DNA from: Opitutaceae bacterium TAV5
GTDB lineage: Bacteria; Verrucomicrobiota; Verrucomicrobiia; Opitutales; Opitutaceae
NCBI GenBank assembly: GCA_000242935.3
Contig: CP007053.1
Location: 310,001 to 374,000, forward strand
DNA length: 64,000 bases
Direction: 5' to 3'
The notes below the pieces were generated by a model. That model was not told the origin of the DNA. It ran no database searches and saw only the letters and a list, made by a program, of their open reading frames with translations. A program made the translations under genes and the position numbers. Below are positions 1-64,000 of the stretch, in pieces. Positions within the stretch are counted from its first letter, which is position 1; each line of letters opens with the position of its first letter.

Positions 1-3
1 TGG

Positions 4-3000
4 ATGTTTGGATGCGGGATTTGCATGAGGATGAAGATCACAGGAGTGAACAGAGCGAACGGAGGACGAGTAAAACCGGCCGCCTCCGTTGCCTCCGTTT
101 TCTCCTGTAAAAAACAATCCGGTTTCGCCCTGCTCGTCACCATCATCCTTGTAGCGTTCCTCGTTCTGGTGGTGATGGCGCTGGCCACCTTCACGCGGGT
201 GGAGACGCAGGTCTCGACCAACAGCCAGCACCTGGCCCGCGCCCGGCAAAACGCCACGATGGCGCTCAACATCGCCCTCGGCCAGGTGCAGGTACTCACC
301 GGCCCCGACCAGCGCACGACCGCCGAAGCCAGCCTTGAGTTCCCCACCGCCGCGAACCCGCGTTGGGTGGGGGTTTACGGGAACACAAACGTCGCCTCCT
401 ATACCGACACGCCCTCCGCCATCAAGCAACTCACTCCGGCATTGCTCAACTGGCTGGTCAGCGGCAACGAGAGTGTGAGCTTTACCGCCAACAGCGGCAC
501 CACCACCACCCACGGGCGGATCGAGAAGCCGTATCCGTCGGAATGGCCCTTCACTCCCGAAGCTGCCGTCACCTCCGCCGACAACGCCGCCTTGGCCGAC
601 GCCACCGCGCTGACCGAAAGCCTGAAACTGGATGGCAAGCCCGCGCGGCTCCTCGTCGGCCCCGCCACGGCAGGCGACATCACGCCTGCCTCCAACTACG
701 TGCTCGCGCCCTTGGTGGACGTCGCCGTGCCTACCGGCAGCGTGCCCGGCCTTTCCTCCGGCGATCCGACGTCCCAAACCACCATCGGCCGCTATGCCTG
801 GTGGGTGGGCGACGAAGGCGTGAAGGCCCGCGCCAACCTGCGCGACCGTTATCTGCAAACGTCCGACTCCGCCGACCGGTATTACAGCTTCGTCACCGCC
901 CAGCGCTCGGCCGTGGAGCTGATGACTTGGAAAAAAAGTGCCCCCGCCGGCATGGCCTCCACCATGGGCCTCTCCACCTCCGACACCTCCTTAGACCGCA
1001 TCGGCGCCGATTACGATTTCACCCTTCCTTCGCTCAGAAACATCCTCTCGCTCAACCAGCTTCCCTTTCTCGGCGGCTCATCGACCGCCACGCAAAACCT
1101 CGCCACCGCCGCCCGCCAGCGTTTCCATGATCTCACGACGGCCAGCTATTCCGTGCAGGCCGACACCTTCGCCGGTGGCCTCAAAAAAGACCTCACCGCC
1201 GACATCGCCGACACCACCAGCGCCGCCTCCGGCAATCGTCCTGCGGATACGGATACCCTTTTCAAACCCCAATCGGCCTCCGATCCCGGCATCCCCACCT
1301 GGGGCCAGCTTCGCTCTTGGGCACGGACCACCGCCGCCCTGGAAAACCCGCAGGCCATCGAGCCCAAGCCCGCCACCGCCACCCAAGCCGGCATCGGCCC
1401 CGTCATCAGCATGGCCGGGCTCGGCTTCGGCTTTGAAATCCGGGATCACGACAGCGAAACCGGCGGCGGCAAGTTTTACCTGCGGCTGTTCCCGACCCTG
1501 GTGCTCTACAATCCCTACACGGTGCCGATCAAGGCGCATACCTATCAGATCGGCTTCGCCCTGCGCCGGCCCGGCAACGGGAAAGTCGGCTTCTCCTTCG
1601 ACCTGAAACCCGTGCCGACCACATGGGTTTTCGACCCAGAGGACGAGACTTACGAATTCAGCAGTTGGGGTGACTACAAATCGTGGGGCACCTACACCCT
1701 CAACGACTGCCCCGACGTGGACAACGGCAAGGATGCCCCCGGCTTCATCTCCTTCACGGTCCAGACCGGGGACATCCCGCCGGGGGAAAGCCACATCTTC
1801 ACGCTCGACAGTTCCGAGGGCGCGAAGAGCTACACCTCCGCCAACCTCATGACCCACGGCACCAGCGGGCTCAGCCGTTGGGTGACTCTCCGGGTCGCGC
1901 TCGACGAGACGCTGCCCAACGACGCCTCGTTTTGCGCCACATCAAGGGGCATGAATTTCGACGTTTCTTCGCCCGACGGCTACAAGGACGCGCACATGCA
2001 GGTGGTTCTGGCCGAGCCGGGCGGGCTCACCCAGTCGGGCGTGCAGCCGGGGACGCCCACCGATGCCTGGTATCAGGGCATTCTCGACTGCGCGCCCTAC
2101 GGCGCGGGTTTCGATAGCTGCTGCAAGGTGAGCAACGTCATCATCCTCTCCCCCATCCCCCCCTGCCCGGCCGACCCGGCCATTCTGCTCAGCGAGCTCG
2201 AAGCCTCCGCCAACACCGAAACCGAGCCCTACTTCGGCCTGAATGTGCAGGCGCAGATGGAAGCCTCCGCCGGCAACACCCTCGGCGGTTATACGGAAGG
2301 CAGCATGGGTACGGGCCGCACCCGCTGGCTGGTGCAGAGCAATATCCGCGCCCCCGTCGCCGCCCGCTCCAAGCTGGATGCCGGCACCATGAACTACATG
2401 GGGTCGGGCAGTCCCGGCTACGCCGCCACCTTCCGCACCTCGTATTCCAAAACCAAGGCCACCCGCAACGCCATCCTCTACATGACGCTGGGCAACGATG
2501 CCCGGGCCTCCTCCGGGCCGGGGCAGGACGCCAGGGACGTCCTCGTCAACAGCACGCTCTTCGACATCCTGCCGCCCGCCGGGGGGCTGCTCTCACTGGG
2601 CCAGCTCCAGCACGCCCCGCTCTCGCTGCTCGGCTTTTATCCCGCCTACCCCTTCGGCAACTCGGCGGCCGACATGCGCCTTGCCCGCAACGCCCACTAC
2701 GCCACAGGCGTCCTCCGCCCTCCGGGCGCGCTCGGCTCCGGCTCGGGCACCTTCAACAAGCCCTACTACGATATCTCCTGGCACCTCAACCGCGCGATAT
2801 GGGACCGGTATTTCGTCTCCGCCGTGCCGGCCTCGTGGACTGCGGCCGATGTCGCCGCCGGGAAGCCGCTGCCCAATGCCCGCATGACTGTCTACCGCCG
2901 CGAAGGGGCTGCACCTGCTATCGACGAACTCCGTTATTCCGGTTCCGGAACCAATGCAGCCTATGATCGCGCCGCCGCCCATCTGCTGGTGGCGGGCGGC

Positions 3001-3948
3001 TTCAACGTCAACTCCACCTCGGAGCAGGCCTGGCGCGCCCTGCTGGCCGGGACCAATCAGCTTCCCAACGGCACCGCGTATTCCGGCAGCGCTTCCGGAA
3101 AGCTCAACGCAGTCACGCCTCGCTTCGCCCGCAACGCAGGAGCCATGAACTGGACGGCCGACAGCCTCGAACGAGCCGACTACTCCGGCAATCGGGAACT
3201 CGCCCTGCGGGAAGGCTCCGAAACCGTCTCCGAAGCGGCCGACCGCCTCCCCTGCGTGGTGGATGAGCTGGCCAAACGCATCGTCGAGGAAGTGCGTCTG
3301 CGCGGTCCCTTTCTCTCGCTCGGCGACTTCGTCAACCGCCGCATCGTCTCCTCCACCAGCAGCGCCCCGGCTACCGGCGTCAAGGGCGCTCTCCAGCGCG
3401 CCATCGACCGCATGCAGGCCCCTTACGAAATCAATGTCTCCGACAACATCTACGACATCCCCATGGGGAAAAACGAAGACTTCCCCAGCTGGAAAAGCTG
3501 GAAGGACTACGTCAACAAGCCGCCAGACATCCTGGTGTCATACAGCGACCTGCCGGTCGACTACCTTCCCGCCAACCCTGGCGACAGCAAGGCCCACTTC
3601 CTCGGCAAGGATGCCGGCGAGCCCGACGGCGCCTTCATGAGCCGGTCGGCTTACAACCCCAAATTCCTCACCCAGGCCGATCTCCTCTCCGTGCTCGGAC
3701 CCGCGCTCTCCGCCCGGTCCGACACGTTCCTCATCCGCGCCTACGGCGAGGACGTCAATCCGCTCGACCCGACCGACATCCGCGCCCGCGCCTGGTGCGA
3801 GGCCGTCGTCCAGCGCACGCCCGACTATATGGATACAACCGACGATCCCCAGGTTCACCCGAAGGACGCCACGCAGGAGATCAACCGCAAGTTCGGCCGC
3901 CGCTACAAGGTCGTCTCCTTCCGCTGGCTCTCGCCCGCCGACATTTGA
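4..3948 (+). CDS. Verru_Chthon cassette protein A
   Basis: A 1314-residue protein recognised as protein A of the Verru_Chthon cassette (TIGR02600-like), a set of pilin-like proteins found in Verrucomicrobia. Residues about 40-65 form one hydrophobic segment (FALLVTIILVAFLVLVVMAL) followed by TRVETQVSTNSQHLARARQN, which resembles the N-terminus of PilX-type minor pilins. The rest is a long soluble, probably exported, domain rich in Ser, Gly and Asn, and the C-terminal stretch ending in SFRWLSPADI is typical of the family. The frame is open to the window edge, so the start could lie upstream; ATG at 31 is an alternative. Residues about 13-35, just before the membrane segment, are encoded by a palindromic repeat. 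The other cassette members would lie upstream of the window. The role in assembly of a surface structure is inferred. Confidence 0.85.
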   Translation: MFGCGICMRMKITGVNRANGGRVKPAASVASVFSCKKQSGFALLVTIILVAFLVLVVMALATFTRVETQVSTNSQHLARARQNATMALNIALGQVQVLTGPDQRTTAEASLEFPTAANPRWVGVYGNTNVASYTDTPSAIKQLTPALLNWLVSGNESVSFTANSGTTTTHGRIEKPYPSEWPFTPEAAVTSADNAALADATALTESLKLDGKPARLLVGPATAGDITPASNYVLAPLVDVAVPTGSVPGLSSGDPTSQTTIGRYAWWVGDEGVKARANLRDRYLQTSDSADRYYSFVTAQRSAVELMTWKKSAPAGMASTMGLSTSDTSLDRIGADYDFTLPSLRNILSLNQLPFLGGSSTATQNLATAARQRFHDLTTASYSVQADTFAGGLKKDLTADIADTTSAASGNRPADTDTLFKPQSASDPGIPTWGQLRSWARTTAALENPQAIEPKPATATQAGIGPVISMAGLGFGFEIRDHDSETGGGKFYLRLFPTLVLYNPYTVPIKAHTYQIGFALRRPGNGKVGFSFDLKPVPTTWVFDPEDETYEFSSWGDYKSWGTYTLNDCPDVDNGKDAPGFISFTVQTGDIPPGESHIFTLDSSEGAKSYTSANLMTHGTSGLSRWVTLRVALDETLPNDASFCATSRGMNFDVSSPDGYKDAHMQVVLAEPGGLTQSGVQPGTPTDAWYQGILDCAPYGAGFDSCCKVSNVIILSPIPPCPADPAILLSELEASANTETEPYFGLNVQAQMEASAGNTLGGYTEGSMGTGRTRWLVQSNIRAPVAARSKLDAGTMNYMGSGSPGYAATFRTSYSKTKATRNAILYMTLGNDARASSGPGQDARDVLVNSTLFDILPPAGGLLSLGQLQHAPLSLLGFYPAYPFGNSAADMRLARNAHYATGVLRPPGALGSGSGTFNKPYYDISWHLNRAIWDRYFVSAVPASWTAADVAAGKPLPNARMTVYRREGAAPAIDELRYSGSGTNAAYDRAAAHLLVAGGFNVNSTSEQAWRALLAGTNQLPNGTAYSGSASGKLNAVTPRFARNAGAMNWTADSLERADYSGNRELALREGSETVSEAADRLPCVVDELAKRIVEEVRLRGPFLSLGDFVNRRIVSSTSSAPATGVKGALQRAIDRMQAPYEINVSDNIYDIPMGKNEDFPSWKSWKDYVNKPPDILVSYSDLPVDYLPANPGDSKAHFLGKDAGEPDGAFMSRSAYNPKFLTQADLLSVLGPALSARSDTFLIRAYGEDVNPLDPTDIRARAWCEAVVQRTPDYMDTTDDPQVHPKDATQEINRKFGRRYKVVSFRWLSPADI
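40..108. repeat. Palindromic repeat R3, copy 1
   Basis: Imperfect inverted repeat whose left part reads ACAGGAG..AGCGAACGGAG and right part CTCCGTTTTCTCCTGT. A second copy lies between modA and modB. This copy is inside the 5' coding part of the cassette protein A frame and contributes about 23 residues ahead of the membrane segment. Confidence 0.7.
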
Positions 3949-4413
3949 GCACGAATCCATGAGCAGGAAATCTCCCACCTCCCCCGGATTTTTTTTAGCC
4001 GCAAAAGAGCCCAGGGCGGCTGAGCCGCAACCGAAGGGAGAAGAATGGCCACGAAAAACACGAAAAAACACACCGCGGATGAAATCCTCCATCGCGCTTA
4101 TAAGCGCGCGGGAGGTTCCCGCCGGGCAGAAGGGAATTTTGTGCTTTTTGTGGCAATCCCGGTTTGAAAAAGGCCGAAATCGAGCGCCAATGAACCGGAT
4201 TTTTTGCCGCAAAAGAGCGCAAGATCCTCACGCGGATGAAACATTGCGTGGCTCTGCGAATGTGAGTTCGCAGGCAGCGGAAGCCAGCCGATTGTCCGCG
4301 AACTCCGGCAACCTGCGCCGGCCTGCACCGACCTGCGAACTTACGTTCGCAGCTACACCGCGCCGCGACCTTCAGCCTTTCAGCTTTTCAGAGTTTCCGA
4401 CTCATCCGTCACC
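3949..4413. other. Repeat-filled intergenic region
   Basis: No convincing gene. It holds palindromic repeat R1 (4045-4157) and a second imperfect palindrome around 4247-4360, where TGCGAATGTGAGTTCGCAG is mirrored by CTGCGAACTTACGTTCGCAG. A low-complexity stretch of TTTCAGC words precedes the next start codon. The frames that stay open here are repeat-encoded and lack coding character. Confidence 0.75.
4045..4157. repeat. Palindromic repeat R1, copy 1
   Basis: Outer arms read ATGGCCACGAAAAACACG and TTTTGTGCTTTTTGTGGCAAT; the centre carries CGCGCTTATAAGCGCG. The 22-base core starting CCTCCATCGCGCTTATAAGC is identical in a second copy between modB and modC. Confidence 0.8.
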
Positions 4414-5214
4414 ATGAAATCACTACGGCTTCTCATCCTTCTCCTTTTCGGCATTTCAGTTTTCAGTCTTCAGCTTTTTTCCCAAGGCGCTCCCCGCACC
4501 TTCCGCGTGCTCAACCTCGCCGGCAAGATCACCAGCCTCACCTCCGACGGCACGGGCCAGGGCGCCATGCTCTACTTCGATTCCGATGCCGGGAAACCCG
4601 TCACGGTGCCCGTCCCTGCCGGTCAGTTTCCGCGCGCCCGCCCCATTCCTCCCGGCGGCGAACTGAAACTCTACCGCTACGAAATGGCCCCGGCCGATAC
4701 GCCGCCGGAGGCCATCATTGCCTGTTGCCGCGTCGCCGTCGCCGCCGGCAAGCCCCGCAAGGTTTTTGTCGCCACGGTCAGAATTCCCGCCGGATACGAG
4801 CGCGCCCTCGTTATTCTCACTCCCGCCCCCGGCGACGATCCCCGCGGCAAACTGGATACGCATGTCTACGACGGCTCGCCAGGTATTCATAAATCCGACA
4901 CAGTTCTCGTTTTCAATGCCACGCCGTCAGACGTCGCGCTCAAGCTCGGCGAAAACATCCTCGAAATCCCCGCCCGCGGCGTGCGGATCGGCCCCTTTAT
5001 CGGCGAGGAAGGCGCCATCCAGGTGAAACTCGGCCTGCGCTCTCCCGGCGGCGACTGGAAACTCGCGCTCACCACCGTGCACTCCGCCCGCCCCGGCTAT
5101 CGGGTGCTGGCCGTCATCCGGCCATTGACCGACGACCCACGTACCCCGCCGGTCCTCAACCTCGATTACGAATACGCCCCGCCGCAAGGCCCCCTGCTGG
5201 CCCGGAAACCGTAA
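4414..5214 (+). CDS. Secreted protein of unknown function downstream of cassette protein A
   Basis: A 266-residue protein with an N-terminal signal peptide (MKSLRLLILLLFGISVFSLQ, probable cleavage near residue 24) and no further membrane segment. No domain is recognised. The middle contains a Pro-rich linker (RARPIPPGGELKLYRYEMAP) and alternating strand-like stretches, suggesting a small beta-rich periplasmic or surface protein. It is the first gene after cassette protein A in the same direction, so a role with that cassette is inferred from position only. The signal-peptide region is encoded by a TTTTCAGTCTTC-type simple sequence also present in the spacer just upstream and in the signal peptide of the next gene. 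ATG at 4414 is the only start that preserves the signal peptide. Confidence 0.7.
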   Translation: MKSLRLLILLLFGISVFSLQLFSQGAPRTFRVLNLAGKITSLTSDGTGQGAMLYFDSDAGKPVTVPVPAGQFPRARPIPPGGELKLYRYEMAPADTPPEAIIACCRVAVAAGKPRKVFVATVRIPAGYERALVILTPAPGDDPRGKLDTHVYDGSPGIHKSDTVLVFNATPSDVALKLGENILEIPARGVRIGPFIGEEGAIQVKLGLRSPGGDWKLALTTVHSARPGYRVLAVIRPLTDDPRTPPVLNLDYEYAPPQGPLLARKP

Positions 5215-5250
5215 CGGCATGACCCCGGACTGTACCAACGCGTCAAAACC

Positions 5251-5338
5251 CGTGAATTTTCACATAAAGATCGCAAGGCCTACAAAGGACCGGGCTTCCG
5301 AAGCTTCGCGTTCTTTGAGATCTTTGTGTAATATCAAA
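5251..5338. repeat. Palindromic repeat R2, copy 1
   Basis: Left arm TTTTCACATAAAGATCGCAA and right arm TCTTTGAGATCTTTGTGTAA are imperfect inverted complements. It belongs to the same family as the next element and the copy after modB. Confidence 0.65.
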
Positions 5339-5350
5339 GCCCCAAAGCCT

Positions 5351-5451
5351 CCGGATTTTTACACCAAGGCCACAAAGAGCGCAAAGGATTGCCAGTTACC
5401 TTCTTCGCGTCCTTTGCGGCCTTGGTGTAAAATCAAAAACATTCGGGACGC
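5351..5451. repeat. Palindromic repeat R2, copy 2, with conserved flank
   Basis: Arms TTTTACACCAAGGCCACAAAG and CCTTTGCGGCCTTGGTGTAA form an inverted repeat. It begins with CCGGATTTTTACAC and ends with AACATTCGGGACGC, both also bordering the copy between modB and modC. The unit therefore extends beyond the hairpin itself. Confidence 0.75.
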
Positions 5452-5511
5452 TGGTATAAAATCAAAAACATCAGGATTGCCTCCTGTAAACACCCGCGCC
5501 TCCCGATCATC

Positions 5512-6552
5512 ATGAATCCACGTCTCCACTACCCGCGACTCGTCTCGCTTCTGCTTGTTTTCAGTCTTCCGCTTTCAGCCCGATCTCTCACCGATGCCGC
5601 CGGGCGCAGCGTCACCGTGCCCGACAGCGTGCAGCGCGTCGCCGGCACCGCGCCGCCGCCCACGCTTCTCGTTTACGCCCTCGCGCCCGATCTCCTCGTC
5701 TCCTCCGACACCCCTGCCGTCTCCTCCTTCTACGCGCCCGGCACCCGGCTGCTCCTGCCGGAGTTCACCCGCCTGCCCGTGGTCGGCGGCTGGCACGGCT
5801 CCTCCCGCGGCGCCAACATGGAGGCGCTCCTCGCCCTCGATCCGCAGGTCGTCGTCGCCTGGCGCAACGACTTCGCCATGGAGCCCGTGCTCCGCTCCTT
5901 TGAAAAATTCGACATCCCCGTCGTATTCGTCAACCAGGACCGCGTCGCCGACATCCCCGGCGCGCTCCGTCTTGTCGGCCAGGCCATCGGCCGCGCCGAG
6001 GCCGGAGAAAAACTCGCCCGCGACGCCGAGGCCCGGCTCGCGCAGGTTCGCAAGACCGTCGGGGCCGTCCCGCCCGAAAAACGCCCTTCGATTTACTACG
6101 CGCAGGGCGCCGACGGCCTGCTCACGCAATTTTCCGGCTCGTACCACTTCGATCCGTTCCTCGTCGCCGGCGGCCGGTCGCTCTTTCCCGGCGAGCAAAA
6201 AACCATGATGGGCATGGAGCGTGTATCCCTGGAGCAGATACTCGAAAGCGACCCCGCCGTCATCGTCGCCACCGACACCCGCTTTGCCCGCGCCGTGCGC
6301 ACCGACTCCCGCTGGTCCGGCATCGCCGCCGTGCGTGACGACCGCGTCCTCGTGATCCCGCGCGATCCCGTCAACTGGCTCGACCGCCCGCCGTGTTTCA
6401 TGCGCGTCCTCGGCGTGCAATGGCTCGCCAGCGTCCTCTACCCGGAGGCGTATCCCGGCAACATCGTGCAGGAGACGATCACTTTCTACCGCGACTACCT
6501 GCACCAGACCATCGACGAAAAAACGGCCCGCCACCTGCTGGCCCCGCAATAA
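5512..6552 (+). CDS. molA: Periplasmic metal-binding protein of a FecCD-type ABC importer (MolA-like)
   Basis: A 346-residue substrate-binding protein of the PF01497 (cobalamin/siderophore/MolA) class. Residues 1-24 are a signal peptide; the mature part opens with the family signature LTDAAGRSVTVPDSVQRVAG, and later segments (LLALDPQVVVAW, PSIYYAQGADGLLTQFSGS, WLDRPPCFMRVLGVQWLASVLYP) match the two-lobed fold with a connecting helix. It starts an operon with a FecCD permease and ATPase. Family members bind iron siderophores, haem, cobalamin or oxyanions. MolA of the Haemophilus MolBCA system binds molybdate and tungstate, and linkage here to ModD and a Mop molbindin makes molybdate or tungstate the best guess. 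Substrate assignment is inference, so the symbol is provisional. Confidence 0.7.
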   Translation: MNPRLHYPRLVSLLLVFSLPLSARSLTDAAGRSVTVPDSVQRVAGTAPPPTLLVYALAPDLLVSSDTPAVSSFYAPGTRLLLPEFTRLPVVGGWHGSSRGANMEALLALDPQVVVAWRNDFAMEPVLRSFEKFDIPVVFVNQDRVADIPGALRLVGQAIGRAEAGEKLARDAEARLAQVRKTVGAVPPEKRPSIYYAQGADGLLTQFSGSYHFDPFLVAGGRSLFPGEQKTMMGMERVSLEQILESDPAVIVATDTRFARAVRTDSRWSGIAAVRDDRVLVIPRDPVNWLDRPPCFMRVLGVQWLASVLYPEAYPGNIVQETITFYRDYLHQTIDEKTARHLLAPQ

Positions 6553-6585
6553 AGTGTCCCGATTTTTCCGTGACGGAAGACACGA

Positions 6586-6738
6586 TTGAACAGAAGATCA
6601 TGAAGGAAATACAGATACCTCTGGAGGACGTCCGGTGACCCGCGTACGAAGTGTTTCCCGAACCGGAAGAAGTCCGGATACAGGCAAGAGGGGAGCATGC
6701 CAGAAGCATCTTCGTTCCCTTCGTAATCTTCTGTTCAA
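6586..6738. repeat. Palindromic element overlapping the start of the permease gene (R10)
   Basis: Thirteen-base perfect outer arms, TTGAACAGAAGAT and ATCTTCTGTTCAA, enclose further partly complementary segments (for example GACGTCCGG and CCGGAAGAAGTCCGG). The right part lies inside the molB reading frame and encodes about its first 35 residues, which look nothing like a FecCD permease N-terminus. Confidence 0.7.
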
Positions 6739-7801
6739 AAACAGGGAAACCGTCCCTCCCGGTACGCCCGCGCGCGCGACGCCTCGGCCGGAGTCCCCGG
6801 CCCGCGCATGGCATCCGCTCGCGATCCTCGTGCCGGTGCTGGTGTGCACTGTGTTTCTGGCGCTCGGCGCCGGGCGCTACGGCATCGGCTGGGGCGAACT
6901 CGTCGCCCTGCTCGCCGGCCGCGCCCCGGCGGCCGACGCCGACCGCTGGGCCAACATCTTTTTCCAACTCCGCCTGCCGCGCATCGCCGCCGCCGCGCTC
7001 GTGGGTTCCTCGCTCGCCGTGGCCGGCGCGTCGTACCAGGCCATGTTCGCCAATCCGCTCGCCTCGCCCAATCTTTGCGGCGTGCTCGCCGGTTCCTGCT
7101 TCGGCGCGGCCCTCGGCATGGTCATCAGCGAGAGCTGGATCGTCGTGCAACTGACAACCTTCGTCTTCGGCTTCGCCGCCGTCGGCGTGGCGCTCGGCAT
7201 CGCCACCGCCTTCCGCCGCGCCTCCGATCCCATGCTGCTGCTCATCCTCGGCGGCATCGTCGCCGCCGCCCTGTTTTCCGCCCTGCTCGCCATCGTCAAG
7301 TACACGGCCGATCCCTACGACAAACTCCCCTCCATCGTCTACTGGCTGATGGGGTCGCTCGCCGCCAGCGAATGGACCACGCTCCGCCGCGTGGCGTGGC
7401 CGATGCTCGCCGCCATGCTCCTCCTGCTCTCGCTCGGCGGCCGCCTCAACGTCCTCAGCCTCGGCGACGACGCCGCCCGCGCCCTCGGCATCCACGCCGG
7501 CCGCGTGCGCCTGCTGGCCATCCTGCTCGCCACCCTGCTCGGTTCGCTGACGGTCGTGCTCGGCGGCGAGATCGGCTGGATCGGCCTCATCGTGCCGCAC
7601 GTCGCCCGCCTTCTCGCCGGCCCCGACAACCGCCGGCTGCTCCCCGCCAGCGCGCTGCTCGGCGCCTCCTTTCTCATCATTGTGGATACGTTTGCCCGCA
7701 CCGCCTTCCGCATCGAGGTGCCGGTGGGCATCGTCACCGCGCTCCTCGGCGTCGTCGCCTTCGTGCTCGTGCTCGGCCGCGTGCGGAAAGGCTGGGCATG
7801 A
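6635..7801 (+). CDS. molB: FecCD-type ABC permease (MolB-like)
   Basis: A 388-residue inner-membrane permease of the BtuC/FecCD family, with about ten hydrophobic segments from residue 60 on. Family signatures are LRLPRIAAAALVGSSLAVAG followed by YQAMFANPLASPNLCGVLAG near residues 110-150, and GGEIGWIGLIVPHVARLLAG near residue 310, which contains the ATPase-coupling region. The chosen GTG start has a good GGAGG seven bases upstream, and no other in-frame start precedes the first membrane segment. The first 35 or so residues are encoded by a palindromic repeat and form an Arg/Lys-rich cytoplasmic extension. The stop overlaps the next start (ATGA), so it is coupled to the ATPase. Transport of molybdate or tungstate is inferred from neighbours. 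Confidence 0.8.
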   Translation: MTRVRSVSRTGRSPDTGKRGACQKHLRSLRNLLFKNRETVPPGTPARATPRPESPARAWHPLAILVPVLVCTVFLALGAGRYGIGWGELVALLAGRAPAADADRWANIFFQLRLPRIAAAALVGSSLAVAGASYQAMFANPLASPNLCGVLAGSCFGAALGMVISESWIVVQLTTFVFGFAAVGVALGIATAFRRASDPMLLLILGGIVAAALFSALLAIVKYTADPYDKLPSIVYWLMGSLAASEWTTLRRVAWPMLAAMLLLLSLGGRLNVLSLGDDAARALGIHAGRVRLLAILLATLLGSLTVVLGGEIGWIGLIVPHVARLLAGPDNRRLLPASALLGASFLIIVDTFARTAFRIEVPVGIVTALLGVVAFVLVLGRVRKGWA

Positions 7802-8679
7802 CTCCGCTCCTCGAGGCCTCCGGCATCCATTTCGGCTACCCCGGCCGCCCCGTGCTCCACGATGTTTCGCTCCGCCTCCGTCCCGGCCGTGTGGTCGCGC
7901 TGCTCGGCCCCAACGGCAGCGGCAAGAGCACCCTTCTCCGCATTCTCCTCGGCCTGCATCGTCCGCACCGCGGGCACGTCTTTTTCTCCGGCCGGTCCAC
8001 CGCCCGCATGACCCGGTCCGCCATTGCGGAAGAAGTGGCCTCCGTCCCCCAGCACGCCTCGGTCGGCTTCGCCTGGACCGCGCTCGATGTCGTTCTCATG
8101 GCCCGCGTTTTCCGCCAGCGCCACCCCTTCGCGCGCAACACCGCCGCCGACCATGACGCCGCCCGCGCCGCCCTCTGCCGCCTCGGCGCCGCCGGCCTCG
8201 CCGACCGCGTGTTTTCCACGCTCAGCGGCGGCGAACGCCAGCTCGTGCTCATCGCCCGCGCCCTCGCCCAGGAATCGCCGGTGCTCGTCATGGACGAACC
8301 CGTCACCGGACTCGACTACGGCAACCAGATCCACCTCCTCCACCTCATCGCCGACCTCGCCCGCACATTCGGCAAGGCCATCCTGCAAACCACGCACACC
8401 CCCGAGCACGCCCTCGCCTCCGCCGACGAGGTCATCCTGCTCCGCGACGGCCGCATCCTCGCGCAAGGCCGGCCCCGCGACCTCCTCAACCCGTCCGCGC
8501 TCGCCTCCCTCTATGACATTCCGCCCGGCCGCCTCGCCGGTTTCCTTCGCGACTCCCGGATGTCCCCCGGCCCCGCCGGAGCAACAGATGCGCAACACTT
8601 CACAAAAACCGGCCCCGTTCCTGGCCCGGATCAGGCTCATTCCCGGTTAGCCAACAACCGAAACAACAACCGCGAATGA
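7798..8679 (+). CDS. molC: ABC transporter ATPase of the MolABC-like importer
   Basis: A 293-residue ATPase with Walker A LLGPNGSGKST (about residues 33-43), a Q-loop at VPQHASV, ABC signature STLSGGERQ near residue 142, Walker B PVLVMDEPVTGLD near residue 160 and a switch His in TTHTPEHAL. This is the FepC/BtuD-type subunit of the importer formed with the preceding two genes. The last 40 or so residues extend beyond the usual end and are Pro/Asn rich. It overlaps the permease gene by ATGA at its start and the next gene by ATGA at its end, so four genes appear translationally coupled. The substrate (molybdate or tungstate preferred) is inference. Confidence 0.85.
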   Translation: MTPLLEASGIHFGYPGRPVLHDVSLRLRPGRVVALLGPNGSGKSTLLRILLGLHRPHRGHVFFSGRSTARMTRSAIAEEVASVPQHASVGFAWTALDVVLMARVFRQRHPFARNTAADHDAARAALCRLGAAGLADRVFSTLSGGERQLVLIARALAQESPVLVMDEPVTGLDYGNQIHLLHLIADLARTFGKAILQTTHTPEHALASADEVILLRDGRILAQGRPRDLLNPSALASLYDIPPGRLAGFLRDSRMSPGPAGATDAQHFTKTGPVPGPDQAHSRLANNRNNNRE

Positions 8680-9698
8680 ACGCCACCGCCACGCTCCCCG
8701 ACGAGGCCGGAGCCCTCCTCGACGACGAACCCGTTTTCCCCGAAACGGAAACCGGCCTTCGCCGCGCCCTCGACTACCTCGGCTACGCCCCCTGCCCCGT
8801 CCGCTCCGAAATGCGCAAGCGCCTCCACGCCTCCTTCCGCCGCGCCGGCCTCGACCCCGTCTGGTACGTCCCCTCCGGCTGCCACGAGGAAAACGTCTAC
8901 GACAACCTCTGGCAGGACGGCGACCCGGCCCGGTTTCCCGGCATCGTCTCCGATCTCGGTCTCGAAGACCTGCTCCGGCCCGCCTTCGTCTCCCGCGCCC
9001 TCGACGCCGGCGTCTACACCCCGCTCTCCCCCGCCCTGCCCGTCCGCGACGCGTTTCGCGACGCCGGTTTTGCCGATCCCGCCGGCATTCACCATGTGTA
9101 TGCGGTTTTCCCCTACGTCATCCTTGCCGATCTCGAAAAACTCGGCTCCCGCCCCCTGCCCTCCGGCTGGGCCGATCTTCTCCACCCCCGCTACCGTGGC
9201 GACGTCGTCATCAACGGCGAGGCCGGCGACATTCACGAAGTCCTTCTCTTCAACCTCTACCGCGACCACGGCGAAGCCGGCCTCGCCGCCCTCGGCGCCA
9301 ATGTCCGCGATTTCTGCCATCCCTCGCGCATGGCCAAGGCCGCCGGCTCCGGCGATCCCGACGGCGCGGCGCTCTACGTGCTCCCGTGGTTTTTCGCCAA
9401 AAGCGCCCCCCGCCGTGAACGCACCGCACTCGTCTGGCCGGTCGAGGGCGCGTACGCCAATCCCCTCTACCTCTTCGCCCGGCCCGACCGCCGCCCGCCC
9501 GCACAGCACGTCCTCGACTTCCTCACGCGCGGCGAATGGCCCGCGCTCCTCGCCCGCGTCGGCTTCCCCCCCGCCACGCCCGGCGCGCCCGACCTCCCCG
9601 GCAAACTCCGCTGGCCCGGCTGGGAGTTTGTCCGCAATCACGATCTCGCCACCCTCCGCGTGCCCCTCAATGAGGCCTTCATGAAAGGGAGGATATGA
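8676..9698 (+). CDS. Signal-less solute-binding-protein-like protein of a metal module
   Basis: A 340-residue protein resembling type 2 periplasmic solute-binding proteins (SBP_bac_6-like): strand-helix units such as YAVFPYVILADLEKLGSRPL, GWADLLHPRYRGDVVINGEA and ALVWPVEGAYANPLYLF. It has no signal peptide or lipobox, so it should stay in the cytoplasm. The N-terminal 60 residues include YLGYAPCPVRSEMRKRLH, which looks like a separate helical module. It is coupled to molC by ATGA and followed by a GTPase and a soluble ABC ATPase. Function is unknown. One reading is a cytoplasmic binder or metallochaperone for the oxyanion or metal delivered by MolABC. The fold assignment is reasonably sure; the role is not. 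Confidence 0.6.
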   Translation: MNATATLPDEAGALLDDEPVFPETETGLRRALDYLGYAPCPVRSEMRKRLHASFRRAGLDPVWYVPSGCHEENVYDNLWQDGDPARFPGIVSDLGLEDLLRPAFVSRALDAGVYTPLSPALPVRDAFRDAGFADPAGIHHVYAVFPYVILADLEKLGSRPLPSGWADLLHPRYRGDVVINGEAGDIHEVLLFNLYRDHGEAGLAALGANVRDFCHPSRMAKAAGSGDPDGAALYVLPWFFAKSAPRRERTALVWPVEGAYANPLYLFARPDRRPPAQHVLDFLTRGEWPALLARVGFPPATPGAPDLPGKLRWPGWEFVRNHDLATLRVPLNEAFMKGRI

Positions 9699-9701
9699 AG
9701 G

Positions 9702-9792
9702 CGGAAGTTTGAAGTTCGAAGTTTGAATTTTGTCACCGGACCTCCTCTCGCCAACCCCAACTTCCAACTTCAAAATTCCAACTTCAAACTTC
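9702..9792. repeat. Palindromic repeat R4, copy 1
   Basis: Left arm GGAAGTTTGAAGTTCGAAG and right arm CAACTTCAAACTTCC lie in the spacer before the GTPase gene. A second copy with related words (TTTGAAGTTTGTAGTTTG and AAATTCCAACTACAAAATTC) lies between nifB and the ferredoxin gene. Confidence 0.7.
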
Positions 9793-9807
9793 CGGTTTCC
9801 ATCTCCC

Positions 9808-10530
9808 ATGCGCCTCATCACTGTCGCCGGCCCTCCCTCCTCGGGAAAAACCTCCGTCATCCTGAAGGCCCTGCGCTGGCTGCGCGACGACGGCCTTCAC
9901 CCCGGCGTCGTCAAGTTCGACTGTCTCGCCGGCCACGACGGCGACCTCTTCCGCTCCGCCGGTTACCCCGTTCTCACCGGCCTCTCCGCCAACTTCTGCC
10001 CCGACCACTTTTTCCTGACCAACATCGAGGACTGCGCCGCCTGGGGACGCCGGCAGGCGCTCGACCTTCTCGTCAGCGAGAGCGCCGGCCTGTGCAACCG
10101 CTGCGCTCCCCACATCCGCGGCCACTACGCCGTCTGCGTGCTCGACAACCTCGCCGGCGTGGACACCCCGCGCAAGGTCGGCCCCATGCTCCGCACCGCC
10201 GACCTCGTCCTCGTCACCAAGGGCGACATCGTCAGCCAGGCCGAGCGCGAAGTATTTTCATATCGGATACGCCAGGCCGCGCCCCGCGCCCGCCTCCTTT
10301 TTGTCAACGGCATCACCGGCCAGGGCGCCTGGGAGGTGAGCCGCCTCTGGCAGACCGAAGCGCCCGACAACGCCCCGCTCACCGGCAGCCGCCTGCGTTT
10401 TTCCGTGCCCGCCGCCGTCTGCTCGTGCTGCCTCGGCGAGACACGCATCGGCGAGGAGTTCCAGCATGGCATCGTCCGCAAGATCGAGATCGACGACCAG
10501 TCCGCCTCCGCCACCCCTGCCTCCCGATGA
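9808..10530 (+). CDS. HypB/UreG-like GTPase of the metal module
   Basis: A 240-residue P-loop protein beginning MRLITVAGPPSSGKTSVIL (Walker A at residues 7-15). VLDNLAGVDTPRK and DLVLVTKGDIVSQAERE correspond to the Walker B-like strand and the NKxD-like base-recognition region of the HypB/UreG/CobW class of metal-insertion GTPases. Two Cys clusters, SESAGLCNRCAPHIRGH near residue 93 and AAVCSCCLGETRIG near residue 205, could bind a metal ion. It sits between the signal-less binding-like protein and a soluble ABC ATPase, overlapping the latter by ATGA. Members of the class use GTP to deliver nickel, zinc or cobalt; participation in Mo or W handling is inferred only from location. Confidence 0.65.
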   Translation: MRLITVAGPPSSGKTSVILKALRWLRDDGLHPGVVKFDCLAGHDGDLFRSAGYPVLTGLSANFCPDHFFLTNIEDCAAWGRRQALDLLVSESAGLCNRCAPHIRGHYAVCVLDNLAGVDTPRKVGPMLRTADLVLVTKGDIVSQAEREVFSYRIRQAAPRARLLFVNGITGQGAWEVSRLWQTEAPDNAPLTGSRLRFSVPAAVCSCCLGETRIGEEFQHGIVRKIEIDDQSASATPASR

Positions 10531-11357
10531 TCGACACCGCCGCCGGTCCCGCCCCTGACGTCTCGCCGCCCGCTCCCCTGCGCTGCCTCGAAATCCTCCC
10601 CGGCCGCGACAAGTCCGGCAGGCCCGAGCGCTTTCACCTCCGTTTCGTTCCCGGCGACGTCATCTGCCTCGTCGGCCCCACCGGGGCGGGCAAGAGCCGC
10701 CTCCTCGCCGACATCGAATGCCTCGCCCAGGGCGACACGCCCACCGGCCGTGTCGTTCGTATCGATGGCGCCGCGCCCGCCCCCGAATCCCGCTTTACCG
10801 GCGAAGGCCGCATGGTCGCGCAGATCACGCAAAACATGAATTTCGTCATGGACCTCGCCGTCGCCGACTTCCTGCGCCTGCACGCCGGCAGCCGCGCCTT
10901 GCCCGCCGACGCGACCGAGGCCGCCGTCCGCCGTGTGCTCGCTGCCGCCGTCGGCATGGCCGGCGAACCTTTCGGCCCCGACACCCCGCTCACCCAGCTC
11001 AGCGGCGGCCAGTCCCGCGCGCTCATGATCGCCGACGCCGCCTTTCTCAGCCCCATGCCGGTCGTGTTGATCGACGAAATCGAAAACGCCGGCGTGGACC
11101 GCACCCGCGCCCTCGGTCTCTTCGCCGACCAGGGCAAGATCGTGCTCCTCTCCACCCACGACCCGCTGCTCGCGCTTTCCGGCGCGCGCCGCCTCGTCAT
11201 CCGCCACGGCGCCGTGGCCGACGTGATCGAATCCTCTCCCGCCGAAAAGGAAAACCTCCGCCGCCTCACCGCCCTCGACCGCCAGTTTGCCGCCCTCCGC
11301 GAACGCCTCCGCACCGGCCAGCGCATCGATGACCCGCTTTTTTTCACCACATCCTGA
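10527..11357 (+). CDS. Soluble ABC-type ATPase of the metal module
   Basis: A 276-residue ATP-binding cassette protein with Walker A LVGPTGAGKSRL near residue 50, signature LTQLSGGQSRA near residue 163, Walker B MPVVLIDEIENAGVD near residue 183 and a switch His in LLSTHDPLLA. Membrane segments are absent and no extra permease gene is nearby, so it is either an alternative ATPase for the upstream FecCD permease or a soluble ATPase acting with the neighbouring GTPase. QITQNMNFVMDLAVADFLR replaces the usual Q-loop surroundings. It is coupled to the GTPase gene by ATGA and followed 11 bases later by modD. Confidence 0.7.
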   Translation: MIDTAAGPAPDVSPPAPLRCLEILPGRDKSGRPERFHLRFVPGDVICLVGPTGAGKSRLLADIECLAQGDTPTGRVVRIDGAAPAPESRFTGEGRMVAQITQNMNFVMDLAVADFLRLHAGSRALPADATEAAVRRVLAAAVGMAGEPFGPDTPLTQLSGGQSRALMIADAAFLSPMPVVLIDEIENAGVDRTRALGLFADQGKIVLLSTHDPLLALSGARRLVIRHGAVADVIESSPAEKENLRRLTALDRQFAALRERLRTGQRIDDPLFFTTS

Positions 11358-11368
11358 AGACAACCGCC

Positions 11369-12325
11369 ATGTATCACATTCCCGACGACACCCTCGACCG
11401 CTGGCTCCGCGAGGACGCCCCTTATCTCGACCTCACCACGCACACCCTCGGGCTCGGCCCGGAGGCCGCCCGCATCGCCTTCCACACCCGCCAGCCCGTC
11501 GTCGTCTGCGGGACCGAGGAAGCGGCGCGCATCCTCGCCGCCGCAGACGGCGCCGGTAGTCTGGAGTTCAGGGTTTCGAGTCTGGAGTTGTACCAGGCTG
11601 CTCTCTCAAGCCCTGAACTCCAAACCCTGAACGCCAAACTGGATTTCGCTCTCCCCTCGGGCGCGGCCGCCGCGCCGGGCGACCTGCTCCTCGCGGCTAC
11701 CGGCCCGGCCGGAGCGCTGCACATCGCGTGGAAAGTCTGCGCCAACATCCTCGAACACGCCTCCGGCATCGCCACGCGCACCCGTCAGCTTGTGGAAACC
11801 GCCCGCGCTGCCGCTCCATCCGGCCGGCACATCAGCGTGGCCGCCACCCGCAAGGGTTTTCCCGGCACGCGTGAACTCGCCATCAAGGCAGTGCTCGCCG
11901 GCGGCGGCGTGCCCCACCGTCTCGGTCTCTCCGAAACGCTGCTCGTTTTTGCCCAGCACCGCGCCTTTTTCCCCTCCGATACCGTATTCGCCTCGAAAAT
12001 ACCCGAACTGAAGGCGCGGGCCTGCGAGAAAAAGTTCATCGTCGAGGCCGACACTCCCGAAGAAGCCCGCCGCTGGGCCGACGCCGGCGCCGACGGCGTG
12101 CAGTTCGACAAACTCCCGCCTCCCGCGCTCGCCGAAGCCGTGGCCGCCCTCCGCGCCGCGCATCCGGGCCTGCTCATCCTCGCCGCCGGCGGCATCAATG
12201 CCGCCAACGCCGCCGCCCATGCCGCCACCGGCGTCGATGCCCTCGTCACCTCGTCGATGTTCAGCGCCCCGCCCGCCGACATCCGCGTCACGATTCAGCC
12301 CTTGCCCGGCACATCTCATGCTTGA
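11369..12325 (+). CDS. modD: ModD, NadC-like protein of molybdenum uptake clusters
   Basis: A 318-residue protein of the ModD family (TIGR01334), related to quinolinate phosphoribosyltransferase (NadC) but consistently linked to molybdate transport. N-terminal EDAPYLDLTTHTLGLG, central HISVAATRKGFPGTRELAIKAVLAGGG and C-terminal GADGVQFDKLPP and LILAAGGINAANAAAHAATGVD are characteristic of the NadC-type barrel. The family reaction is unproven. Residues about 64-92 are encoded by a palindromic repeat that also occurs inside mgtA, and this stretch interrupts the N-terminal domain between EEAARILAAADGAG and FALPSGAAAAPGD. The frame is preserved, so a functional protein with an inserted loop is expected. 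Confidence 0.85.
   Translation: MYHIPDDTLDRWLREDAPYLDLTTHTLGLGPEAARIAFHTRQPVVVCGTEEAARILAAADGAGSLEFRVSSLELYQAALSSPELQTLNAKLDFALPSGAAAAPGDLLLAATGPAGALHIAWKVCANILEHASGIATRTRQLVETARAAAPSGRHISVAATRKGFPGTRELAIKAVLAGGGVPHRLGLSETLLVFAQHRAFFPSDTVFASKIPELKARACEKKFIVEADTPEEARRWADAGADGVQFDKLPPPALAEAVAALRAAHPGLLILAAGGINAANAAAHAATGVDALVTSSMFSAPPADIRVTIQPLPGTSHA
11560..11638. repeat. Palindromic repeat R5 inside modD
   Basis: The right arm CCCTGAACTCCAAACCCTGA followed by ACGCCAAAC is nearly identical (one mismatch by eye) to the right arm of the element inside mgtA. The left arm GGAGTTCAGGGTTTCGAGTC is its imperfect inverted complement. It sits in frame in modD and adds about 29 residues. Confidence 0.8.
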
Positions 12326-12418
12326 GCCACCGGTCAGGCCTCACCTTTTCCGGAGACGGTTTCCGGAAACGACGGGCCGGTTGCCCGTCGCACATCAACC
12401 ACCACCAGACCACATCAC

Positions 12419-12628
12419 ATGAAACTCAGCGCCCGCAATGTCATCCCCGGCAAGATCGTCTCCATCAAAAAAGGGCCGATCAGCAGCCTCGTCGTCATCG
12501 AGATCGCCCCCGGCATCCGGCTCACCTCCACCGTCACCGCCGATGCCGTCATCGACCTGAAACTCAAGAAAGGCTCCGCCGCCTGGGCCATCATCAAGGC
12601 CCCCAACGTCATTCTCGGCGTGGACTGA
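12419..12628 (+). CDS. mop: Molbindin (single Mop domain)
   Basis: A 69-residue protein that is one complete Mop/TOBE unit: MKLSARNVIPGKIVSIKKGP at the start, VVIEIAPGIRLTSTVTADAV in the middle and AWAIIKAPNVILGVD at the end. Molbindins form hexamers that bind molybdate or tungstate in the cytoplasm and buffer the pool. The gene closes the operon-like series of Mo-related genes and is the strongest single clue that the upstream transporter handles an oxyanion of Mo or W. The size matches single-unit molbindins such as clostridial Mop. Confidence 0.9.
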   Translation: MKLSARNVIPGKIVSIKKGPISSLVVIEIAPGIRLTSTVTADAVIDLKLKKGSAAWAIIKAPNVILGVD

Positions 12629-12749
12629 TCCGTGCGGGAGCAACCGGATGGTGTCCGGCGTATAACGGAGCGACACCTTCAGGCCGCCCGATTTCCCCTG
12701 CCGGGCAAACGCCCTCGCCACCGCTTCCGCCTCCTGCGAAACGGGAGAC

Positions 12750-13883
12750 TCAGGCGGCAGCGGGCGGACCGGCTACGGTGGCTTCGAAGAGGGCGAGAAC
12801 CTCTCCGGAGGTCAGCGGCGCCCCCCGGTCGCGGGCGCGGGACCGCACCCGGCCGGCAAGAGCGCGGGCTTCCGTCCGGGTGAGCGTGGCGCCGCAGGCT
12901 TCGAGAGCGGCGGCCACGGCGGCTGCTCCGGTGTGCGCGCCCAGCACAAACCCGGAGGGCGTCCGCCCCACTGCGGCGGGATCAAAGGGTTCGTAGCTAC
13001 GCCGGTCGCGCAGCAGGCCGGCGCAATGAATGCCGGACTCGTGGAGAAAAACGGCGTCGCCGACGATCGGCTTCTGCGCGGGAACGGGGCGACCGGAGGC
13101 TCGGCCGACAAGGGCGGAAAGCCCGGCGAAGCGGGCGGTGTCGATGCCGCAGTCAATGCCTTCCGCGACGAGGAGCGCCATGACGACTTCCTCGAGGGCG
13201 GCATTGCCGGCGCGTTCGCCGAGACCGTTGACCGTGAGGCTGGCGGCGGAGGCGCCGGCGGCAAAGGCCGCCAGCGTGTTGGCAGTGGCAAGGCCGAGGT
13301 CGTTGTGCGCGTGCATCTCCAGCGGCAGCGCAGGGGCGGCGCGGCGCAGATGCGAGACAAGGTCCGCCGTGCGGACGGGAGAGAGAAAACCGACGGTATC
13401 GGCAAGACGCAGGCGGACGGCCGGGGTCCGGGCCGCGGCGGCGGCAAATTCAGCCAGAAAACCGGGATCGGCCCGGGACGCGTCCTGGGCACCGACTGTT
13501 ACCTGGTCAAACTGTTCGCGGGCGGCGGAGACGAGCTCTCCGAGCGTGGCAAGCACCCCGTCCGGAGTCGTTCCCCAGATGCGCATGTGGATTTCGGATA
13601 CGGGAAACGAGATATGCACGCCGCAGACGCGGCAGGCGCGGGCAAGCGCGATGTCCGCGGGCAGGGCCCGGCACCAGGTGATGACCCGGGCGCGTCCGGC
13701 GACGGCGTCGGCGACAGCATTGATGTCGTCGATCGCGCCGGAGCCGCCGGCAGGGATGCCCACCTCGAGTTCGGACAGGCGCGCGTCGACGAGGGCGCGG
13801 GCAATCGCGACCTTGTCGTCGCGGCTGAAAATGACGCCGGCTGCCTGTTCGCCGTCGCGGAGTGTGGTGTCGATGAGGTGCAT
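12750..13883 (-). CDS. nifV: Homocitrate synthase NifV
   Basis: A 377-residue DRE-TIM enzyme (acetyl-CoA + 2-oxoglutarate to homocitrate), with the catalytic N-terminal motif [13 protein letters not shown], the metal-binding [19 protein letters not shown] and [18 protein letters not shown]. Homocitrate is the organic ligand of FeMo-, FeV- and FeFe-cofactors, so NifV serves the Fe-only nitrogenase here. The frame stays open upstream, but that part is repeat and ferredoxin antisense; ATG at 13883 starts directly at the conserved [13 protein letters not shown]. It lies 25 bases after the ferredoxin gene, which follows nifB, so the three probably form one unit. It could be confused with isopropylmalate synthase, but the length and context favour NifV. 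Confidence 0.9.
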
Positions 13884-13908
13884 GTGAGCGGATGACGTGG
13901 CCGGCGGG

Positions 13909-14079
13909 TCAGCCCGGATGCACGGCGTTTTCGGGACAGGCATCGGCGCAGGCGCCGCAGTCGATGCATTTGGCGGGATCGATGCGGTAGGGCGCGCCGG
14001 AGACGATGGCTCCCTCCGGGCAGTCGCCCTTGCAGGCGCCGCAGGCGACGCATTTTTCGGACGTGATTTCGTAAGACAT
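13909..14079 (-). CDS. 2[4Fe-4S] ferredoxin (FdxN-like)
   Basis: A 56-residue ferredoxin with two complete CxxCxxCxxxC motifs: Cys10, 13, 16, 20 ([15 protein letters not shown]) and Cys38, 41, 44, 48 ([15 protein letters not shown]). The sequence starts [16 protein letters not shown] and has the pseudo-twofold layout of clostridial-type ferredoxins. Such ferredoxins next to nifB commonly donate electrons for NifB cluster assembly or to dinitrogenase reductase. It sits between nifB and nifV on the same strand, so a role in FeFe-cofactor synthesis or electron supply is likely. The reading frame is short but complete, with all eight Cys ligands. Confidence 0.92.
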
Positions 14080-14088
14080 GGTGGATGT

Positions 14089-14206
14089 TGGCAGTTTGAA
14101 GTTTGTAGTTTGTAGTTGGTGGTTTGAAGTTGGTGGCTGGCGGGCGGCGGCTGGAAGAAGGGGCGAGTCGGATTATCACTAAATTCCAACTACAAAATTC
14201 CAACTA
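14089..14206. repeat. Palindromic repeat R4, copy 2
   Basis: Left part TTTGAAGTTTGTAGTTTG and GTTGGTGGTTTGAAG, right part AAATTCCAACTACAAAATTC. It fills the nifB to ferredoxin spacer and could form a hairpin in the transcript. A related element precedes the GTPase gene of the Mo module. Confidence 0.7.
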
Positions 14207-14226
14207 CTCCCGGCGCAGCCGGGCCC

Positions 14227-15558
14227 TCAGGCGCAACCGGAGCCGGAGCCCTTGCAGTCGGCGCCGCAGGTGGTGAACCGGCGGGCGAGCGAGGCGGGGA
14301 GCGGTTGGTCGTTGAAGACGGAGGCGAGGCCCTCTTCGATCATGCCCTCCATCTCGACGATGCGGATGCCCTGCCCCTCGAGGGCGCGCCTGGGTTGCGG
14401 GCCGGCGGCGGAGACGAGAAAGGCGCGGCAGTCGTGCAGGAGCGCGGCGAGGTCGCCCCACCGGGCGGGACCGGCGCCGGGCGGAGGCGTGCGGCGGACT
14501 TCGACAAATCTGAAGCCGGAGGGCGTCCCGGCGTCCTGCCGGAAGATGAGGACGCGGGCGGCCTCGCCGAGGTGCTGGTTGACGAGCATGCCTTCCTGCG
14601 AGGCCACGGCGACGCAGGGGCGACGGGCGAGGTCGCGGGCGCTGGCGGGGCGAGAAAATGCGAGAAGGACGGCATGGTCCTCGGGCGTCATGGGCTCGTC
14701 GATACGGCCGACGGCATCGGCGCGGCAGCGGGCGCAGTGCGTCATCTGCGGGACGTGGCGGCCGGCGCGCAGGCGGGTGCCGGCGACGAGGGCGGCATCC
14801 GGCGGCGGAATGGCCTCGAACTCGGCGCCGCCGACAGGAAGGAAGGCCATGCAGTTCATGATGTCCACCTTCAGCGCGGCCATCTGGCGGGCGACCTCCT
14901 CGATGTGCCGGTCGTTGATGCCGGGGATGATGATGGTGTTGATCTTGACGACGATGCCGGCCTCCTTGAGCCGCTGGATGGCCGAGAGCTGGCAGTCGAG
15001 GAGAAGCCGGGCGGCATCGACTCCGCGCAGAGGGCGGTGGTTGCCCCTGACCCAGGCGTAGATTTTCGCGCCGATGGCGGGATCGACGGCGTTGACGGTG
15101 AGGGTGACGTGGCTGACCTGGAGGGCGGCGAGGTTGTCGATGTGGGGGGCGAGGCCGAGGCCGTTGGTGGCCAGGCAGAGGATCATGTCGGGATGGCGGC
15201 GGCGGACGGCGGCGAGCGTGGCCATGGTCTCGACGGCGTTGGCGAACGGGTCGCCGGGGCCGGCGATGCCGGTGACGGCGAGGTTGGGCACGCGCCTGAG
15301 CGTGGCGTCGAGGTAGTCGGCGGCCTGCGCGGGGGTGAGGACGGCGCTGGTGACGCCGGGCCGGCTCTCGTTCATGCAGTCGAACTTCCGGTTGCAGAAG
15401 TTGCACTGGAGGTTGCAGCGCGGGGCGACGGGCAGATGGATGCGGCCGTGAGTGTGGTGTGAGGACTTGTTGAAGCAGGGGTGTTTGCCGAAATCGAGGG
15501 CAACCGCGGCGGGCCCGGTGAGGGAGCCCGCGGGCGTGATGTCTGGTTCGTTTGTCAT
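14227..15558 (-). CDS. nifB: Nitrogenase cofactor biosynthesis protein NifB
   Basis: A 443-residue radical SAM enzyme that builds the carbide-containing [8Fe-9S-C] precursor (NifB-co) needed by all nitrogenases. The radical SAM Cys motif is Cys48-x3-Cys52-x2-Cys55 (CNLQCNFCNRKFDC); before it is the NifB-typical DFGKHPCFNKSSHHTHGRIHLPVAPRCN segment, given here in part only, and the core continues with GPGDPFAN, CLATNGL and VKINTIIIPGIND. The C-terminal 130 residues form a NifX/NafY-like domain (VAVASQEGMLVNQHLGEAARVLIF), and the tail has Cys pairs. It likely heads a nifB-ferredoxin-nifV unit. A sigma54-type promoter sequence lies about 180 bases upstream. Confidence 0.95.
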   Translation of the reverse strand: MTNEPDITPAGSLTGPAAVALDFGKHPCFNKSSHHTHGRIHLPVAPRCNLQCNFCNRKFDCMNESRPGVTSAVLTPAQAADYLDATLRRVPNLAVTGIAGPGDPFANAVETMATLAAVRRRHPDMILCLATNGLGLAPHIDNLAALQVSHVTLTVNAVDPAIGAKIYAWVRGNHRPLRGVDAARLLLDCQLSAIQRLKEAGIVVKINTIIIPGINDRHIEEVARQMAALKVDIMNCMAFLPVGGAEFEAIPPPDAALVAGTRLRAGRHVPQMTHCARCRADAVGRIDEPMTPEDHAVLLAFSRPASARDLARRPCVAVASQEGMLVNQHLGEAARVLIFRQDAGTPSGFRFVEVRRTPPPGAGPARWGDLAALLHDCRAFLVSAAGPQPRRALEGQGIRIVEMEGMIEEGLASVFNDQPLPASLARRFTTCGADCKGSGSGCA

Positions 15559-15930
15559 GATCCTGAGAGTACAGATGGCTGCGGCCTGCGGATGCGCCGG
15601 CCCGGAGGCGGACGGGCGCCCCGGCGGTGCGTCGGATTTTCACCAGGACAGGGTCGCTCATCCTCCTTTCACGGAAGATACCCCTGCAGCCAAGGCGATC
15701 ATGTGGCCGGCTTGCGGCCGGCAGATGCAGGGCAAGCAGGCGCCGTGCCATCATGCGGCGGAAGACAAATGCGGGCCGATATTGGATCGGTCACCGGGAA
15801 CCGGATACGAAATCGCGAACCGGAAGCCTCCCGTCGCCCCGGCGGATGGATTTTTTCGGCGCGCTGGTCAAAAATGATCAGCAAAGCCAGGCGGGCCTCT
15901 GCGGATGCGCTTTTTTGTCCATTGCCGGAA
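15559..15930. other. Intergenic region between draT and nifB
   Basis: No gene with coding character is visible. The region carries the candidate sigma54 promoter for nifB and what should be a long nifB leader. The frames that stay open here have poor codon use and no recognisable domain. Confidence 0.6.
15736..15750 (-). promoter_or_regulatory. Candidate sigma54 (-24/-12) promoter for nifB
   Basis: On the minus strand the sequence reads TGGCACGGCGCCTGCT. This has GG and GC separated by exactly ten bases, as sigma54 promoters require, with one mismatch to the TTGC -12 element. It lies about 180 bases before the nifB ATG. No upstream activator box was found by eye. Confidence 0.5.
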
Positions 15931-16812
15931 TCAGCTGCGGAGGCGGCGCACGTGGTATTCACCGCCAAGGACCAGGCATTCGGATTCGGCTTGCAGGATC
16001 GGGGGCGGGAGCAGGCCGCTGAAAAAAACGATCTTGGAGAGGGGCACCGCGGTTTCCCATACGAAGTGGCCGAATTCCCAGGCGACTTCGCGGTCGGAGG
16101 AAAAGGAGCTGAGGTTGTTCAGCTCGACGAGCAGGCGGCCTTCACGGGGAGGCGCGGCGCTGATGGTGTATTCGTCGGGATCGTGGGTGCCCCGGTAGAG
16201 AGTGAGCCAGCGCTCGCCGGGATGGCGGCGGGCGAGCTCGGCCTGGCAAAACGTGTAGAGCAGGTCGAGTTGCATGAAAAGGCTGGGCGTCTGCGCGGCT
16301 CCCTTCATGCGATCGAGCGCGTAGCGTTCGCGGGCCGCCGGATCTGTCGCCAGACGGCCGTGGTGCCAGGTGGCGCGCAAGCCGAAGCGGCTTTCGACCC
16401 AGGCCTTGAGCGCGGCGCCGGACGGGCTGTTGCTGTCCACGCCCCAGTTGCGCAGCGACGCGAGGTAACTGGACCGGAGGCAACGCTGCGCAGGGCCGGA
16501 GAACTCCTGCCACTCGTGCAGCCGGAACTTGACCGACACGTAATCGTGAAAGACACGCCCGCGCTCGGCCGGATCGTCGATGCCGTCGAGCCGCTCCCAA
16601 AGACGGCGGTCGGTAAGCCGCAGGTGACCGAGCTCGAGCGGCTGCGGATCGTCTTGAAACTCCCACGAGGAAATCGCCCACGGCGAGAAGTTGCAGTGAT
16701 TGAAAAGAGAGGGAAGCGTCGGAAGAGGGGCAGGCTGCACGGTGGAAAAAGGGATACCCGGATCAAACCCGGCCGAAGGCAGAACTGAAGCCGAAACATG
16801 CCGGCCTTTCAC
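15931..16812 (-). CDS. draT: Dinitrogenase reductase ADP-ribosyltransferase DraT
   Basis: A 293-residue protein recognised as DraT, which inactivates dinitrogenase reductase (NifH/AnfH) by transferring ADP-ribose from NAD+ to a conserved Arg when ammonium appears or energy falls. Family segments are LPSLFNHCNFSPWAISSWEF, FHDYVSVKFRLHEW, WLTLYRGTHDPDEY (the NAD-binding R of the ADP-ribosyltransferase core) and LNNLSSFSSDREVAWEFG. The start is GTG; no in-frame ATG gives a better N-terminus. It is divergent from anfH, whose product carries the target Arg. The partner hydrolase DraG is not in the window, so reversal would need a distant draG. Confidence 0.92.
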   Translation of the reverse strand: MKGRHVSASVLPSAGFDPGIPFSTVQPAPLPTLPSLFNHCNFSPWAISSWEFQDDPQPLELGHLRLTDRRLWERLDGIDDPAERGRVFHDYVSVKFRLHEWQEFSGPAQRCLRSSYLASLRNWGVDSNSPSGAALKAWVESRFGLRATWHHGRLATDPAARERYALDRMKGAAQTPSLFMQLDLLYTFCQAELARRHPGERWLTLYRGTHDPDEYTISAAPPREGRLLVELNNLSSFSSDREVAWEFGHFVWETAVPLSKIVFFSGLLPPPILQAESECLVLGGEYHVRRLRS

Positions 16813-17016
16813 ACAGAAACGTACCTTGACGTAATCATGACCGCTGCTTCAGGGAAACCGGGGGCCTGTTTTCCTCCGGCCCGCCCCGGTGTTCGGGAGA
16901 ATATACGATCCGGAACACCGGCGCGCGGAAATGTGCGTTTCCGTAACAAAGCCGCCGGGCGACGCGGACAGGGCCAGCACGCGGAATATACGAAAAGGAA
17001 CTATTTCGGAAGATGT

Positions 17017-17030
17017 GTACGCATTTGTAT
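17017..17030 (+). promoter_or_regulatory. Candidate activator box 1 upstream of anfH
   Basis: The sequence GTACGCATTTGTAT fits GTAC-N6-GTAC with one mismatch. That is the form I remember for the VnfA-type activator site. It is centred about 120 bases before the predicted transcription start, a usual distance for enhancer binding. AnfA is the likely binder (inference). Confidence 0.5.
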
Positions 17031-17040
17031 ATAACAGAAA

Positions 17041-17054
17041 GTACAAATAGGTAA
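17041..17054 (+). promoter_or_regulatory. Candidate activator box 2 upstream of anfH
   Basis: The sequence GTACAAATAGGTAA repeats the GTAC-N6-GTA pattern 24 bases after the first box, close to two helical turns, consistent with paired dimers on one DNA face. Confidence 0.45.
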
Positions 17055-17099
17055 AAAACGGCGGACGGCGATGAAATATTAAAATCTGGCGCCGCATGA

Positions 17100-18029
<930 letters not shown>

Positions 18030-18033
18030 GAAA

Positions 18034-18141
18034 GTTAACCACTAATGCTCACTAATGGCCACTAATTGAAAATATATAAATCCGATAAACAGTGAATTAC
18101 TTCGGATCGGATTAGCGTCAATTAGCGTCAATTAGTGGTTA
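18034..18141. repeat. Palindromic repeat in the anfH-anfD spacer (R7)
   Basis: GTTAACCACTAATGCTCACT and GGCCACTAATTG are mirrored by GGATTAGCGTCAATTAGCG and TCAATTAGTGGTTAA. The arms are about 33 bases each around an AT-rich centre. In the transcript this should form a long hairpin just after the anfH stop codon. Confidence 0.75.
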
Positions 18142-18282
18142 AAAAATGAATTGTCAGAACGTCCCAAAAGACCCGCAGAGGGCGGACGGACCGGAGCCAC
18201 ATAACCCGCCTGTGCGCCCGGCCGGCGGCTCCCTGCGCATGCGAACCGCGCAGGCCCGGCGCAGCGATCATCGTTTATATAA

Positions 18283-19884
<1,602 letters not shown>

Positions 19885-19898
19885 AAGGAAACCACCTT

Positions 19899-20249
19899 AT
19901 GGACGACCTTATCAAGGACAGGACCGAACAGCTCGTGGACTACATCATGAAAAAATGCCTCTGGCAGTTCCATTCCCGGGCTTGGGACCGGAAGGACCAG
20001 AACGAAGGCATCCTGAGCAAAACCACGCAGCTATTGTGCGAGGAGCCCGTCACGCTCGATACTCCGGCCGACCGGTGCTACTGGGTGGACGCCGTCTGCC
20101 TGGCGGAAGCTTACAAGAGCCGCTATCCGTGGATGAACGCCCTGGGCAAGGAGGAGATCAGGACCCTCATGAAGGCCGTCCACGAACGCCTGGATTTCCT
20201 GACCATCACGGGCTCCCTCAACCTGGAGCTCACCGACCAACACTACTGA
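19899..20249 (+). CDS. anfG: Iron-only nitrogenase delta subunit AnfG
   Basis: A 116-residue delta subunit, found only in the V and Fe-only nitrogenases, where it binds the alpha subunit and stabilises the complex. Family features are [34 protein letters not shown] and [13 protein letters not shown]. The gene lies 14 bases after anfD, with AAAGGA upstream of the ATG, and 16 bases before anfK. The gene order anfD-anfG-anfK is the standard one. Confidence 0.96.
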
Positions 20250-20265
20250 CAGGACATCATCATTT

Positions 20266-21651
20266 ATGCTTTGCGAATTAAAACCGAAGGAACGGGCCGG
20301 CGTCATCAATCCGATCTTCACCTGCCAGCCCGCCGGCGCGCAGTATGCCAGCATCGGAATAAAAGACTGCATCGGAATCGTGCACGGGGGGCAGGGATGC
20401 GTGATGTTTGTCCGCCTCATGTTCTCCCAGCATTTCAAGGAGAGCTTCGAACTGGCGTCTTCCTCGGTCCACGAGGAGGGCGCGGTTTTCGGCGCCGTCA
20501 AACGCGTGGAGGAGGCGGTCGATGTGCTCCTGATGCGGTATCCGCACGTGAAGGTCGTCCCGATCATCTCGACGTGTTCGACGGAGGTGATCGGCGATGA
20601 CATCGACGGTGTCGTCACGAAGCTCAACCGGGGGCTGCTGAAGGAAAAATACGCTGGCCGCGAAGTGCATCTCATCCCCATTCATACGCCGAGTTTTGTC
20701 GGCAGCATGGTGAGCGGCTACGATGTCGCGGTGCGGGATTTCGTCACCTACTTCGCCAAAAAAGACCAGCCCAACGGCAAGATCAACCTGCTCACCGGCT
20801 GGGTGAATCCCGGCGACGTGACCGCGCTCAAACATCTCTTGTCGGAGATGCAGATCGACGCGACCGTGCTGTTCGAGATCGAGACCTTCGATTCTCCGCT
20901 GATGCCCGACGGGAACCATGTTTCCCACGGCACCACGACGATCGAGGACATGAGGAGCCTGGCCGACGCCTCGGGCACGATCGCGCTCAACCGGTACGAG
21001 GTCGGGAAAGCCGCCCGCTATCTGGAGAGCGAGTTCGGGATCCCGGCGATCATCGGGCCGACTCCGATCGGCATCCGCAACACGGATACGTTCCTGCAAA
21101 ACCTGAAGAAAATGACCGGGAAGCCGATCCCCGAATCCCTCGTCCGCGAACGGGGCATCGCCATCGACGCCCTGACCGACGTCACCCACATGTTCCTCGC
21201 CGAAAAACGGGTGGCCATCTACGGGAATCCGGACCTGGTCATCGGCCTGACCGAGTTTTGCCTGGATCTGGAAATGAAGCCCGTGCTGGTGCTGCTCGGC
21301 GACGACAACGCATTCTACGGAGACGATCCCCGGCTCCAGGCGCTCCGGGACAATGTCGATCACGAGATGGAGATCATCACGAACGCCGACTTGTGGGACC
21401 TGGAAAGCCGGATCAAGGACGGCCTCGAGCTCGACCTGATCCTCGGCCACTCCAAGGGACGGTTTATCGCCATCGAATACAACATCCCGATGGTGCGGGT
21501 CGGCTTCCCCACCTACGATCGTGCGGGCCTGTTTCGCTATCCGGTTTTCGGCTACGCGGGGGCGACATGGCTCGCCGAAGCCATGGCCAACACGCTGTTC
21601 ACCGACATGGAGTACAAGAAGAACAAGGAGTGGATCCTCAACGTCTGGTAG
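20266..21651 (+). CDS. anfK: Iron-only nitrogenase beta subunit AnfK
   Basis: A 461-residue beta subunit. P-cluster ligands are Cys20 (NPIFTCQPAGAQ), Cys45 (GGQGCVMFVRL) and Cys104 (ISTCSTEVIGDD). HTPSFVGSMVSGYDVAVRDF, LLTGWVNPGDVTALKHLL and GPTPIGIRNTDTFLQNLKKM match AnfK. The length and C-terminus (NKEWILNVW) are standard. It forms the heterohexamer with AnfD and AnfG. It follows anfG closely and is followed by a G+C-rich stretch and a hairpin. Confidence 0.97.
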   Translation: MLCELKPKERAGVINPIFTCQPAGAQYASIGIKDCIGIVHGGQGCVMFVRLMFSQHFKESFELASSSVHEEGAVFGAVKRVEEAVDVLLMRYPHVKVVPIISTCSTEVIGDDIDGVVTKLNRGLLKEKYAGREVHLIPIHTPSFVGSMVSGYDVAVRDFVTYFAKKDQPNGKINLLTGWVNPGDVTALKHLLSEMQIDATVLFEIETFDSPLMPDGNHVSHGTTTIEDMRSLADASGTIALNRYEVGKAARYLESEFGIPAIIGPTPIGIRNTDTFLQNLKKMTGKPIPESLVRERGIAIDALTDVTHMFLAEKRVAIYGNPDLVIGLTEFCLDLEMKPVLVLLGDDNAFYGDDPRLQALRDNVDHEMEIITNADLWDLESRIKDGLELDLILGHSKGRFIAIEYNIPMVRVGFPTYDRAGLFRYPVFGYAGATWLAEAMANTLFTDMEYKKNKEWILNVW

Positions 21652-21757
21652 CGACTCCGGCGCGGCCCCCCCTCCCCCCCCCCGCCGCCGGCATGATTTC
21701 AGGGACGTTTCAGCGAACAGAAGGAGTGAGTCCCTGCTGTAGTAAAAAGGTAAGTAC

Positions 21758-21786
21758 GGTCTCCGGGGTGCGTAGCCCCGGAGACC
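21758..21786 (+). terminator. Strong hairpin after anfK
   Basis: GGTCTCCGGGG, a seven-base loop, then CCCCGGAGACC gives an 11-bp perfect stem. No T-run follows (TTCCTC), so it is more likely an mRNA stabiliser or partial terminator between the structural genes and the accessory genes than a full terminator. Confidence 0.6.
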
Positions 21787-21822
21787 TTCCTCAAGGATTC
21801 TGGAAATGAACGGAGGCATGAC

Positions 21823-22449
21823 ATGATCGAAGTTTCAGTCCGGACGGATCGTCCCGGAGGCGCAACCGGCTTCGTCTTTTCCGGAAGACTGGGCGATCTC
21901 TGCCATTTCGCCTACGGCGCCAACATGAACGGAGAGCAACTGCGCCTGCGAGGGATAAAACCCGTGGCGGTTTCCATCGCGAGACTGCCCGGCCACCGTG
22001 TCGCGTTTCACGGGTATTCGGGCGTGTGGGACGGCGCCGTGGAAACCGTCGTTCCGGCGCCCGGGGAAGACACCTGGGGCGTGCTCTACAAACTGGAGGT
22101 CATGGATGGCGAGGTGCTCGATCTCTGGCAGGACGCACGGCAGGACGGCTCGGGCGCCTATTTCCATTATCCGGCCGAGGTGACGGATCCGGCCGGAGAG
22201 ACCCGCATGGTTTTGCTTTACAAGAAAGACGTCCTCGGAACCCCGGAAAAACCGAGCCGGGAATACCTCGATTTTATCGTTCAGGGAGCGGTGGGACACG
22301 GACTGCCCGCCTCGTATATCGAAAAACTGCGGCAAACGGAGTCGAAGCCGGCGGAGTATCCCGTCCCCCGGCGCGGAAAATCCGGCAGGAGTTTTTATGC
22401 GGTGACATCCTGCGCCGAATGCGGCGGCGCTTCGGGGGCCGCGGCCTGA
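21823..22449 (+). CDS. Gamma-glutamylcyclotransferase-like protein in the anf operon
   Basis: A 208-residue protein with the fold signature of gamma-glutamylcyclotransferases: DLCHFAYGANMNGEQLRLRG (YGANM at residues 31-35), DTWGVLYKLEVMDGEVLDL, and the C-terminal SREYLDFIVQGAVGHGLPAS typical of human GGCT-like proteins. By eye the catalytic Glu region (family LDEQEG) reads LDLWQD, so the acid seems to be replaced by Gln103. Canonical cyclotransferase activity is therefore doubtful. The C-terminus has a CAECGG pair. GGAGG six bases before the ATG supports the start. It lies between anfK and anfO, so a role in Fe-only nitrogenase function or redox balance is inferred. Confidence 0.7.
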   Translation: MIEVSVRTDRPGGATGFVFSGRLGDLCHFAYGANMNGEQLRLRGIKPVAVSIARLPGHRVAFHGYSGVWDGAVETVVPAPGEDTWGVLYKLEVMDGEVLDLWQDARQDGSGAYFHYPAEVTDPAGETRMVLLYKKDVLGTPEKPSREYLDFIVQGAVGHGLPASYIEKLRQTESKPAEYPVPRRGKSGRSFYAVTSCAECGGASGAAA

Positions 22450-22491
22450 GAACAAACGAACCTCTGTATCCATTTTTACACACACACAATT

Positions 22492-22986
22492 ATGCACACC
22501 ATGCCCGAAGGACATCCCCATGGAGCCATGCGGCGGAAAGATCGCCAGATCACCGACCGCGTCGAAATCGACGAGATCATCAATTCGGCCAGGATGATGC
22601 ATCTGGCCCTTTCCGACAACGACATCCCGTTTCTGGTCCCGGTGTTTTTCGCCTATGACGGCACCTCGCTTTATTTTCACTCGTCACAAAAAGGGACGAA
22701 GGTCGGGATTCTGAGGCGCAACAACAACGTCTGCATCGAAATCTCCATCGACCACGGCGTCATACCGAGCGACATGGCCTGCGACTTCGAAGCGCGCCAT
22801 CGCACCGTGATCGGATTCGGGAAGGCGACGTTCGTCAGCGACGAAGCGGAAAAAATCAGGGCGCTCGACATGATCGTCGCCAAATTTTCGCCGAAGAAAT
22901 TCGAGTACCCCAAGGCCAACCTGGACCTCACCGCGGTCGTGCGCATCGATCTGGAGTCCATCAAGGGCAAGAAGCACGGTTTTTGA
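22492..22986 (+). CDS. FMN-binding PPOX-type (NimA-like) protein in the anf operon
   Basis: A 164-residue protein of the pyridoxamine-phosphate-oxidase-like split barrel. MRRKDRQITDRVEIDEIINS at the start, MHLALSDNDIPFLVPVFFAYDG and SLYFHSSQKGTKVGIL match the flavin-binding core of NimA-type proteins, and ends with VVRIDLESIKGKK. Such proteins bind FMN or F420 and act in small-molecule reduction or oxygen protection. It lies 42 bases downstream of the cyclotransferase-like gene and 37 bases upstream of anfO. A second in-frame ATG at 22501 is possible. The exact function is unknown; involvement in electron transfer or oxygen protection for Anf is inference. Confidence 0.75.
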   Translation: MHTMPEGHPHGAMRRKDRQITDRVEIDEIINSARMMHLALSDNDIPFLVPVFFAYDGTSLYFHSSQKGTKVGILRRNNNVCIEISIDHGVIPSDMACDFEARHRTVIGFGKATFVSDEAEKIRALDMIVAKFSPKKFEYPKANLDLTAVVRIDLESIKGKKHGF

Positions 22987-23023
22987 CCGGGACCGGCACC
23001 CGTCGTCCGCATCATTGTCCACC

Positions 23024-23725
23024 ATGAAAATCGCCGCGTATGTCGATGAGGAGGGAAAGGCGGTCAGCTTCAACGCCAGGGGCATGGTCCGTATTTACAA
23101 GCGGCGCTCCGGGATCTGGGTGAACATGACGGGATTCCCGCTCGAACTACGTCGGGACGCGGGCCTCGCGGAGTTCCAGGCCGCGTTCACGCACATGATC
23201 GCCCGACTGGAGGACTGCCGGATTTTCATCGTGGACGAAATCCGGGGCGTGCCGTGCGCCATTCTGGACAGCATGGGTTTCAGGCTCTGGCAGGTCGCCG
23301 GGCCGGTGCTGGAGCAACTGGATCTGGTCGCCGGGAAAACGCAGGAGGAAGCAGACAACGCGACGAGTGCCAGTCGTGCGCCCGTTCCGGTGGGCGATCC
23401 CCGCGACGGGTTTTATCGCCTCAACCTGAGGCAAGTCCTGAGGAGCGATGCCAGCCTCAACTCCCGGCAGGTCCTGATCCCGTTTCTGGAAGCGGGCGCC
23501 TTCCGGAAACTGGAAGTCTTGTGCGACCATACCCCGCGCTGGATGGAGAAAGAACTGGAACGTCTTCACCTGCGGGCGGACAGCGAGGATTGGGAGACGA
23601 GCGGCGTTAGAATCACCCTTTCCCCGGATCCGGACTCCGCGACCGGGAGGAGCACGGAGCACCGCCACGCGTTGCCTTCCGGTTTTTCCGGCTGCGGAGG
23701 CGGGAGACGCTCCTGCATGGAGTAA
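23024..23725 (+). CDS. anfO: Fe-only nitrogenase accessory protein AnfO
   Basis: A 233-residue protein recognised as AnfO: MKIAAYVDEEGKAVSFNARG at the start, IARLEDCRIFIVDEIRGVPC and LDSMGFRLWQVAGPVLEQLD in the middle. AnfO is encoded with anfHDGK in Azotobacter vinelandii and is required for full Fe-only diazotrophic growth; its molecular role is unsettled. The second half (residues 120-200) contains RLNLRQVLRSDASLNSRQVL and CDHTPRWMEKELERL. The C-terminal tail ends GCGGGRRSC and is variable. ATG at 23024 is preferred because the conserved MKIAAYV starts there. It ends five bases before the convergent anfA. Confidence 0.85.
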   Translation: MKIAAYVDEEGKAVSFNARGMVRIYKRRSGIWVNMTGFPLELRRDAGLAEFQAAFTHMIARLEDCRIFIVDEIRGVPCAILDSMGFRLWQVAGPVLEQLDLVAGKTQEEADNATSASRAPVPVGDPRDGFYRLNLRQVLRSDASLNSRQVLIPFLEAGAFRKLEVLCDHTPRWMEKELERLHLRADSEDWETSGVRITLSPDPDSATGRSTEHRHALPSGFSGCGGGRRSCME

Positions 23726-23730
23726 CCGGG

Positions 23731-25404
23731 CTACCCCGCCACCGGCGCCGGGGCCGCGGCTTCGCCCCGGCGAAACGCCCGGTAGCTGAGTTTGTATTTC
23801 GCCATGCGCAGGCCCATGGTCCGGCGGGTCAGGCCCAGTTCCCGGGCCGCCTCGCTTGTATTGCCGTGATGCAGACGCAGCGCCTCCGTCAGCATTTCAT
23901 ATTCGATCGCCGCAAGCCTGGCCTCCAGGCCGTTGGGAATATCAGCCCGGGAAAAGACAGGCGCCTGCAACGAGAGCGGCAGATGATACCCGTGGATGGC
24001 ATCGTCTTCGGTCAGGATCACCGCACGTTCGATGACATTCTCCAGTTCGCGGACGTTGCCCGGCCAGTGATAATTCATGAGCATGTTGATCACCGGCGTG
24101 GTGATCCGGTTGATTGTTTTTCCGTTCGCCCTGGCGAACCGTGCCACGAAGTGCTCCGCCAGGGTGATGATGTCGCTGCCGCGGTCGCGCAGGGGCGGTA
24201 TCATCAACGGGAATACGTTGAGCCGGAAATAAAGATCCTGCCGGAAAGTTCCCCTCGCGACCATCTCGGCCAGGTCCTTGTTGGTGGCGGCCACCACGCG
24301 AATGTTCACCGTCACGGTCCGGTTGCCCCCCACGCGCTCGAAGGACCTTTCCTGCAATACCCGCAACAGTTTCGCCTGGACGGCGAGCGACAATTCGCCG
24401 ACCTCGTCGAGGAAAATCGTCCCTCCGTCCGCCTCCTCGAAACGTCCCTTGCGGGTGTGCTCCGCACCGGTGAAGGCCCCCTTCTCATGGCCGAAAAGTT
24501 CGCTTTCGAGAATACTCTCGGGGAGGGCGGCGCAGTTGAACCTGATCATCGGCCCTTCGGAACTGGCGCCGTCGTAGTGGATCGCATTTGCGATGAGTTC
24601 CTTGCCCACGCCGCTTTCCCCGAGCAGCAGCACCGTGGTCCGGGTCTGCGCCACCTTGTGCAACAGGGCGAACACCTCCATCATGGCCCGCGACGAGCCG
24701 ATGATATTCGACGGCTTGTAACGCTCCTTCAACTCGCCGATGAGTGCGCGCTGGCGCTGTTCCCAGCGGACCTTGTCGACATTTTCGATGAGATAAAGCT
24801 CGACCGCCTGCGCCAGCATGTCGGAAACGACCACGAGGGCGTCCACATGCTTGTGCAGCAATTCCTCGTGCTCGTAACGCCGGATGGCGCTGATGCTCCC
24901 GAGCACCTTTTTCCCCCGCAAGATCGGTATGCAGATGAAGGCACTGTCACGCTCTTCCTCCGCGGACAACATGCCGGTCCGGTTCAGGAAAGCCGGCTCG
25001 GAGCCGATGCGCGGCACGACGAGAGGTTTGGCCAGCTCGACAACCTGTCCGGTGATGCCCTCGCCCGGGAAATACACGCCCCTGGCCTGCTCTGCCTCGG
25101 TCAACCCCATGGACTTGTGAATGAAAATCTGGCCGCTCTCCCGATGGTGCAGATTGATCATGGCCCGCCTGATGCCCATGTTCCTGCCCATGTAATCGAG
25201 GAGCGTGTCGAGCGCCCGGGAGAGGTCGTTTTTCTTCGATACGGCCCTCCCTATCTCGAAAAGCAACGGCACAAACTTCCCCCGGCAAACCCCGGCATGA
25301 CACTCCTTCACCCGGGGATCGTTATGCCGGCAAACGCCTTCATGGCACTCGTTCACATCAGGGATCCCATGCTCGTTGCCACACATGACAGGTATTGCCG
25401 GCAT
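23731..25404 (-). CDS. anfA: Sigma54-dependent activator AnfA
   Basis: A 557-residue NifA/AnfA-class enhancer-binding protein. Residues 1-42 carry five Cys (8, 20, 25, 35, 40), four of them in two copies of C-H-x-G-V-C. A GAF domain follows (about 45-205, ending in the conserved [18 protein letters not shown] linker). The AAA+ domain holds Walker A GESGVGKE (262-269), GAFTGA (309-314, which contacts sigma54) and Walker [12 protein letters not shown] (327-337). A Fis-type HTH ([25 protein letters not shown]) is near the C-terminus. The N-terminal Cys motif recalls the Fe-S binding region of VnfA and AnfA. It is convergent with the anf operon and should activate the anfH promoter. Confidence 0.9.
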
Positions 25405-25592
25405 CTTCGGAAAGGATTGGCCTTGGTAATCAAAACTTCATTTGGAAAAGGAATACGATTCCGGTCCGCCCCTGTGCCGGTCACGCGACAGTGAATCGCT
25501 TTTGTCAATTTTGATAGCCAGCATCAAATATGCCAGACAGCGGGAATGCATGTTTTTGGAACACCCGGCGGAGGCCGGATAAAACAGGACTT

Positions 25593-25610
25593 ATGGCCTT
25601 TATAATATGG
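25593..25610. promoter_or_regulatory. Palindromic site upstream of anfA
   Basis: GGCCATATTATAAAGGCC is a near-perfect palindrome between the 3' end of the XRE regulator gene and anfA. It could be an operator or part of an anfA promoter; nothing shows which protein would bind. Confidence 0.3.
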
Positions 25611-25617
25611 CCTGCTC

Positions 25618-26760
25618 TTACCCCCGGTCCACCAGCGATCCGGCCTGGCCCGCCCGGTACCCCGGCAGGCTTTCGATCTCGCCGCGCAGCCGCCGCGCGC
25701 GCATCCCGTCGAGCAGCGCGGCCACCCGGGGCAAAGCCAGCAGCGCCCGCGGCACGACGAGGTCGAACGCCACTTCGCCCGTCGGCACAAACTCCAGCCC
25801 CGCCACCTCCGCCACCGCACGCGGCCCGGTCGCCACGTCGGCCTCGCCGCGGAGCAGGGCGCGGGCGCATTCCCAGTGGCTCTCGAACTCCCGTCCGTAG
25901 CCCGGCACCACCGGCCCCGCCAGACCCATCGCGCGCAGTTGTCCGTCGATCCAGCTCCGGCTGCCCGACCCCGGTTCGCGGTTTGCCAGCCGCAGCTTGC
26001 CCGAGCCGAGATGGCTCACGCCGCCGAAATTTTTCCCCACGCCGGGCCGCATCATCCAGCCCTGTTCCCAGCGGGTAAACCTCACTACCTGCCAGCGTCC
26101 CTCCGGATCGAGCCGGGCCACCTCGCGCAGGTTTTCCTCCTCGCGGCCATCACCCGAATGCAAGCCCGCCACATGCACCCATCCGCCAGCCAGCAACTCC
26201 AGCGCCCGCCCGCTCCCGCAGTTGACCCAGAAACACCGTCCCGGCAATCCCGCGCCGATCCGCGCCGCCGCCAGCAATGCCAGCGCCGGATCGCACCCGG
26301 CGACAGCCACGTTGTGCTCCATGTCCGCCAGCGCCTTTCCCCGGCCCACCCGCGCCCGCCATCCCGCGCCGGTCTCCACCAGCAGGGCATCCGCCTCGTG
26401 AAACCCGCCGCCCAGCGATGCCACCGTATCCGCCCGGTGCCCCACCCAGCGCCGCGCCAGCCAGGCCAGATTGATCCGCGTCGCCGCCGGCATATTTTCC
26501 GCCGGCAACCGCACCGGCACCTCCTCGACCACCTCCGTCTCCCGGCCGCCGAACAGCTCCTCCACCGACGACCCCAGCTCCACCGCCAGCTTCAGCGCCA
26601 CCTGCACGTTCGGCAGCACGCGCCCGCTCTCCATCAGGTTCATGAACTGCCGGGTCACCCCGCAACGGCGCGCCAGCTCCGCCTGGGAAATCCCGATCGC
26701 ACGCCGTTTTTCGGCCATTTTATGCACAGGTAAAGCCAAGCCTTGCGCCGGATTTTTCAT
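25618..26760 (-). CDS. XRE-type regulator with solute-binding effector domain, probable molybdate-responsive regulator
   Basis: A 380-residue one-component regulator. Residues 15-75 form an XRE HTH (KRRAIGISQAELARRCGVTRQFMNLMESGR, quoted in part), and residues about 95-375 a PBP-like domain (PF12727 type) with VAVAGCDPALALLAAA, KLRLANREPGSGSR and DVATGPRAVAEVAGLEFVP. The RxPGSGSR-like stretch resembles the oxyanion-binding loop of related LysR/ModE-type molybdate sensors. It is divergent from the porin-modABC genes and upstream of anfA on the same strand. This makes it a good candidate to repress modABC and anfA when molybdate is ample (inference). An alternative start is the ATG at 26718. 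Confidence 0.7.
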   Translation of the reverse strand: MKNPAQGLALPVHKMAEKRRAIGISQAELARRCGVTRQFMNLMESGRVLPNVQVALKLAVELGSSVEELFGGRETEVVEEVPVRLPAENMPAATRINLAWLARRWVGHRADTVASLGGGFHEADALLVETGAGWRARVGRGKALADMEHNVAVAGCDPALALLAAARIGAGLPGRCFWVNCGSGRALELLAGGWVHVAGLHSGDGREEENLREVARLDPEGRWQVVRFTRWEQGWMMRPGVGKNFGGVSHLGSGKLRLANREPGSGSRSWIDGQLRAMGLAGPVVPGYGREFESHWECARALLRGEADVATGPRAVAEVAGLEFVPTGEVAFDLVVPRALLALPRVAALLDGMRARRLRGEIESLPGYRAGQAGSLVDRG

Positions 26761-26796
26761 GACCGGGGAATGTCACATGCTTCTTACCCCGTGTCT

Positions 26797-28296
26797 ATGA
26801 AAAATTACTCAGCGGTCATCCCTCACCGGCAAGCTTTCGCCTGTCCCGGATTGCGTGCGGCGAAGCCATACGCCTTTCTTCCCGCCCTGCGAACATCCGC
26901 GGCGGGAGGGTTATGCGCCCTCCTGCTCGTTTCCGCCGGCATGGTCCTCGCGCCCGCCCCCGCGCGGGCCGCCAGCTCCGCCGACGACGAGATCAGGCTC
27001 CTGCGCGAGCAGATCGAGTTGCTCTCGAAAAAAATCGACACCCTCGAAAAACGCCAGGCCATGACCGACGCCGACGAAGCCGCCGCCGCGCGGACCACCC
27101 CCAAGGTCACCGCCGGCCCGGCCGGCATCGTCGTGGCCTCCCCCGACAAGGCGTTTTCGCTCAAGCTCGGCGCGCTCGTCCAGACCGACGCCCGCGTCTT
27201 CCTCGACGACGGCGCTTCCAACCGCGACGGTTTCCTCCTGCGCCGTATCCGCACGCCGCTCACCGGCACCGTCTCGAAAATTTTCAGTTTCAACATCACG
27301 CCCGAGTACGCCGGCGGCTCCAACACCAGCAGTTCCGCCAGCCTCGTCGATGCCTGGTTCAGCGCCACCCTCACGCCCGCCTTCGGCCTGAAAGCCGGCA
27401 AGTTCACGCTCCCCGTGGTCCTCGAACCGGGAGGCAACCGCCACTTCAACGAGGCGCCCTTCATCAACACCCTCGCGCCCAATCGCGACATCGGTATCGA
27501 GGCCTTCGGTACGCTGGCCTCGGGTTTTGTCGATTACCGGCTTGGCCTCTTCAACGGCGCCTCCAACAACAACCAGAGCTTCGGCGGCGGTTCTCCCGGG
27601 CTCGACGACGGCGACTTCACCACCTCCGGCCGCCTCACCGTCCTGCCCTTCAAAAAAAGTGACGGTCCGCTCTCGAAACTCGCCCTCAGCCTCGGCGGCG
27701 ATTTCGGCAACAAGCGCGGCACCAGCGCCGCCAACGGCCTCACCGCCATCGTCAGCAACGGCCAGCAGACGATCCTCAACTGGGGTTCGCTCCTCGCCGA
27801 CGGCGAGCACACCCACATCAGTCCCGGTCTGGAGTGGTATACCGGCACGCCCTTCAGCCTCGTCGCCGAGTTTCTCTGGGAGCGGCAGGATCTGACCAAC
27901 GGCAGCACGTTCACCAAAACCGTGACCAATACCGGCTGGCGTGTCAGCGCCGGCTACGTGCTCACCGGTGAACCCGCCGCCAAGGCCGGCGTCACACCCG
28001 CCAAACCCTTCAATTGGGAAAACGGCACCTGGGGGGCGTTCGAGGTCGTCGCTCGCGTCAGCGGCTTCGACATGGACGACGACCTGTTCACCGGCGCCGG
28101 CAGCCTCAGTTCCTCCACCAACGTCACCGGAGCCTTCGCCTACGGAGCCGGCCTCAACTGGTATCTCAACCAGAACGTCCGTCTCCTCTTCAGTGTAGAG
28201 AAAACCGAATACGACGGCGGCGGTTCCGCCAGCACGCTCAAGGGCGCGCAGGCCGACGAACTCTACCTCTTCACCCGCCTCCAGCTCCAGTTCTGA
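26797..28296 (+). CDS. Phosphate-selective-type outer-membrane porin (OprO/OprP-like)
   Basis: A 499-residue porin. The signal peptide ends near APAPARAAS; a coiled-coil follows (EIRLLREQIELLSKKIDTLEKRQ, given in part), as in trimeric OprP-type porins. The barrel contains SLKLGALVQTDARVFLDD, LVDAWFSATLTPAFGLKAGK and a C-terminal LYLFTRLQLQF with terminal Phe. OprP-like porins favour oxyanions such as phosphate or arsenate. Placement directly before modA suggests molybdate passage through the outer membrane (inference). ATG at 26797 gives the cleanest signal peptide; the frame extends further upstream. Confidence 0.8.
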   Translation: MKNYSAVIPHRQAFACPGLRAAKPYAFLPALRTSAAGGLCALLLVSAGMVLAPAPARAASSADDEIRLLREQIELLSKKIDTLEKRQAMTDADEAAAARTTPKVTAGPAGIVVASPDKAFSLKLGALVQTDARVFLDDGASNRDGFLLRRIRTPLTGTVSKIFSFNITPEYAGGSNTSSSASLVDAWFSATLTPAFGLKAGKFTLPVVLEPGGNRHFNEAPFINTLAPNRDIGIEAFGTLASGFVDYRLGLFNGASNNNQSFGGGSPGLDDGDFTTSGRLTVLPFKKSDGPLSKLALSLGGDFGNKRGTSAANGLTAIVSNGQQTILNWGSLLADGEHTHISPGLEWYTGTPFSLVAEFLWERQDLTNGSTFTKTVTNTGWRVSAGYVLTGEPAAKAGVTPAKPFNWENGTWGAFEVVARVSGFDMDDDLFTGAGSLSSSTNVTGAFAYGAGLNWYLNQNVRLLFSVEKTEYDGGGSASTLKGAQADELYLFTRLQLQF

Positions 28297-28363
28297 CGCG
28301 CCCGGCCCCGTTTCTGCTACACACCTCCACACCTTCCTCGCCAACACACGACTTCCTTCAACC

Positions 28364-29140
28364 ATGAAACACATCCGCGCCCTCGCGCGCACTCTCGCAC
28401 TCACGCTCGCCCTGACGCTCGCCGCCACGGCCGGCGTCACCGCCCTCGCGGCCGACCTCACCGTCTTCGCCGCCGCCAGCCTCTCCGACGCGCTCCGGGA
28501 ACTTGCTCCCGGCTACACCCGGGCCACCGGCGACAAGCTCCGCTTCAACCTCGCCTCGTCCGGCGCCCTCACCCGGCAGATTCGCGAAGGCGCTCCCGCC
28601 GACGTCATCATCTCGGCCGACGAACTCCGCGTCGACCAGCTCGAAAACGGCGGCCTGCTCCTTGCCGGCACCCGCCGTACTGTTCTGGCCAATACCCTCG
28701 TCCTCGTCGTCGCCGCCGACCGCCCCGCGCCGGTCGCCACGATGGCCGATCTCGCCAAACCGGAAGTCCGTCGCGTCGCTTTCGGCGATCCCGCGACCGT
28801 CCCGGTCGGCACGTATTCGAAAGAATACCTCGGCAAGCTCGGCCTCTGGGACGGGCTTCAGTCCAAAACGGTCTTCGTGGACAACGTCCGCGCCGTGCTG
28901 GCCGCCGTCGAGGCCGGCAATGCCGACGCCGGCATCGTTTACAAGACCGACGCCCTGATTTCGAAAAAGGTGAAAATCGCCGTCGAGGTGCCGCTCGCCG
29001 AAGGCCCGTCGATCACCTATCCGGCCGCCGTCATCAAGGCCACGAAATCGCCCGAAGCGTCGAAGAAATTCGCCGCCTGGCTCTCCACGCCCGAGGCCCA
29101 GGCCGTCTTCGCCAAATACGGTTTCCTGCCGCCACAATAA
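28364..29140 (+). CDS. modA: Molybdate-binding periplasmic protein ModA
   Basis: A 258-residue solute-binding protein with signal peptide MKHIRALARTLALTLALTLA, cleaved near ALAADL. The mature part begins LTVFAAASLSDALRELAP, the classical ModA motif, and later has LRFNLASSGALTRQIREGAPADVIISAD, here shortened in quotation, and VDNVRAVLAAVEAGNADAGIVYKTDA. ModA binds molybdate or tungstate and delivers it to ModBC. Length and motifs are standard. Confidence 0.95.
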   Translation: MKHIRALARTLALTLALTLAATAGVTALAADLTVFAAASLSDALRELAPGYTRATGDKLRFNLASSGALTRQIREGAPADVIISADELRVDQLENGGLLLAGTRRTVLANTLVLVVAADRPAPVATMADLAKPEVRRVAFGDPATVPVGTYSKEYLGKLGLWDGLQSKTVFVDNVRAVLAAVEAGNADAGIVYKTDALISKKVKIAVEVPLAEGPSITYPAAVIKATKSPEASKKFAAWLSTPEAQAVFAKYGFLPPQ

Positions 29141-29156
29141 CCAACCGCGACGTTTC

Positions 29157-29239
29157 AACAGGAGACAACGGAGCGAACGGAGAAAAAGATACTGCCCGGA
29201 AGCCTTTCCCCGTCTCCGTTCCCTCTGTTGGCTCCTGTC
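29157..29239. repeat. Palindromic repeat R3, copy 2, between modA and modB
   Basis: ACAGGAGACAACGGAGCGAA is mirrored by CTCCGTTCCCTCTGTTGG and CTCCTGT. The same family lies at the start of the cassette protein A frame. It ends about 17 bases before modB. Confidence 0.8.
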
Positions 29240-29255
29240 GGAACCCATTCAATCC

Positions 29256-29924
29256 TTGTCCGAAACCCTCCACATCACGCTCTTCACCCTCGCCATCGCG
29301 CTCGCCAGCACGCTGCTCATCCTGCCCCCCGGCGTCGCGCTCGCCTGGCTCCTTTCCCGCCGCGCCTGGCCGGGCAAGGCCGTCGTGGAAACCCTCGTCG
29401 CCCTGCCCCTCGTCATCCCGCCTGTCGCCACCGGACTCATCCTCCTGAAACTCTTCGGCCGCCGCAGTCCGCTCGGCAGCTTTCTGGAAAACACGCTCGG
29501 CCTCGAAATCGTCTTTACCTGGAAAGCCGTCCTCATTGCCACCGCCGTCATGTCGTTTCCCCTCTTCGTGCGCACCGCGCGCGTCGCCTTCGAGGAGATC
29601 GACCCGCGCTTCAACCAGGTGGCCCGCACCCTCGGCGCCGGCCCGTGGGACGCCTTTTTTACGGTCACGCTCCCGCTCGCCACGCGCGGCCTGCTCGCCG
29701 GCAGCGTGCTCGCCTTTGCCCGCGCGCTCGGGGAATTCGGCGCCACCATCATGATCGCCGGCATGATCCCGGGCGAAACCATCACGCTCGCCCTCGGCAT
29801 CTACCACCACGTGCAGCTCGGCCGCGACGCCGAGGCCACCGTCCTGCTCGTCATCTCCATCGCCCTCGCCTTCGTCGCCCTCTGGCTCAGCGAAAAACTC
29901 GTCCGCAAGACAATCGCCACATGA
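29256..29924 (+). CDS. modB: Molybdate ABC permease ModB
   Basis: A 222-residue inner-membrane permease with five or six hydrophobic helices. The coupling (EAA) loop is near residues 120-145 (FEEIDPRFNQVARTLGAGPWDAFF, quoted in part) and the family region ALGEFGATIMIAGMIPGETITL follows. The only suitable start is TTG at 29256, and no clear Shine-Dalgarno is visible because a palindromic repeat occupies the modA-modB spacer. Translation may thus be weak or the exact start may differ. It works with ModA and ModC in molybdate import. Confidence 0.9.
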   Translation: MSETLHITLFTLAIALASTLLILPPGVALAWLLSRRAWPGKAVVETLVALPLVIPPVATGLILLKLFGRRSPLGSFLENTLGLEIVFTWKAVLIATAVMSFPLFVRTARVAFEEIDPRFNQVARTLGAGPWDAFFTVTLPLATRGLLAGSVLAFARALGEFGATIMIAGMIPGETITLALGIYHHVQLGRDAEATVLLVISIALAFVALWLSEKLVRKTIAT

Positions 29925-29943
29925 TATCAACGCGCCAGGAGTT

Positions 29944-30044
29944 CCGGATTTTTACACAAAGGGCGCAAAGAACGCAAAGACTTGCCGATGGCCTCCTTCG
30001 CGCCCTTGGCGATCTTTGTGTAATATCCAGAACATTCGGGACGC
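29944..30044. repeat. Palindromic repeat R2, copy 3
   Basis: CCGGATTTTTACACAAAGGG and GATCTTTGTGTAATA form the arms; the unit ends with AACATTCGGGACGC, identical to the flank of the copy near 5.4 kb. Confidence 0.8.
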
Positions 30045-30073
30045 CGCTATGAAAACCCCATTTTTCAAACCGG

Positions 30074-30188
30074 ATGGCCACAAAAAGGCACAAAAGAACA
30101 CGCCGCGCATGGAACCCTCCATCGCGCTTATAAGCGCACGGGAGACTCCCCACGGGCAGAAGGATTTTTTGTGCCTTTTTGTGGCCAT
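30074..30188. repeat. Palindromic repeat R1, copy 2
   Basis: Arms ATGGCCACAAAAAGGCACAA and TTGTGCCTTTTTGTGGCCAT are almost perfectly complementary. The centre CGCGCTTATAAGCGC matches copy 1. Together with R2 it fills the modB-modC spacer. Confidence 0.85.
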
Positions 30189-30213
30189 TCCCTCCGGCTG
30201 AAAACTCCGCCCG

Positions 30214-31314
30214 ATGTCTTCCGCACCCGTCATCCAGGCCCGTTTCCGGGTTGCCTACGCCGGCTTCACGCTCGACGTCGATCTCGACCTGCCCGGCCGC
30301 GGTGTCACCGCGCTCTTCGGCCATTCCGGCTCCGGCAAGACCACCTGCCTGCGCGCCCTCGCCGGCCTCGAACCCGCCGCCACCGGATACCTCTCCGTCA
30401 ATGGCGAAATCTGGCAGGACAGCGACCGTCGTCACTTCCTCCCCACGCATCGCCGCGCCCTCGGCTACGTTTTCCAGGAAGCCAGCCTCTTCCCCCATCT
30501 CACCGTGTCGCAGAATCTCGGCTACGGCCGCAAACGCCGGCGCCCCCTTCCCGGCCTCCCCTCCCCCGACTTTCGCGGCATGATCGAACTCCTCGGCATC
30601 GGTCATCTGCTCGACCGCCGGCCGCAAAGCCTTTCCGGCGGCGAACGCCAGCGCGTCGCCATCGCCCGCGCCCTGCTCGCCTCGCCGCGCCTGCTCCTCA
30701 TGGACGAGCCTCTCGCCGCGCTCGACCACGCCCGCAAGGCCGAAATCCTTCCCTGGCTCGAACGCCTGCGCGATGCGCTCGACATCCCCGTCCTCTATGT
30801 GAGCCATTCGCCCGACGAGGTGACGCGCCTCGCCGACCACCTCGTCCTCCTCTCCGCCGGCCGCGTCATCGCCAGCGGTCCGCTCGCCGACACCCTGGCG
30901 CGTCTCGATCTTCCCGCCGGATTCTTCGACGACGCCAGCGTGGTCATCGAAGGCGTTGTTACCGCACACGACGCCGCCTACAACCTTTCCACGCTCGCCT
31001 TTCCCGGCGGGCAGCTCCACATCACGCGTCCCGCTCCCGAAGTCACCGGTCACCGGCTCCGTGTCCGGATCAAGGCTGGCGATGTGAGCCTCACCCGCGA
31101 GCGGCCGGCCGTCACGACCATCGCCAACATCCTGCCGGCGACGATCCTCACCGAAGCCGCCGCCGCCGATCCGGGCCATGTTCTCCTCGGTCTCGATCTC
31201 GGCGACGGCACGCGCCTCTCGGCCCGCATCACCCGCCACTCCCGCGACCGCCTCGGCCTCGCTCCCGGTCAGCAAGTCTGGGCCCAGATCAAGGCCGTCG
31301 CCGTGCTGGCGTGA
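30214..31314 (+). CDS. modC: Molybdate ABC transporter ATPase ModC
   Basis: A 366-residue ATPase: Walker [11 protein letters not shown] (about residues 36-45), signature [20 protein letters not shown], Walker [19 protein letters not shown], switch His in [13 protein letters not shown]. The C-terminal 75 residues are a TOBE/Mop domain ([19 protein letters not shown] and [16 protein letters not shown]) that binds molybdate and mediates trans-inhibition in homologues. It energises ModB. It lies almost 290 bases from modB, separated by two palindromic repeats, which is unusual for a modBC pair. Confidence 0.95.
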
Positions 31315-31327
31315 GCACCGGTCACAT

Positions 31328-33685
31328 TCAGAATGGAAACCCGAGCGAAAACAGCACCGTGCCGGCCGGATCGCCGGAGCGGCGGTTGAGGTTGTAGCCG
31401 TACTCCAGGCGCAGCGGGCCGATGATCGTCTGGTAACGCACGCCCGCGCCAACCGAAAACAGCGTCTCGTCGAACGGATAGTCGCCGATGTCCGCCGCTG
31501 TGCCGAGCCCGTCGAGGAACACCACCGCCGACCAGTTGCCGGTCACGCGCTGCTCGAACTCGATGTTCACGACCACCTCGCTGCGCGCGCCGACGTAGTC
31601 GCCGTTGGCGTCGCGGGGCGCGGCCTTGCCCGAAGCATAACCGCGGATCGAGTTTTCGCCGCCGGGGAAAAACAGCTTGTTGACCGGGATCCGGTCGCTG
31701 CCGAACACCACGCCGTGCGTCAGCCCGAGGTGCAGCCAGCGCTCCCCGCCAAGCGGCACATGCCACGACGCGTCGAACTCCAGCCGCTCGTAATCCACGT
31801 CACCCCCGAGCCATTTCGCGGCGTCCTCCACCTGCACATACCAGCGCCACCCGCGTCGCGGAAGCAGCGGATTGTCGCGGCGGTCCTGCACAAGCGTGAA
31901 GTTGAGGCTGCCCACCCGCGAGGTGTCGAGGTCGGTCGCGCTCGTGCCGAGCGTGTTGTCGCGCGTGCCCAGCGACTCGAACGTGTACCCCGTCGTCGCC
32001 TCCACCCGCCAGCGGCGGAACACCCGCCGCAGGAGGAGGCTGCCGCCGTACTCCTCGCGGTCGAACGACTCCTCCTCGCGCAGCAGGCCGAACACCTTGA
32101 CGCTGCCGTCGATATTCGGGCCGAGCAGCTCGGGCACCGAGTAGGTATAGTCGCCCTGCGAACTCTTCATCGACTGCACCAGCTCCAGTCGCGACCGGTG
32201 CGCCTTCCCCCTGAGATTGTTTTGCCGCAGCTCGATGCCTCCGCGAAGCTGCTCATAGCTTCCGTATCCGAAAAGTAGTGACGCATCCCATCGTGGCTGC
32301 TCGCGCAGGAGAAACACCACGTCGCGCTCCGGCCCCGTCGGCGGCTCGTTCTTCGAATCCACGAGATCGAACACGCCCAGGCGGCTCAGCCGCAGGCGCG
32401 CCCGTTCCACCTTCTGTGGATCGAGCGGATCGCCGGGATGAACCGGGCTCTTGCTCCGGAGCAGTTTTTCATTCGTCCGTCCGGCTCCCTCAAACCGCAC
32501 CCCCGCGACATGCACCTCCTCGCCGGAGATCGCCCGGACTGTGACGGCCACGCGCCGCGCGCCATCCTCCGCCAGCTCCTTCTCCGGTTGCGCCCCGACC
32601 GTCACGCGGGCATCGGCGTACCCGACATCATAGTACGCATTGCGCACCGCGACCTCGATATCCTGCGCCACCAGGCGCGTCCAGGGCGTGCCCGTCCCGG
32701 GCAGCTCCACCTTCTGCAACGGTTCCTCCTTTCCCTCGGCCTCGCGTTGCAGCCCGCCGATCCGCCAGAGCGGACCGGGCTCCACCGCGACCTGCACGCG
32801 CACATCGCCCGTCTCCGGATCGCGCTGCTCGCCGGCCACGCGGGTGCGCGCCTCCATGTAGCCGCGGTCGCGGAGCGTCTCGCGCAGGGAGAGGAGGCCG
32901 CGGTCGAGTTTCCCCGGAGAAAACGCCTTGGCATCCGCCGGCGTGAACAGGCCCAGGTTAGCCATGAAAAATTCCCTCGCCTCCTTTTCCGTGATCACCG
33001 CCGCGCCGCCGTCAGGCCGGGTGGCCAGGCTTTCCAGTCCGGAGAACGTCACCTCGCGCAACGTGTAGCGCCGGCCCGTGATCACGTGAAGCGTGACCGC
33101 GTATGTCGCCAGCGGACGCGGCAGGGTGGTCGTGAGCGCGCTGTCGAGTTCGTGGGAAAACGGGACGCCGTCGGTGGTGACGCCGGAGGCGACAATACGG
33201 GCCTGGAGATAGCCCTGTTCGATCATGCCGGAGAGCAGGATAAGCGTGGCATCCTCGATGGTGTTGGCATCGACGGTTTCGCCGCGCCCCTCACCGAGCA
33301 CGAGGTCGAGCGTGCGCCGCGCCTGGTAGTTGTCCCACCAGCCGAGGCCGCGCACCGTGAGTTCGGCGCGGTGATGCGGCGTCGTCGCCGGCGGCGGAGA
33401 TGCTTCGCTGGCGGGGAGCGCGTCGGCGGCAGGGAGCCGGAGCGCGGCGAGGAAAAAGAGCAGAAAGACGCCGGCAAACGCGGTTGCGCCCCCGTGGCAC
33501 GGGCTTCCAGCCCGCGGGCGTTGCGTGGCATGGGCTTCCAGCCCATGAACGTTGCCTCTCCGTCCGGCGTGGCACGGGCTTTTTCCGCCAATCGCCCGTG
33601 CTCCCGGAGCACATGGCCAAGATGGCCATGCCACGCAATCCCACGGGCTGGAAGCCCGTGCCACGCGAACCGGCCCGGCGTTCAC
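31328..33685 (-). CDS. tamA: BamA/TamA-family outer-membrane protein
   Basis: A 785-residue Omp85-family protein with several POTRA domains (about residues 110-440; for example YTLREVTFSGLES and VHVAGVRFEGAGR). The C-terminal 16-stranded barrel carries the conserved LFFPGGENSIRGYASG loop and a terminal Phe (LFSLGFPF). With the adjacent TamB-like protein it should move proteins or lipids to the outer membrane. The GTG start overlaps the tamB stop (GTGA), supporting translational coupling. Residues about 6-67 are encoded by a cluster of palindromic repeats, so an odd Pro/Arg/Cys-rich leader precedes the hydrophobic signal segment (TAFAGVFLLFFLAALRLPA). How this is exported is unclear. Confidence 0.85.
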   Translation of the reverse strand: MNAGPVRVARASSPWDCVAWPSWPCAPGARAIGGKSPCHAGRRGNVHGLEAHATQRPRAGSPCHGGATAFAGVFLLFFLAALRLPAADALPASEASPPPATTPHHRAELTVRGLGWWDNYQARRTLDLVLGEGRGETVDANTIEDATLILLSGMIEQGYLQARIVASGVTTDGVPFSHELDSALTTTLPRPLATYAVTLHVITGRRYTLREVTFSGLESLATRPDGGAAVITEKEAREFFMANLGLFTPADAKAFSPGKLDRGLLSLRETLRDRGYMEARTRVAGEQRDPETGDVRVQVAVEPGPLWRIGGLQREAEGKEEPLQKVELPGTGTPWTRLVAQDIEVAVRNAYYDVGYADARVTVGAQPEKELAEDGARRVAVTVRAISGEEVHVAGVRFEGAGRTNEKLLRSKSPVHPGDPLDPQKVERARLRLSRLGVFDLVDSKNEPPTGPERDVVFLLREQPRWDASLLFGYGSYEQLRGGIELRQNNLRGKAHRSRLELVQSMKSSQGDYTYSVPELLGPNIDGSVKVFGLLREEESFDREEYGGSLLLRRVFRRWRVEATTGYTFESLGTRDNTLGTSATDLDTSRVGSLNFTLVQDRRDNPLLPRRGWRWYVQVEDAAKWLGGDVDYERLEFDASWHVPLGGERWLHLGLTHGVVFGSDRIPVNKLFFPGGENSIRGYASGKAAPRDANGDYVGARSEVVVNIEFEQRVTGNWSAVVFLDGLGTAADIGDYPFDETLFSVGAGVRYQTIIGPLRLEYGYNLNRRSGDPAGTVLFSLGFPF
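33484..33670. repeat. Cluster of GGGCTGGAAGCCC-type palindromes (R6) at the 5' end of tamA
   Basis: Several short palindromes with arms GTGGCACGGGCTTCCAGCCC and variants (GGGCATGGGC, CATGGCCATC) are concatenated. They include the 32-base unit 33569-33600 that is identical to one inside the M3 peptidase gene. Related units flank the kinase gene near 62.9 kb and 63.1 kb. Confidence 0.8.
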
Positions 33686-36600
33686 GGCGCGCCTCCCTTC
33701 CCGGATCCCCCGGGTGTATCCGTTTTTTCATTATCCGCCTCCGCCTTCGCCGGCGGTTCGGGCAACTCCGCCCGCTTCGGCGTGAAACGCCATTTCACAC
33801 CCGCGTTGTAGCCGTCGAATTCGTCGTATTCGCCGACCACCGCCCAGCGACCGCCGAGCGCGTATTCAACGGCATAAGTCTCCTTGCCCTGGCGCGAAAG
33901 CTTTTCCCCGCTGCGAATGGTCAGCCGCTCGCTCGTACCGTCGTCCACGCCAAGCTGCCGCAACACGTCCGCGCCCACGTAGGTGCCGAAGCGGGCCAGG
34001 CGCGACGAACTGGCGGAAAACGAACTCTCCGTCGGCGCCATGCCCGCCATGACGAGCATCAGCACCTGCTCCGAGTCCAGCGCCGGGCTGGAAAAGAACT
34101 GCACGGTCGGATCGGTCGCGGTGCCACCCAGTTCCATCCGCAGATCGTAGTCGTAGCGCTGCGCGGTGCCCGTGAGTTGCAGGCGCGGTTCGTAAGGTGA
34201 AGCCTCCGTGAGACGGATACCGCCGCCTTCCTGCACGACAAAGGTCGTGAACGGGAAAATCACGCGTCCGTCCTCCACCGTCGCCTCGCCGACGGCACGC
34301 GGATTGCCGAGCGTGCCGGCGAGGTTGAAGCGCGCCGAGACGAGCCCGGCAAACACCGGCGTGCGCACCCGCAGGAAACGCTGGCCGCGCAGCGACACAT
34401 CGATTTCCCAGTCCCGAAAGGGCGGCTCCTCCACGGAGAAATACGGCGGACGCCGCGACGCCCCGCGCGTCCCGCCCGGCAGCAGCGAGGTGAGATCGGC
34501 CAGAAACATGCTCTCGCGCAACCGCACCTCGCCGCTGATCCGGCCGCCCCCGCTATCGTCGTCGAGCGAACGCGCCGCCAGGTCGAGATCGCCGCGCACG
34601 ACGAGCCCCGCCTGCCGGACAAACGGCACGTTCTGCCCGCGCAGGGTCACATCGACTCGCGGACGTCCGCCGCGCGGCCAGTCGGCCTTGCCGGCCAGCG
34701 TCACCGGCTGTCCTCCGGCCAGCGCCTTGAGCGACTCCACCTCGACCGTCCGTTCATGGAACCGCAGATGCGCCTCGATCTGCTGCAACACGCCGAGCGG
34801 CCCGAGCGGCCGCGACGCCGCGCCTTCCAGGACGAGCGTGCCCTCCAGGCGCTGGCGCGGACCGTAACGGATGTCGGTCGAAACTTCGCCCGCCGGCGCG
34901 AGGTACGTGGGCATGTAGCGCGCGAGCGACGCCACCTTCGCTTTCGTGATGTGCAGCTCGCCCTCGGCGCGTTCGCGGACGAGTCCGGACCACGTTTCAG
35001 GCAGGCTCGCCCATTCGTCGGCGCGGACCGGCAGCTTGCCCGAAACGGAAACCGGCTGGCCGTCGATGTCGACCCGCGCCACCGGCATGCGCAGGCCCTC
35101 GCGTCCGTCGAAAACGAGTTCGACGCGCGCATCCGTCACCGCGGGCAATGTAAACGGCAGCCGCCCCGCCGGGATTTCCAGTTGCGTGGCGGCGAGCGTG
35201 AGCGAGCCGCGCGGCTCGCCCACCGTGCCCTCGACGCGCCCGTGCAGCGTGGCGCCCGAAAGTTTCACGCCGGTCAGTTCCGCCAGCGTTTCCTGCCAGC
35301 CGGCGCCGTCGCGCGAGGCGATTTCGAAAGCAAACGGCACCTCTTCGCTCAACCGGAACCATCCCTCGCGCCGCGCGTGCAAGGTCGCCGGAAACCGTCC
35401 GGAGGCCTCGGCCAGCACGGCGTCGCGCGCGCGGATCTGCGCGGTACGCAGCTCGATGCCGCCACTGCCGGCGTCGCCCGCGCCCGTCGCGAGGTCGACG
35501 GTGACCGATACCCTCTCGCCGGGCAGGGGCGTATCCGCGGAAAACGCACCGCGCAGCGTGCCCGCTATCGGCGCGTCGGGCGACGTCCAGGAGAGATCGG
35601 CGGCGAGCGACGACAACGCGAAGCCGGACGTCGTCACCGCTGCGGGAACCTGCCGCACCCAGTCGGTCAGGAGAGCGGCGGTGACCGAACGGATTTCGAA
35701 TTTCAGCCGCCCCGCGCCGTCGGCGGCGGGGGTTTTGAGCGAGGCTTCGGCCGAGAGGAAAAAGGAGGACGATGGCAGGCTGGCGCCGGAGCGGCGGCTT
35801 TCCAGCCGCTGCCGTGAATCGTCCGGAGTCGAAGGTACCTCGCGAGAATCAGCAGAGGGCGATTTCCCGTCCGGCAAGGCAGCGGCTGGAAAGCCGCCGC
35901 TCCCCAAGGTCATCGGGGAGATTTCGAGCAGCGTCTCGCCGCCCTGGCGGACGGTCACCGGTGCAAGCAGTTCGGCAAAAGGCTCGCCGCCGCGCAGCCA
36001 GCGCAACGAAGAAAGAGTCACTTCCATCTCGCCATCCGGCGACGTCGCGGGACGGAAGCTGCCGGCGAGTTCGATGGCGGCGGCATTGTCCGCTGTCGCC
36101 GCCGAAAGCTGCGAAAAATCGACCGCCGCTCCTTCGCCGGACCACACAACGCGGAACGAAAGCGGTTTCGGCGCCGGTGCGGATGCCGACGCCGCGGGCC
36201 GCACCCACTCCGCGGATTCCACCGTCAGTTTCCCTTCATGCTCCGGGGCGGCGAGCGGTCCGCGGGCGTGTCCTTCCAGTATCAGATTTTCGAACACAAC
36301 ATCGCCCGCCTCCGCCGGCAGCCAGGGCGCGAGCGCCGCGGCGTTTTTGAGCGAAACCTCCAACCGGGTGTCGGCGAGAATCCGGGTTTCCACGTTGTAG
36401 CCGCCGGAAAGTTTGATCTCTCCGCCCGCCTCCGGCAGTGCGAGGGTCGCCGCCGCAATCGCGACCTCCGGCCAGCGCACCTCACCCCGGATGTCCGCGT
36501 CGCCGATCGCCTTTCCCTGCCAGGCGAGTCCGTGCCCGTCGAGCGTGAACACCACGGCAAGCGCGCCGGCTCCGGCCGCGCCCATCGCATCGGCGGGATT

Positions 36601-37740
36601 GAACGAAGCGCGACCGCTGGCGCGGCCGGCCAGACCGGAGACGGCCAGCGCGCCGAGATCGACCTCGAAATCGAATTGCGACCGCTCGGTCAGCAGCTTG
36701 CCGGTAGTCGAGATCGCAAACGGCTCCAGGAGATGCGCGCGGCCTTGCGGCGCGGTGACTTCCAGCCGGCGGATCGTGATCGTCTCGCGGTCCCCGGAGG
36801 CTTCGGCAACGGCATGCACCGGCGGTGCGCCGGCGCCGCGGTCCGGCAATGGCTGCGCGCGGGCCTCGACGCGCGCGCGGTAGTTTCCGTTTTCCCAGGA
36901 CAGCGACCAGTCACCGGCCAGATCGCCATAAGTATCCGTGCGATCCCAAAGCGCGGCCGGCAGACGCCAGCCCGCGCCGCGCGCAGTCAGCGTCTGCGGC
37001 AGCCAGGAATCGGCCAGCGTGGCTTCCAGCCCGGCTTCGTTGCCCTGCCAGTGGGCCACGGCGTCAACCCTGCCCCCGGCGGCGAGGGAGCCCTTCACGT
37101 CAAGCGCGCGGGCGGACGAAACCGCGGTGAACGAAAGCGCCGACGAGGGCGACGAGGAGACATCCGCCGAAGCATCCGCCGCTGCCGGCAGCACCACCGA
37201 CAACTCCGCTTCCTCGTCGCGCCAGCCGACGCGGGCGGTGAGCGTCCGTTGCGCGTAGCCGAGTTGCGGCAGGTCAATTTCCTGGCCGGCGACAAGCACG
37301 CGGCCGTCGCTCGCATCGAGCCGGCCGAGGCCGCGCTCGAGCCAGCCGGCGATTTGCGCGGCCAGCGCCAGCGCCTCGTCCGGGTTCGGCGGCGGCGAAC
37401 CGGCGTCCGCGCTCTTCGGCTTGTCGTCCTGTATCTCGACTTTCCAGCCACGCACCTGCGCGCGCGCATCGCGCGACCAGAGCCAGCGAGGCAAGTCAGC
37501 CGCCTCCACTTCGCCGGCCGTGAAACTCACACCACCGCCGGGTTGCGACCATGCCACATCGACCAGTCGGAAACGACCGCCTTCCACCGACTCGTAACGC
37601 GCGTAGCTCGCCCCGGCCACACGCGCGCCCAGCCACAAAATCGTCTGCTGCCACCACGGCAGGGTGACCACTGCCACGACAAGCCCGCCGAGGAAGAGCT
37701 TGCGCAGGCGACGCTTTTTTTTTCCGGACGAAGCGGTCAT
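33682..37740 (-). CDS. tamB: TamB-like translocation and assembly protein (DUF490)
   Basis: About 1352 residues. A basic N-terminus (SSGKKKRRLRK) and one membrane anchor (LFLGGLVVAVVTLPWW) are followed by a very long beta-helical, repeat-like periplasmic part and a C-terminal TamB/DUF490 domain (DLTSLLPGG, AVGEATVEDGRVIFPFTTFV, LQLTGTAQRYDYDLRMELGG). It bridges the inner membrane to the TamA barrel in the next gene and probably supports lipid or protein transport. ATG at 37740 is chosen because upstream codons are palindromic repeat. Residues about 613-651 are encoded by an in-frame palindromic repeat. Confidence 0.85.
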   Translation of the reverse strand: MTASSGKKKRRLRKLFLGGLVVAVVTLPWWQQTILWLGARVAGASYARYESVEGGRFRLVDVAWSQPGGGVSFTAGEVEAADLPRWLWSRDARAQVRGWKVEIQDDKPKSADAGSPPPNPDEALALAAQIAGWLERGLGRLDASDGRVLVAGQEIDLPQLGYAQRTLTARVGWRDEEAELSVVLPAAADASADVSSSPSSALSFTAVSSARALDVKGSLAAGGRVDAVAHWQGNEAGLEATLADSWLPQTLTARGAGWRLPAALWDRTDTYGDLAGDWSLSWENGNYRARVEARAQPLPDRGAGAPPVHAVAEASGDRETITIRRLEVTAPQGRAHLLEPFAISTTGKLLTERSQFDFEVDLGALAVSGLAGRASGRASFNPADAMGAAGAGALAVVFTLDGHGLAWQGKAIGDADIRGEVRWPEVAIAAATLALPEAGGEIKLSGGYNVETRILADTRLEVSLKNAAALAPWLPAEAGDVVFENLILEGHARGPLAAPEHEGKLTVESAEWVRPAASASAPAPKPLSFRVVWSGEGAAVDFSQLSAATADNAAAIELAGSFRPATSPDGEMEVTLSSLRWLRGGEPFAELLAPVTVRQGGETLLEISPMTLGSGGFPAAALPDGKSPSADSREVPSTPDDSRQRLESRRSGASLPSSSFFLSAEASLKTPAADGAGRLKFEIRSVTAALLTDWVRQVPAAVTTSGFALSSLAADLSWTSPDAPIAGTLRGAFSADTPLPGERVSVTVDLATGAGDAGSGGIELRTAQIRARDAVLAEASGRFPATLHARREGWFRLSEEVPFAFEIASRDGAGWQETLAELTGVKLSGATLHGRVEGTVGEPRGSLTLAATQLEIPAGRLPFTLPAVTDARVELVFDGREGLRMPVARVDIDGQPVSVSGKLPVRADEWASLPETWSGLVRERAEGELHITKAKVASLARYMPTYLAPAGEVSTDIRYGPRQRLEGTLVLEGAASRPLGPLGVLQQIEAHLRFHERTVEVESLKALAGGQPVTLAGKADWPRGGRPRVDVTLRGQNVPFVRQAGLVVRGDLDLAARSLDDDSGGGRISGEVRLRESMFLADLTSLLPGGTRGASRRPPYFSVEEPPFRDWEIDVSLRGQRFLRVRTPVFAGLVSARFNLAGTLGNPRAVGEATVEDGRVIFPFTTFVVQEGGGIRLTEASPYEPRLQLTGTAQRYDYDLRMELGGTATDPTVQFFSSPALDSEQVLMLVMAGMAPTESSFSASSSRLARFGTYVGADVLRQLGVDDGTSERLTIRSGEKLSRQGKETYAVEYALGGRWAVVGEYDEFDGYNAGVKWRFTPKRAELPEPPAKAEADNEKTDTPGGSGKGGAP
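35788..35903. repeat. Palindromic element inside tamB (R12)
   Basis: Perfect 26-base inverted arms: GGAGCGGCGGCTTTCCAGCC continuing GCTGCC, and the exact complement at the other end. They surround a 64-base spacer. It is within the coding region and adds about 39 residues in frame. A related but degenerate unit lies after the DMT gene near 56.6 kb. Confidence 0.9.
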
Positions 37741-37763
37741 GTGGTCAGCGTGAAAAACAGCCC

Positions 37764-37841
37764 GTGAAACACACGAAAGGGCACGAAAAGCCGGACCACG
37801 GATTTTCCGGTGGTTTTTTCGTGTCCTTTCGTGTGTTTCAC
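37764..37841. repeat. Palindrome between the M3 peptidase gene and tamB (R9)
   Basis: GTGAAACACACGAAAGGGCA and CGTGTCCTTTCGTGTGTTTC are mirrored almost perfectly around CCGGACCACGGATTTTCCGG. The transcript could form a long hairpin; there is no clear T-run for a simple terminator. Confidence 0.8.
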
Positions 37842-37872
37842 AGGCACTTTCTTTTTTTGTTTCGATTTGCAC

Positions 37873-40074
37873 TCAGCCAGCGGCATGCGCCAGACCGTTG
37901 CGCTCGAGCAGCGCCGTCGGGTCGGGATCGCGGCCCATGAACTTGCGGAACAGATCGGCAGGCGGCTCGGAGTTGCCCTTGCTCAGGATGTGCTCGACGA
38001 ACTGCGCGCCGACCTCCGGGGAAAAAAGCCCCTCGCGGCGGAAACGGGTGAACGCATCCGCGTCCAGCACCTCCGCCCACTTGTAGGAATAATAACCGGC
38101 GGCGTAGCCGACCGGGTCGCTGAAGAGGTGGCCGAAGCGCCGCACGATGGTCGGCGACGGCGGCTCGGTGGGGATCATGCAGTCGGCCACGACGGCGCGC
38201 GCCTTCGCCTCGAGATCGCCGTCGGCAAACTCGTCCGCGCGCAGGTGGAGCACGAGGTCCATTTTCGCGAACTGCATCTGGCGCATCGTGGCGCACGCGG
38301 AACGGAAATTGCGGGCGGCGACCATTTTTTCAAAAAGGTCGTCGGGAATCGGTGTATCCGTCTCGTAATGACGCGCGAAGAGATCAAGGCTCTCGCGTTC
38401 CCAGCACCAGTTTTCCATGATCTGCGAGGGCAGCTCGACAAAATCCCAGGCGACGTTGACACCGTTGAGCGATTTCACCGGCACCTCGCCGAGGAGGTGA
38501 TGGAGCAAATGGCCGAATTCGTGGAAAATCGTCTCGACCTCGCGGTGTGTGAGCAGCGCCGGGCGGCCGGGCGAGGGCGGCGTAAGGTTGCCGCAAATGT
38601 AGCCGAGATGCGGCGCGCGCGTGCCGTCGGGGCGCGGTCCGCCGGTGACGAGATAACCCATCCACGCGCCGCCGCGCTTCGATTCGCGCGGATGCCAGTC
38701 GGCGTAAAACGACCCGATGTGGCGCCCGGCACGGTCGTGCATGTCGTAAAACTTCACATCCGGATGCCAGACTTCGACCTCGTGGCACGGGCTTTTTCCG
38801 CCAATCGCCCGTGCCCCTTTTTTCTCCGCAATCCGCAGCCCGAACACCCGCGAGGCCAGTTCAAACAGACCGGCGATCACCCGGCCGACCTCGAAGTACG
38901 GACGCAGCGCCTCGTCGTCGAACGTGTAGCGCTGCTGGCGGAGTTTTTCGGCAAAATACGGCACCGACCACGGCGCGAGCGGTCCGGCCGCCCCGGCCTG
39001 CCGGTTGCGCCCGCCCGCTGTTTTGCCGGCGAATTGTTCCAGTTCCTCGCATTCGCGCACGAACGCCGGCCGCGCCCGCCGCTCCATGTCCTCGACAAAC
39101 GCAAGCGCCGCCGCCCCGCTGCCGGCCATGCGGCGTTCGAGGACGAGATCGGGAAAATGCGACTTGCCGAGCAGCCGCGCCTTCCCGGCGCGCAGGGCGA
39201 GGATGCGCTGCACGAGCGCGGTGTTGTCGTGCGGGGCCTGCGCGCCGACTTGGCTGGCGGCGGTCCAGACCTCGCGACGCAGCGCCTCGTCGTCGGCACG
39301 GGTGAGCACGGGTTCCTGTGACGGCGCATGAAGCGTGAAACGCCAGGCGGGTTTCGCTCCCTTGCCGTCGGCGTCGCCCTCGGGATCGTGAGAAAAACCC
39401 TTGTCGAGCGCGGACTGGCGGGCGGCGGCAAGAGCGTGGGCGGGCAGGCCGGCGAGGCGCGATTCGTCCTCGATCACGAGTTGCCAGGCATTGGTGGCGT
39501 CGAGCACGTTTTCCGAATATTTCTGGGTGAGCCCGGCGAGTTCGCTCTCGATCTGTTCGATGCGGGCGCGTTCGGCGTCGGGCAGGTCGGCGCCGGCCTG
39601 GCGGAAATCGGCCAGCGTTTCGTCCAGGAAACGTCGATACACGCCGGTGACCGCGGCGGCGGCGGGCGAGGCGGCAAAGGTCTTGAGGCGCTGCCAGAGG
39701 GCGTTGTTGAGCGGGATGCCGGCCAGGAAAGCGGAGACTTTCGGGAGCATCGCGTTGTGCGCCTCGCGCAGCGCGGGCGAGTCGCTGACGGATTGCAGGT
39801 GCGTGACCTTGCCCCAGGCAAAGTGAAGCGGCTCGGTGGCGCGCTCGAGGGCGAGGAAGGTGTTTTCAAAAGTGAGCCCGCCAGAGTCGAGCGCGGCGAT
39901 GGCGTCGATGGCGGCCCGGGCGTCGGCAAGCGCCGTCTCGATCGCGGGTGGAATCAGTTCGGGCCGATGCTGCGACCAGCGGATGGCAAAGGCGGGATCG
40001 AGAAACGGATTGGCGGCGGAGCCGGAATGACCGGAAGTGGCGGCGGAACGGCGAGAGTCGGTGGCAATTGGCAT
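37873..40074 (-). CDS. M3 family oligopeptidase (oligopeptidase A-like)
   Basis: A 733-residue zinc metallopeptidase of the PrlC/OpdA type that trims short peptides in the cytoplasm. The zinc motif is His518-Glu-Phe-Gly-His522 with a third ligand near Glu547 (WDFVELPSQ). [19 protein letters not shown] and [12 protein letters not shown] are family segments. ATG at 40074 ([10 protein letters not shown]) is preferred over the longer frame, whose extra 67 residues run into the regulatory region. Residues 420-431 ([12 protein letters not shown]) are encoded by a palindromic repeat placed just before the conserved [10 protein letters not shown], which seems to be an in-frame insertion at a surface loop. 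Confidence 0.9.
38782..38817. repeat. Palindromic element inside the M3 peptidase gene (R6)
   Basis: GTGGCACGGGCTTTTTCCGC followed by CAATCGCCCGTGCCCC: arms GGCACGGGC and GCCCGTGCC. Its first 32 bases are identical to 33569-33600 in tamA. It encodes 12 residues in frame. Confidence 0.9.
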
Positions 40075-40203
40075 GGAATGTCCGCCAAGCGAATCCGATG
40101 CCGCCGCCCGGGCAAGCCCGCGAGGCAGACAATCTCGCCGCACCCCGGCGACAACAGGGGCAGACCTCGACACCAGGGCTCCTGCCGGTCGACCTCGATC
40201 AGA

Positions 40204-40244
40204 TTTTCCGACAAATAGGTTACTTTGCCTGAATTGTCGGAAAA
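40204..40244. promoter_or_regulatory. Inverted repeat, candidate operator of the GntR-type regulator
   Basis: TTTTCCGACAA and TTGTCGGAAAA are perfect 11-base complements 19 bases apart, in the space between the M3 peptidase gene and the divergent regulator gene. A half-site-like TTTTGTCGG recurs at about 40334. Autoregulation is a reasonable guess. Confidence 0.5.
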
Positions 40245-40365
40245 TAAAATCGGCTCTATCCACATTAAGATACATATCTTGTTTTTAATAATATAGTTAA
40301 TTAAAAACGAGAGTACCATGAGAATTTGATTGATTTTGTCGGTTTTGTCTGAATTAATCTTGGCC

Positions 40366-41493
40366 ATGTCTTTGGTTCCCCGGCAAGAAACCCACTCCAA
40401 AATCGACGCCGCCTACGCGACGCTCGAAGAGCGGATCACGTCCGGCCGCTGGGAAATCGGCGAGGTCATCCCGCGTGAGGGCGAACTGGCCGCCGAGCTC
40501 GGTTGCAGCCGTGACACCGTCAGCAAGGCGATTGCCCGCCTCGTCCATGCCGGCCTCGTCGAACGCCGGACCCGCGCCGGCACCCGTGTGCTGCGCAACA
40601 CGCCGCTCGCCGCCGGCGGCAGCGGCTCCGCCCCCGTGCCCGCCGTGGAGCTGGATGCCTTTGCGTTCATTTTTCCAAGCAAGCGCCATGAAGGCGTGCG
40701 CCGCGTCATGAACGGTTTCCAGGACGCCGCCGACGAGGCCGGCCGTCGTGTGATGATGCTCTCGACCGGCGCCGATTATCAGAAGGAGGCCGAGTTCATC
40801 ACCCGGTTGCAGGAATTCGACGTGAAGGGCGCGGTCATTTATCCTGCGCTGGCGAAGCCCGAAGATATCCTTTCGCTCTCGCAAATGCTCCTCGCCTCGC
40901 GCTATCCCATCGTGCTCGCCGAGGTCAACCTGCCCGGCTTCGGCCGTCCGGCAATTGTCGTGGACGGCTTTCACGCCGGCTATACGATGACGAAATACCT
41001 GATCGGCAAGGGCGCGAAAAAGATCGGTTTTGTCTCGAATTATTCGTGGACGACCACGATGCGGGACAAGTACCAGGGTTACCATCGCGCCCTGCAGGAG
41101 GCCGGTCTTCCCGAGCCGGCCAAGGGCGTGATGATGGACCCCGGGATGCACCCCAACTTCTCCGATCCGCTCGCCGAACCCACGCAGATCGGCCGTCATT
41201 ACCTCGCTGGCGGAACGGATGCGGATGCCGTGGTCTGCGCCGATGATTATCTCGCCGCCGGCCTCGCGACCGCCGCCCGGGAAACCGGGCGCCGCATCCC
41301 CGAGGACATCAAGCTCGGCAGCCTTAACGAATGCCTCACCGGCCACCCCTTCACAAGCTATCGCGTCCCCTACGAACAGATGGGCCGCGAAGCCTTCACT
41401 CTGCTCGACGCCGTGCAGCAGAATCCGCAATCGCTCCCCGTATCCGGCGAGAAACAACTGCAAGGCGCCATCATCGAACGAACCAGCGCGTAA
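40366..41493 (+). CDS. GntR-type regulator with LacI-like sugar-binding domain
   Basis: A 375-residue regulator. Residues about 10-75 are a GntR winged helix (LEERITSGRWEIGEVIPREG and ELGCSRDTVSKAIARLVHAG). Residues 90-370 are a periplasmic-binding-protein-like effector domain as in LacI and AraR (FAFIFPSKRHEGVRRVMNGF, VKGAVIYPALAKPED, KKIGFVSNYSWTTTMRDKY). Such proteins sense a sugar and control carbohydrate genes. The following five genes (prepilin, two DNRLRE-type secreted proteins, hydrolase, arabinofuranosidase-like enzyme) are the likely regulon. ATG at 40366 is preferred over an upstream in-frame start. Confidence 0.85.
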   Translation: MSLVPRQETHSKIDAAYATLEERITSGRWEIGEVIPREGELAAELGCSRDTVSKAIARLVHAGLVERRTRAGTRVLRNTPLAAGGSGSAPVPAVELDAFAFIFPSKRHEGVRRVMNGFQDAADEAGRRVMMLSTGADYQKEAEFITRLQEFDVKGAVIYPALAKPEDILSLSQMLLASRYPIVLAEVNLPGFGRPAIVVDGFHAGYTMTKYLIGKGAKKIGFVSNYSWTTTMRDKYQGYHRALQEAGLPEPAKGVMMDPGMHPNFSDPLAEPTQIGRHYLAGGTDADAVVCADDYLAAGLATAARETGRRIPEDIKLGSLNECLTGHPFTSYRVPYEQMGREAFTLLDAVQQNPQSLPVSGEKQLQGAIIERTSA

Positions 41494-41546
41494 CAGCAAA
41501 ACACCGTCCCTGCCCCCCCATTTTCCCCTTTTAATCCCCGCATCCC

Positions 41547-42236
41547 ATGAACCATGCCCGCATTACCCGTCGCCACGCGTTTACCCTGATCGAACTGCTT
41601 ACCGTCATCGCGATCATCGGAATACTGGCCGCCATCATCATCCCGACAGTCGGCCGCGTGCGCGCCAGCGCCCGCTCCATCAAGTGTGTTTCCAACCTCC
41701 GCCAGATCGGCGTCGCCTCGCGCCTCTACGCAGAGGAAAACAAGGATCTGATCGTCCCCTGTTTCAAGAGCACCTATGCCAACCAGCGCGACCTCCGCAC
41801 CTGGGTCGGTCAACTCGCCCCCTACACCGGCTGGAGCAAACCTTCGTCCTCAGCCACCGAATTTGTATCCTTTGACGTGATACCTGATGTCTTCAAGTGC
41901 CCCGAAAAAACCACAAAAACCGGCAGCTATCTGGGCTACGGATACAACCTCGACTTCCTCACCAACGGGCAAGACGGTTCGAACTACAGACCCAGATACT
42001 ACCGGCAGGCGGAACACGCCCCCACGACCCTCATGATTGCCGATGGCATTCGTTCGGACGGAAAAGAAACAGCCTGGCGTCCCGAAATGAGTCGCCTCGC
42101 CTCGACGGGATGGATGATCCCGCAATACCGGCACCCCGGCGACACCTGCAACGTGCTCTGGCTCGACGGTCACGTATCCGGTGAAAAGCAAAACGCCAGG
42201 AAACTGGAAGACAATGCCCGCTGGAAAATGCAATAA
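41547..42236 (+). CDS. Prepilin-type N-terminal cleavage/methylation protein (DUF1559-like pseudopilin)
   Basis: A 229-residue type II pseudopilin with the N-terminal motif ARRHAFTLIELLTVIAIIGI-like segment (here RRHAFTLIELLTVIAIIGIL), Glu at +5 of the mature protein, and the helix VGRVRASARSIKCVSNLRQI. The C-terminal part ends with RHPGDTCNVLWLDGHVSGE, the H-x-G..WLDGHV motif common in planctomycete and verrucomicrobial proteins of this kind. These proteins are very numerous in Verrucomicrobia; their function is mostly unknown. Context links it to the polysaccharide locus. Confidence 0.9.
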   Translation: MNHARITRRHAFTLIELLTVIAIIGILAAIIIPTVGRVRASARSIKCVSNLRQIGVASRLYAEENKDLIVPCFKSTYANQRDLRTWVGQLAPYTGWSKPSSSATEFVSFDVIPDVFKCPEKTTKTGSYLGYGYNLDFLTNGQDGSNYRPRYYRQAEHAPTTLMIADGIRSDGKETAWRPEMSRLASTGWMIPQYRHPGDTCNVLWLDGHVSGEKQNARKLEDNARWKMQ

Positions 42237-42331
42237 CGCCCCCTCCCTCCCTCCATCCATTCTCCATTTGCGGTCGTTCGCGCACCGGGCGGCCAGCTCC
42301 ACACCAACGACCAACAACTCCACTCCACGAA

Positions 42332-43099
42332 ATGAAAACAAAACTCATCACCCTCACAGCGGCATTAGGCATCTGCCTGTCCACGTTCGCGTCCATCGCC
42401 CTCGCGCAAGCCGCCACCACGGAAACGCTATTCTCCCCGCGCCAGGCAGGAATCACCTGGGACAACTACACGACGGACGGAGTTGCCGGGAGCGGCGACG
42501 TCTATGCCGACGCCAGCACCGGAGTCCGCGTAGGCGCATTGAAATCCGGTGGAGCCAACCGACTGGAGCGAGGCCTTCTCCTATGGGATTTACCCGCTGT
42601 CATTCCAGACGGATACGTCATTGCGTCCGCGCAACTTCAGCTAAACCTGGCCAGCATAAACGGAACCCCGTCCGGCCCCGTCTCTCTGTATTTCTCTTCA
42701 ACCAGCCGCGCTTTCTCCGGAACCAACTACAACAACAACACCGACTTCACCAATACCGGGATAACGGTCGCGACTTCCGGGACCGTACCCGGCGCCCTCT
42801 CGCTGGATGTCACGGATCTGATCAAGAACGCCTATGACGCAGGAGCGTTCCCCACACAGGTCGGTGGCCAGTCCATTGTTGTCGCCACCTTCCGGCTCCA
42901 GGATGACACGCTGCCGGTAACCGGAGCAACGGCAGCAAACATGACTCAAGCTTATTACCGTTTCATCCAGTCAGGCACCGACGGCCCCAAACTCCTCATC
43001 ACCTATGCCGCTGTTCCCGAACCCGCCACCTGGACCGTGCTCGCCGCCGCTGCCGGATTCGTCGCCACGCTATTCGCCCGCCGCAAACGTCGCGCCTGA
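42332..43099 (+). CDS. DNRLRE-type secreted protein with PEP-CTERM anchor
   Basis: A 255-residue protein with a signal peptide (KTKLITLTAALGICLSTFAS), a DNRLRE-like beta-rich domain (LERGLLLWDLPAVIPDGYVI, LQLNLASINGTPSGPVSLYF) and a C-terminal PEP-CTERM signal: VPEPATWTVLAAAAGFVATL followed by FARRKRRA. PEP-CTERM proteins are processed by an exosortase and usually end in the exopolysaccharide or outer surface. The next-but-one gene encodes a similar domain without the sorting signal, suggesting duplication. Role is probably surface binding linked to polysaccharide. Confidence 0.85.
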   Translation: MKTKLITLTAALGICLSTFASIALAQAATTETLFSPRQAGITWDNYTTDGVAGSGDVYADASTGVRVGALKSGGANRLERGLLLWDLPAVIPDGYVIASAQLQLNLASINGTPSGPVSLYFSSTSRAFSGTNYNNNTDFTNTGITVATSGTVPGALSLDVTDLIKNAYDAGAFPTQVGGQSIVVATFRLQDDTLPVTGATAANMTQAYYRFIQSGTDGPKLLITYAAVPEPATWTVLAAAAGFVATLFARRKRRA

Positions 43100-43182
43100 C
43101 ACCCCATCCGCCTCCCACCCCCGCGCACACACATTTCTTCCTCCGCCATTCTTCATTCCCCCCCCTCGCAGCCTGCGCAATC

Positions 43183-44007
43183 ATGCACAGCACACTCCGT
43201 TTCCGGCTGTTCATCCTGTCCACCCTGATGACCACGCTCCTTCACGCCGCCGGCGACGATCCTCTCAAGACCCAGCTTGAGGTCGCCGATGGTACCCCGG
43301 GCCCGTCCGCGCCCGATGCCTGGCGCATCCTCTTCGTCGGCGACAGCATCACGCGACACGGCGTCAACGACTGGACTCGCCAAAACCTGGGCTGGAACCA
43401 CCTCGCCGGCATGGCCGCCTCCGCTGCGGACAAGGACTATGTTCACCTCCTCGCTGCCCGTATCCAGGCAACGATGCCCGGCCGTAAGGTAGAGATCTGG
43501 TACGACAGCCAGGTCACGACCAGAGTCGCACACGACTTCAAAGGCGGTTCTTTCGCCGACAAACACGCCCGTCTCAGCCAGACGCTCCGCAAGGACTTCC
43601 GTCCTCACCTCGTCGTCATCCAGCTCGGCGAACACGAGGAACAAAAACGCGGCAAGGCCTTCATGCAGGAACACTGCGCCAGGCTGTATCAGTTTTTCAC
43701 GACACTCGATCCCTCTCCCGCCATCATCAGCACCGGTGTCTGGCTCCCCGGCGACAAGACCCGCGGACGCAACGACTATGCCTCCGGCTGGGGCGCCGCG
43801 GTGGAAAACACCATGCGAACCACCTGCGAAAAACTCGGTATTCCCTTTGCCAGTGTCCGTGACTACGCCCTCGATCCGGCCTGCCGCGGTTCCGGCTCCA
43901 GCGCCGGCGTCAAATGGCATCCCAACGATCAGGGCATGGCCGGCTATGCGCAGGTCCTGTTCGAGGCGTTCGGGAAAACCGGCTCCGCCAGCCACGCCTC
44001 CCGCTGA
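43183..44007 (+). CDS. Secreted SGNH/GDSL hydrolase
   Basis: A 274-residue secreted esterase-type protein: signal peptide ending near LLHAAGD; block I AWRILFVGDSITRHG with catalytic Ser55; a block III-like segment HLVVIQLGEHEEQKRG; and block V KWHPNDQGMAGYAQVL with the catalytic Asp/His-like pair in WHPND. SGNH enzymes on polysaccharide loci often deacetylate sugars. The usual GxND motif of block III reads LGEHE here, so the oxyanion-hole Asn is not obvious; activity should be regarded as probable, not certain. Confidence 0.8.
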   Translation: MHSTLRFRLFILSTLMTTLLHAAGDDPLKTQLEVADGTPGPSAPDAWRILFVGDSITRHGVNDWTRQNLGWNHLAGMAASAADKDYVHLLAARIQATMPGRKVEIWYDSQVTTRVAHDFKGGSFADKHARLSQTLRKDFRPHLVVIQLGEHEEQKRGKAFMQEHCARLYQFFTTLDPSPAIISTGVWLPGDKTRGRNDYASGWGAAVENTMRTTCEKLGIPFASVRDYALDPACRGSGSSAGVKWHPNDQGMAGYAQVLFEAFGKTGSASHASR

Positions 44008-44064
44008 ACCCTCCGTCCCCGGATCTCCCGGCCTCCCGCTCCCTTCTCCCTTTCACGCTTCCGC

Positions 44065-44715
44065 ATGAGAATCCGCATAACATCCCTCCTCCTCATCTCC
44101 GGCGTTCTCGCATTCGCCCTGTTGCCAGCCGGTGTCCGCGCCGATGCCGGGCCGGTACCGGCAGTCGTCCTGCCGGCTGCCAGCGCCATGATCTGGGACA
44201 ATCATCCCGTTGACGGCGTCGGCAACGCCTCCCTCAAGGATGCGCTCTTCGTCGGCCGCCGCACCGACGTAAAACCGCCGCGCCTCGAACGCTCCTGGCT
44301 CTCGTTCCGGCTGCCGGAGCTTCCGGCCGGTACGAAGCTGCGATCCGCGACCCTTCGCCTGCGCCTCACCGACAAACTCGGTTCCGTCTCCGGCGCAGTC
44401 ACCCTGTATCACTCCGTTTCCGACAACCGCACCCGGTGGGACGGCAACAACTACACCTACGAAAACATCACTTACAAAACCACCGGCCAGACCGTCGCCA
44501 CGCCCGAGACACCCAAAGGTCAATGGATCGGGATCGATGTGACTGCCCTGATCCGGAGCGATTACGGGACGGACACCGGCGTCCGCGTCAGCAGTTTTCG
44601 CCTCCAGAACGACACCCTGACCTCGGCCGGCGGCAGCTATGCGGTCTTTGCCTTCGGCTCCAGGGGCGCCAGCGCTCCGCAACTTGTCATCGCCACCGGC
44701 ACGGCGGACCCATAA
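44065..44715 (+). CDS. DNRLRE-type secreted protein without sorting signal
   Basis: A 216-residue protein with a signal peptide (RIRITSLLLISGVLAFALLP) and a beta-rich domain similar to that of the PEP-CTERM protein two genes upstream (LERSWLSFRLPELPAGTKLR, GAVTLYHSVSDNRTRWDGNN, VRVSSFRLQNDTLTSAGGSY). It ends after the domain with no PEP-CTERM tail, so it should be released or held non-covalently. Presumably a paralogue of the upstream gene. Function unknown; possibly carbohydrate binding. Confidence 0.75.
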   Translation: MRIRITSLLLISGVLAFALLPAGVRADAGPVPAVVLPAASAMIWDNHPVDGVGNASLKDALFVGRRTDVKPPRLERSWLSFRLPELPAGTKLRSATLRLRLTDKLGSVSGAVTLYHSVSDNRTRWDGNNYTYENITYKTTGQTVATPETPKGQWIGIDVTALIRSDYGTDTGVRVSSFRLQNDTLTSAGGSYAVFAFGSRGASAPQLVIATGTADP

Positions 44716-44788
44716 CCGGCTGGCAATCGCTGCCTCCCTGCCTTCCGGATTCTTCCCGACCACCGCCTCGCCGCATCCTCCCGCCTTC

Positions 44789-46891
44789 ATGACACCTCGT
44801 CCGAACAATCGTCGCCTTGTCCACCGGCCGCTCGCCCGCCTCGCCTTGTCCGCCGCGCTCGCCGCCGCCCCTGTGTACGCCGCGCCCGATGCCCGCATCA
44901 CCATCGACACCGCTCGCGAACGCAGTCCGGTCAACCCGCTCGTCTTCGGCCAGAACATCGAGGCCGGCGATGCCTTCGGCATCTTCGTCGACCACCACAC
45001 CCGATCCGACAACGCCCAAGGCCTCTGGAACCCGGAAACACGCGACTTCCAGCCCGGCATGATCGCTCTTGCCGACGCCCTGCGCATGGGCACGGTTCGT
45101 TACCCCGGAGGCTGCCTCGTCCACAATTTCAACTGGAAAGGCACCATCGGCCCCCTCGAAGAACGTCCCGGCTTCCAGTTCGGCATCGACGAATGGATAA
45201 AACTCTGCCGCCGGCTCGGCGCCGAACCCGTCTACACCGTCGCCGATTATTACGGCACCGCGGAAGAAGCCGCCGAACTCGTCGAATACCTCAACGCGCC
45301 CGCCACGCCCGACCATCCCTGGGCCATGAAACGGGCCGCCAACGGCCATCCCGAACCCTGGAACGTCCGCTACTTCGAACTCGGCAACGAAAGCGACCAC
45401 GGCAACCATCAGGTAAAACCCGGCCGCACCTTCAGCGCAGACGAATATGCGTCATGGGCACGCAACTACGCGAAAAAAATGAAGGCCGTCGATCCTTCGA
45501 TCAAGGTCGGCATCGTCACCCCGCCCTCCGACGGTCGCAACGCGGAGAGCGCGTGGAACACCACCGTATTCCGCGAAGCCGGCGATTTTGCCGACTTCGT
45601 GGTCGTCCACTTCTACGCGCCCGTGGCCTGGAAAAGCATGACTTCCGCCGATCTTCCGGTCGTCAACCAGGCTTGCATGGCGCAGACCGACCAGCTCGGC
45701 ATCCGCATGGACCAGTATCGCGCCGCCATCAAGGCCGCCTGCGGTCGCGACCTTCCCCTCGCCATCACCGAATACAACACCTGGGCCGCCGACGTCGAAA
45801 ACCCGGTGCCCTACCGGTTCAGCTTCGCTCCCGCGCTCCAGAACGCCGACTTTGTCCGCCTCTGCCTCGAACCCGCGCAAAACGACGGCGTCCTCATGGC
45901 GCAATACTGGCAGATGTTCAACGGCTGGTGGGGCGCCGTCCGCAAAAACGGCGAAATCCAGCATCCCGCTTACGCGCTCTACCGCCTGTGGGGGAAAAAC
46001 CGCGGCGCCACTCTCCTCGCCTCCGCCGTGGATGCCCCGCGCCAGGACTTTGCCGGCTCGCGCGGCATCAGCGCCGCCGGCGGCGACCGCTACATCCTCC
46101 GGCCCCCGCCGGAAAAAATGCCGCAACCGGCGTCATACCCGCCCGGCCGGATCAATCTCGATGGCGCCACGGTCCGCCCGACGGGCGACGGACTTGAAGT
46201 CACGTTCAGCAACTTCAGGGGCGAAGCGTATCCGCAGCTCTTCCGCTTCGACAACCCGGACGACGGCAAAGGCCGCCGCTACGATATCGCCTTCGAAGCC
46301 TGCCTCGATCTGAAGGACCGGCCCGGCGCAGGTGATACCGGCGGCAACACCACGCTCAAGCCGCCCGGCGAATTCGGCATCGGCATCGAGGACACGCGGG
46401 GCTGGGAAAAAACCCGATCCGCCGCCAGCGTTTCCGGTATCCGGAACTCCGGCACATGGCAGGAATTTCGAGGATCATACACACCGCCGGCGGACGGCAA
46501 GGCCGTGCGCGTGCTGGTGCGTCTCATCGCCAGAAAACCCGTCACCGGCACCCTGCGCATCCGCAACCTCGCCGTCACCCGTCCCCTCCCCGACACCATG
46601 CCGGCCTACCCGCTGCTGACCGCGACCGCCATGAAATCGGACGACGGCCGGCGCGTGCATGTCGTTGTCTTCAACAAAAGCCTGGATCGCTCCCTGACGA
46701 CCGGGATCGTCGTCAATGGCTTCGCCGCCACCTCCGGCCACTTCGAACAAATCACCGCCGCCGGTGGCGATCCGTCCTCCACCGCCTCGCCCCGGGAAGA
46801 GACCGGCGACCTCCGCTTCGCCACCGACGGCGCTCCTCTTCTGCATACGTTTCCCCCGTGCTCGATGACAGCGATTACCCTTTCACGATGA
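44789..46891 (+). CDS. GH51-like alpha-L-arabinofuranosidase
   Basis: A 700-residue secreted glycoside hydrolase. After a signal peptide (LALSAALAAAPVYAAP) comes a (beta/alpha)8 barrel of the GH51 type with acid/base Glu201 in YFELGNESDHG and candidate nucleophile Glu328 in LAITEYNTWAAD. The opening INPLVFGQNIEAGDAFGIF-like segment (here VNPLVFGQNIEAGDAFGIF) and RYPGGCLVHNFNWKG are typical of arabinofuranosidases. A C-terminal beta region (residues 445-640) includes a CBM-like jelly-roll (YDIAFEACLDLKDRPG, WQEFRGSYTPPADGKAVRV) and the GH51 beta-domain. It would remove arabinose side chains from plant hemicellulose, in keeping with a termite-gut-like or plant-debris lifestyle (inference). Confidence 0.85.
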   Translation: MTPRPNNRRLVHRPLARLALSAALAAAPVYAAPDARITIDTARERSPVNPLVFGQNIEAGDAFGIFVDHHTRSDNAQGLWNPETRDFQPGMIALADALRMGTVRYPGGCLVHNFNWKGTIGPLEERPGFQFGIDEWIKLCRRLGAEPVYTVADYYGTAEEAAELVEYLNAPATPDHPWAMKRAANGHPEPWNVRYFELGNESDHGNHQVKPGRTFSADEYASWARNYAKKMKAVDPSIKVGIVTPPSDGRNAESAWNTTVFREAGDFADFVVVHFYAPVAWKSMTSADLPVVNQACMAQTDQLGIRMDQYRAAIKAACGRDLPLAITEYNTWAADVENPVPYRFSFAPALQNADFVRLCLEPAQNDGVLMAQYWQMFNGWWGAVRKNGEIQHPAYALYRLWGKNRGATLLASAVDAPRQDFAGSRGISAAGGDRYILRPPPEKMPQPASYPPGRINLDGATVRPTGDGLEVTFSNFRGEAYPQLFRFDNPDDGKGRRYDIAFEACLDLKDRPGAGDTGGNTTLKPPGEFGIGIEDTRGWEKTRSAASVSGIRNSGTWQEFRGSYTPPADGKAVRVLVRLIARKPVTGTLRIRNLAVTRPLPDTMPAYPLLTATAMKSDDGRRVHVVVFNKSLDRSLTTGIVVNGFAATSGHFEQITAAGGDPSSTASPREETGDLRFATDGAPLLHTFPPCSMTAITLSR

Positions 46892-47067
46892 GGCGATGAG
46901 TCGGGACGCAGCGGCGTGTCCCCTCCCCCCCCCGGAGTCATCCCTGACGCCGCGCTCCCGCCTCCGGCCCGGAATCAAACCCCGCGCCGGCCTTTCCCGG
47001 TGGAAAAATCAAACCGGCCCGGCCGCTTCTCCTTGCCTGCCGGTCTCCGTGCCCATGCCGTCGTGCC

Positions 47068-48669
47068 ATGCCGACCCGCGAAACGTCACGCCTGCGACCA
47101 CACCTGCTTCCCTGCTCCCGGATTGCACTCTTTTTCATCGTATCCGGATGGCTGTTCCTCTTTTTCGCGCCACACGCCGCGGCATCTTCCGGTGCCGCCG
47201 ACACGGCTTCCGCCCTCCCGCGCGCGCTTTCCTCCTACCCCGAACCCGCTCCGGGAGCCGGGCTGTTTTCCGTGCTGATCGACCGGATACAGGTCGAGCC
47301 GTTCAATCTCGTCGCGTCGATCATCTTCCTCCTTGCGATCGTACACACTTTCCTGACGGGCCGGTTTCGCCACTGGGCGCACGAAGCCGAGCACGCCCAC
47401 GCCGCCGCCCTGCGCAAACGCCGACAGCGTCTCGAGGTCACCGACAACAACCATGACGGCGCTCCCGATCCGGTGAGTTTCAAGGGACAGGTGCTCCACT
47501 TTTTCGGCGAAGTGGAGGCCGTGTTCGGCATCTGGGTTCTGGTCCTCGCCGCGGCCATCCTGGCGGACAAAGGCTGGAATGCCGTCACCGGCTATATCGG
47601 CCACCAGGTCAATTTCACCGAGCCGATGTTTGTCGTGGTGATCATGGCGATGGCCTCGACCGCCCCGATTCTCCGTTTCGCCGAACGCGGCCTGCAACAG
47701 GTGGCCTCGCTCGGCGGCCGGTCCGTCGCCGCCTGGTGGCTGGCGATTCTCATCGTGGCTCCGCTGCTCGGCTCGTTCATCACCGAGCCGGCCGCCATGA
47801 CAATCGCGGCCCTCCTGCTGGCGCGGCAGTTTTACGCGCACCGCCCGTCACCGACGCTGGCCTACGCCACCATCGGCCTGCTCTTCGTCAACATCTCTGT
47901 CGGCGGCACGCTGACCCACTTCGCCGCGCCGCCCGTGCTGATGGTGGCGCAACCATGGAAGTGGGACACGCTCTTCATGCTGTCCCATTTCGGCTGGAAA
48001 GCAGCCATCGGCATCGCTGCTTCGTCGCTGTTGTACTACGCGATCTTTCGCGGCGAATTTGCCCGCATGAACGCGGCGGCAAAGCTGCACAGGGGAAACG
48101 ACGCCGCATCCCCGCACCGCTCCACCCGGCAGGCTGCGCCCATCCCGGCATGGGTGACTCTCGTGCAAATCGCGTTCATGGCGTGGACGGTATTCGTGGC
48201 GCATTACCCGGCGCTGTTTGTCGGCGGCTTTTTGTTCTTCCTGGCATTCATGCAGGCGACGGCCCACCATCAGAAGCCCATCGAACTAAAATCCCCCCTG
48301 CTCGTCGGCTTTTTTCTCGCCGGCCTTGTCATCCACGGAGGGCTACAAGGCTGGTGGATCGAACCCGTCCTGAAAAGCCTCGGTGAGCTGCCGCTTTTCC
48401 TCGGCGCCACAATCCTGACGGCGTTCAACGACAACGCGGCCATCACTTACCTGGCGACGCTGGTGCCCGGTTTCACCGACGCCTTCAAATATGCGGTGGT
48501 GGCCGGCGCGGTGACGGGCGGCGGCCTCACGGTCATCGCCAACGCGCCCAATCCTGCCGGGCAATCGATCCTGCAGCGGTTTTTCCCGGAAGGTATTTCG
48601 CCGCTCGGTCTGCTGGCCGGCGCGCTGCCGCCGACGGTCATCATGGCGTTGTGCTTCCTCCTGCTGTGA
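47068..48669 (+). CDS. Putative Na+/H+ antiporter (DUF1504/PF07399-type)
   Basis: A 533-residue inner-membrane protein with about twelve hydrophobic helices. Family-like segments are FHFFGEVEAVFGIWVLVLAA-like (here LHFFGEVEAVFGIWVLVLAA), MAMASTAPILRFAERGLQ, APLLGSFITEPAAMTIAALL, GGTLTHFAAPPVLMVAQPW and TAFNDNAAITYLATLVPGF. Symmetric Asn/Asp- and Pro-containing break motifs in two halves suggest an ion transporter with inverted repeats like NhaD/arsenite carriers. The N-terminus has a signal-anchor-like helix. It is not in an operon with the neighbouring minus-strand TPR gene. Confidence 0.75.
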   Translation: MPTRETSRLRPHLLPCSRIALFFIVSGWLFLFFAPHAAASSGAADTASALPRALSSYPEPAPGAGLFSVLIDRIQVEPFNLVASIIFLLAIVHTFLTGRFRHWAHEAEHAHAAALRKRRQRLEVTDNNHDGAPDPVSFKGQVLHFFGEVEAVFGIWVLVLAAAILADKGWNAVTGYIGHQVNFTEPMFVVVIMAMASTAPILRFAERGLQQVASLGGRSVAAWWLAILIVAPLLGSFITEPAAMTIAALLLARQFYAHRPSPTLAYATIGLLFVNISVGGTLTHFAAPPVLMVAQPWKWDTLFMLSHFGWKAAIGIAASSLLYYAIFRGEFARMNAAAKLHRGNDAASPHRSTRQAAPIPAWVTLVQIAFMAWTVFVAHYPALFVGGFLFFLAFMQATAHHQKPIELKSPLLVGFFLAGLVIHGGLQGWWIEPVLKSLGELPLFLGATILTAFNDNAAITYLATLVPGFTDAFKYAVVAGAVTGGGLTVIANAPNPAGQSILQRFFPEGISPLGLLAGALPPTVIMALCFLLL

Positions 48670-48696
48670 ACGGCCGCTGCGCGCCCGCCCGCCGTG

Positions 48697-49179
48697 CTAC
48701 AATTTCCCGGCGTGATGCCGCAGCGCGCGCTGCTGCGCCATCAGTTCGGGCGCCTCGGTGGTGTCGAGGAGCACGTCGACAAGTTCTCTCACGGCATCCG
48801 CCGGTCTCCCGGCGGCGTGCAGCGCGAGGGCCAGCCAGGGGAGCAATTCGGGATTGTCGGGAAATTGCAGCCGGGCGTTTTGCAGCGTGGACACAGCGCG
48901 GTCGGCCGCGCCGTCGAGGCGCTGGCAGTTCGCCAGGCCGATCAGGGCGCCGATGTGCTCATTGGGCTCGGCGAGGCCGAGGACGAGGGCCTTTTCGTAA
49001 TACGGCAGCGCCTCGGCCGGCCGGTCGAGCGTGTCGAGCGTCCAGGCGAGCTGGTACTGGATTTCGGCGATATGCGGGAAACGCCGGTCGAGATCGCGAA
49101 GACGCGGGACAAGCGCCTCGATCTGGCCTCCGTGACGGGAGCCGATGATGGCATCGAGAATGGGTTTCCAGTCGGACAT
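48697..49179 (-). CDS. Tetratricopeptide-repeat protein
   Basis: A 160-residue cytoplasmic protein (MSDWKPILDAIIGSRHGGQI at the start) made of four or so helical TPR units: IAEIQYQLAWTLDTLDRPAE, ALPYYEKALVLGL, HIGALIGLANCQRLDGAADR and LLPWLALALHAAGRPADAVR. TPR proteins act as interaction scaffolds; the partner is unknown. The longer open frame adds 51 residues without TPR character, so ATG at 49179 is used. Convergent with the antiporter gene. Confidence 0.75.
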   Translation of the reverse strand: MSDWKPILDAIIGSRHGGQIEALVPRLRDLDRRFPHIAEIQYQLAWTLDTLDRPAEALPYYEKALVLGLAEPNEHIGALIGLANCQRLDGAADRAVSTLQNARLQFPDNPELLPWLALALHAAGRPADAVRELVDVLLDTTEAPELMAQQRALRHHAGKL

Positions 49180-49340
49180 GGTTTGAAAAACGTTGCCAAC
49201 GCAGCACAGTGCAAGTCTCCGGTGCAAGCCCGGGAACGCTCCTGCCCGCATGCAGGCTTGGCCCGCGCCGCATCGCCGTCCAATGTCGTAAAAATCCGCA
49301 CCCGATCCGCACGGACCCGAAACCCGCAGCACAAAGCACC

Positions 49341-50111
49341 ATGAACCGCAGCCGCCTCCTGGTCGTCGAAGACGACGATGGTACAGCCCGCAGCCTCGCG
49401 GCCGGCCTCGCCGCCGAAGGTTTTGATGTGCGCACCGCGGCCACCGGCGACCAGGCCGACGCGTCCCTCGCTGCCCGCACCGGTTCCTCTACCTCCGCCT
49501 CCCCGGCAGCTTCCAGCGCCACCGCCGATCTCGTCATCCTCGACTGGATGTTGCCCGGTCTCGACGGCATCACACTCCTGCGCCGTCTCCGCGCCCGCGG
49601 CCAGCGCATCCCCGTGCTTCTGCTCACCGCGCGCGATTCCGTTGACGACCGCGTGCTCGGCCTGGAAGCCGGCGCCGACGACTACCTCGCCAAGCCCTTC
49701 GCCTTTGCCGAGCTCCTCGCCCGTGTGCGCGCCCTGCTCCGCCGTACCACCGCGCCCCGCCAACCCTGGCAACACGCCGTCGCCGACCTGGCCCTCAACC
49801 TCGAAACCCGCCTCGTCACGCGCGCCGGCCACACCGTCGACCTCACGCCCCGCGAATTCGATCTCCTCTCCTACCTCGCCATTCACCAGGGCGAAGCCGT
49901 CAGCCGCGATCAGCTCGCCCGCGAAGTCTGGCGCGAGCACAACCGCGCCACCCCGATCGACAATGTCATCGACGTGCACATCGCCCGCCTCCGCCGCAAA
50001 ATCGACGATCCGCATTCCCAGAAACTCCTGCACACCATCCGCGGCCTCGGCTACATGCTCCGCGCCCCGTCTTCCGCACCCGCCACGCCGCCCGGGAATC
50101 CGGAGTCATGA
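49341..50111 (+). CDS. OmpR-family response regulator
   Basis: A 256-residue two-domain regulator. Receiver: acidic pocket Glu10-Asp11-Asp12 (LLVVEDDDG), phospho-acceptor Asp68 (LVILDWMLPGLDG), Thr/Ser and Lys of LLTARDS and ADDYLAKPF. A 13-residue Ser/Ala-rich insertion sits just before the phospho-acceptor strand. DNA-binding winged helix: LTPREFDLLSYLAIHQGEAV, DNVIDVHIARLRRKID, IRGLGYMLR. It is coupled to the kinase gene by ATGA. Copper-type (CopR/CusR-like) architecture; stimulus unknown. The outer-membrane barrel gene downstream may be a target. Confidence 0.9.
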   Translation: MNRSRLLVVEDDDGTARSLAAGLAAEGFDVRTAATGDQADASLAARTGSSTSASPAASSATADLVILDWMLPGLDGITLLRRLRARGQRIPVLLLTARDSVDDRVLGLEAGADDYLAKPFAFAELLARVRALLRRTTAPRQPWQHAVADLALNLETRLVTRAGHTVDLTPREFDLLSYLAIHQGEAVSRDQLAREVWREHNRATPIDNVIDVHIARLRRKIDDPHSQKLLHTIRGLGYMLRAPSSAPATPPGNPES

Positions 50112-51235
50112 GAGCCTGGTGGGGATCGCTTTCGCTGCGCGCCCGGCTCGCGTTCGCCTTCGGAGCCATGGCTGCCGGCGCGCTTCTCTTTCTCCTCGCC
50201 ATCGTTGCCCGCACTATCGGCACGGAAAATCTCGTCCAGGGAAAAATCCTCCCGGCGACGCTCTTCGTCCTCGGCGTCTTTTTTTCCGGCGGCTGGTTTG
50301 TGGCCGGCTGGTGCCTGCGGGAAATCGGCCGCCTCGGCGCCCGCGCCTCCTCCTCGCCCGCCGATACCGGCAAGACACTGCCCGCCGAACTGGAAGGTCT
50401 CGCCGCCCTCCTCCGGCGCGAGACGGCCCGCCACGACCGCGTGCTGGCCGAGCTCAAACGCTTCACCGCCGACGCGGCCCACGAGTTGCGCACCCCGCTC
50501 ACCGCCCTGCGCACCACCGGCGAAGTCGCCCTCCGCGCCGCCGGCGATTCTCCCGATGCCGTTGCCAACCCCGTCCAGCTCCGCGCCGCCCTGGAAATCA
50601 TGCTCGAGGCCTCGCTCCGCATGAACAGCCTCCTCGAACGCCTCCTGCGCCTCGCCCGCCTCGAAAGCGACACCCTCGTCCTCCACCCCCGTTCCCTCCC
50701 TCTTGCCGACCACCTCGCCACGCTGTGCGACAACCTGCGGATCCTCGCCGAGGAAAAAGCGCAACACATGGAGCTCGACTGTCCCTCCGACCTCACGCTG
50801 GTCACCGACCCCGCTCTCCTCGACCACGCCTTCACCAACATCCTCCACAACGCCATCTGCCACTCGCCTCCCCGCTCCGTCGTGCACATCGCCGTCCGCC
50901 GCGGCCCTCCGTTTGCCGCTTCCCCCTCCCGCAGCACCACCGCCAGCCCGGCCGGCGCCGGCACGATCAGCATTGCCATCACCGACCAGGGGCCCGGCAT
51001 CGCGCCCGAACACCACCTCCGCATCTTCGAACGGTTTTACCGGATCGACGCCAGCCGCGCCCGCGACCACACCGCCCTCTCCGGCGGCGGATCCGGCCTC
51101 GGACTCTGCATCGCCCGCACCGCCATCGAACGCTTGTACGGCACCATCGAACTCGCCAGTTCCCCCGGCCAGGGCGCCTGCTTCACCCTCCGCCTTCCCG
51201 CCTCGCCTCCCGCCACCCCGCCAGCGCAAACCTGA
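50108..51235 (+). CDS. Sensor histidine kinase
   Basis: A 375-residue membrane kinase with two N-terminal helices (AFAFGAMAAGALLFLLAIVA and ILPATLFVLGVFFSGGWFVA) and almost no periplasmic loop. A HisKA domain has the H-box DAAHELRTPLTAL (His125). The HATPase domain has N-box HAFTNILHNAIC, G1 ITDQGPGIAPEH and G2 GGGSGLGLCIARTAIE. The short sensory part suggests that membrane state or a partner is sensed. It phosphorylates the regulator encoded just before it; overlap ATGA links them. Confidence 0.9.
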   Translation: MRAWWGSLSLRARLAFAFGAMAAGALLFLLAIVARTIGTENLVQGKILPATLFVLGVFFSGGWFVAGWCLREIGRLGARASSSPADTGKTLPAELEGLAALLRRETARHDRVLAELKRFTADAAHELRTPLTALRTTGEVALRAAGDSPDAVANPVQLRAALEIMLEASLRMNSLLERLLRLARLESDTLVLHPRSLPLADHLATLCDNLRILAEEKAQHMELDCPSDLTLVTDPALLDHAFTNILHNAICHSPPRSVVHIAVRRGPPFAASPSRSTTASPAGAGTISIAITDQGPGIAPEHHLRIFERFYRIDASRARDHTALSGGGSGLGLCIARTAIERLYGTIELASSPGQGACFTLRLPASPPATPPAQT

Positions 51236-51381
51236 ACAAATCGTCAGGTTCGGATCCTTGTGCGTCTGTCTCCGTCTCCCCCAATCTGCCGCCGAACCAC
51301 CCGGCCGGCCACCCTGCACCCCGTGCGATTCGAGGCCGTCCGGAAACCGACAAACCAACAACCACAAACCACCGGACAGAC

Positions 51382-51975
51382 ATGAAAAAGATCCTGACCG
51401 CGCTCCTCGCCCTTGCCATGGCCGGAGCCCTCCACGCGCAAACCATCACGAAAAGCAACACCGCTTCCCTCTTCGGCCAGCGGTATCTCTCCGCCGATGC
51501 GGAGTATTACGACATCGACGGCCTGAACAGCGTCTACGGCGGCGCACTCGGCTTCAACCTGCCCATCACCACCGACCTCGACGCCCTCTTCCGCTACAGC
51601 TACTCGTGGGAAGACGGCCACACCAGCCGTGAAGTCCAGACGGCCGAAGCCGGCCTCAACACCTGGTTCGATGTCGCCCCCAACCTCCGGGCCTTCGCCG
51701 GCGCCGACCTCGGCTACACCTGGGGCGACGCCGTGAGCAAGGACGACTGGTACGGACGCCTCCGCGCCGGTGCCGAATACACGATCGGCTCCAGCATCAG
51801 CCTCCTCGCTTACGCCGCCTGGTCCGATGGTCTCGACAAACACATCCCCAGCCTCTGGAGCGGCACCGGCCAGGCCAGTTACTGGTTCACCCGCGACCTC
51901 GCCGCCACGGCCAGAATCTCGTGGCTCGAAGGCGGCGACCTGGCTTACAGCCTCGGCGCGCTGTTCAAATTCTGA
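51382..51975 (+). CDS. Small outer-membrane beta-barrel protein
   Basis: A 197-residue protein with a signal peptide ending near ALHAQT and alternating strand-like sequence (YLSADAEYYDIDGLNSVYGG, LDALFRYSYSWEDGH, LRAGAEYTIGSSISLLAYAA) closing with LAYSLGALFKF, a Phe-terminated last strand. It resembles OmpA-like or porin-type eight-stranded barrels without a soluble extension. It follows the two-component genes on the same strand, so control by that system is plausible. Function unknown. Confidence 0.75.
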   Translation: MKKILTALLALAMAGALHAQTITKSNTASLFGQRYLSADAEYYDIDGLNSVYGGALGFNLPITTDLDALFRYSYSWEDGHTSREVQTAEAGLNTWFDVAPNLRAFAGADLGYTWGDAVSKDDWYGRLRAGAEYTIGSSISLLAYAAWSDGLDKHIPSLWSGTGQASYWFTRDLAATARISWLEGGDLAYSLGALFKF

Positions 51976-52357
51976 GGCCCGGCTCGTCCCGCCGAAACCG
52001 TAGCGCGGAGCCTCCCGGCCTGCCATCGAGGGACTCACCCTCCACCCGGTACGGGCCGGAGATTCCTCCCTGCGGACGCATTCGACCCGTCGCGGTCACC
52101 CTGCCCGCGCCAACGTTCGTGACCACCCGGCCTCCCTTGCGCCGCCACAGCCACAACACGAATCAGCCCGCGAAACGCCGCGGGGAGCCCGATGCTCCCC
52201 GCGGATCCCCCACGGCGGCCTCCCGCTCCGTCCCCCCTACCGCCCCTGCATCCGGCCCTGCGCCTGCCCCTCGCCAACCGACGCCTCTCCTGCCATCATC
52301 GACTTCCAGTCCGCCCTTCGCACCCGCTTCCTCCCCCGCTTTTCCAAGCGCCTCCTC
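51976..52357. other. Spacer before the candidate small gene and mgtA
   Basis: Apart from the hairpin at 52178 nothing conserved is visible. The frame of the possible small gene downstream stays open back to about 52004 without a normal start codon. Confidence 0.5.
52178..52204 (+). terminator. G+C-rich hairpin in the spacer before mgtA
   Basis: CCGCGGGGAGC, loop CCGAT, GCTCCCCGCGG: an 11-bp perfect stem. It lacks a T-run, so termination is uncertain. Confidence 0.45.
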
Positions 52358-52552
52358 ATGCGGGTCGACCATTCCGCTGTAATCAAAGGATGGATACGCC
52401 ACGGCGACAGCCCTCTCCCGCCCGGGCAGGCGGCGTGGTATGAAAACTTTCTCAAAAGCCGCAACCTCCGGGTCACCCTGACTCGCCCCCTGCGCCGCCT
52501 CACCGCACTCTTCTGGAAAATCGTCCGCGCCTGCCAGGGACGGCCGGACTGA
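52358..52552 (+). CDS. Possible small protein before mgtA
   Basis: A 64-residue frame (MRVDHSAVIKGWIRHGDSPL at the start, LTALFWKIVRACQGRPD at the end) with GC-rich third positions and an ordinary amino-acid mix, unlike the Arg/Pro-rich shadow frames around it. The frame continues upstream with believable sequence (IIDFQSALRTRFLPRFSKRL) but no ATG, GTG or TTG, so it may be a decayed gene or start on a rare codon. No family recognised; no membrane segment. Confidence 0.35.
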   Translation: MRVDHSAVIKGWIRHGDSPLPPGQAAWYENFLKSRNLRVTLTRPLRRLTALFWKIVRACQGRPD

Positions 52553-52588
52553 AATTTGGGGTTCAGTATCCGGAGGTCGCCGCTTTGA

Positions 52589-55240
52589 GTGTCCGCAAAC
52601 GTGCACCACCCGAACGCCGACAACTCCGGACACCGGATGCCAGACCCGGGCTCCCTCCCCTGCCTCTCGTGGGCGCAGGCCCGCGAGCGACTCGCCACCC
52701 ACGGCCGCAACATCGCCACCCCGCACACCACGCCCGCCTGGCCAGCCCTTCTCTGGCATGCCTTCAAAAACCCCTTCAACTATGTCCTTCTTTTTCTCGG
52801 CGCCATCTCCTGGCTGACCGACGACCTCAAGGCCGCCACCGTCATGCTGACCATGACCGCCATGGCCACCGGCGTACGCTTCTGGCAGGAACGCCGCTCC
52901 CTCGTCCAGACCGATTCCCTGCGCAAACTCGTCCGCAACACCGTCACCGTCCTCCGCCGCCCCGCCGGAGGCGATGCCGTCGCCGCCGAAATCCCCCTGG
53001 AGGAACTCGTCCCCGGCGACGTCGTCAAACTCTCCGCCGGCGACATGATTCCCGCCGACGTCCGCCTCCTCGACTCGCGCCACCTCTTTGTCAGCCAGTC
53101 CCTCCTCACCGGCGAATCCCTCCCGGTGGAAAAATTCAGGGTTCAGCGTTCGGAGTTCAGAGTTTTCGCTAACAAAAGCGGTCCGCCCGCCGACAACCCT
53201 GAACCCCAAACCCTGAACGCCAAACCAAACCCCGACACCCCCGACGCTGCCGACCTCTGTTTCATGGGCAGCAGCGTGGTCAGCGGCGCAGGCACCGCCC
53301 TCGTCCTCGCCACCGGACCCCGCACCCGCCTCGGCGCCATCGCCGCCATCCTTGCCACACGCCGTCCCGAAACCGCCTTCGATCTGGGTGTCAACCAGGT
53401 CAGCGGCACCCTTATCCGCGCCATGCTTGTCATGGCGCCCGTTGTCTTTCTCCTCAACTTCATCGACCGGGGCGACTGGCTCGAGTCCTTCTTCTTCGCC
53501 GTCGCCGTCGCCGTCAGCCTCACTCCCGAGATGTTGCCGATGATCGTCAACACCAACCTCGCCCGCGGCGCCGTCGCCATGGCCCGCCACCAGACCATCG
53601 TCAAACGCCTCGGCGCCATGCAAAGCTTCGGCGCGATGGATGTCTTTTGCACCGACAAGACCGGCACCCTCACCCAGAACCGCGTCGCCCTCATCCGTCA
53701 CCTCGATCCCGAAGGCCGCTCCGCCCGCCGCGTCCTCGAACACGCCTACCTCAACAGCCGTTTCCAGACCGGCCTCAAAAACCTCATCGACCACGCCATC
53801 ATCGAAAAAGCCGGCCAGCTCGGTCTCCGCGAAGCCGCCGCCGCCTGCACCCCGCTCGACGAAATCCCCTTCGACTTCACCCGCCGCCGCATGTCCGTCC
53901 TCATCCGCCGCCCCGGCGGCGGCCCCACCCTCCTCGTCTGCAAAGGCGCCGTCGAGGAAATGCTCGCCATCTGCGACAAGGCCGATCTGGAAGGCCGGAC
54001 CCATCCGCTGACCGACGCCCGCCGCGCCCGCCTCAAGGCCCTGCGCGACAAACTCAACGACGACGGCATGCGCATCATCGCCGTCGCTTACAAAGCCATC
54101 GACAAACCACCCGGCGCCTTCACCGCCGACGACGAAACCGGCCTCATCCTCTCCGGTTACATCGCCTTTCTCGATCCGCCCAAGGAGACCGCCGCACCCG
54201 CCCTCCGCCTCCTTCAGGACCACGGCATCGCGGTCAAGATCCTCACCGGCGACAGCACCCGCGTGGCCCGCCGCATCTGCCGCGAAGTCGGACTCGACGC
54301 CAGTCAGCCTCTTACCGGCGCCGACATCGACACGCTCGACGACGACGCCCTGCGAGCCGCCACCGGCCACACCACGCTCTTCGCCAAGCTCGAACCCGCG
54401 CAGAAAGCCCGCGTCGTCGCCGCGCTCAAAAAAGCCGGCCACACCGTCGGCTTCATGGGCGACGGCATCAACGACGCTCCCGCCCTGCGTGAAGCCGACG
54501 TCGGCATTTCCGTCGAGGGTGCCGCCGCCGTCGCCCGCGAGGCCGCCGACATCATCCTCCTCGAAAAAAACCTGCTCGTGCTCGGGCGCGGTGTGGTCGA
54601 AGGCCGCCGCGTGTTCGGCAACATCATGAAATACCTCAAGATGACCACGAGCGCCAACTTCGGCAACGCCATCAGCGTGCTCGTCGCCAGCACGTTCCTG
54701 CCCTTCCTGCCGATGATGGCGATCCATCTCCTCATCCAGAACCTCCTCTACGATCTCTCGCAGCTTTCCATCCCCTGGGACACGGTGGATGACTCCTGGA
54801 TGAAGCGCCCGCGCAAATGGTCCGCCGCCGGCATCACGCGCTTCATGGTGCGCATCGGCCCGGTCAGCTCCATTTTCGACATTCTGATCTTTCTCGGCCT
54901 GTGGTTTGTTTTCGGGGCCAATACGGCGGAAAAGGAGCACCTGTTCCAATCCGGGTGGTTTGTCGCCGGGCTGTTCACGCAGACGCTGATCGTGCATCTG
55001 ATCCGCACCGAAAAGATCCCCTTCGTGCAGGCGACGGCCGCGCGTCCGGTGCTTCTTCTCACCGGCCTGGTGATGGCGACCGGCTGCCTGTTGCCGTTCA
55101 CTGCACTCGGCCGCGCCGTGGACCTCGAAGCCCTGCCGCCCGGCTACTGGCTGTTCCTGGCCGCGACGCTTTTCGGCTATTGTGCGCTCATGCAGATACT
55201 GAAACGCGTCTACATCAAAAAATTCGGCGAGTGGCTGTAG
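52589..55240 (+). CDS. mgtA: Magnesium-transporting P-type ATPase MgtA/MgtB type
   Basis: An 883-residue P3B-type ATPase. N-terminal cytoplasmic part and TM1-2 (NPFNYVLLFLGAISWLTDDL), actuator domain with SLLTGESLPVEK, TM3-4 with VAVSLTPEMLPMIVNTNLAR, phosphorylation site Asp356 in VFCTDKTGTLTQN, hinge GFMGDGINDAPALREADVGI, and a C-terminal membrane bundle with NLLYDLSQLSIPWDTVD. It imports Mg2+ using ATP. The frame begins with GTG at 52589; an ATG at 52637 is an alternative. Residues about 183-214, right after the TGES motif, are encoded by a palindromic repeat related to the one in modD; the next conserved segment DLCFMGSSVVSG follows intact. Confidence 0.92.
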   Translation: MSANVHHPNADNSGHRMPDPGSLPCLSWAQARERLATHGRNIATPHTTPAWPALLWHAFKNPFNYVLLFLGAISWLTDDLKAATVMLTMTAMATGVRFWQERRSLVQTDSLRKLVRNTVTVLRRPAGGDAVAAEIPLEELVPGDVVKLSAGDMIPADVRLLDSRHLFVSQSLLTGESLPVEKFRVQRSEFRVFANKSGPPADNPEPQTLNAKPNPDTPDAADLCFMGSSVVSGAGTALVLATGPRTRLGAIAAILATRRPETAFDLGVNQVSGTLIRAMLVMAPVVFLLNFIDRGDWLESFFFAVAVAVSLTPEMLPMIVNTNLARGAVAMARHQTIVKRLGAMQSFGAMDVFCTDKTGTLTQNRVALIRHLDPEGRSARRVLEHAYLNSRFQTGLKNLIDHAIIEKAGQLGLREAAAACTPLDEIPFDFTRRRMSVLIRRPGGGPTLLVCKGAVEEMLAICDKADLEGRTHPLTDARRARLKALRDKLNDDGMRIIAVAYKAIDKPPGAFTADDETGLILSGYIAFLDPPKETAAPALRLLQDHGIAVKILTGDSTRVARRICREVGLDASQPLTGADIDTLDDDALRAATGHTTLFAKLEPAQKARVVAALKKAGHTVGFMGDGINDAPALREADVGISVEGAAAVAREAADIILLEKNLLVLGRGVVEGRRVFGNIMKYLKMTTSANFGNAISVLVASTFLPFLPMMAIHLLIQNLLYDLSQLSIPWDTVDDSWMKRPRKWSAAGITRFMVRIGPVSSIFDILIFLGLWFVFGANTAEKEHLFQSGWFVAGLFTQTLIVHLIRTEKIPFVQATAARPVLLLTGLVMATGCLLPFTALGRAVDLEALPPGYWLFLAATLFGYCALMQILKRVYIKKFGEWL
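53138..53226. repeat. Palindromic repeat R5 inside mgtA
   Basis: The right arm CCCTGAACCCCAAACCCTGA continuing ACGCCAAAC matches the element in modD with one mismatch; the left arm has ATTCAGGGTTCAGCGTTCGG and GAGTTCAGAG. It encodes about 30 in-frame residues between two conserved actuator-domain motifs. Confidence 0.85.
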
Positions 55241-55334
55241 AAACGGGCGTCGGCGGGGACGCCCGCGCCGCTCCCCTTTCGATCCGGGACGCACCGCTTG
55301 ACGGCGGGTTATGTATGATAGATCATCTCTCATC

Positions 55335-55583
55335 ATGAGAACCGCCACCGTCGCCGATCTTCGCAACAATTTTGCCCGTGTTTCCCGATGGATCGAGGAC
55401 GGCGAATCCGTCACGATCACCCGCCGCGGGCAATCCTTCGCCACGCTCAGACCCGCCGCCCGCAAAAAGAAAAAAGTGGAGTGGCCGGATTTTGCTGCGC
55501 GGCGAAGGCGGATATTTCCCGATGGACCGCCTCCCGGAAAACCGCTCTCCGAAATCGTCGATGAAGGGAGGGGCGAATACTGA
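55335..55583 (+). CDS. Phd/YefM-family antitoxin
   Basis: An 82-residue protein starting MRTATVADLRNNFARVSRWI, the typical Phd/YefM DNA-binding and dimerisation fold, followed by GESVTITRRGQSFATLRP and a basic C-terminal tail (ARKKKKVEWPDFAARRRR) that should wrap around the toxin. It is followed directly by a PIN-domain gene with overlapping stop and start (TGATG). It should repress its own operon and neutralise the toxin. The in-frame ATG at 55311 is less likely. Confidence 0.85.
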   Translation: MRTATVADLRNNFARVSRWIEDGESVTITRRGQSFATLRPAARKKKKVEWPDFAARRRRIFPDGPPPGKPLSEIVDEGRGEY

Positions 55584-56053
55584 TGGCCCTGCCAACCGGC
55601 ACCTATATCGATACGGGGATTCTGCTCAAAACCTACGCCACGGAAAGCAACTCGGATGAAGCCGATGCCATCGTCCTGCGCACCTCCGCCCCGCTGCCGC
55701 TCACGCATTTCCAGGAACTCGAAATCCGCAACGCCATCCGCCTGAAACACAGTCGCGGCGAACTCTCCGCCGCAGACATGACCGCCGCGCTGGACGACTT
55801 TCAGGACGATATCGACGAGGGGCGCTACGAGCGTCCCGCCTATGATCTGCCGGCGGTTTTCCGTCGCGCCGAAGAATTGTCGAAGGCGCACGCCGTGACC
55901 ACGAAATGCCGCAGCCTTGACCTGCTGCATGTGGCGGCGGCGCTGGTAATCGGGAGTCGCGAGTTCGCCTCGTTCGACGACCGCCAGCGCGCCGTCGCCC
56001 GCAAAGCCGGCCTCACGGTCCTGCCCGCCCGCTTGCCCAGGACGGTAGCCTGA
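55583..56053 (+). CDS. PIN-domain toxin (VapC-like ribonuclease)
   Basis: A 156-residue PIN protein. Acidic residues of the nuclease site appear in TYIDTGILLKTYATES (Asp10), HFQELEIRNAIRL (Glu), SLDLLHVAAALVIGSREFAS (Asp) and SFDDRQRAVARKAGLTVL (Asp). VapC toxins cleave tRNA or rRNA in a Mg2+-dependent way. Overlap with the antitoxin gene and the usual length support a complete type II module. Confidence 0.88.
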   Translation: MALPTGTYIDTGILLKTYATESNSDEADAIVLRTSAPLPLTHFQELEIRNAIRLKHSRGELSAADMTAALDDFQDDIDEGRYERPAYDLPAVFRRAEELSKAHAVTTKCRSLDLLHVAAALVIGSREFASFDDRQRAVARKAGLTVLPARLPRTVA

Positions 56054-56178
56054 CGCCGTCACCAGGAACGCATGGCATTCGCCGTTGGCGGGAAAACGGG
56101 AAACCGTGGCCAATCCCGGCTTGGCGACGGTCAGGGAAAGCGGCATCACGCTTCCATGTCCTCCTGTCGGTCGACTGC

Positions 56179-56547
56179 ATGAAAACCATTCTTTTACTCT
56201 TCGCGTCCAATGTCTTCATGACGCTGGCGTGGTACGGGCACCTCAAATTCAAATGGCTCGAAGGACGCCCGGTGTTCACCGTGATTCTTGTCTCCTGGGC
56301 CATCGCGTTTTTCGAATACTGCCTGATGGTGCCGGCCAACCGCGCCGGGTACCTCACGGGGACTTTTTCCGGCTATCAGCTCAAGATCCTCCAGGAAGCG
56401 ATCACCCTGACCGTCTTCGTCGGCTTTGCCTGGCTGGTGCTGAAGGAACGGCTGACCTGGAACTATGCGGTGAGCTTCGCCCTGATTCTGGCAGCAGTGT
56501 GGTTTGCGGTGGCCTTCAAGCCACCCGGCGCCGCCAATGGCCCCTGA
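56179..56547 (+). CDS. DMT-superfamily small membrane protein (DUF486)
   Basis: A 122-residue protein with four hydrophobic helices (MKTILLLFASNVFMTLAWYG, FTVILVSWAIAFFEYCLMVP, AITLTVFVGFAWLVLKERLT, AVSFALILAAVWFAVAF) and the DUF486 signatures HLKFKWLEGRP and ANRAGYLTGTFSGYQLKILQE, the latter shown in part. The family resembles half-size drug/metabolite transporters. Substrate unknown. Confidence 0.85.
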   Translation: MKTILLLFASNVFMTLAWYGHLKFKWLEGRPVFTVILVSWAIAFFEYCLMVPANRAGYLTGTFSGYQLKILQEAITLTVFVGFAWLVLKERLTWNYAVSFALILAAVWFAVAFKPPGAANGP

Positions 56548-56561
56548 CCGGGCCGCCGGAC

Positions 56562-56700
56562 ATCGGAGCGGCGGTCTCCAGACCGCTGGACGACGCGCAG
56601 CGTCGCACGGTTCGCACGGTTCGGAGGCGAGGCGCGTTGCGCCTCGTCGCAGCGGCAGGAATGCCGCCGCTCCCACGGCGGGCGGGACGCCCGCGCCACT
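56562..56700. repeat. Degenerate palindromic units after the DMT gene
   Basis: CGGAGCGGCGGTCTCCAGAC pairs loosely with GCGGCAGGAATGCCGCCGCT; a second small palindrome AGGCGCGTTGCGCCT and the unit GGCGGGCGGGACGCCCGC lie between or beside them. Related to the element inside tamB. Confidence 0.65.
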
Positions 56701-56716
56701 TCCCGCCCGGTAGCGG

Positions 56717-58636
56717 TCAGGCTTTTTTCTCGACCTTCACCGGCAGGGCGCGGGTGCGGATTTCCTCGAGGAGGCGCGGTTTCCAGTCGGCAAAGGTTTT
56801 TGTGCCTTCGTCGCCTTTCGCACGGCTGCGGACGCTGATCGCGCCGGCTTCGGCTTCCTTCTGGCCTACCACGATCATGTACGGGATTTTTGCCAGCTCC
56901 GCGCGGCGGAGCTTGGCGCCGATCTTGTCGCTGTCGCTGTCGAGGACGACGCGCACGCCGGCTTCACGAAGCTCCGTGTAGAGTTTTTGTGAATACTCCG
57001 CGACCTTGTCGGAAATCGGGAGGATGCGCACCTGCTCGGGCGCAAGCCACACCGGGAAGTCGCCGGCAAAATGCTCGATGAGCACACCGCAAAAACGCTC
57101 CATCGAACCGAAGGGCGCACGGTGAATCATCACAGGACGGTGAGCCTGATTGTCGGGACCGATGTAGCTGAGATCGAAGCGGACGGGCAGGTTGTAGTCC
57201 ACCTGCACGGTGCCGAGCTGCCACTCGCGGCCGATCACGTCCTTGATGACGAAGTCGATCTTCGGCCCGTAGAACGCGGCTTCGCCGGGTTCCTCGGTGA
57301 AGGGCACGCCGAGGGTCTGCGCGGCGGTGCGGCAGGCGGCTTCGGCCTTGTCCCAGTTTTCGGCGGCGCCGGTGTATTTGTTGGAATCGGGGTCGCGCAG
57401 GCCGACGCGCACGCGGTAGTCGGCCATGCCGAGCGTGGTGAGCACGATCTTGACGAGCGCGAGACAGCCCTGGATTTCCTGCGCGATCTGCTCCTCGGTA
57501 CAAAAGAGGTGGGCGTCATCCTGCGTGAAACCGCGGACGCGGGTCATGCCGTTGAGTTCGCCGGATTGTTCCCAGCGATAGACGGTGCCAAACTCGGCGA
57601 GCCGCACGGGAAGGTCGCGGTAGGAGTGCGGCTGCGACGCAAAGATTTTTATGTGGTGCGGGCAGTTCATCGGCTTCAGGAGGAAGCCGTCGAGCAATTC
57701 GGTCGGGTCCTTGATCCGGTCGGCGCCGATCAGGGTGGAGCCGGTCCGCTCGTTGAGCTGCGCGGCGAAGGCGGGAGAGACGGCTTCGAGACGCGCGGTC
57801 ATTTCCGCGCAACTACAGCCGGCCTCGCTGATCTGCGCGAGCTGGTCCGGCTCGATGATCGCGGGGAATTGCGCGTCCTTGTAGTAGGGGAAGTGGCCGG
57901 AGGTCTTGTAGAGCGCGAGCTTGCCGATGTGCGGCGTGAAGACCTGCGAATAACCCTGTTTGCGGAGTTCCTCGCTGATGAAGTTTTGCAGTTCCTGGCG
58001 CACGACGGAGCCGGCGGGGGTCCAGAGGATGAGGCCCTGGCCGACGTCTTCGTCGATGTGGAAGAGCTTGAGGTCGCGGCCGAGTTTACGGTGGTCGCGG
58101 AGCTTGGCCTGTTCCTGGCGTTCGAGGAACTGCGCGAGTTCGTCCTTGGTGGCGAAGGCGGTGCCGTAGATGCGCTGGAGCTGTTTGTTTTTCTCGTCGC
58201 CGCGATGGTACGCGCCGGCGATGGAGAGGAGTTTGAACGCCTTGACCTGCTTGGTGTAGCGGACGTGGGTGCCGGCGCACAGGTCGATGAACTCGCCGTT
58301 CTGGTAAAACGAGATGGCTTCGCCTTCGGGGATGTCGGCGAGGCGGCCGAGCTTGTAGCGTTCCTGGCCGATTTTTTTGATGATCCCGACGGCTTCCTCG
58401 CGGCTGACTTCGGTGCGACGGAAGGGCTGGTTTTCGTCGATGACTTTTTTCATCTCGGCCTCGATGCGGGCGAGGTCGTCGAGCGTGAGTTTGTGATCGA
58501 GATCGATGTCGTAGTAGAAACCGCTGTCGGTCGGCGGGCCGATGTCGAGCTTGGCCTCGGGGAAGAGGCGGAGGATGGCCGTCGCAAGGATGTGCGCGGA
58601 CGAGTGGCGGATTTCTTCGAGCGGTGTCATGGACAT
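56717..58636 (-). CDS. thrS: Threonyl-tRNA synthetase, lacking the TGS domain
   Basis: A 639-residue class II synthetase charging tRNA-Thr. It begins almost directly at the editing domain (LEEIRHSSAHILATAILRLF; the HxxxH editing site), whereas the usual enzyme has about 60 residues of TGS domain first. The catalytic core has KPMNCPHHIKIF, RDLPVRLAEFGTVYRWEQSG and MIHRAPFGSMERFCGVLIEH; the C-terminal anticodon domain is present (GVRVVLDSDSDKIGAKLRRA). The total length is near normal because of an insertion between KDAQFPAIIEPDQLAQISEA and KPMNCPHH. The ATG at 58636 or the next at 58630 is the start; a terminator-like hairpin ends only a few bases upstream. Confidence 0.95.
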   Translation of the reverse strand: MSMTPLEEIRHSSAHILATAILRLFPEAKLDIGPPTDSGFYYDIDLDHKLTLDDLARIEAEMKKVIDENQPFRRTEVSREEAVGIIKKIGQERYKLGRLADIPEGEAISFYQNGEFIDLCAGTHVRYTKQVKAFKLLSIAGAYHRGDEKNKQLQRIYGTAFATKDELAQFLERQEQAKLRDHRKLGRDLKLFHIDEDVGQGLILWTPAGSVVRQELQNFISEELRKQGYSQVFTPHIGKLALYKTSGHFPYYKDAQFPAIIEPDQLAQISEAGCSCAEMTARLEAVSPAFAAQLNERTGSTLIGADRIKDPTELLDGFLLKPMNCPHHIKIFASQPHSYRDLPVRLAEFGTVYRWEQSGELNGMTRVRGFTQDDAHLFCTEEQIAQEIQGCLALVKIVLTTLGMADYRVRVGLRDPDSNKYTGAAENWDKAEAACRTAAQTLGVPFTEEPGEAAFYGPKIDFVIKDVIGREWQLGTVQVDYNLPVRFDLSYIGPDNQAHRPVMIHRAPFGSMERFCGVLIEHFAGDFPVWLAPEQVRILPISDKVAEYSQKLYTELREAGVRVVLDSDSDKIGAKLRRAELAKIPYMIVVGQKEAEAGAISVRSRAKGDEGTKTFADWKPRLLEEIRTRALPVKVEKKA

Positions 58637-58639
58637 GGC

Positions 58640-58670
58640 AAAAAATGCCCCTGCCTACAATTGCAGGGGC
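58640..58670 (-). terminator. Rho-independent terminator directly before thrS
   Basis: On the minus strand GCCCCTGC, an eight-base loop and GCAGGGGC are followed by ATTTTTT. It lies after oadB, but the T-run ends only about five bases before the thrS ATG, leaving no room for a Shine-Dalgarno. Confidence 0.75.
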
Positions 58671-58750
58671 GAAGGAACAGACCGCCACCGGAACGATTCG
58701 ATGTCAATCCGCTTGCCGGGAGCGACGCGACCGCGCCCCCGGGCTCCGGC

Positions 58751-59881
58751 TCAGTGCACGCCCAGCAGGGCCAGCAGGATGCCGCCGGAAATCGCGGTGC
58801 CGAACACGCCCGCGAGATTCGGACCCATCGCATGGTAGATCAGATAATTCCGGGGATTGGCCTGGATGCCGACCTGGTGGGAAACGCGAGCCGCGATCGG
58901 CACCGAGGCAATGCCGGCCGAGCCGATCAGCGGGTTGATCTTCTGCTTGAGGAAGAGATTCATGATCTTGGCCGTCAGCACCCCGGAGCCCGTGCCGAAA
59001 ACAAAGGCGATCAGACCGAGGGTGATAATCTGCAGGGTCTTGGCCGTGAGAAACGTGTCGGCGGTCATGGTGGAGCCGATGGCGGCAGTCAGGACGAGCG
59101 TGATCACGTTGAGCAGCGTGCCCCCGGCGGTCTCGGCGAGGCGGCCGACGAGGAGGGATTCGCGCAGCAGGTTGCCGAGCATCAGCATCGTCACCAGCGG
59201 GGCGACCGGCGGGAAACAGAGGTTGACGATCACCGCGATCACGATCGGGAAGAGGATCTTTTCCAGCCGGCTGACCGGGCGCATCTGCTTCATGCTGATC
59301 TCCCGCTCCTCCTTGGTGGTCAGCAGGCGCATGACCGGCGGCTGGATCAACGGCATCAGCGCCATGTAGGAGTAGGCGGCGACGGAAATCTGCGGCAGCA
59401 GGTGCGGGGCGAGTTTCATGGTGACGAAAATCGCCATCGGTCCGTCCGCGCCGCCGATGATGCCGATCGCCCCGGCCTCCTCCAGCGAGAAGCCGATCGC
59501 CTTGGCGAGGATCAGCGCGACAAAGATGCCCAGGTGCGCGCCGGCGCCCAGCAGCACCAGCTTCGGGTTGGCGATCATCGGACCGAAATCGGTGATCGCC
59601 CCGACGCCGAGAAAGATCAGCGGAGGCACGATCAGCAGGCTCACGCCCTGATAGGCGTAGTGAAACAGCCCGCCGGGGAGAACCAGATCCGAACCCGGAA
59701 CGTTCACCACGATGCAGGCGAATCCGATGCCGAGCAGCAGGAACGGCTCGTATTTCTTGACGATCGCCAGAAACACCATCGTGGCGCCGATCGCGATCAT
59801 CACCAGATTCCCCCACCAGAAATGCGCGATGCCCGTCTGGGACATGAGGGACTCCAACAAGGATGTGAGTTGGTTAAACAT
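58751..59881 (-). CDS. oadB: Sodium-translocating decarboxylase beta subunit (OadB/GcdB)
   Basis: A 376-residue inner-membrane protein with nine or ten helices. Family motifs are PPLIFLGVGAITDFGPMIAN, GGADGPMAIFVTMKLAPHLL and NPLIGSAGIASVPIAARVSH (with Asp203-type Na+ binding region), plus ANPRNYLIYHAMGPNLAGVF at the C-terminus. It couples decarboxylation of oxaloacetate, methylmalonyl-CoA or glutaconyl-CoA on the alpha subunit to Na+ export. The very short gamma gene is just upstream; no alpha or biotin-carrier gene is in the window. Confidence 0.93.
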   Translation of the reverse strand: MFNQLTSLLESLMSQTGIAHFWWGNLVMIAIGATMVFLAIVKKYEPFLLLGIGFACIVVNVPGSDLVLPGGLFHYAYQGVSLLIVPPLIFLGVGAITDFGPMIANPKLVLLGAGAHLGIFVALILAKAIGFSLEEAGAIGIIGGADGPMAIFVTMKLAPHLLPQISVAAYSYMALMPLIQPPVMRLLTTKEEREISMKQMRPVSRLEKILFPIVIAVIVNLCFPPVAPLVTMLMLGNLLRESLLVGRLAETAGGTLLNVITLVLTAAIGSTMTADTFLTAKTLQIITLGLIAFVFGTGSGVLTAKIMNLFLKQKINPLIGSAGIASVPIAARVSHQVGIQANPRNYLIYHAMGPNLAGVFGTAISGGILLALLGVH

Positions 59882-59952
59882 AAAGATGTCGTGTGCTTCC
59901 GGCCCGGCTGCCGTGCCTCCGGGCCTTGCTGTTCATGCCATGCCGCCCGGGC

Positions 59953-60117
59953 TCAGTGCCCGCTGCGGAGTTTCGCCTCGTCGATCTTCCAGCGCCGGTT
60001 CACGAGCGGAAGCAGCCGGAGCACCACACCGATGAAGGTGATGATGACAAAACTGAGAAAAAAATCGATGATACTGATAATAACAGCACCGTAAACAGTG
60101 TCAGGAATGGTGATCAT
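59953..60117 (-). CDS. Short decarboxylase gamma subunit (OadG-like)
   Basis: A 54-residue protein: MITIPDTVYGAVIISIIDFF, then LSFVIITFIGVVLRLLPLVN as one membrane helix, and a short tail RRWKIDEAKLRSGH. Gamma subunits of Na+ pumps have one N-terminal helix and a hydrophilic tail; this one lacks the long Pro/Ala and zinc-binding tail of enteric OadG. It lies 71 bases before oadB on the same strand. Identification rests on topology and position more than on strong sequence motifs. Confidence 0.65.
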   Translation of the reverse strand: MITIPDTVYGAVIISIIDFFLSFVIITFIGVVLRLLPLVNRRWKIDEAKLRSGH

Positions 60118-60466
60118 AACATGAGTCCGCTTCCGATCAGCCGGAGAGCGGTTTTCAGGATGACAGAATCACTTTCCCGCCGCTGCGCAGATATTGCTGT
60201 TTATTTTTCGTTTATCTTAAAATAACAGATCGACCCGTTCCCGCTTCACAATCCGGGGCGTCAGTCTTCCCGCTTCGGCCCATTTTCCCTGATCCAGGAC
60301 TGTCTGGTTAACAGCCTTTTACTCAAAAACCTTCAATCCATCGCCCAGGAGATAACGAAGGGGTGCGACTCAATGTGATGTCAGTTGCTGCCGCACTCCA
60401 AGGCGGCTTCGCCGCAGAAAGGCGGAATGCAGGGGGGGGAGGGACGGGACGGAGGGTGAGCGCGCT
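60118..60466. other. Spacer between oadG and the response regulator gene
   Basis: No gene is seen. An AT-rich patch around 60188-60230 (for example TTTATTTTTCGTTTATCTT) could carry the promoter for the minus-strand oadG-oadB genes. Confidence 0.5.
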
Positions 60467-61168
60467 TCAGCCCGGATCGCTCACGAGGCGGTAACCGATG
60501 CTCGACTCCGTCTGGAGGTGCCGGGGGGAGTCGGGCTCGTCCTCGATCTTCTTTCGTAGTCTCATCATGAATACACGGAGATAGTGCGTCTGCCCCTCCG
60601 CTTCCGGTCCCCAGACGTCGGCGAGAATCTGCCGGTGGGTGAGCACCTTGTCACGATGCGTCGCCAGAAGACGCAGGAGGGCGTACTCCTTGGCGCTGAG
60701 TTTCACGGTTTCGCCGTCCTTGGTTACCCGGCGATCGGTCAGGTCGATTTCGACCGTGCCGAAACGGATGACCGAGGGCGCCTCGCTGGGCCGGGTTCTC
60801 CGCAGCAAGGCGCGCAGCCGCGCCAGGAGTTCGCCTCCGCCGAAAGGTTTGATCAGGTAGTCGTCGGCCCCGGCGTCGAGCGCCTCGATCTTGCGGCTTT
60901 CCTCCCCGAACACCGAGAGGACGAGCACCGGTGTCTGGCTCCATTCGCGCAGCCGCCGGAGCACGTCGATGCCCGACATGTCCGGCAGCCCGAGATCGAG
61001 GACGATCACATCCGGCGGGTGATGGGCGGCCTCCACGAGGCCCGGCCGGCCGGCCTCGGCCTCGCTGACGGCATAGCCCGCGTCTTCGAGCGTGAACCGC
61101 AGCAGCCGGCGGATCTGGGTTTCGTCGTCGATGATCAGGACGGAGGACGGGGAAGGTTGCTCATTCAT
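60467..61168 (-). CDS. KdpE-like response regulator
   Basis: A 233-residue OmpR/KdpE-type regulator. Receiver acidic pair Asp14-Asp15, phospho-acceptor Asp58 (VIVLDLGLPDMSG), Lys in DDYLIKPFGGGELLARLRAL; winged helix LSAKEYALLRLLATHRDKVL and THYLRVFMMRLRKKIEDEPD. The KdpE-specific stretch TPVLVLSVFGEE and the HYLRVYMxxLRxK motif point to KdpE. It overlaps the kinase gene by four bases. No kdpFABC genes are in the window, so potassium control is not shown. Confidence 0.85.
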   Translation of the reverse strand: MNEQPSPSSVLIIDDETQIRRLLRFTLEDAGYAVSEAEAGRPGLVEAAHHPPDVIVLDLGLPDMSGIDVLRRLREWSQTPVLVLSVFGEESRKIEALDAGADDYLIKPFGGGELLARLRALLRRTRPSEAPSVIRFGTVEIDLTDRRVTKDGETVKLSAKEYALLRLLATHRDKVLTHRQILADVWGPEAEGQTHYLRVFMMRLRKKIEDEPDSPRHLQTESSIGYRLVSDPG

Positions 61169-62739
61169 TCGTGAGGGACCGATTCGTGAACCTTGTGGGG
61201 AAGATAGATCATGAAACGGGCGCCGCCGCCCGGGTTGTCATCAGCCACGACGTCGCCTCCCTGGGCGAGCATAAAACCGCGGACGATCGACAGGCCGAGC
61301 CCGAGGCCGCCGGCGCGCGCATGGTCGCCCCGTTCGAATTTCTGGAACAGCTTCGCCCGGGATTCCGGAGCGAGCCCGGGGCCGCGGTCGGCAACCGTGA
61401 CAAAGACGCATTCGCCGCCGGGCTCCCGTTTTTCCATGCCGGCGTACACCGAGATGGCGGTGCCGGCCGGGGTGTGATGCAGGGCGTTGAGCAGGAGGTT
61501 GGACAGCACGTGCTCCATCAGGACCGCGTCGGCCATGAAGAGCGGCATGTCCGCAGGGACCGCGATCGTCAGCGGCCGGGTCGTCAGGCCCTCGCCCACC
61601 GCGCGCCGGGCGGCGCCGATCAGGTCGTGGACGTCGCACCAGTCGAGCCGCAGCCTGAGCCGGCCGGCGTCGAGGCGAGTCTGGTCGAGCAGGTTGGCGA
61701 CGAGGTGGTCGAGCCTGCGGGCGGCGGTGCGGATTTCCTGCGCGAGGATTTCGCGCCGCGCGCCCTTTTCCCTCGCGAGGCCTTCGGCGGCCGACCGCAG
61801 CACGGCGACCGGCGTCTTCAGTTCGTGGGAAACACTGTCGAGCAACGTGCGGTGCATGCGCTCCGATTCGGCCAGCAGTTTTTCGCGTTCGCTGGCGGCC
61901 CGGAACTGCTCACGCTCGACGAGAAGGCCGATCTGCCCGACAAAAACCTCCATCAGTTTCCGGTATTTCGGCGGCATGTCCGCCCCGCGCCGGGACCACT
62001 GGACGGAAAAGACACCGAACACGGTTTGCCCCCGCCTCACCGCGAGATGCGCCCCCTGCCCGTGCGGCAAGGCGGGGGCGGGTTGTTCTTCCGCTCCGGC
62101 TTCGCGGCAGGCCGATTCGGCCAGGGCAAGCTCCCGCTCATCGAGAGGAAACGAACTGGCCGGATGAAGCGCGAGGCGGCCGTTGTTGCCCAGCAGCGAC
62201 AGGGCGGTGGGTGCTCCGAACAGGGTGTCGGCCTGGCGGAGCGCCACGTCGACCGCTTCGTCAAGCGTGCGCGCGCTGCCCAGAGCGCGGGTCAGGTGAA
62301 ACATCGCCGTGGCCTGCTGCTCCCGCTGCCTTTCCTGCTGTTCCTTCTCGCGAAGCCGGGCGGTCAGCTGACCGGCCACAATCGCCACCACAAAATACGT
62401 GCCGAGAAACATGCTGTCGTGCAGATAGAGTTGGGAAAACGCCATGCGGGGGGGCACGATGACAAAATTCCACGCGACCACGCTCGCCACGCTGGCAAAG
62501 AGGATCGCCCACCGGCTCACGCGCAGGCACAGCACGATCACCGCCAGCAGATAGATGTCGCCGAAGACGCGGTAATCGACCGGCACGAACCACGCGACGG
62601 TCGTGATGGCCGCGATCACGAGCAACACCTCCGCATACTCGCGCCACACCGGGGGCTGGCGCGTTTCCCGGTCAATCACGTCGCCGGAGGCGTCGGGACC
62701 GCTGGCCGGGATAATGGAAGGATGTAACCGGGCAGGCAC
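61165..62739 (-). CDS. KdpD-like sensor kinase without the N-terminal KdpD/USP domains
   Basis: About 524 residues. It starts near the DUF4118 four-helix sensor region (YAEVLLVIAAITTVAWFVPV, YLLAVIVLCLRVSRWAILFA, TYFVVAIVAGQLTARLREKE), then a GAF-like domain, HisKA (LDSVSHELKTPVAVLRSAAE) and HATPase (VLSNLLLNALHHTPAG, GLGLGLSIVRGFMLAQGG). Full KdpD has in addition a 370-residue cytoplasmic N-terminus; here the frame runs back only into palindromic repeats. GTG at 62739 or GTG at 62679 are the plausible starts. It should phosphorylate the KdpE-like regulator. Confidence 0.8.
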   Translation of the reverse strand: MPARLHPSIIPASGPDASGDVIDRETRQPPVWREYAEVLLVIAAITTVAWFVPVDYRVFGDIYLLAVIVLCLRVSRWAILFASVASVVAWNFVIVPPRMAFSQLYLHDSMFLGTYFVVAIVAGQLTARLREKEQQERQREQQATAMFHLTRALGSARTLDEAVDVALRQADTLFGAPTALSLLGNNGRLALHPASSFPLDERELALAESACREAGAEEQPAPALPHGQGAHLAVRRGQTVFGVFSVQWSRRGADMPPKYRKLMEVFVGQIGLLVEREQFRAASEREKLLAESERMHRTLLDSVSHELKTPVAVLRSAAEGLAREKGARREILAQEIRTAARRLDHLVANLLDQTRLDAGRLRLRLDWCDVHDLIGAARRAVGEGLTTRPLTIAVPADMPLFMADAVLMEHVLSNLLLNALHHTPAGTAISVYAGMEKREPGGECVFVTVADRGPGLAPESRAKLFQKFERGDHARAGGLGLGLSIVRGFMLAQGGDVVADDNPGGGARFMIYLPHKVHESVPHE

Positions 62740-63220
62740 TGGACGACATCTTACAAGCGGTATCCGGCGTGCTGTCCATGTCGCATTTGGCGAACGTGCC
62801 GGTCGGAGTAATTGGAAAGTGGTGAATAAAAAGTGGCACGGGCATCCTTGCCCGTGGACGGCGCAAAGCGCCGCCTTCCGGAACACGGGCGGGAAGCCCG
62901 TGCCACGCCGGAATCGTTCTCGTACTCTTTCTCGTTCTCTTTCTCCGGTCCGGGTTCGTTCTCCTTCTCTTTCTCCTGATCGTTCTCCTGCTCCGGCCAC
63001 TCGCACGGCACTCGCACGGCGCGCCGCAGCACGAGTACGAGAAAGAGAAGGAGTACGAGAATGAGTACGATCCGGAGAAAAAGTGAGAGAACGAGAAAGA
63101 GTAAGAGTGGAGGCGGGCGGGACGCCCGCAGAACACGGGCTGGAAGCCCGTGCCACTTCATGGGCAAGGATGCCCATGCCACCACCACTTCCGATTACAC
63201 TCCGGCCTCCCGCCGGCGCA
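62740..63220. repeat. Large nested palindrome region before the kinase gene (R6, R11)
   Basis: A 481-base gene-free stretch. Outer units are GTGGCACGGGCATCCTTGCC, GGCGGGAAGCCCGTGCCAC and their relatives near 63.13-63.18 kb. The inner arms are rich in TTCTC words (CGTTCTCGTACTCTTTCTCG) on one side and GAGAA words (CACGAGTACGAGAAAGAGAA) on the other, so about 75-base arms could pair across 62914-63108. The open frame through it is an artefact of the repeats. Confidence 0.8.
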
Positions 63221-64000
63221 TCATTTTCTGGCCGGCTCCAGCGAGTAGCCGTCCTTGCGGTCGAGCATCGCCCAGCCGGCGGCGGCAAGTTCGGCGCGGA
63301 GAGCGTCGGCGGCGGCGAAATCCTTTTTCTGTTTGGCGGCCCAGCGCTTTTCGGCGAGGGCGGTGACGTCGGCAGGCGCCTCGGCGGCAGGGGCCGCAGG
63401 CGGGGGCGCGAGATCGAAGCCGAAGGCGTGCAGGACGACGCGGTCGAAGGCGGCGAGGTCGCCGTGCGTGGCGGGTTTGTGGTCGTAGCTGTTGATCTCG
63501 CCGAAAAGCGCGCCGAGGGCGGCGGGGGTGTTGAGGTCTTCGTGAAGGGCGACGAGGACGGCGTCGAACCGGGCGCTGGCGGGGGCGGCAGGGTGGGTGT
63601 TGCGCTTTTCGAGCCGGGCGCGGAAGGCGCGGAGCGTGGCGAGGGCTTTCTCGGCGGCGTGGAGCGAATCGAGCGTGAAGTTGAGCTGCTTGCGCGGGTG
63701 GCCGGCGAGGAGCGCGTAGCGGAGCGCGGCCGGGGTGTGCCCCATCCCGCGGAGCTGGTCGAGCGTGTAGAGGTTGTTGAGCGACTTGCTCATCTTCTTG
63801 CCGTCCACGAGGAGGTGCTCGCTGTGATACCAGTGGTGCGCGAAGAGGGTGCCGTTGCAGCACTGGCTCTGGGCGATTTCGTTTTCGTGGTGCGGGAAGA
63901 GGAGATCCACCCCGCCGGTGTGCAGGTCGATGGTGTCGCCGAGGTGTTTTTTGCTCATGGCGCTGCACTCGATGTGCCAGCCGGGCCGGCCCTGGCCCCA
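63221..64000 (-). CDS. cysS: Cysteinyl-tRNA synthetase, 3' part
   Basis: The C-terminal 259 or so residues of CysS; the gene runs off the window edge. [20 protein letters not shown] (zinc ligand Cys and the HIECS block), [30 protein letters not shown] (KMSKS loop) and the DALR helical domain ([20 protein letters not shown]) are present. It charges tRNA-Cys. The C-terminal tail [20 protein letters not shown] is standard. The 5' end and HIGH motif lie outside. Confidence 0.95.

Follow-up and report, generated by a model that had tools for sequence, protein, structure and literature searches.

Palindromes lying in frame within genes are best known from Rickettsia, and heptameric simple repeats are represented in cyanobacteria by the STRR sequences. 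Heptameric simple repeats of bacteria are the subject of PMC4692102, REPs are named as extragenic in PMC2817692, and PMC10969869 gives the length of Rickettsia palindromic elements (RPEs) as approximately 150 bp, divides them into ten families and mentions that some MITEs fuse with reading frames. No published report of the elements described below was found in the open-licence PMC literature, where three papers contain one of six heptamer strings and, judged by title and abstract, deal with unrelated subjects.

The window analyzed here, a stretch of 64,000 nucleotides, comes from Opitutaceae bacterium TAV5, a cultured verrucomicrobium isolated from the termite gut. Gene labels such as modD, uup and oppC are used as short names, taken from the first-pass annotation or assigned by us, whereas the underlying domains were identified with Pfam. 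Element 1 (11559–11639; 81 nt) lies in frame within a modD-like gene (11369–12325, forward strand; 318 aa; Pfam QRPTase_N and QRPTase_C) and is composed of a G-arm of GTTYRRR-type heptamers (11559–11586, forward strand; translated SLEFRVSSLE), a loop between the arms (11587–11604, forward strand) and a C-arm of YYYRAAC-type heptamers (11605–11639, forward strand; SSPELQTLNAK). Element 2 (53134–53225; 92 nt), which likewise has a G-arm, a loop and a C-arm, lies in frame within a gene encoding an mgtA-like P-type transport ATPase (52589–55240, forward strand; 883 aa, start codon uncertain). Its G-arm (53134–53168, forward strand; FRVQRSEFRVF) directly follows the TGESLPVEK motif, its loop (53169–53197, forward strand; ANKSGPPADN) ends in the shared core GCCGACAAC, and after the C-arm (53198–53225, forward strand; PEPQTLNAK) the protein resumes with DLCFMGSS.

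The first-pass annotation had assigned one palindromic family to these two unrelated genes, with both frames open across the segment and the mgtA copy placed directly after TGESLPVEK, and the translations and the two-armed structure of both copies bear this out. It had also reported nearly the same 29 bases in the two genes. Positions 11611–11639 and 53197–53225 are indeed 97% identical, but the common part is a degenerate 7-mer array and not a single fixed sequence. With up to 3 mismatches allowed, the 21-mer CCTGAACNCCAAACCCTGAAC had 3 matches in the window, compared to none in 100 shuffles. A third two-armed member of the class (GTTTGAAGTTCGAAGTTTGAA ... TTCAAAATTCCAACTTCAAAC; 9707–9789, no strand assigned) is located at a gene boundary and was counted as non-genic.

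Each arm in TAV5 is a tandem array of a heptamer that reads GTTYRRR in the 5′ arm and, as its complement, YYYRAAC in the 3′ arm; four of the seven places vary, mostly by transitions. A total of 65 heptamer arrays were called in 47 TAV5 regions plus the window, including 34 two-armed copies whose arms and loop together span 72–133 bp; weak copies were examined among 100 of the 213 one-mismatch matches. Exact GTTYRRR ×3 gave 43+43 matches in TAV5 (reversed control, 4+3) and 3+0 in the same-genus genome G001 (control, 3+2), overlapping matches being scored separately. Neighboring heptamers, at places outside the selection, were inspected for 30 of the 31 seed matches: the full YYYRAAC form was present in 7, 14, 5 and 4 of the 30 at positions −2, −1, +1 and +2, respectively, and both bases occur at the degenerate places. 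Since these unselected heptamers also conform to YYYRAAC, the arrays are not a product of the search pattern alone.

At the degenerate places, agreement between the arms of the same copy was 0.629, compared to 0.632 for arms of different copies (shuffled), a comparison which, like the base counts of the arms, is partly set by construction because the arm-calling pattern favors GTTYRRR. As the arms within a copy are no more alike than those of different copies, nothing indicates that pairing has been kept up. An RNA with a co-varying stem is not supported by this comparison; Rfam families likewise gave no match at gathering score on the window or on L067, L099, L105 and L090.

Twenty-one of the 34 two-armed copies are genic, a label based on our reading of open frames, Pfam matches, translations and alignments of relatives. 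The hosts identified with Pfam include a MurC-MurB fusion, Ddl, UvrA, ValS, Dxs, FeoB, ABC transport proteins, MgtA and others. The remaining 13 copies, some of which may lie in broken genes, include those at 502127 and 806043, counted as non-genic because their spanning frames have no known identity or a weak coding score. A ppk copy is one-armed, stands outside the 21 and was compared at the protein level. The excess of copies in genes considered at the outset was not observed: long open frames contain 23 of the 34 copies, compared to 273 of 340 random windows.

Comparison with orthologues, proposed with the first-pass annotation, confirmed that the segment is missing from at least one relative at 16 of the 21 genic two-armed sites; the comparison covered all sites but those of the PD-(D/E)XK protein, FeoB and the PDZ protein, and the fer4 and second heparinase sites stand outside the 16. 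The relative lacking the segment was often the same-genus genome, with flanks 62–92% identical, as exemplified by the empty sites of ValS in G001 (90.5%) and of the ABC-F-like ATPase (91.6%). Length differences relative to G001 amount to 54–153 nt, all multiples of three, at 14 of the 15 sites compared (all but ppk), with lengths alone used for wd40 and hepar, whose DNA alignments are poor near the insert. The eight MgtA relatives compared lack the arms (a ninth, L140, had been removed by the ORF filter), and in the solved MgtA chain 8uy7 the loop at the site of element 2 is shorter than in TAV5. Since this segment lies in a variable loop, the net gain relative to the same-genus gene is 54 nt, less than the 92-nt element. 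The ModD segment is absent from G055, the sole ModD-like relative among 57 genomes: query residues 2–57 and 85–312 match and the intervening stretch does not, the rest having been compared by eye.

The two segments very probably represent a palindromic element, dispersed and non-autonomous, that spread in the TAV5 lineage and can persist in genes by being translatable. The element would have moved as a unit and would have spread once the same-genus relative had split off, per-site loss in that relative being the alternative. Many of the copies seen lie inside genes, where a copy can persist because it is translatable, three heptamers equaling 21 nt, i.e. seven codons. Whichever frame is used, the arm would yield the same kind of 7-residue repeat, and in-frame copies in variable loops would leave the protein working; selection may have contributed to their retention.

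The open frames seen in the window recur elsewhere in the genome in that the sense frame is open in 21 of 21 genic copies, although the genic label leaned on spanning open frames, so that this openness, together with part of the TGA asymmetry described below, follows from the label. Read-through in the gene's own frame was found in 20 of 21. These 20 genic copies encode a peptide of one kind, with variation (VQGSEFRVQ..PADN..KPETLNPEP). Stops arise in the G-arm only where TRR is TAA, TAG or TGA, and in the C-arm only where TRA occurs. The frequency of TGA per heptamer in genic copies was 0.26 in the sense C-arm compared to 0.62 in the G-arm complement; the corresponding values for the 13 other copies were 0.46 and 0.29. 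Because 21 bases make seven codons, all three frames of an arm give a similar reading. This can account for the tolerance of the inserts and provides a simple explanation, based on the heptamer arms, for why the element is translatable in any frame.

If the inserts arose locally, through slippage of 7-base repeats within variable loops and without any movement between sites, this would agree with arms that are short-unit tandem repeats of varying unit number and with the indel-prone nature of such loops. A seven-base tandem unit is also what the elements share with STRR-type repeats, from which they differ in that two facing arrays form a palindrome, in many copies and around a core, and in that the unit varies mostly by transitions at four of its seven places. 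However, slippage yields neither an inverted second arm nor a common core, whereas unrelated genes repeatedly show one two-armed layout, 12 genic copies carry the core in sense orientation, one kind of peptide is found in 20, and copies adjoin hairpins; we consider this origin very unlikely.

Within 2 mismatches, the core GCCGACAAC has a clear orientation in 12 genic copies and is sense-oriented in all 12. Such a bias might be expected of retroelement products (reverse-transcribed RNA hairpins), but it can also come from the survival of open frames, and RVT_1 (PF00078) has no match in TAV5, for which reason a reverse-transcriptase origin was dropped. With no Rfam match on the five sources and arm agreement not beyond chance, an origin of this kind appears extremely improbable. 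Counting against the dispersed-element reading, the loop of the copy at 5542409, within the frame of the PDZ protein, seems antisense by eye, and the core test assigns it no orientation.

The likeness to a Rickettsia-type mobile palindrome that spares genes, proposed in the first-pass annotation, is upheld as regards behavior (open frames, empty sites, the recurring peptide); no sequence link was found, and mobility is deduced. Our comparison supports the view that the TAV5 palindromes work like RPEs, the resemblance being one of behavior. Both are palindromic, dispersed and carried in frame by unrelated genes, with a recurring peptide; the TAV5 elements differ in their degenerate-heptamer arms, their site-specific flanking hairpins and their verrucomicrobial host, and in-frame copies exist in other phyla too. 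The comparison was made by peptide models only: seven insert peptides matched no NCBIfam or Pfam model, in libraries whose coverage of RPEs may be partial. A 29-aa composite peptide had no match among solved structures or, by tblastn, in 72,556 plasmid records, and thus no plasmid carriage was seen. In-frame palindromes are now found in a cultured verrucomicrobium, in genes such as ValS, Ddl, UvrA and MurC-MurB. With some 20 household proteins carrying an insertion, this one isolate offers a natural set of variants, and the idea that protein loops originate from selfish DNA becomes testable.

Site-specific stems (score of at least 7) adjoin the heptamers in 31 of 68 TAV5 flanks, compared to 1.0% of random anchors, and vary from copy to copy. 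In malF a 19-bp stem with 1 mismatch was identified, whose inner arm repeats gene sequence in inverted orientation; 16 of the 19 bases of the copied gene sequence are common to G001, and the inner arm is absent from it. This pattern is consistent with fold-back repair, in which the 3′ ends of a break snap back, copy their own flank, gain heptamers by template switching and are joined; the G-strand repeat would be on both 3′ ends. However, a core common to the copies implies that the interior is not made anew each time, the hairpins of uvrA, murB and dxs align in relatives with stretches of comparable length, and in other lineages site-specific hairpins adjoin the palindromes in 3 of 150 flanks, with no enrichment. 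Ku has no match in TAV5, and Ku-dependent end joining was dropped as a candidate. Fold-back repair is on this evidence an unlikely source of the copies.

Direct repeats of at least 5 nt were detected at 8 of the 34 copies, compared to 2.8% of random anchors; the repeats at all eight are GC-only motifs of the flanking hairpins, and no clean target-site duplication was seen at the 34 copies. The elements resemble MITEs in being small and non-autonomous with inverted repeats, but differ in that no clean duplication of this kind was seen; related transposase ends were sought only at five Y1_Tnp loci.

The flanking GC hairpins could also be regarded as REP ends, in which case the element would be REP/REPIN-like and a RAYT (Y1) transposase would move it. 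Many copies have hairpins adjoining their arms; 5 of 16 such hairpins contain a TGA or TCA loop, compared to 9 of 132 elsewhere, and TAV5 contains 6 Y1_Tnp matches. Short palindromic repeats in many copies that form hairpins are indeed common to both, but the TAV5 unit is a wobbling heptamer, the stems vary between copies, and Y1_Tnp is present in 23 of 23 genomes tested, heptamer-poor ones included. Moreover, the five of six TAV5 Y1_Tnp loci that were read, one of them in part, contain no GTTYRRR array (one weak GATTT-type match occurs in L325), and RAYT linkage was not found at these five; movement by such an enzyme is, in our estimation, quite improbable. No mobilizing gene was found in TAV5 among the possibilities considered (RVT_1, Ku, Y1_Tnp linkage). 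The dispersed element that we favor would be moved in trans by an enzyme favoring or creating hairpins at its target.

Palindromes with GTTYRRR arms are also present in other phyla, mostly between genes: 10 of 70 lie in open frames, compared to 228 of 350 random windows. It is conceivable, though doubtful, that they form a pan-bacterial selfish class, independent of reverse transcriptase, which copies a 7-base unit with transition-type wobble and leaves inverted target copies at its TAV5 edges as if by fold-back and repeat addition; such a class would be pre-adapted to in-frame entry, essential genes included, because 21 nt equal seven codons. Family models, together with one solved relative, served to assess the genic cases outside TAV5. 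The scan of the 10 open-frame cases covered all except L391 and L402; 6 matched a family, and L361 and L372 did not. In-frame copies were identified in PheT (L355, L369), GlnRS (L400), ValS (L414) and a pseudouridine synthase of the RluA family (L368), and in a Gmd gene (L413) an open frame spans the element. Four of these six identified cases come from metagenome bins, and single in-frame cases occur in records named Planctomycetota, Omnitrophica, Blastocatellia and Algoriphagus.

The 29 bases said by the first-pass annotation to be nearly the same in two genes were found at 11611-11639 (element 1, modD-like gene) and 53197-53225 (element 2, mgtA-like gene). Array calling resolved each segment into two arms around a loop, with GTTYRRR-type heptamers on the 5′ side and the complementary YYYRAAC heptamers on the 3′ side; a third member of the class lies at a gene boundary (9707-9789). 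As had been noted, the mgtA segment begins immediately 3′ of the TGESLPVEK motif, and the MgtA loop at this site is shorter in the solved chain 8uy7. Comparison with orthologues revealed that the arms are absent from all eight MgtA relatives in the comparison set (a ninth, locus L140, was removed by the ORF filter), including the gene of the same-genus genome G001 (79% identity). A single ModD-like relative was detected in 57 genomes (G055; 44% identity); it aligns to query residues 2-57 and 85-312, with the gap between them unmatched; the remainder of this alignment was judged by eye.

Three exact GTTYRRR units in tandem gave 43+43 matches in the TAV5 genome versus 4+3 for the reversed control, and 3+0 versus 3+2 in G001. 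Forty-seven TAV5 regions were fetched around the exact matches, matches to CCAAACCCTGAA and two one-mismatch matches (the first 100 of the 213 one-mismatch matches were covered). In these regions and the window 65 arrays were called, 34 two-armed (72-133 bp). Single C-arms were also observed at gene 3′ ends, near chromosome positions 197515 (locus L061), 6291952 and 6293084 (both locus L101), where they appear to provide the upstream frame with a stop codon.

By our own assignment, 21 of the 34 two-armed copies are located within genes. Among the Pfam domains assigned to the host genes are those of a MurC-MurB fusion, D-Ala-D-Ala ligase, UvrA, valyl-tRNA synthetase, DXP synthase, FeoB, transporter proteins, a pfkB kinase and a heparinase (which carries two copies); the polyphosphate kinase and PheT of TAV5 bear arrays called as one-armed. 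Twenty of the 21 genic copies are read through in the frame of the gene, and in these the encoded peptide is of one kind (e.g. VQGSEFRVQSSGNTSVADNSKPETLNPEP in an OppC-like protein). The remaining copy (5542409, PDZ protein) was assigned to a gene by its spanning frame, and its loop seems, by eye, to be antisense.

Eighteen of the 21 genic sites were compared with orthologues, the PD-(D/E)XK protein, FeoB and the PDZ protein being outside the comparison. The segment is absent from at least one relative at 16 sites: murB, ddl, creatininase, uvrA, an ABC-F-like ATPase, oppC, malF-like, x085, dxs, malF, pfkB, valS, wd40, the first heparinase site, mgtA and modD. For oppC and for malF the comparison was with a single relative; different residues occupy the wd40 and x085 sites in some relatives. 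Relatives have 24 residues at the fer4 site, and the relative's sequence is cut short at the second heparinase site. Fourteen of 15 sites were placed against G001; they differ from it in length by 54-153 nt, in every case a multiple of three. At the x085 site the G001 orthologue (L252) contains an unrelated-looking insert, SEISNLKSQIGG; its coding sequence, TCTGAAATCTCAAATTTGAAATCTCAAAT, seems to represent a further heptamer class (GATTTGA). Poly-G/C runs of at least 9 numbered 22 in 46,817 bp of G001 (loci L139, L202, L206, L210, L214, L218, L232, L236, L240, L248, L252, L256 and L260) versus 13 in 387,247 bp of TAV5; at four sites (ABC-F-like ATPase, malF-like, dxs and malF) such a run occupies the position of the TAV5 element.

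Since three heptamers equal 21 nt, or seven codons, a pure array yields an identical, shifted peptide repeat in all three frames. According to the genetic code and the consensus, stops arise in GTTYRRR only if TRR is TAA, TAG or TGA, and in YYYRAAC only if TRA occurs. The sense frame is open in all 21 genic copies and the opposite strand lacks an open frame in 12; TGA occurs 0.26 times per heptamer in their sense C-arms versus 0.62 in the complement of the G-arm, evidence that is partly circular because spanning open frames helped to label copies as genic. The corresponding values for the 13 other copies, which may include broken genes and whose orientation is arbitrary, are 0.46 and 0.29. The loop core GCCGACAAC runs in the sense direction of the gene in all 12 genic copies of clear orientation (of the others, one is symmetric and eight lack the core within 2 mismatches). 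The anticipated excess in genes was not found: 23 of 34 copies lie in long open frames (open for 60 aa on either side) versus 273 of 340 random windows. We infer that the genic copies are survivors, insertions that stayed open having been retained.

Rickettsia palindromic elements, as described in PMC10969869, are inserted in frame and encode a recurring peptide in unrelated host genes. The TAV5 element shares these features, so the proposed likeness holds for behaviour; membership by sequence is not shown at the peptide level, at which seven insert peptides had no match in NCBIfam or Pfam. A search of open-licence papers found no report of the TAV5 elements.

Agreement between arms at degenerate places was 0.629 within a copy and 0.632 between different copies (278 of 500 shuffles at or above); there is therefore no sign that base pairing is maintained. 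Heptamers vary at four of the seven places, chiefly through transitions, a pattern partly due to construction because the arms were called with the consensus. Among unselected heptamers beside 30 of 31 seed matches, 7, 14, 5 and 4 of 30 were full YYYRAAC at -2, -1, +1 and +2, respectively.

Hairpins adjoin the TAV5 arms, with stems of up to 20 bp that vary from copy to copy. A stem score of at least 7 was obtained for 31 of 68 flanks, versus 1.0% of random and 1.9% of GC-rich anchors; at elements 1 and 2 such hairpins are weak or lacking. The malF hairpin has a 19-bp stem (1 mismatch) whose inner arm repeats gene sequence in inverted orientation and is absent from G001, with which the copied gene sequence has 16 of 19 bases in common; the malF-like and valS hairpins resemble this case. 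For uvrA, murB and dxs, the sequence containing the hairpin is of similar length in relatives. The element either selects these hairpins or creates them. RVT_1 and Ku had no matches in TAV5. Y1_Tnp had six and was present in all 23 genomes tested; no GTTYRRR array was seen at the five TAV5 Y1_Tnp loci read, and one weak GATTT-type match was noted in L325. Very tentatively, the element might move by a trans-acting single-strand process that exploits target hairpins.

Within the phylum, 48 of 387 genomes contain four tandem GTTYRRR units (maximum 125 matches), with controls low in most genomes but not all (28 matches versus 29 for the control in G261). In the named genome collection the palindrome pattern matched at least 120 stretches; the matches listed comprised 80 loci, many from metagenome bins, with record names of Planctomycetota, Bacteroidota, Cyanobacteria, Geobacter- and Desulfobacterales-type bins, Acidobacteria, Omnitrophica, Gemmatimonadaceae, Armatimonadetes, Verrucomicrobia, Proteobacteria and Sulfurovum. 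Two-armed elements called in them numbered 77; among the 70 with sufficient flank, 10 fall within open frames versus 228 of 350 random windows; these palindromes are therefore mostly intergenic. Their flanks showed no hairpin enrichment (3/150 versus a background of 1.3%). In-frame elements were nevertheless identified in conserved genes: PheT (L355, Pirellula bin; L369, Omnitrophica bin), GlnRS (L400, Lacipirellula limnantheis), ValS (L414, Planctomycetota bin) and an RluA-family pseudouridine synthase (L368, Blastocatellia bin); a further element lies inside the open frame of Gmd (L413, Algoriphagus kandeliae). The GlnRS site has 34 residues in L400 versus 6 in the solved relative 5bnz. For the other four open-frame cases, the two scanned had no family match. 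Viral contigs likewise contain 21 stretches that match the two-armed pattern (L469-L489), with several copies on one contig.

The window also contains a weak single GTTYRRR array (14094-14114) and two dispersed repeat pairs, 4054-4149 with 30084-30179 (96 nt, 82% identity) and 5331-5461 with 29924-30054 (131 nt, 78% identity). Palindromes at 5357-5432, 18035-18142 and 37755-37850 have arms with the periodic units CACAAAG, CACTAAT and CACGAAA, and perhaps represent further families of the same design.
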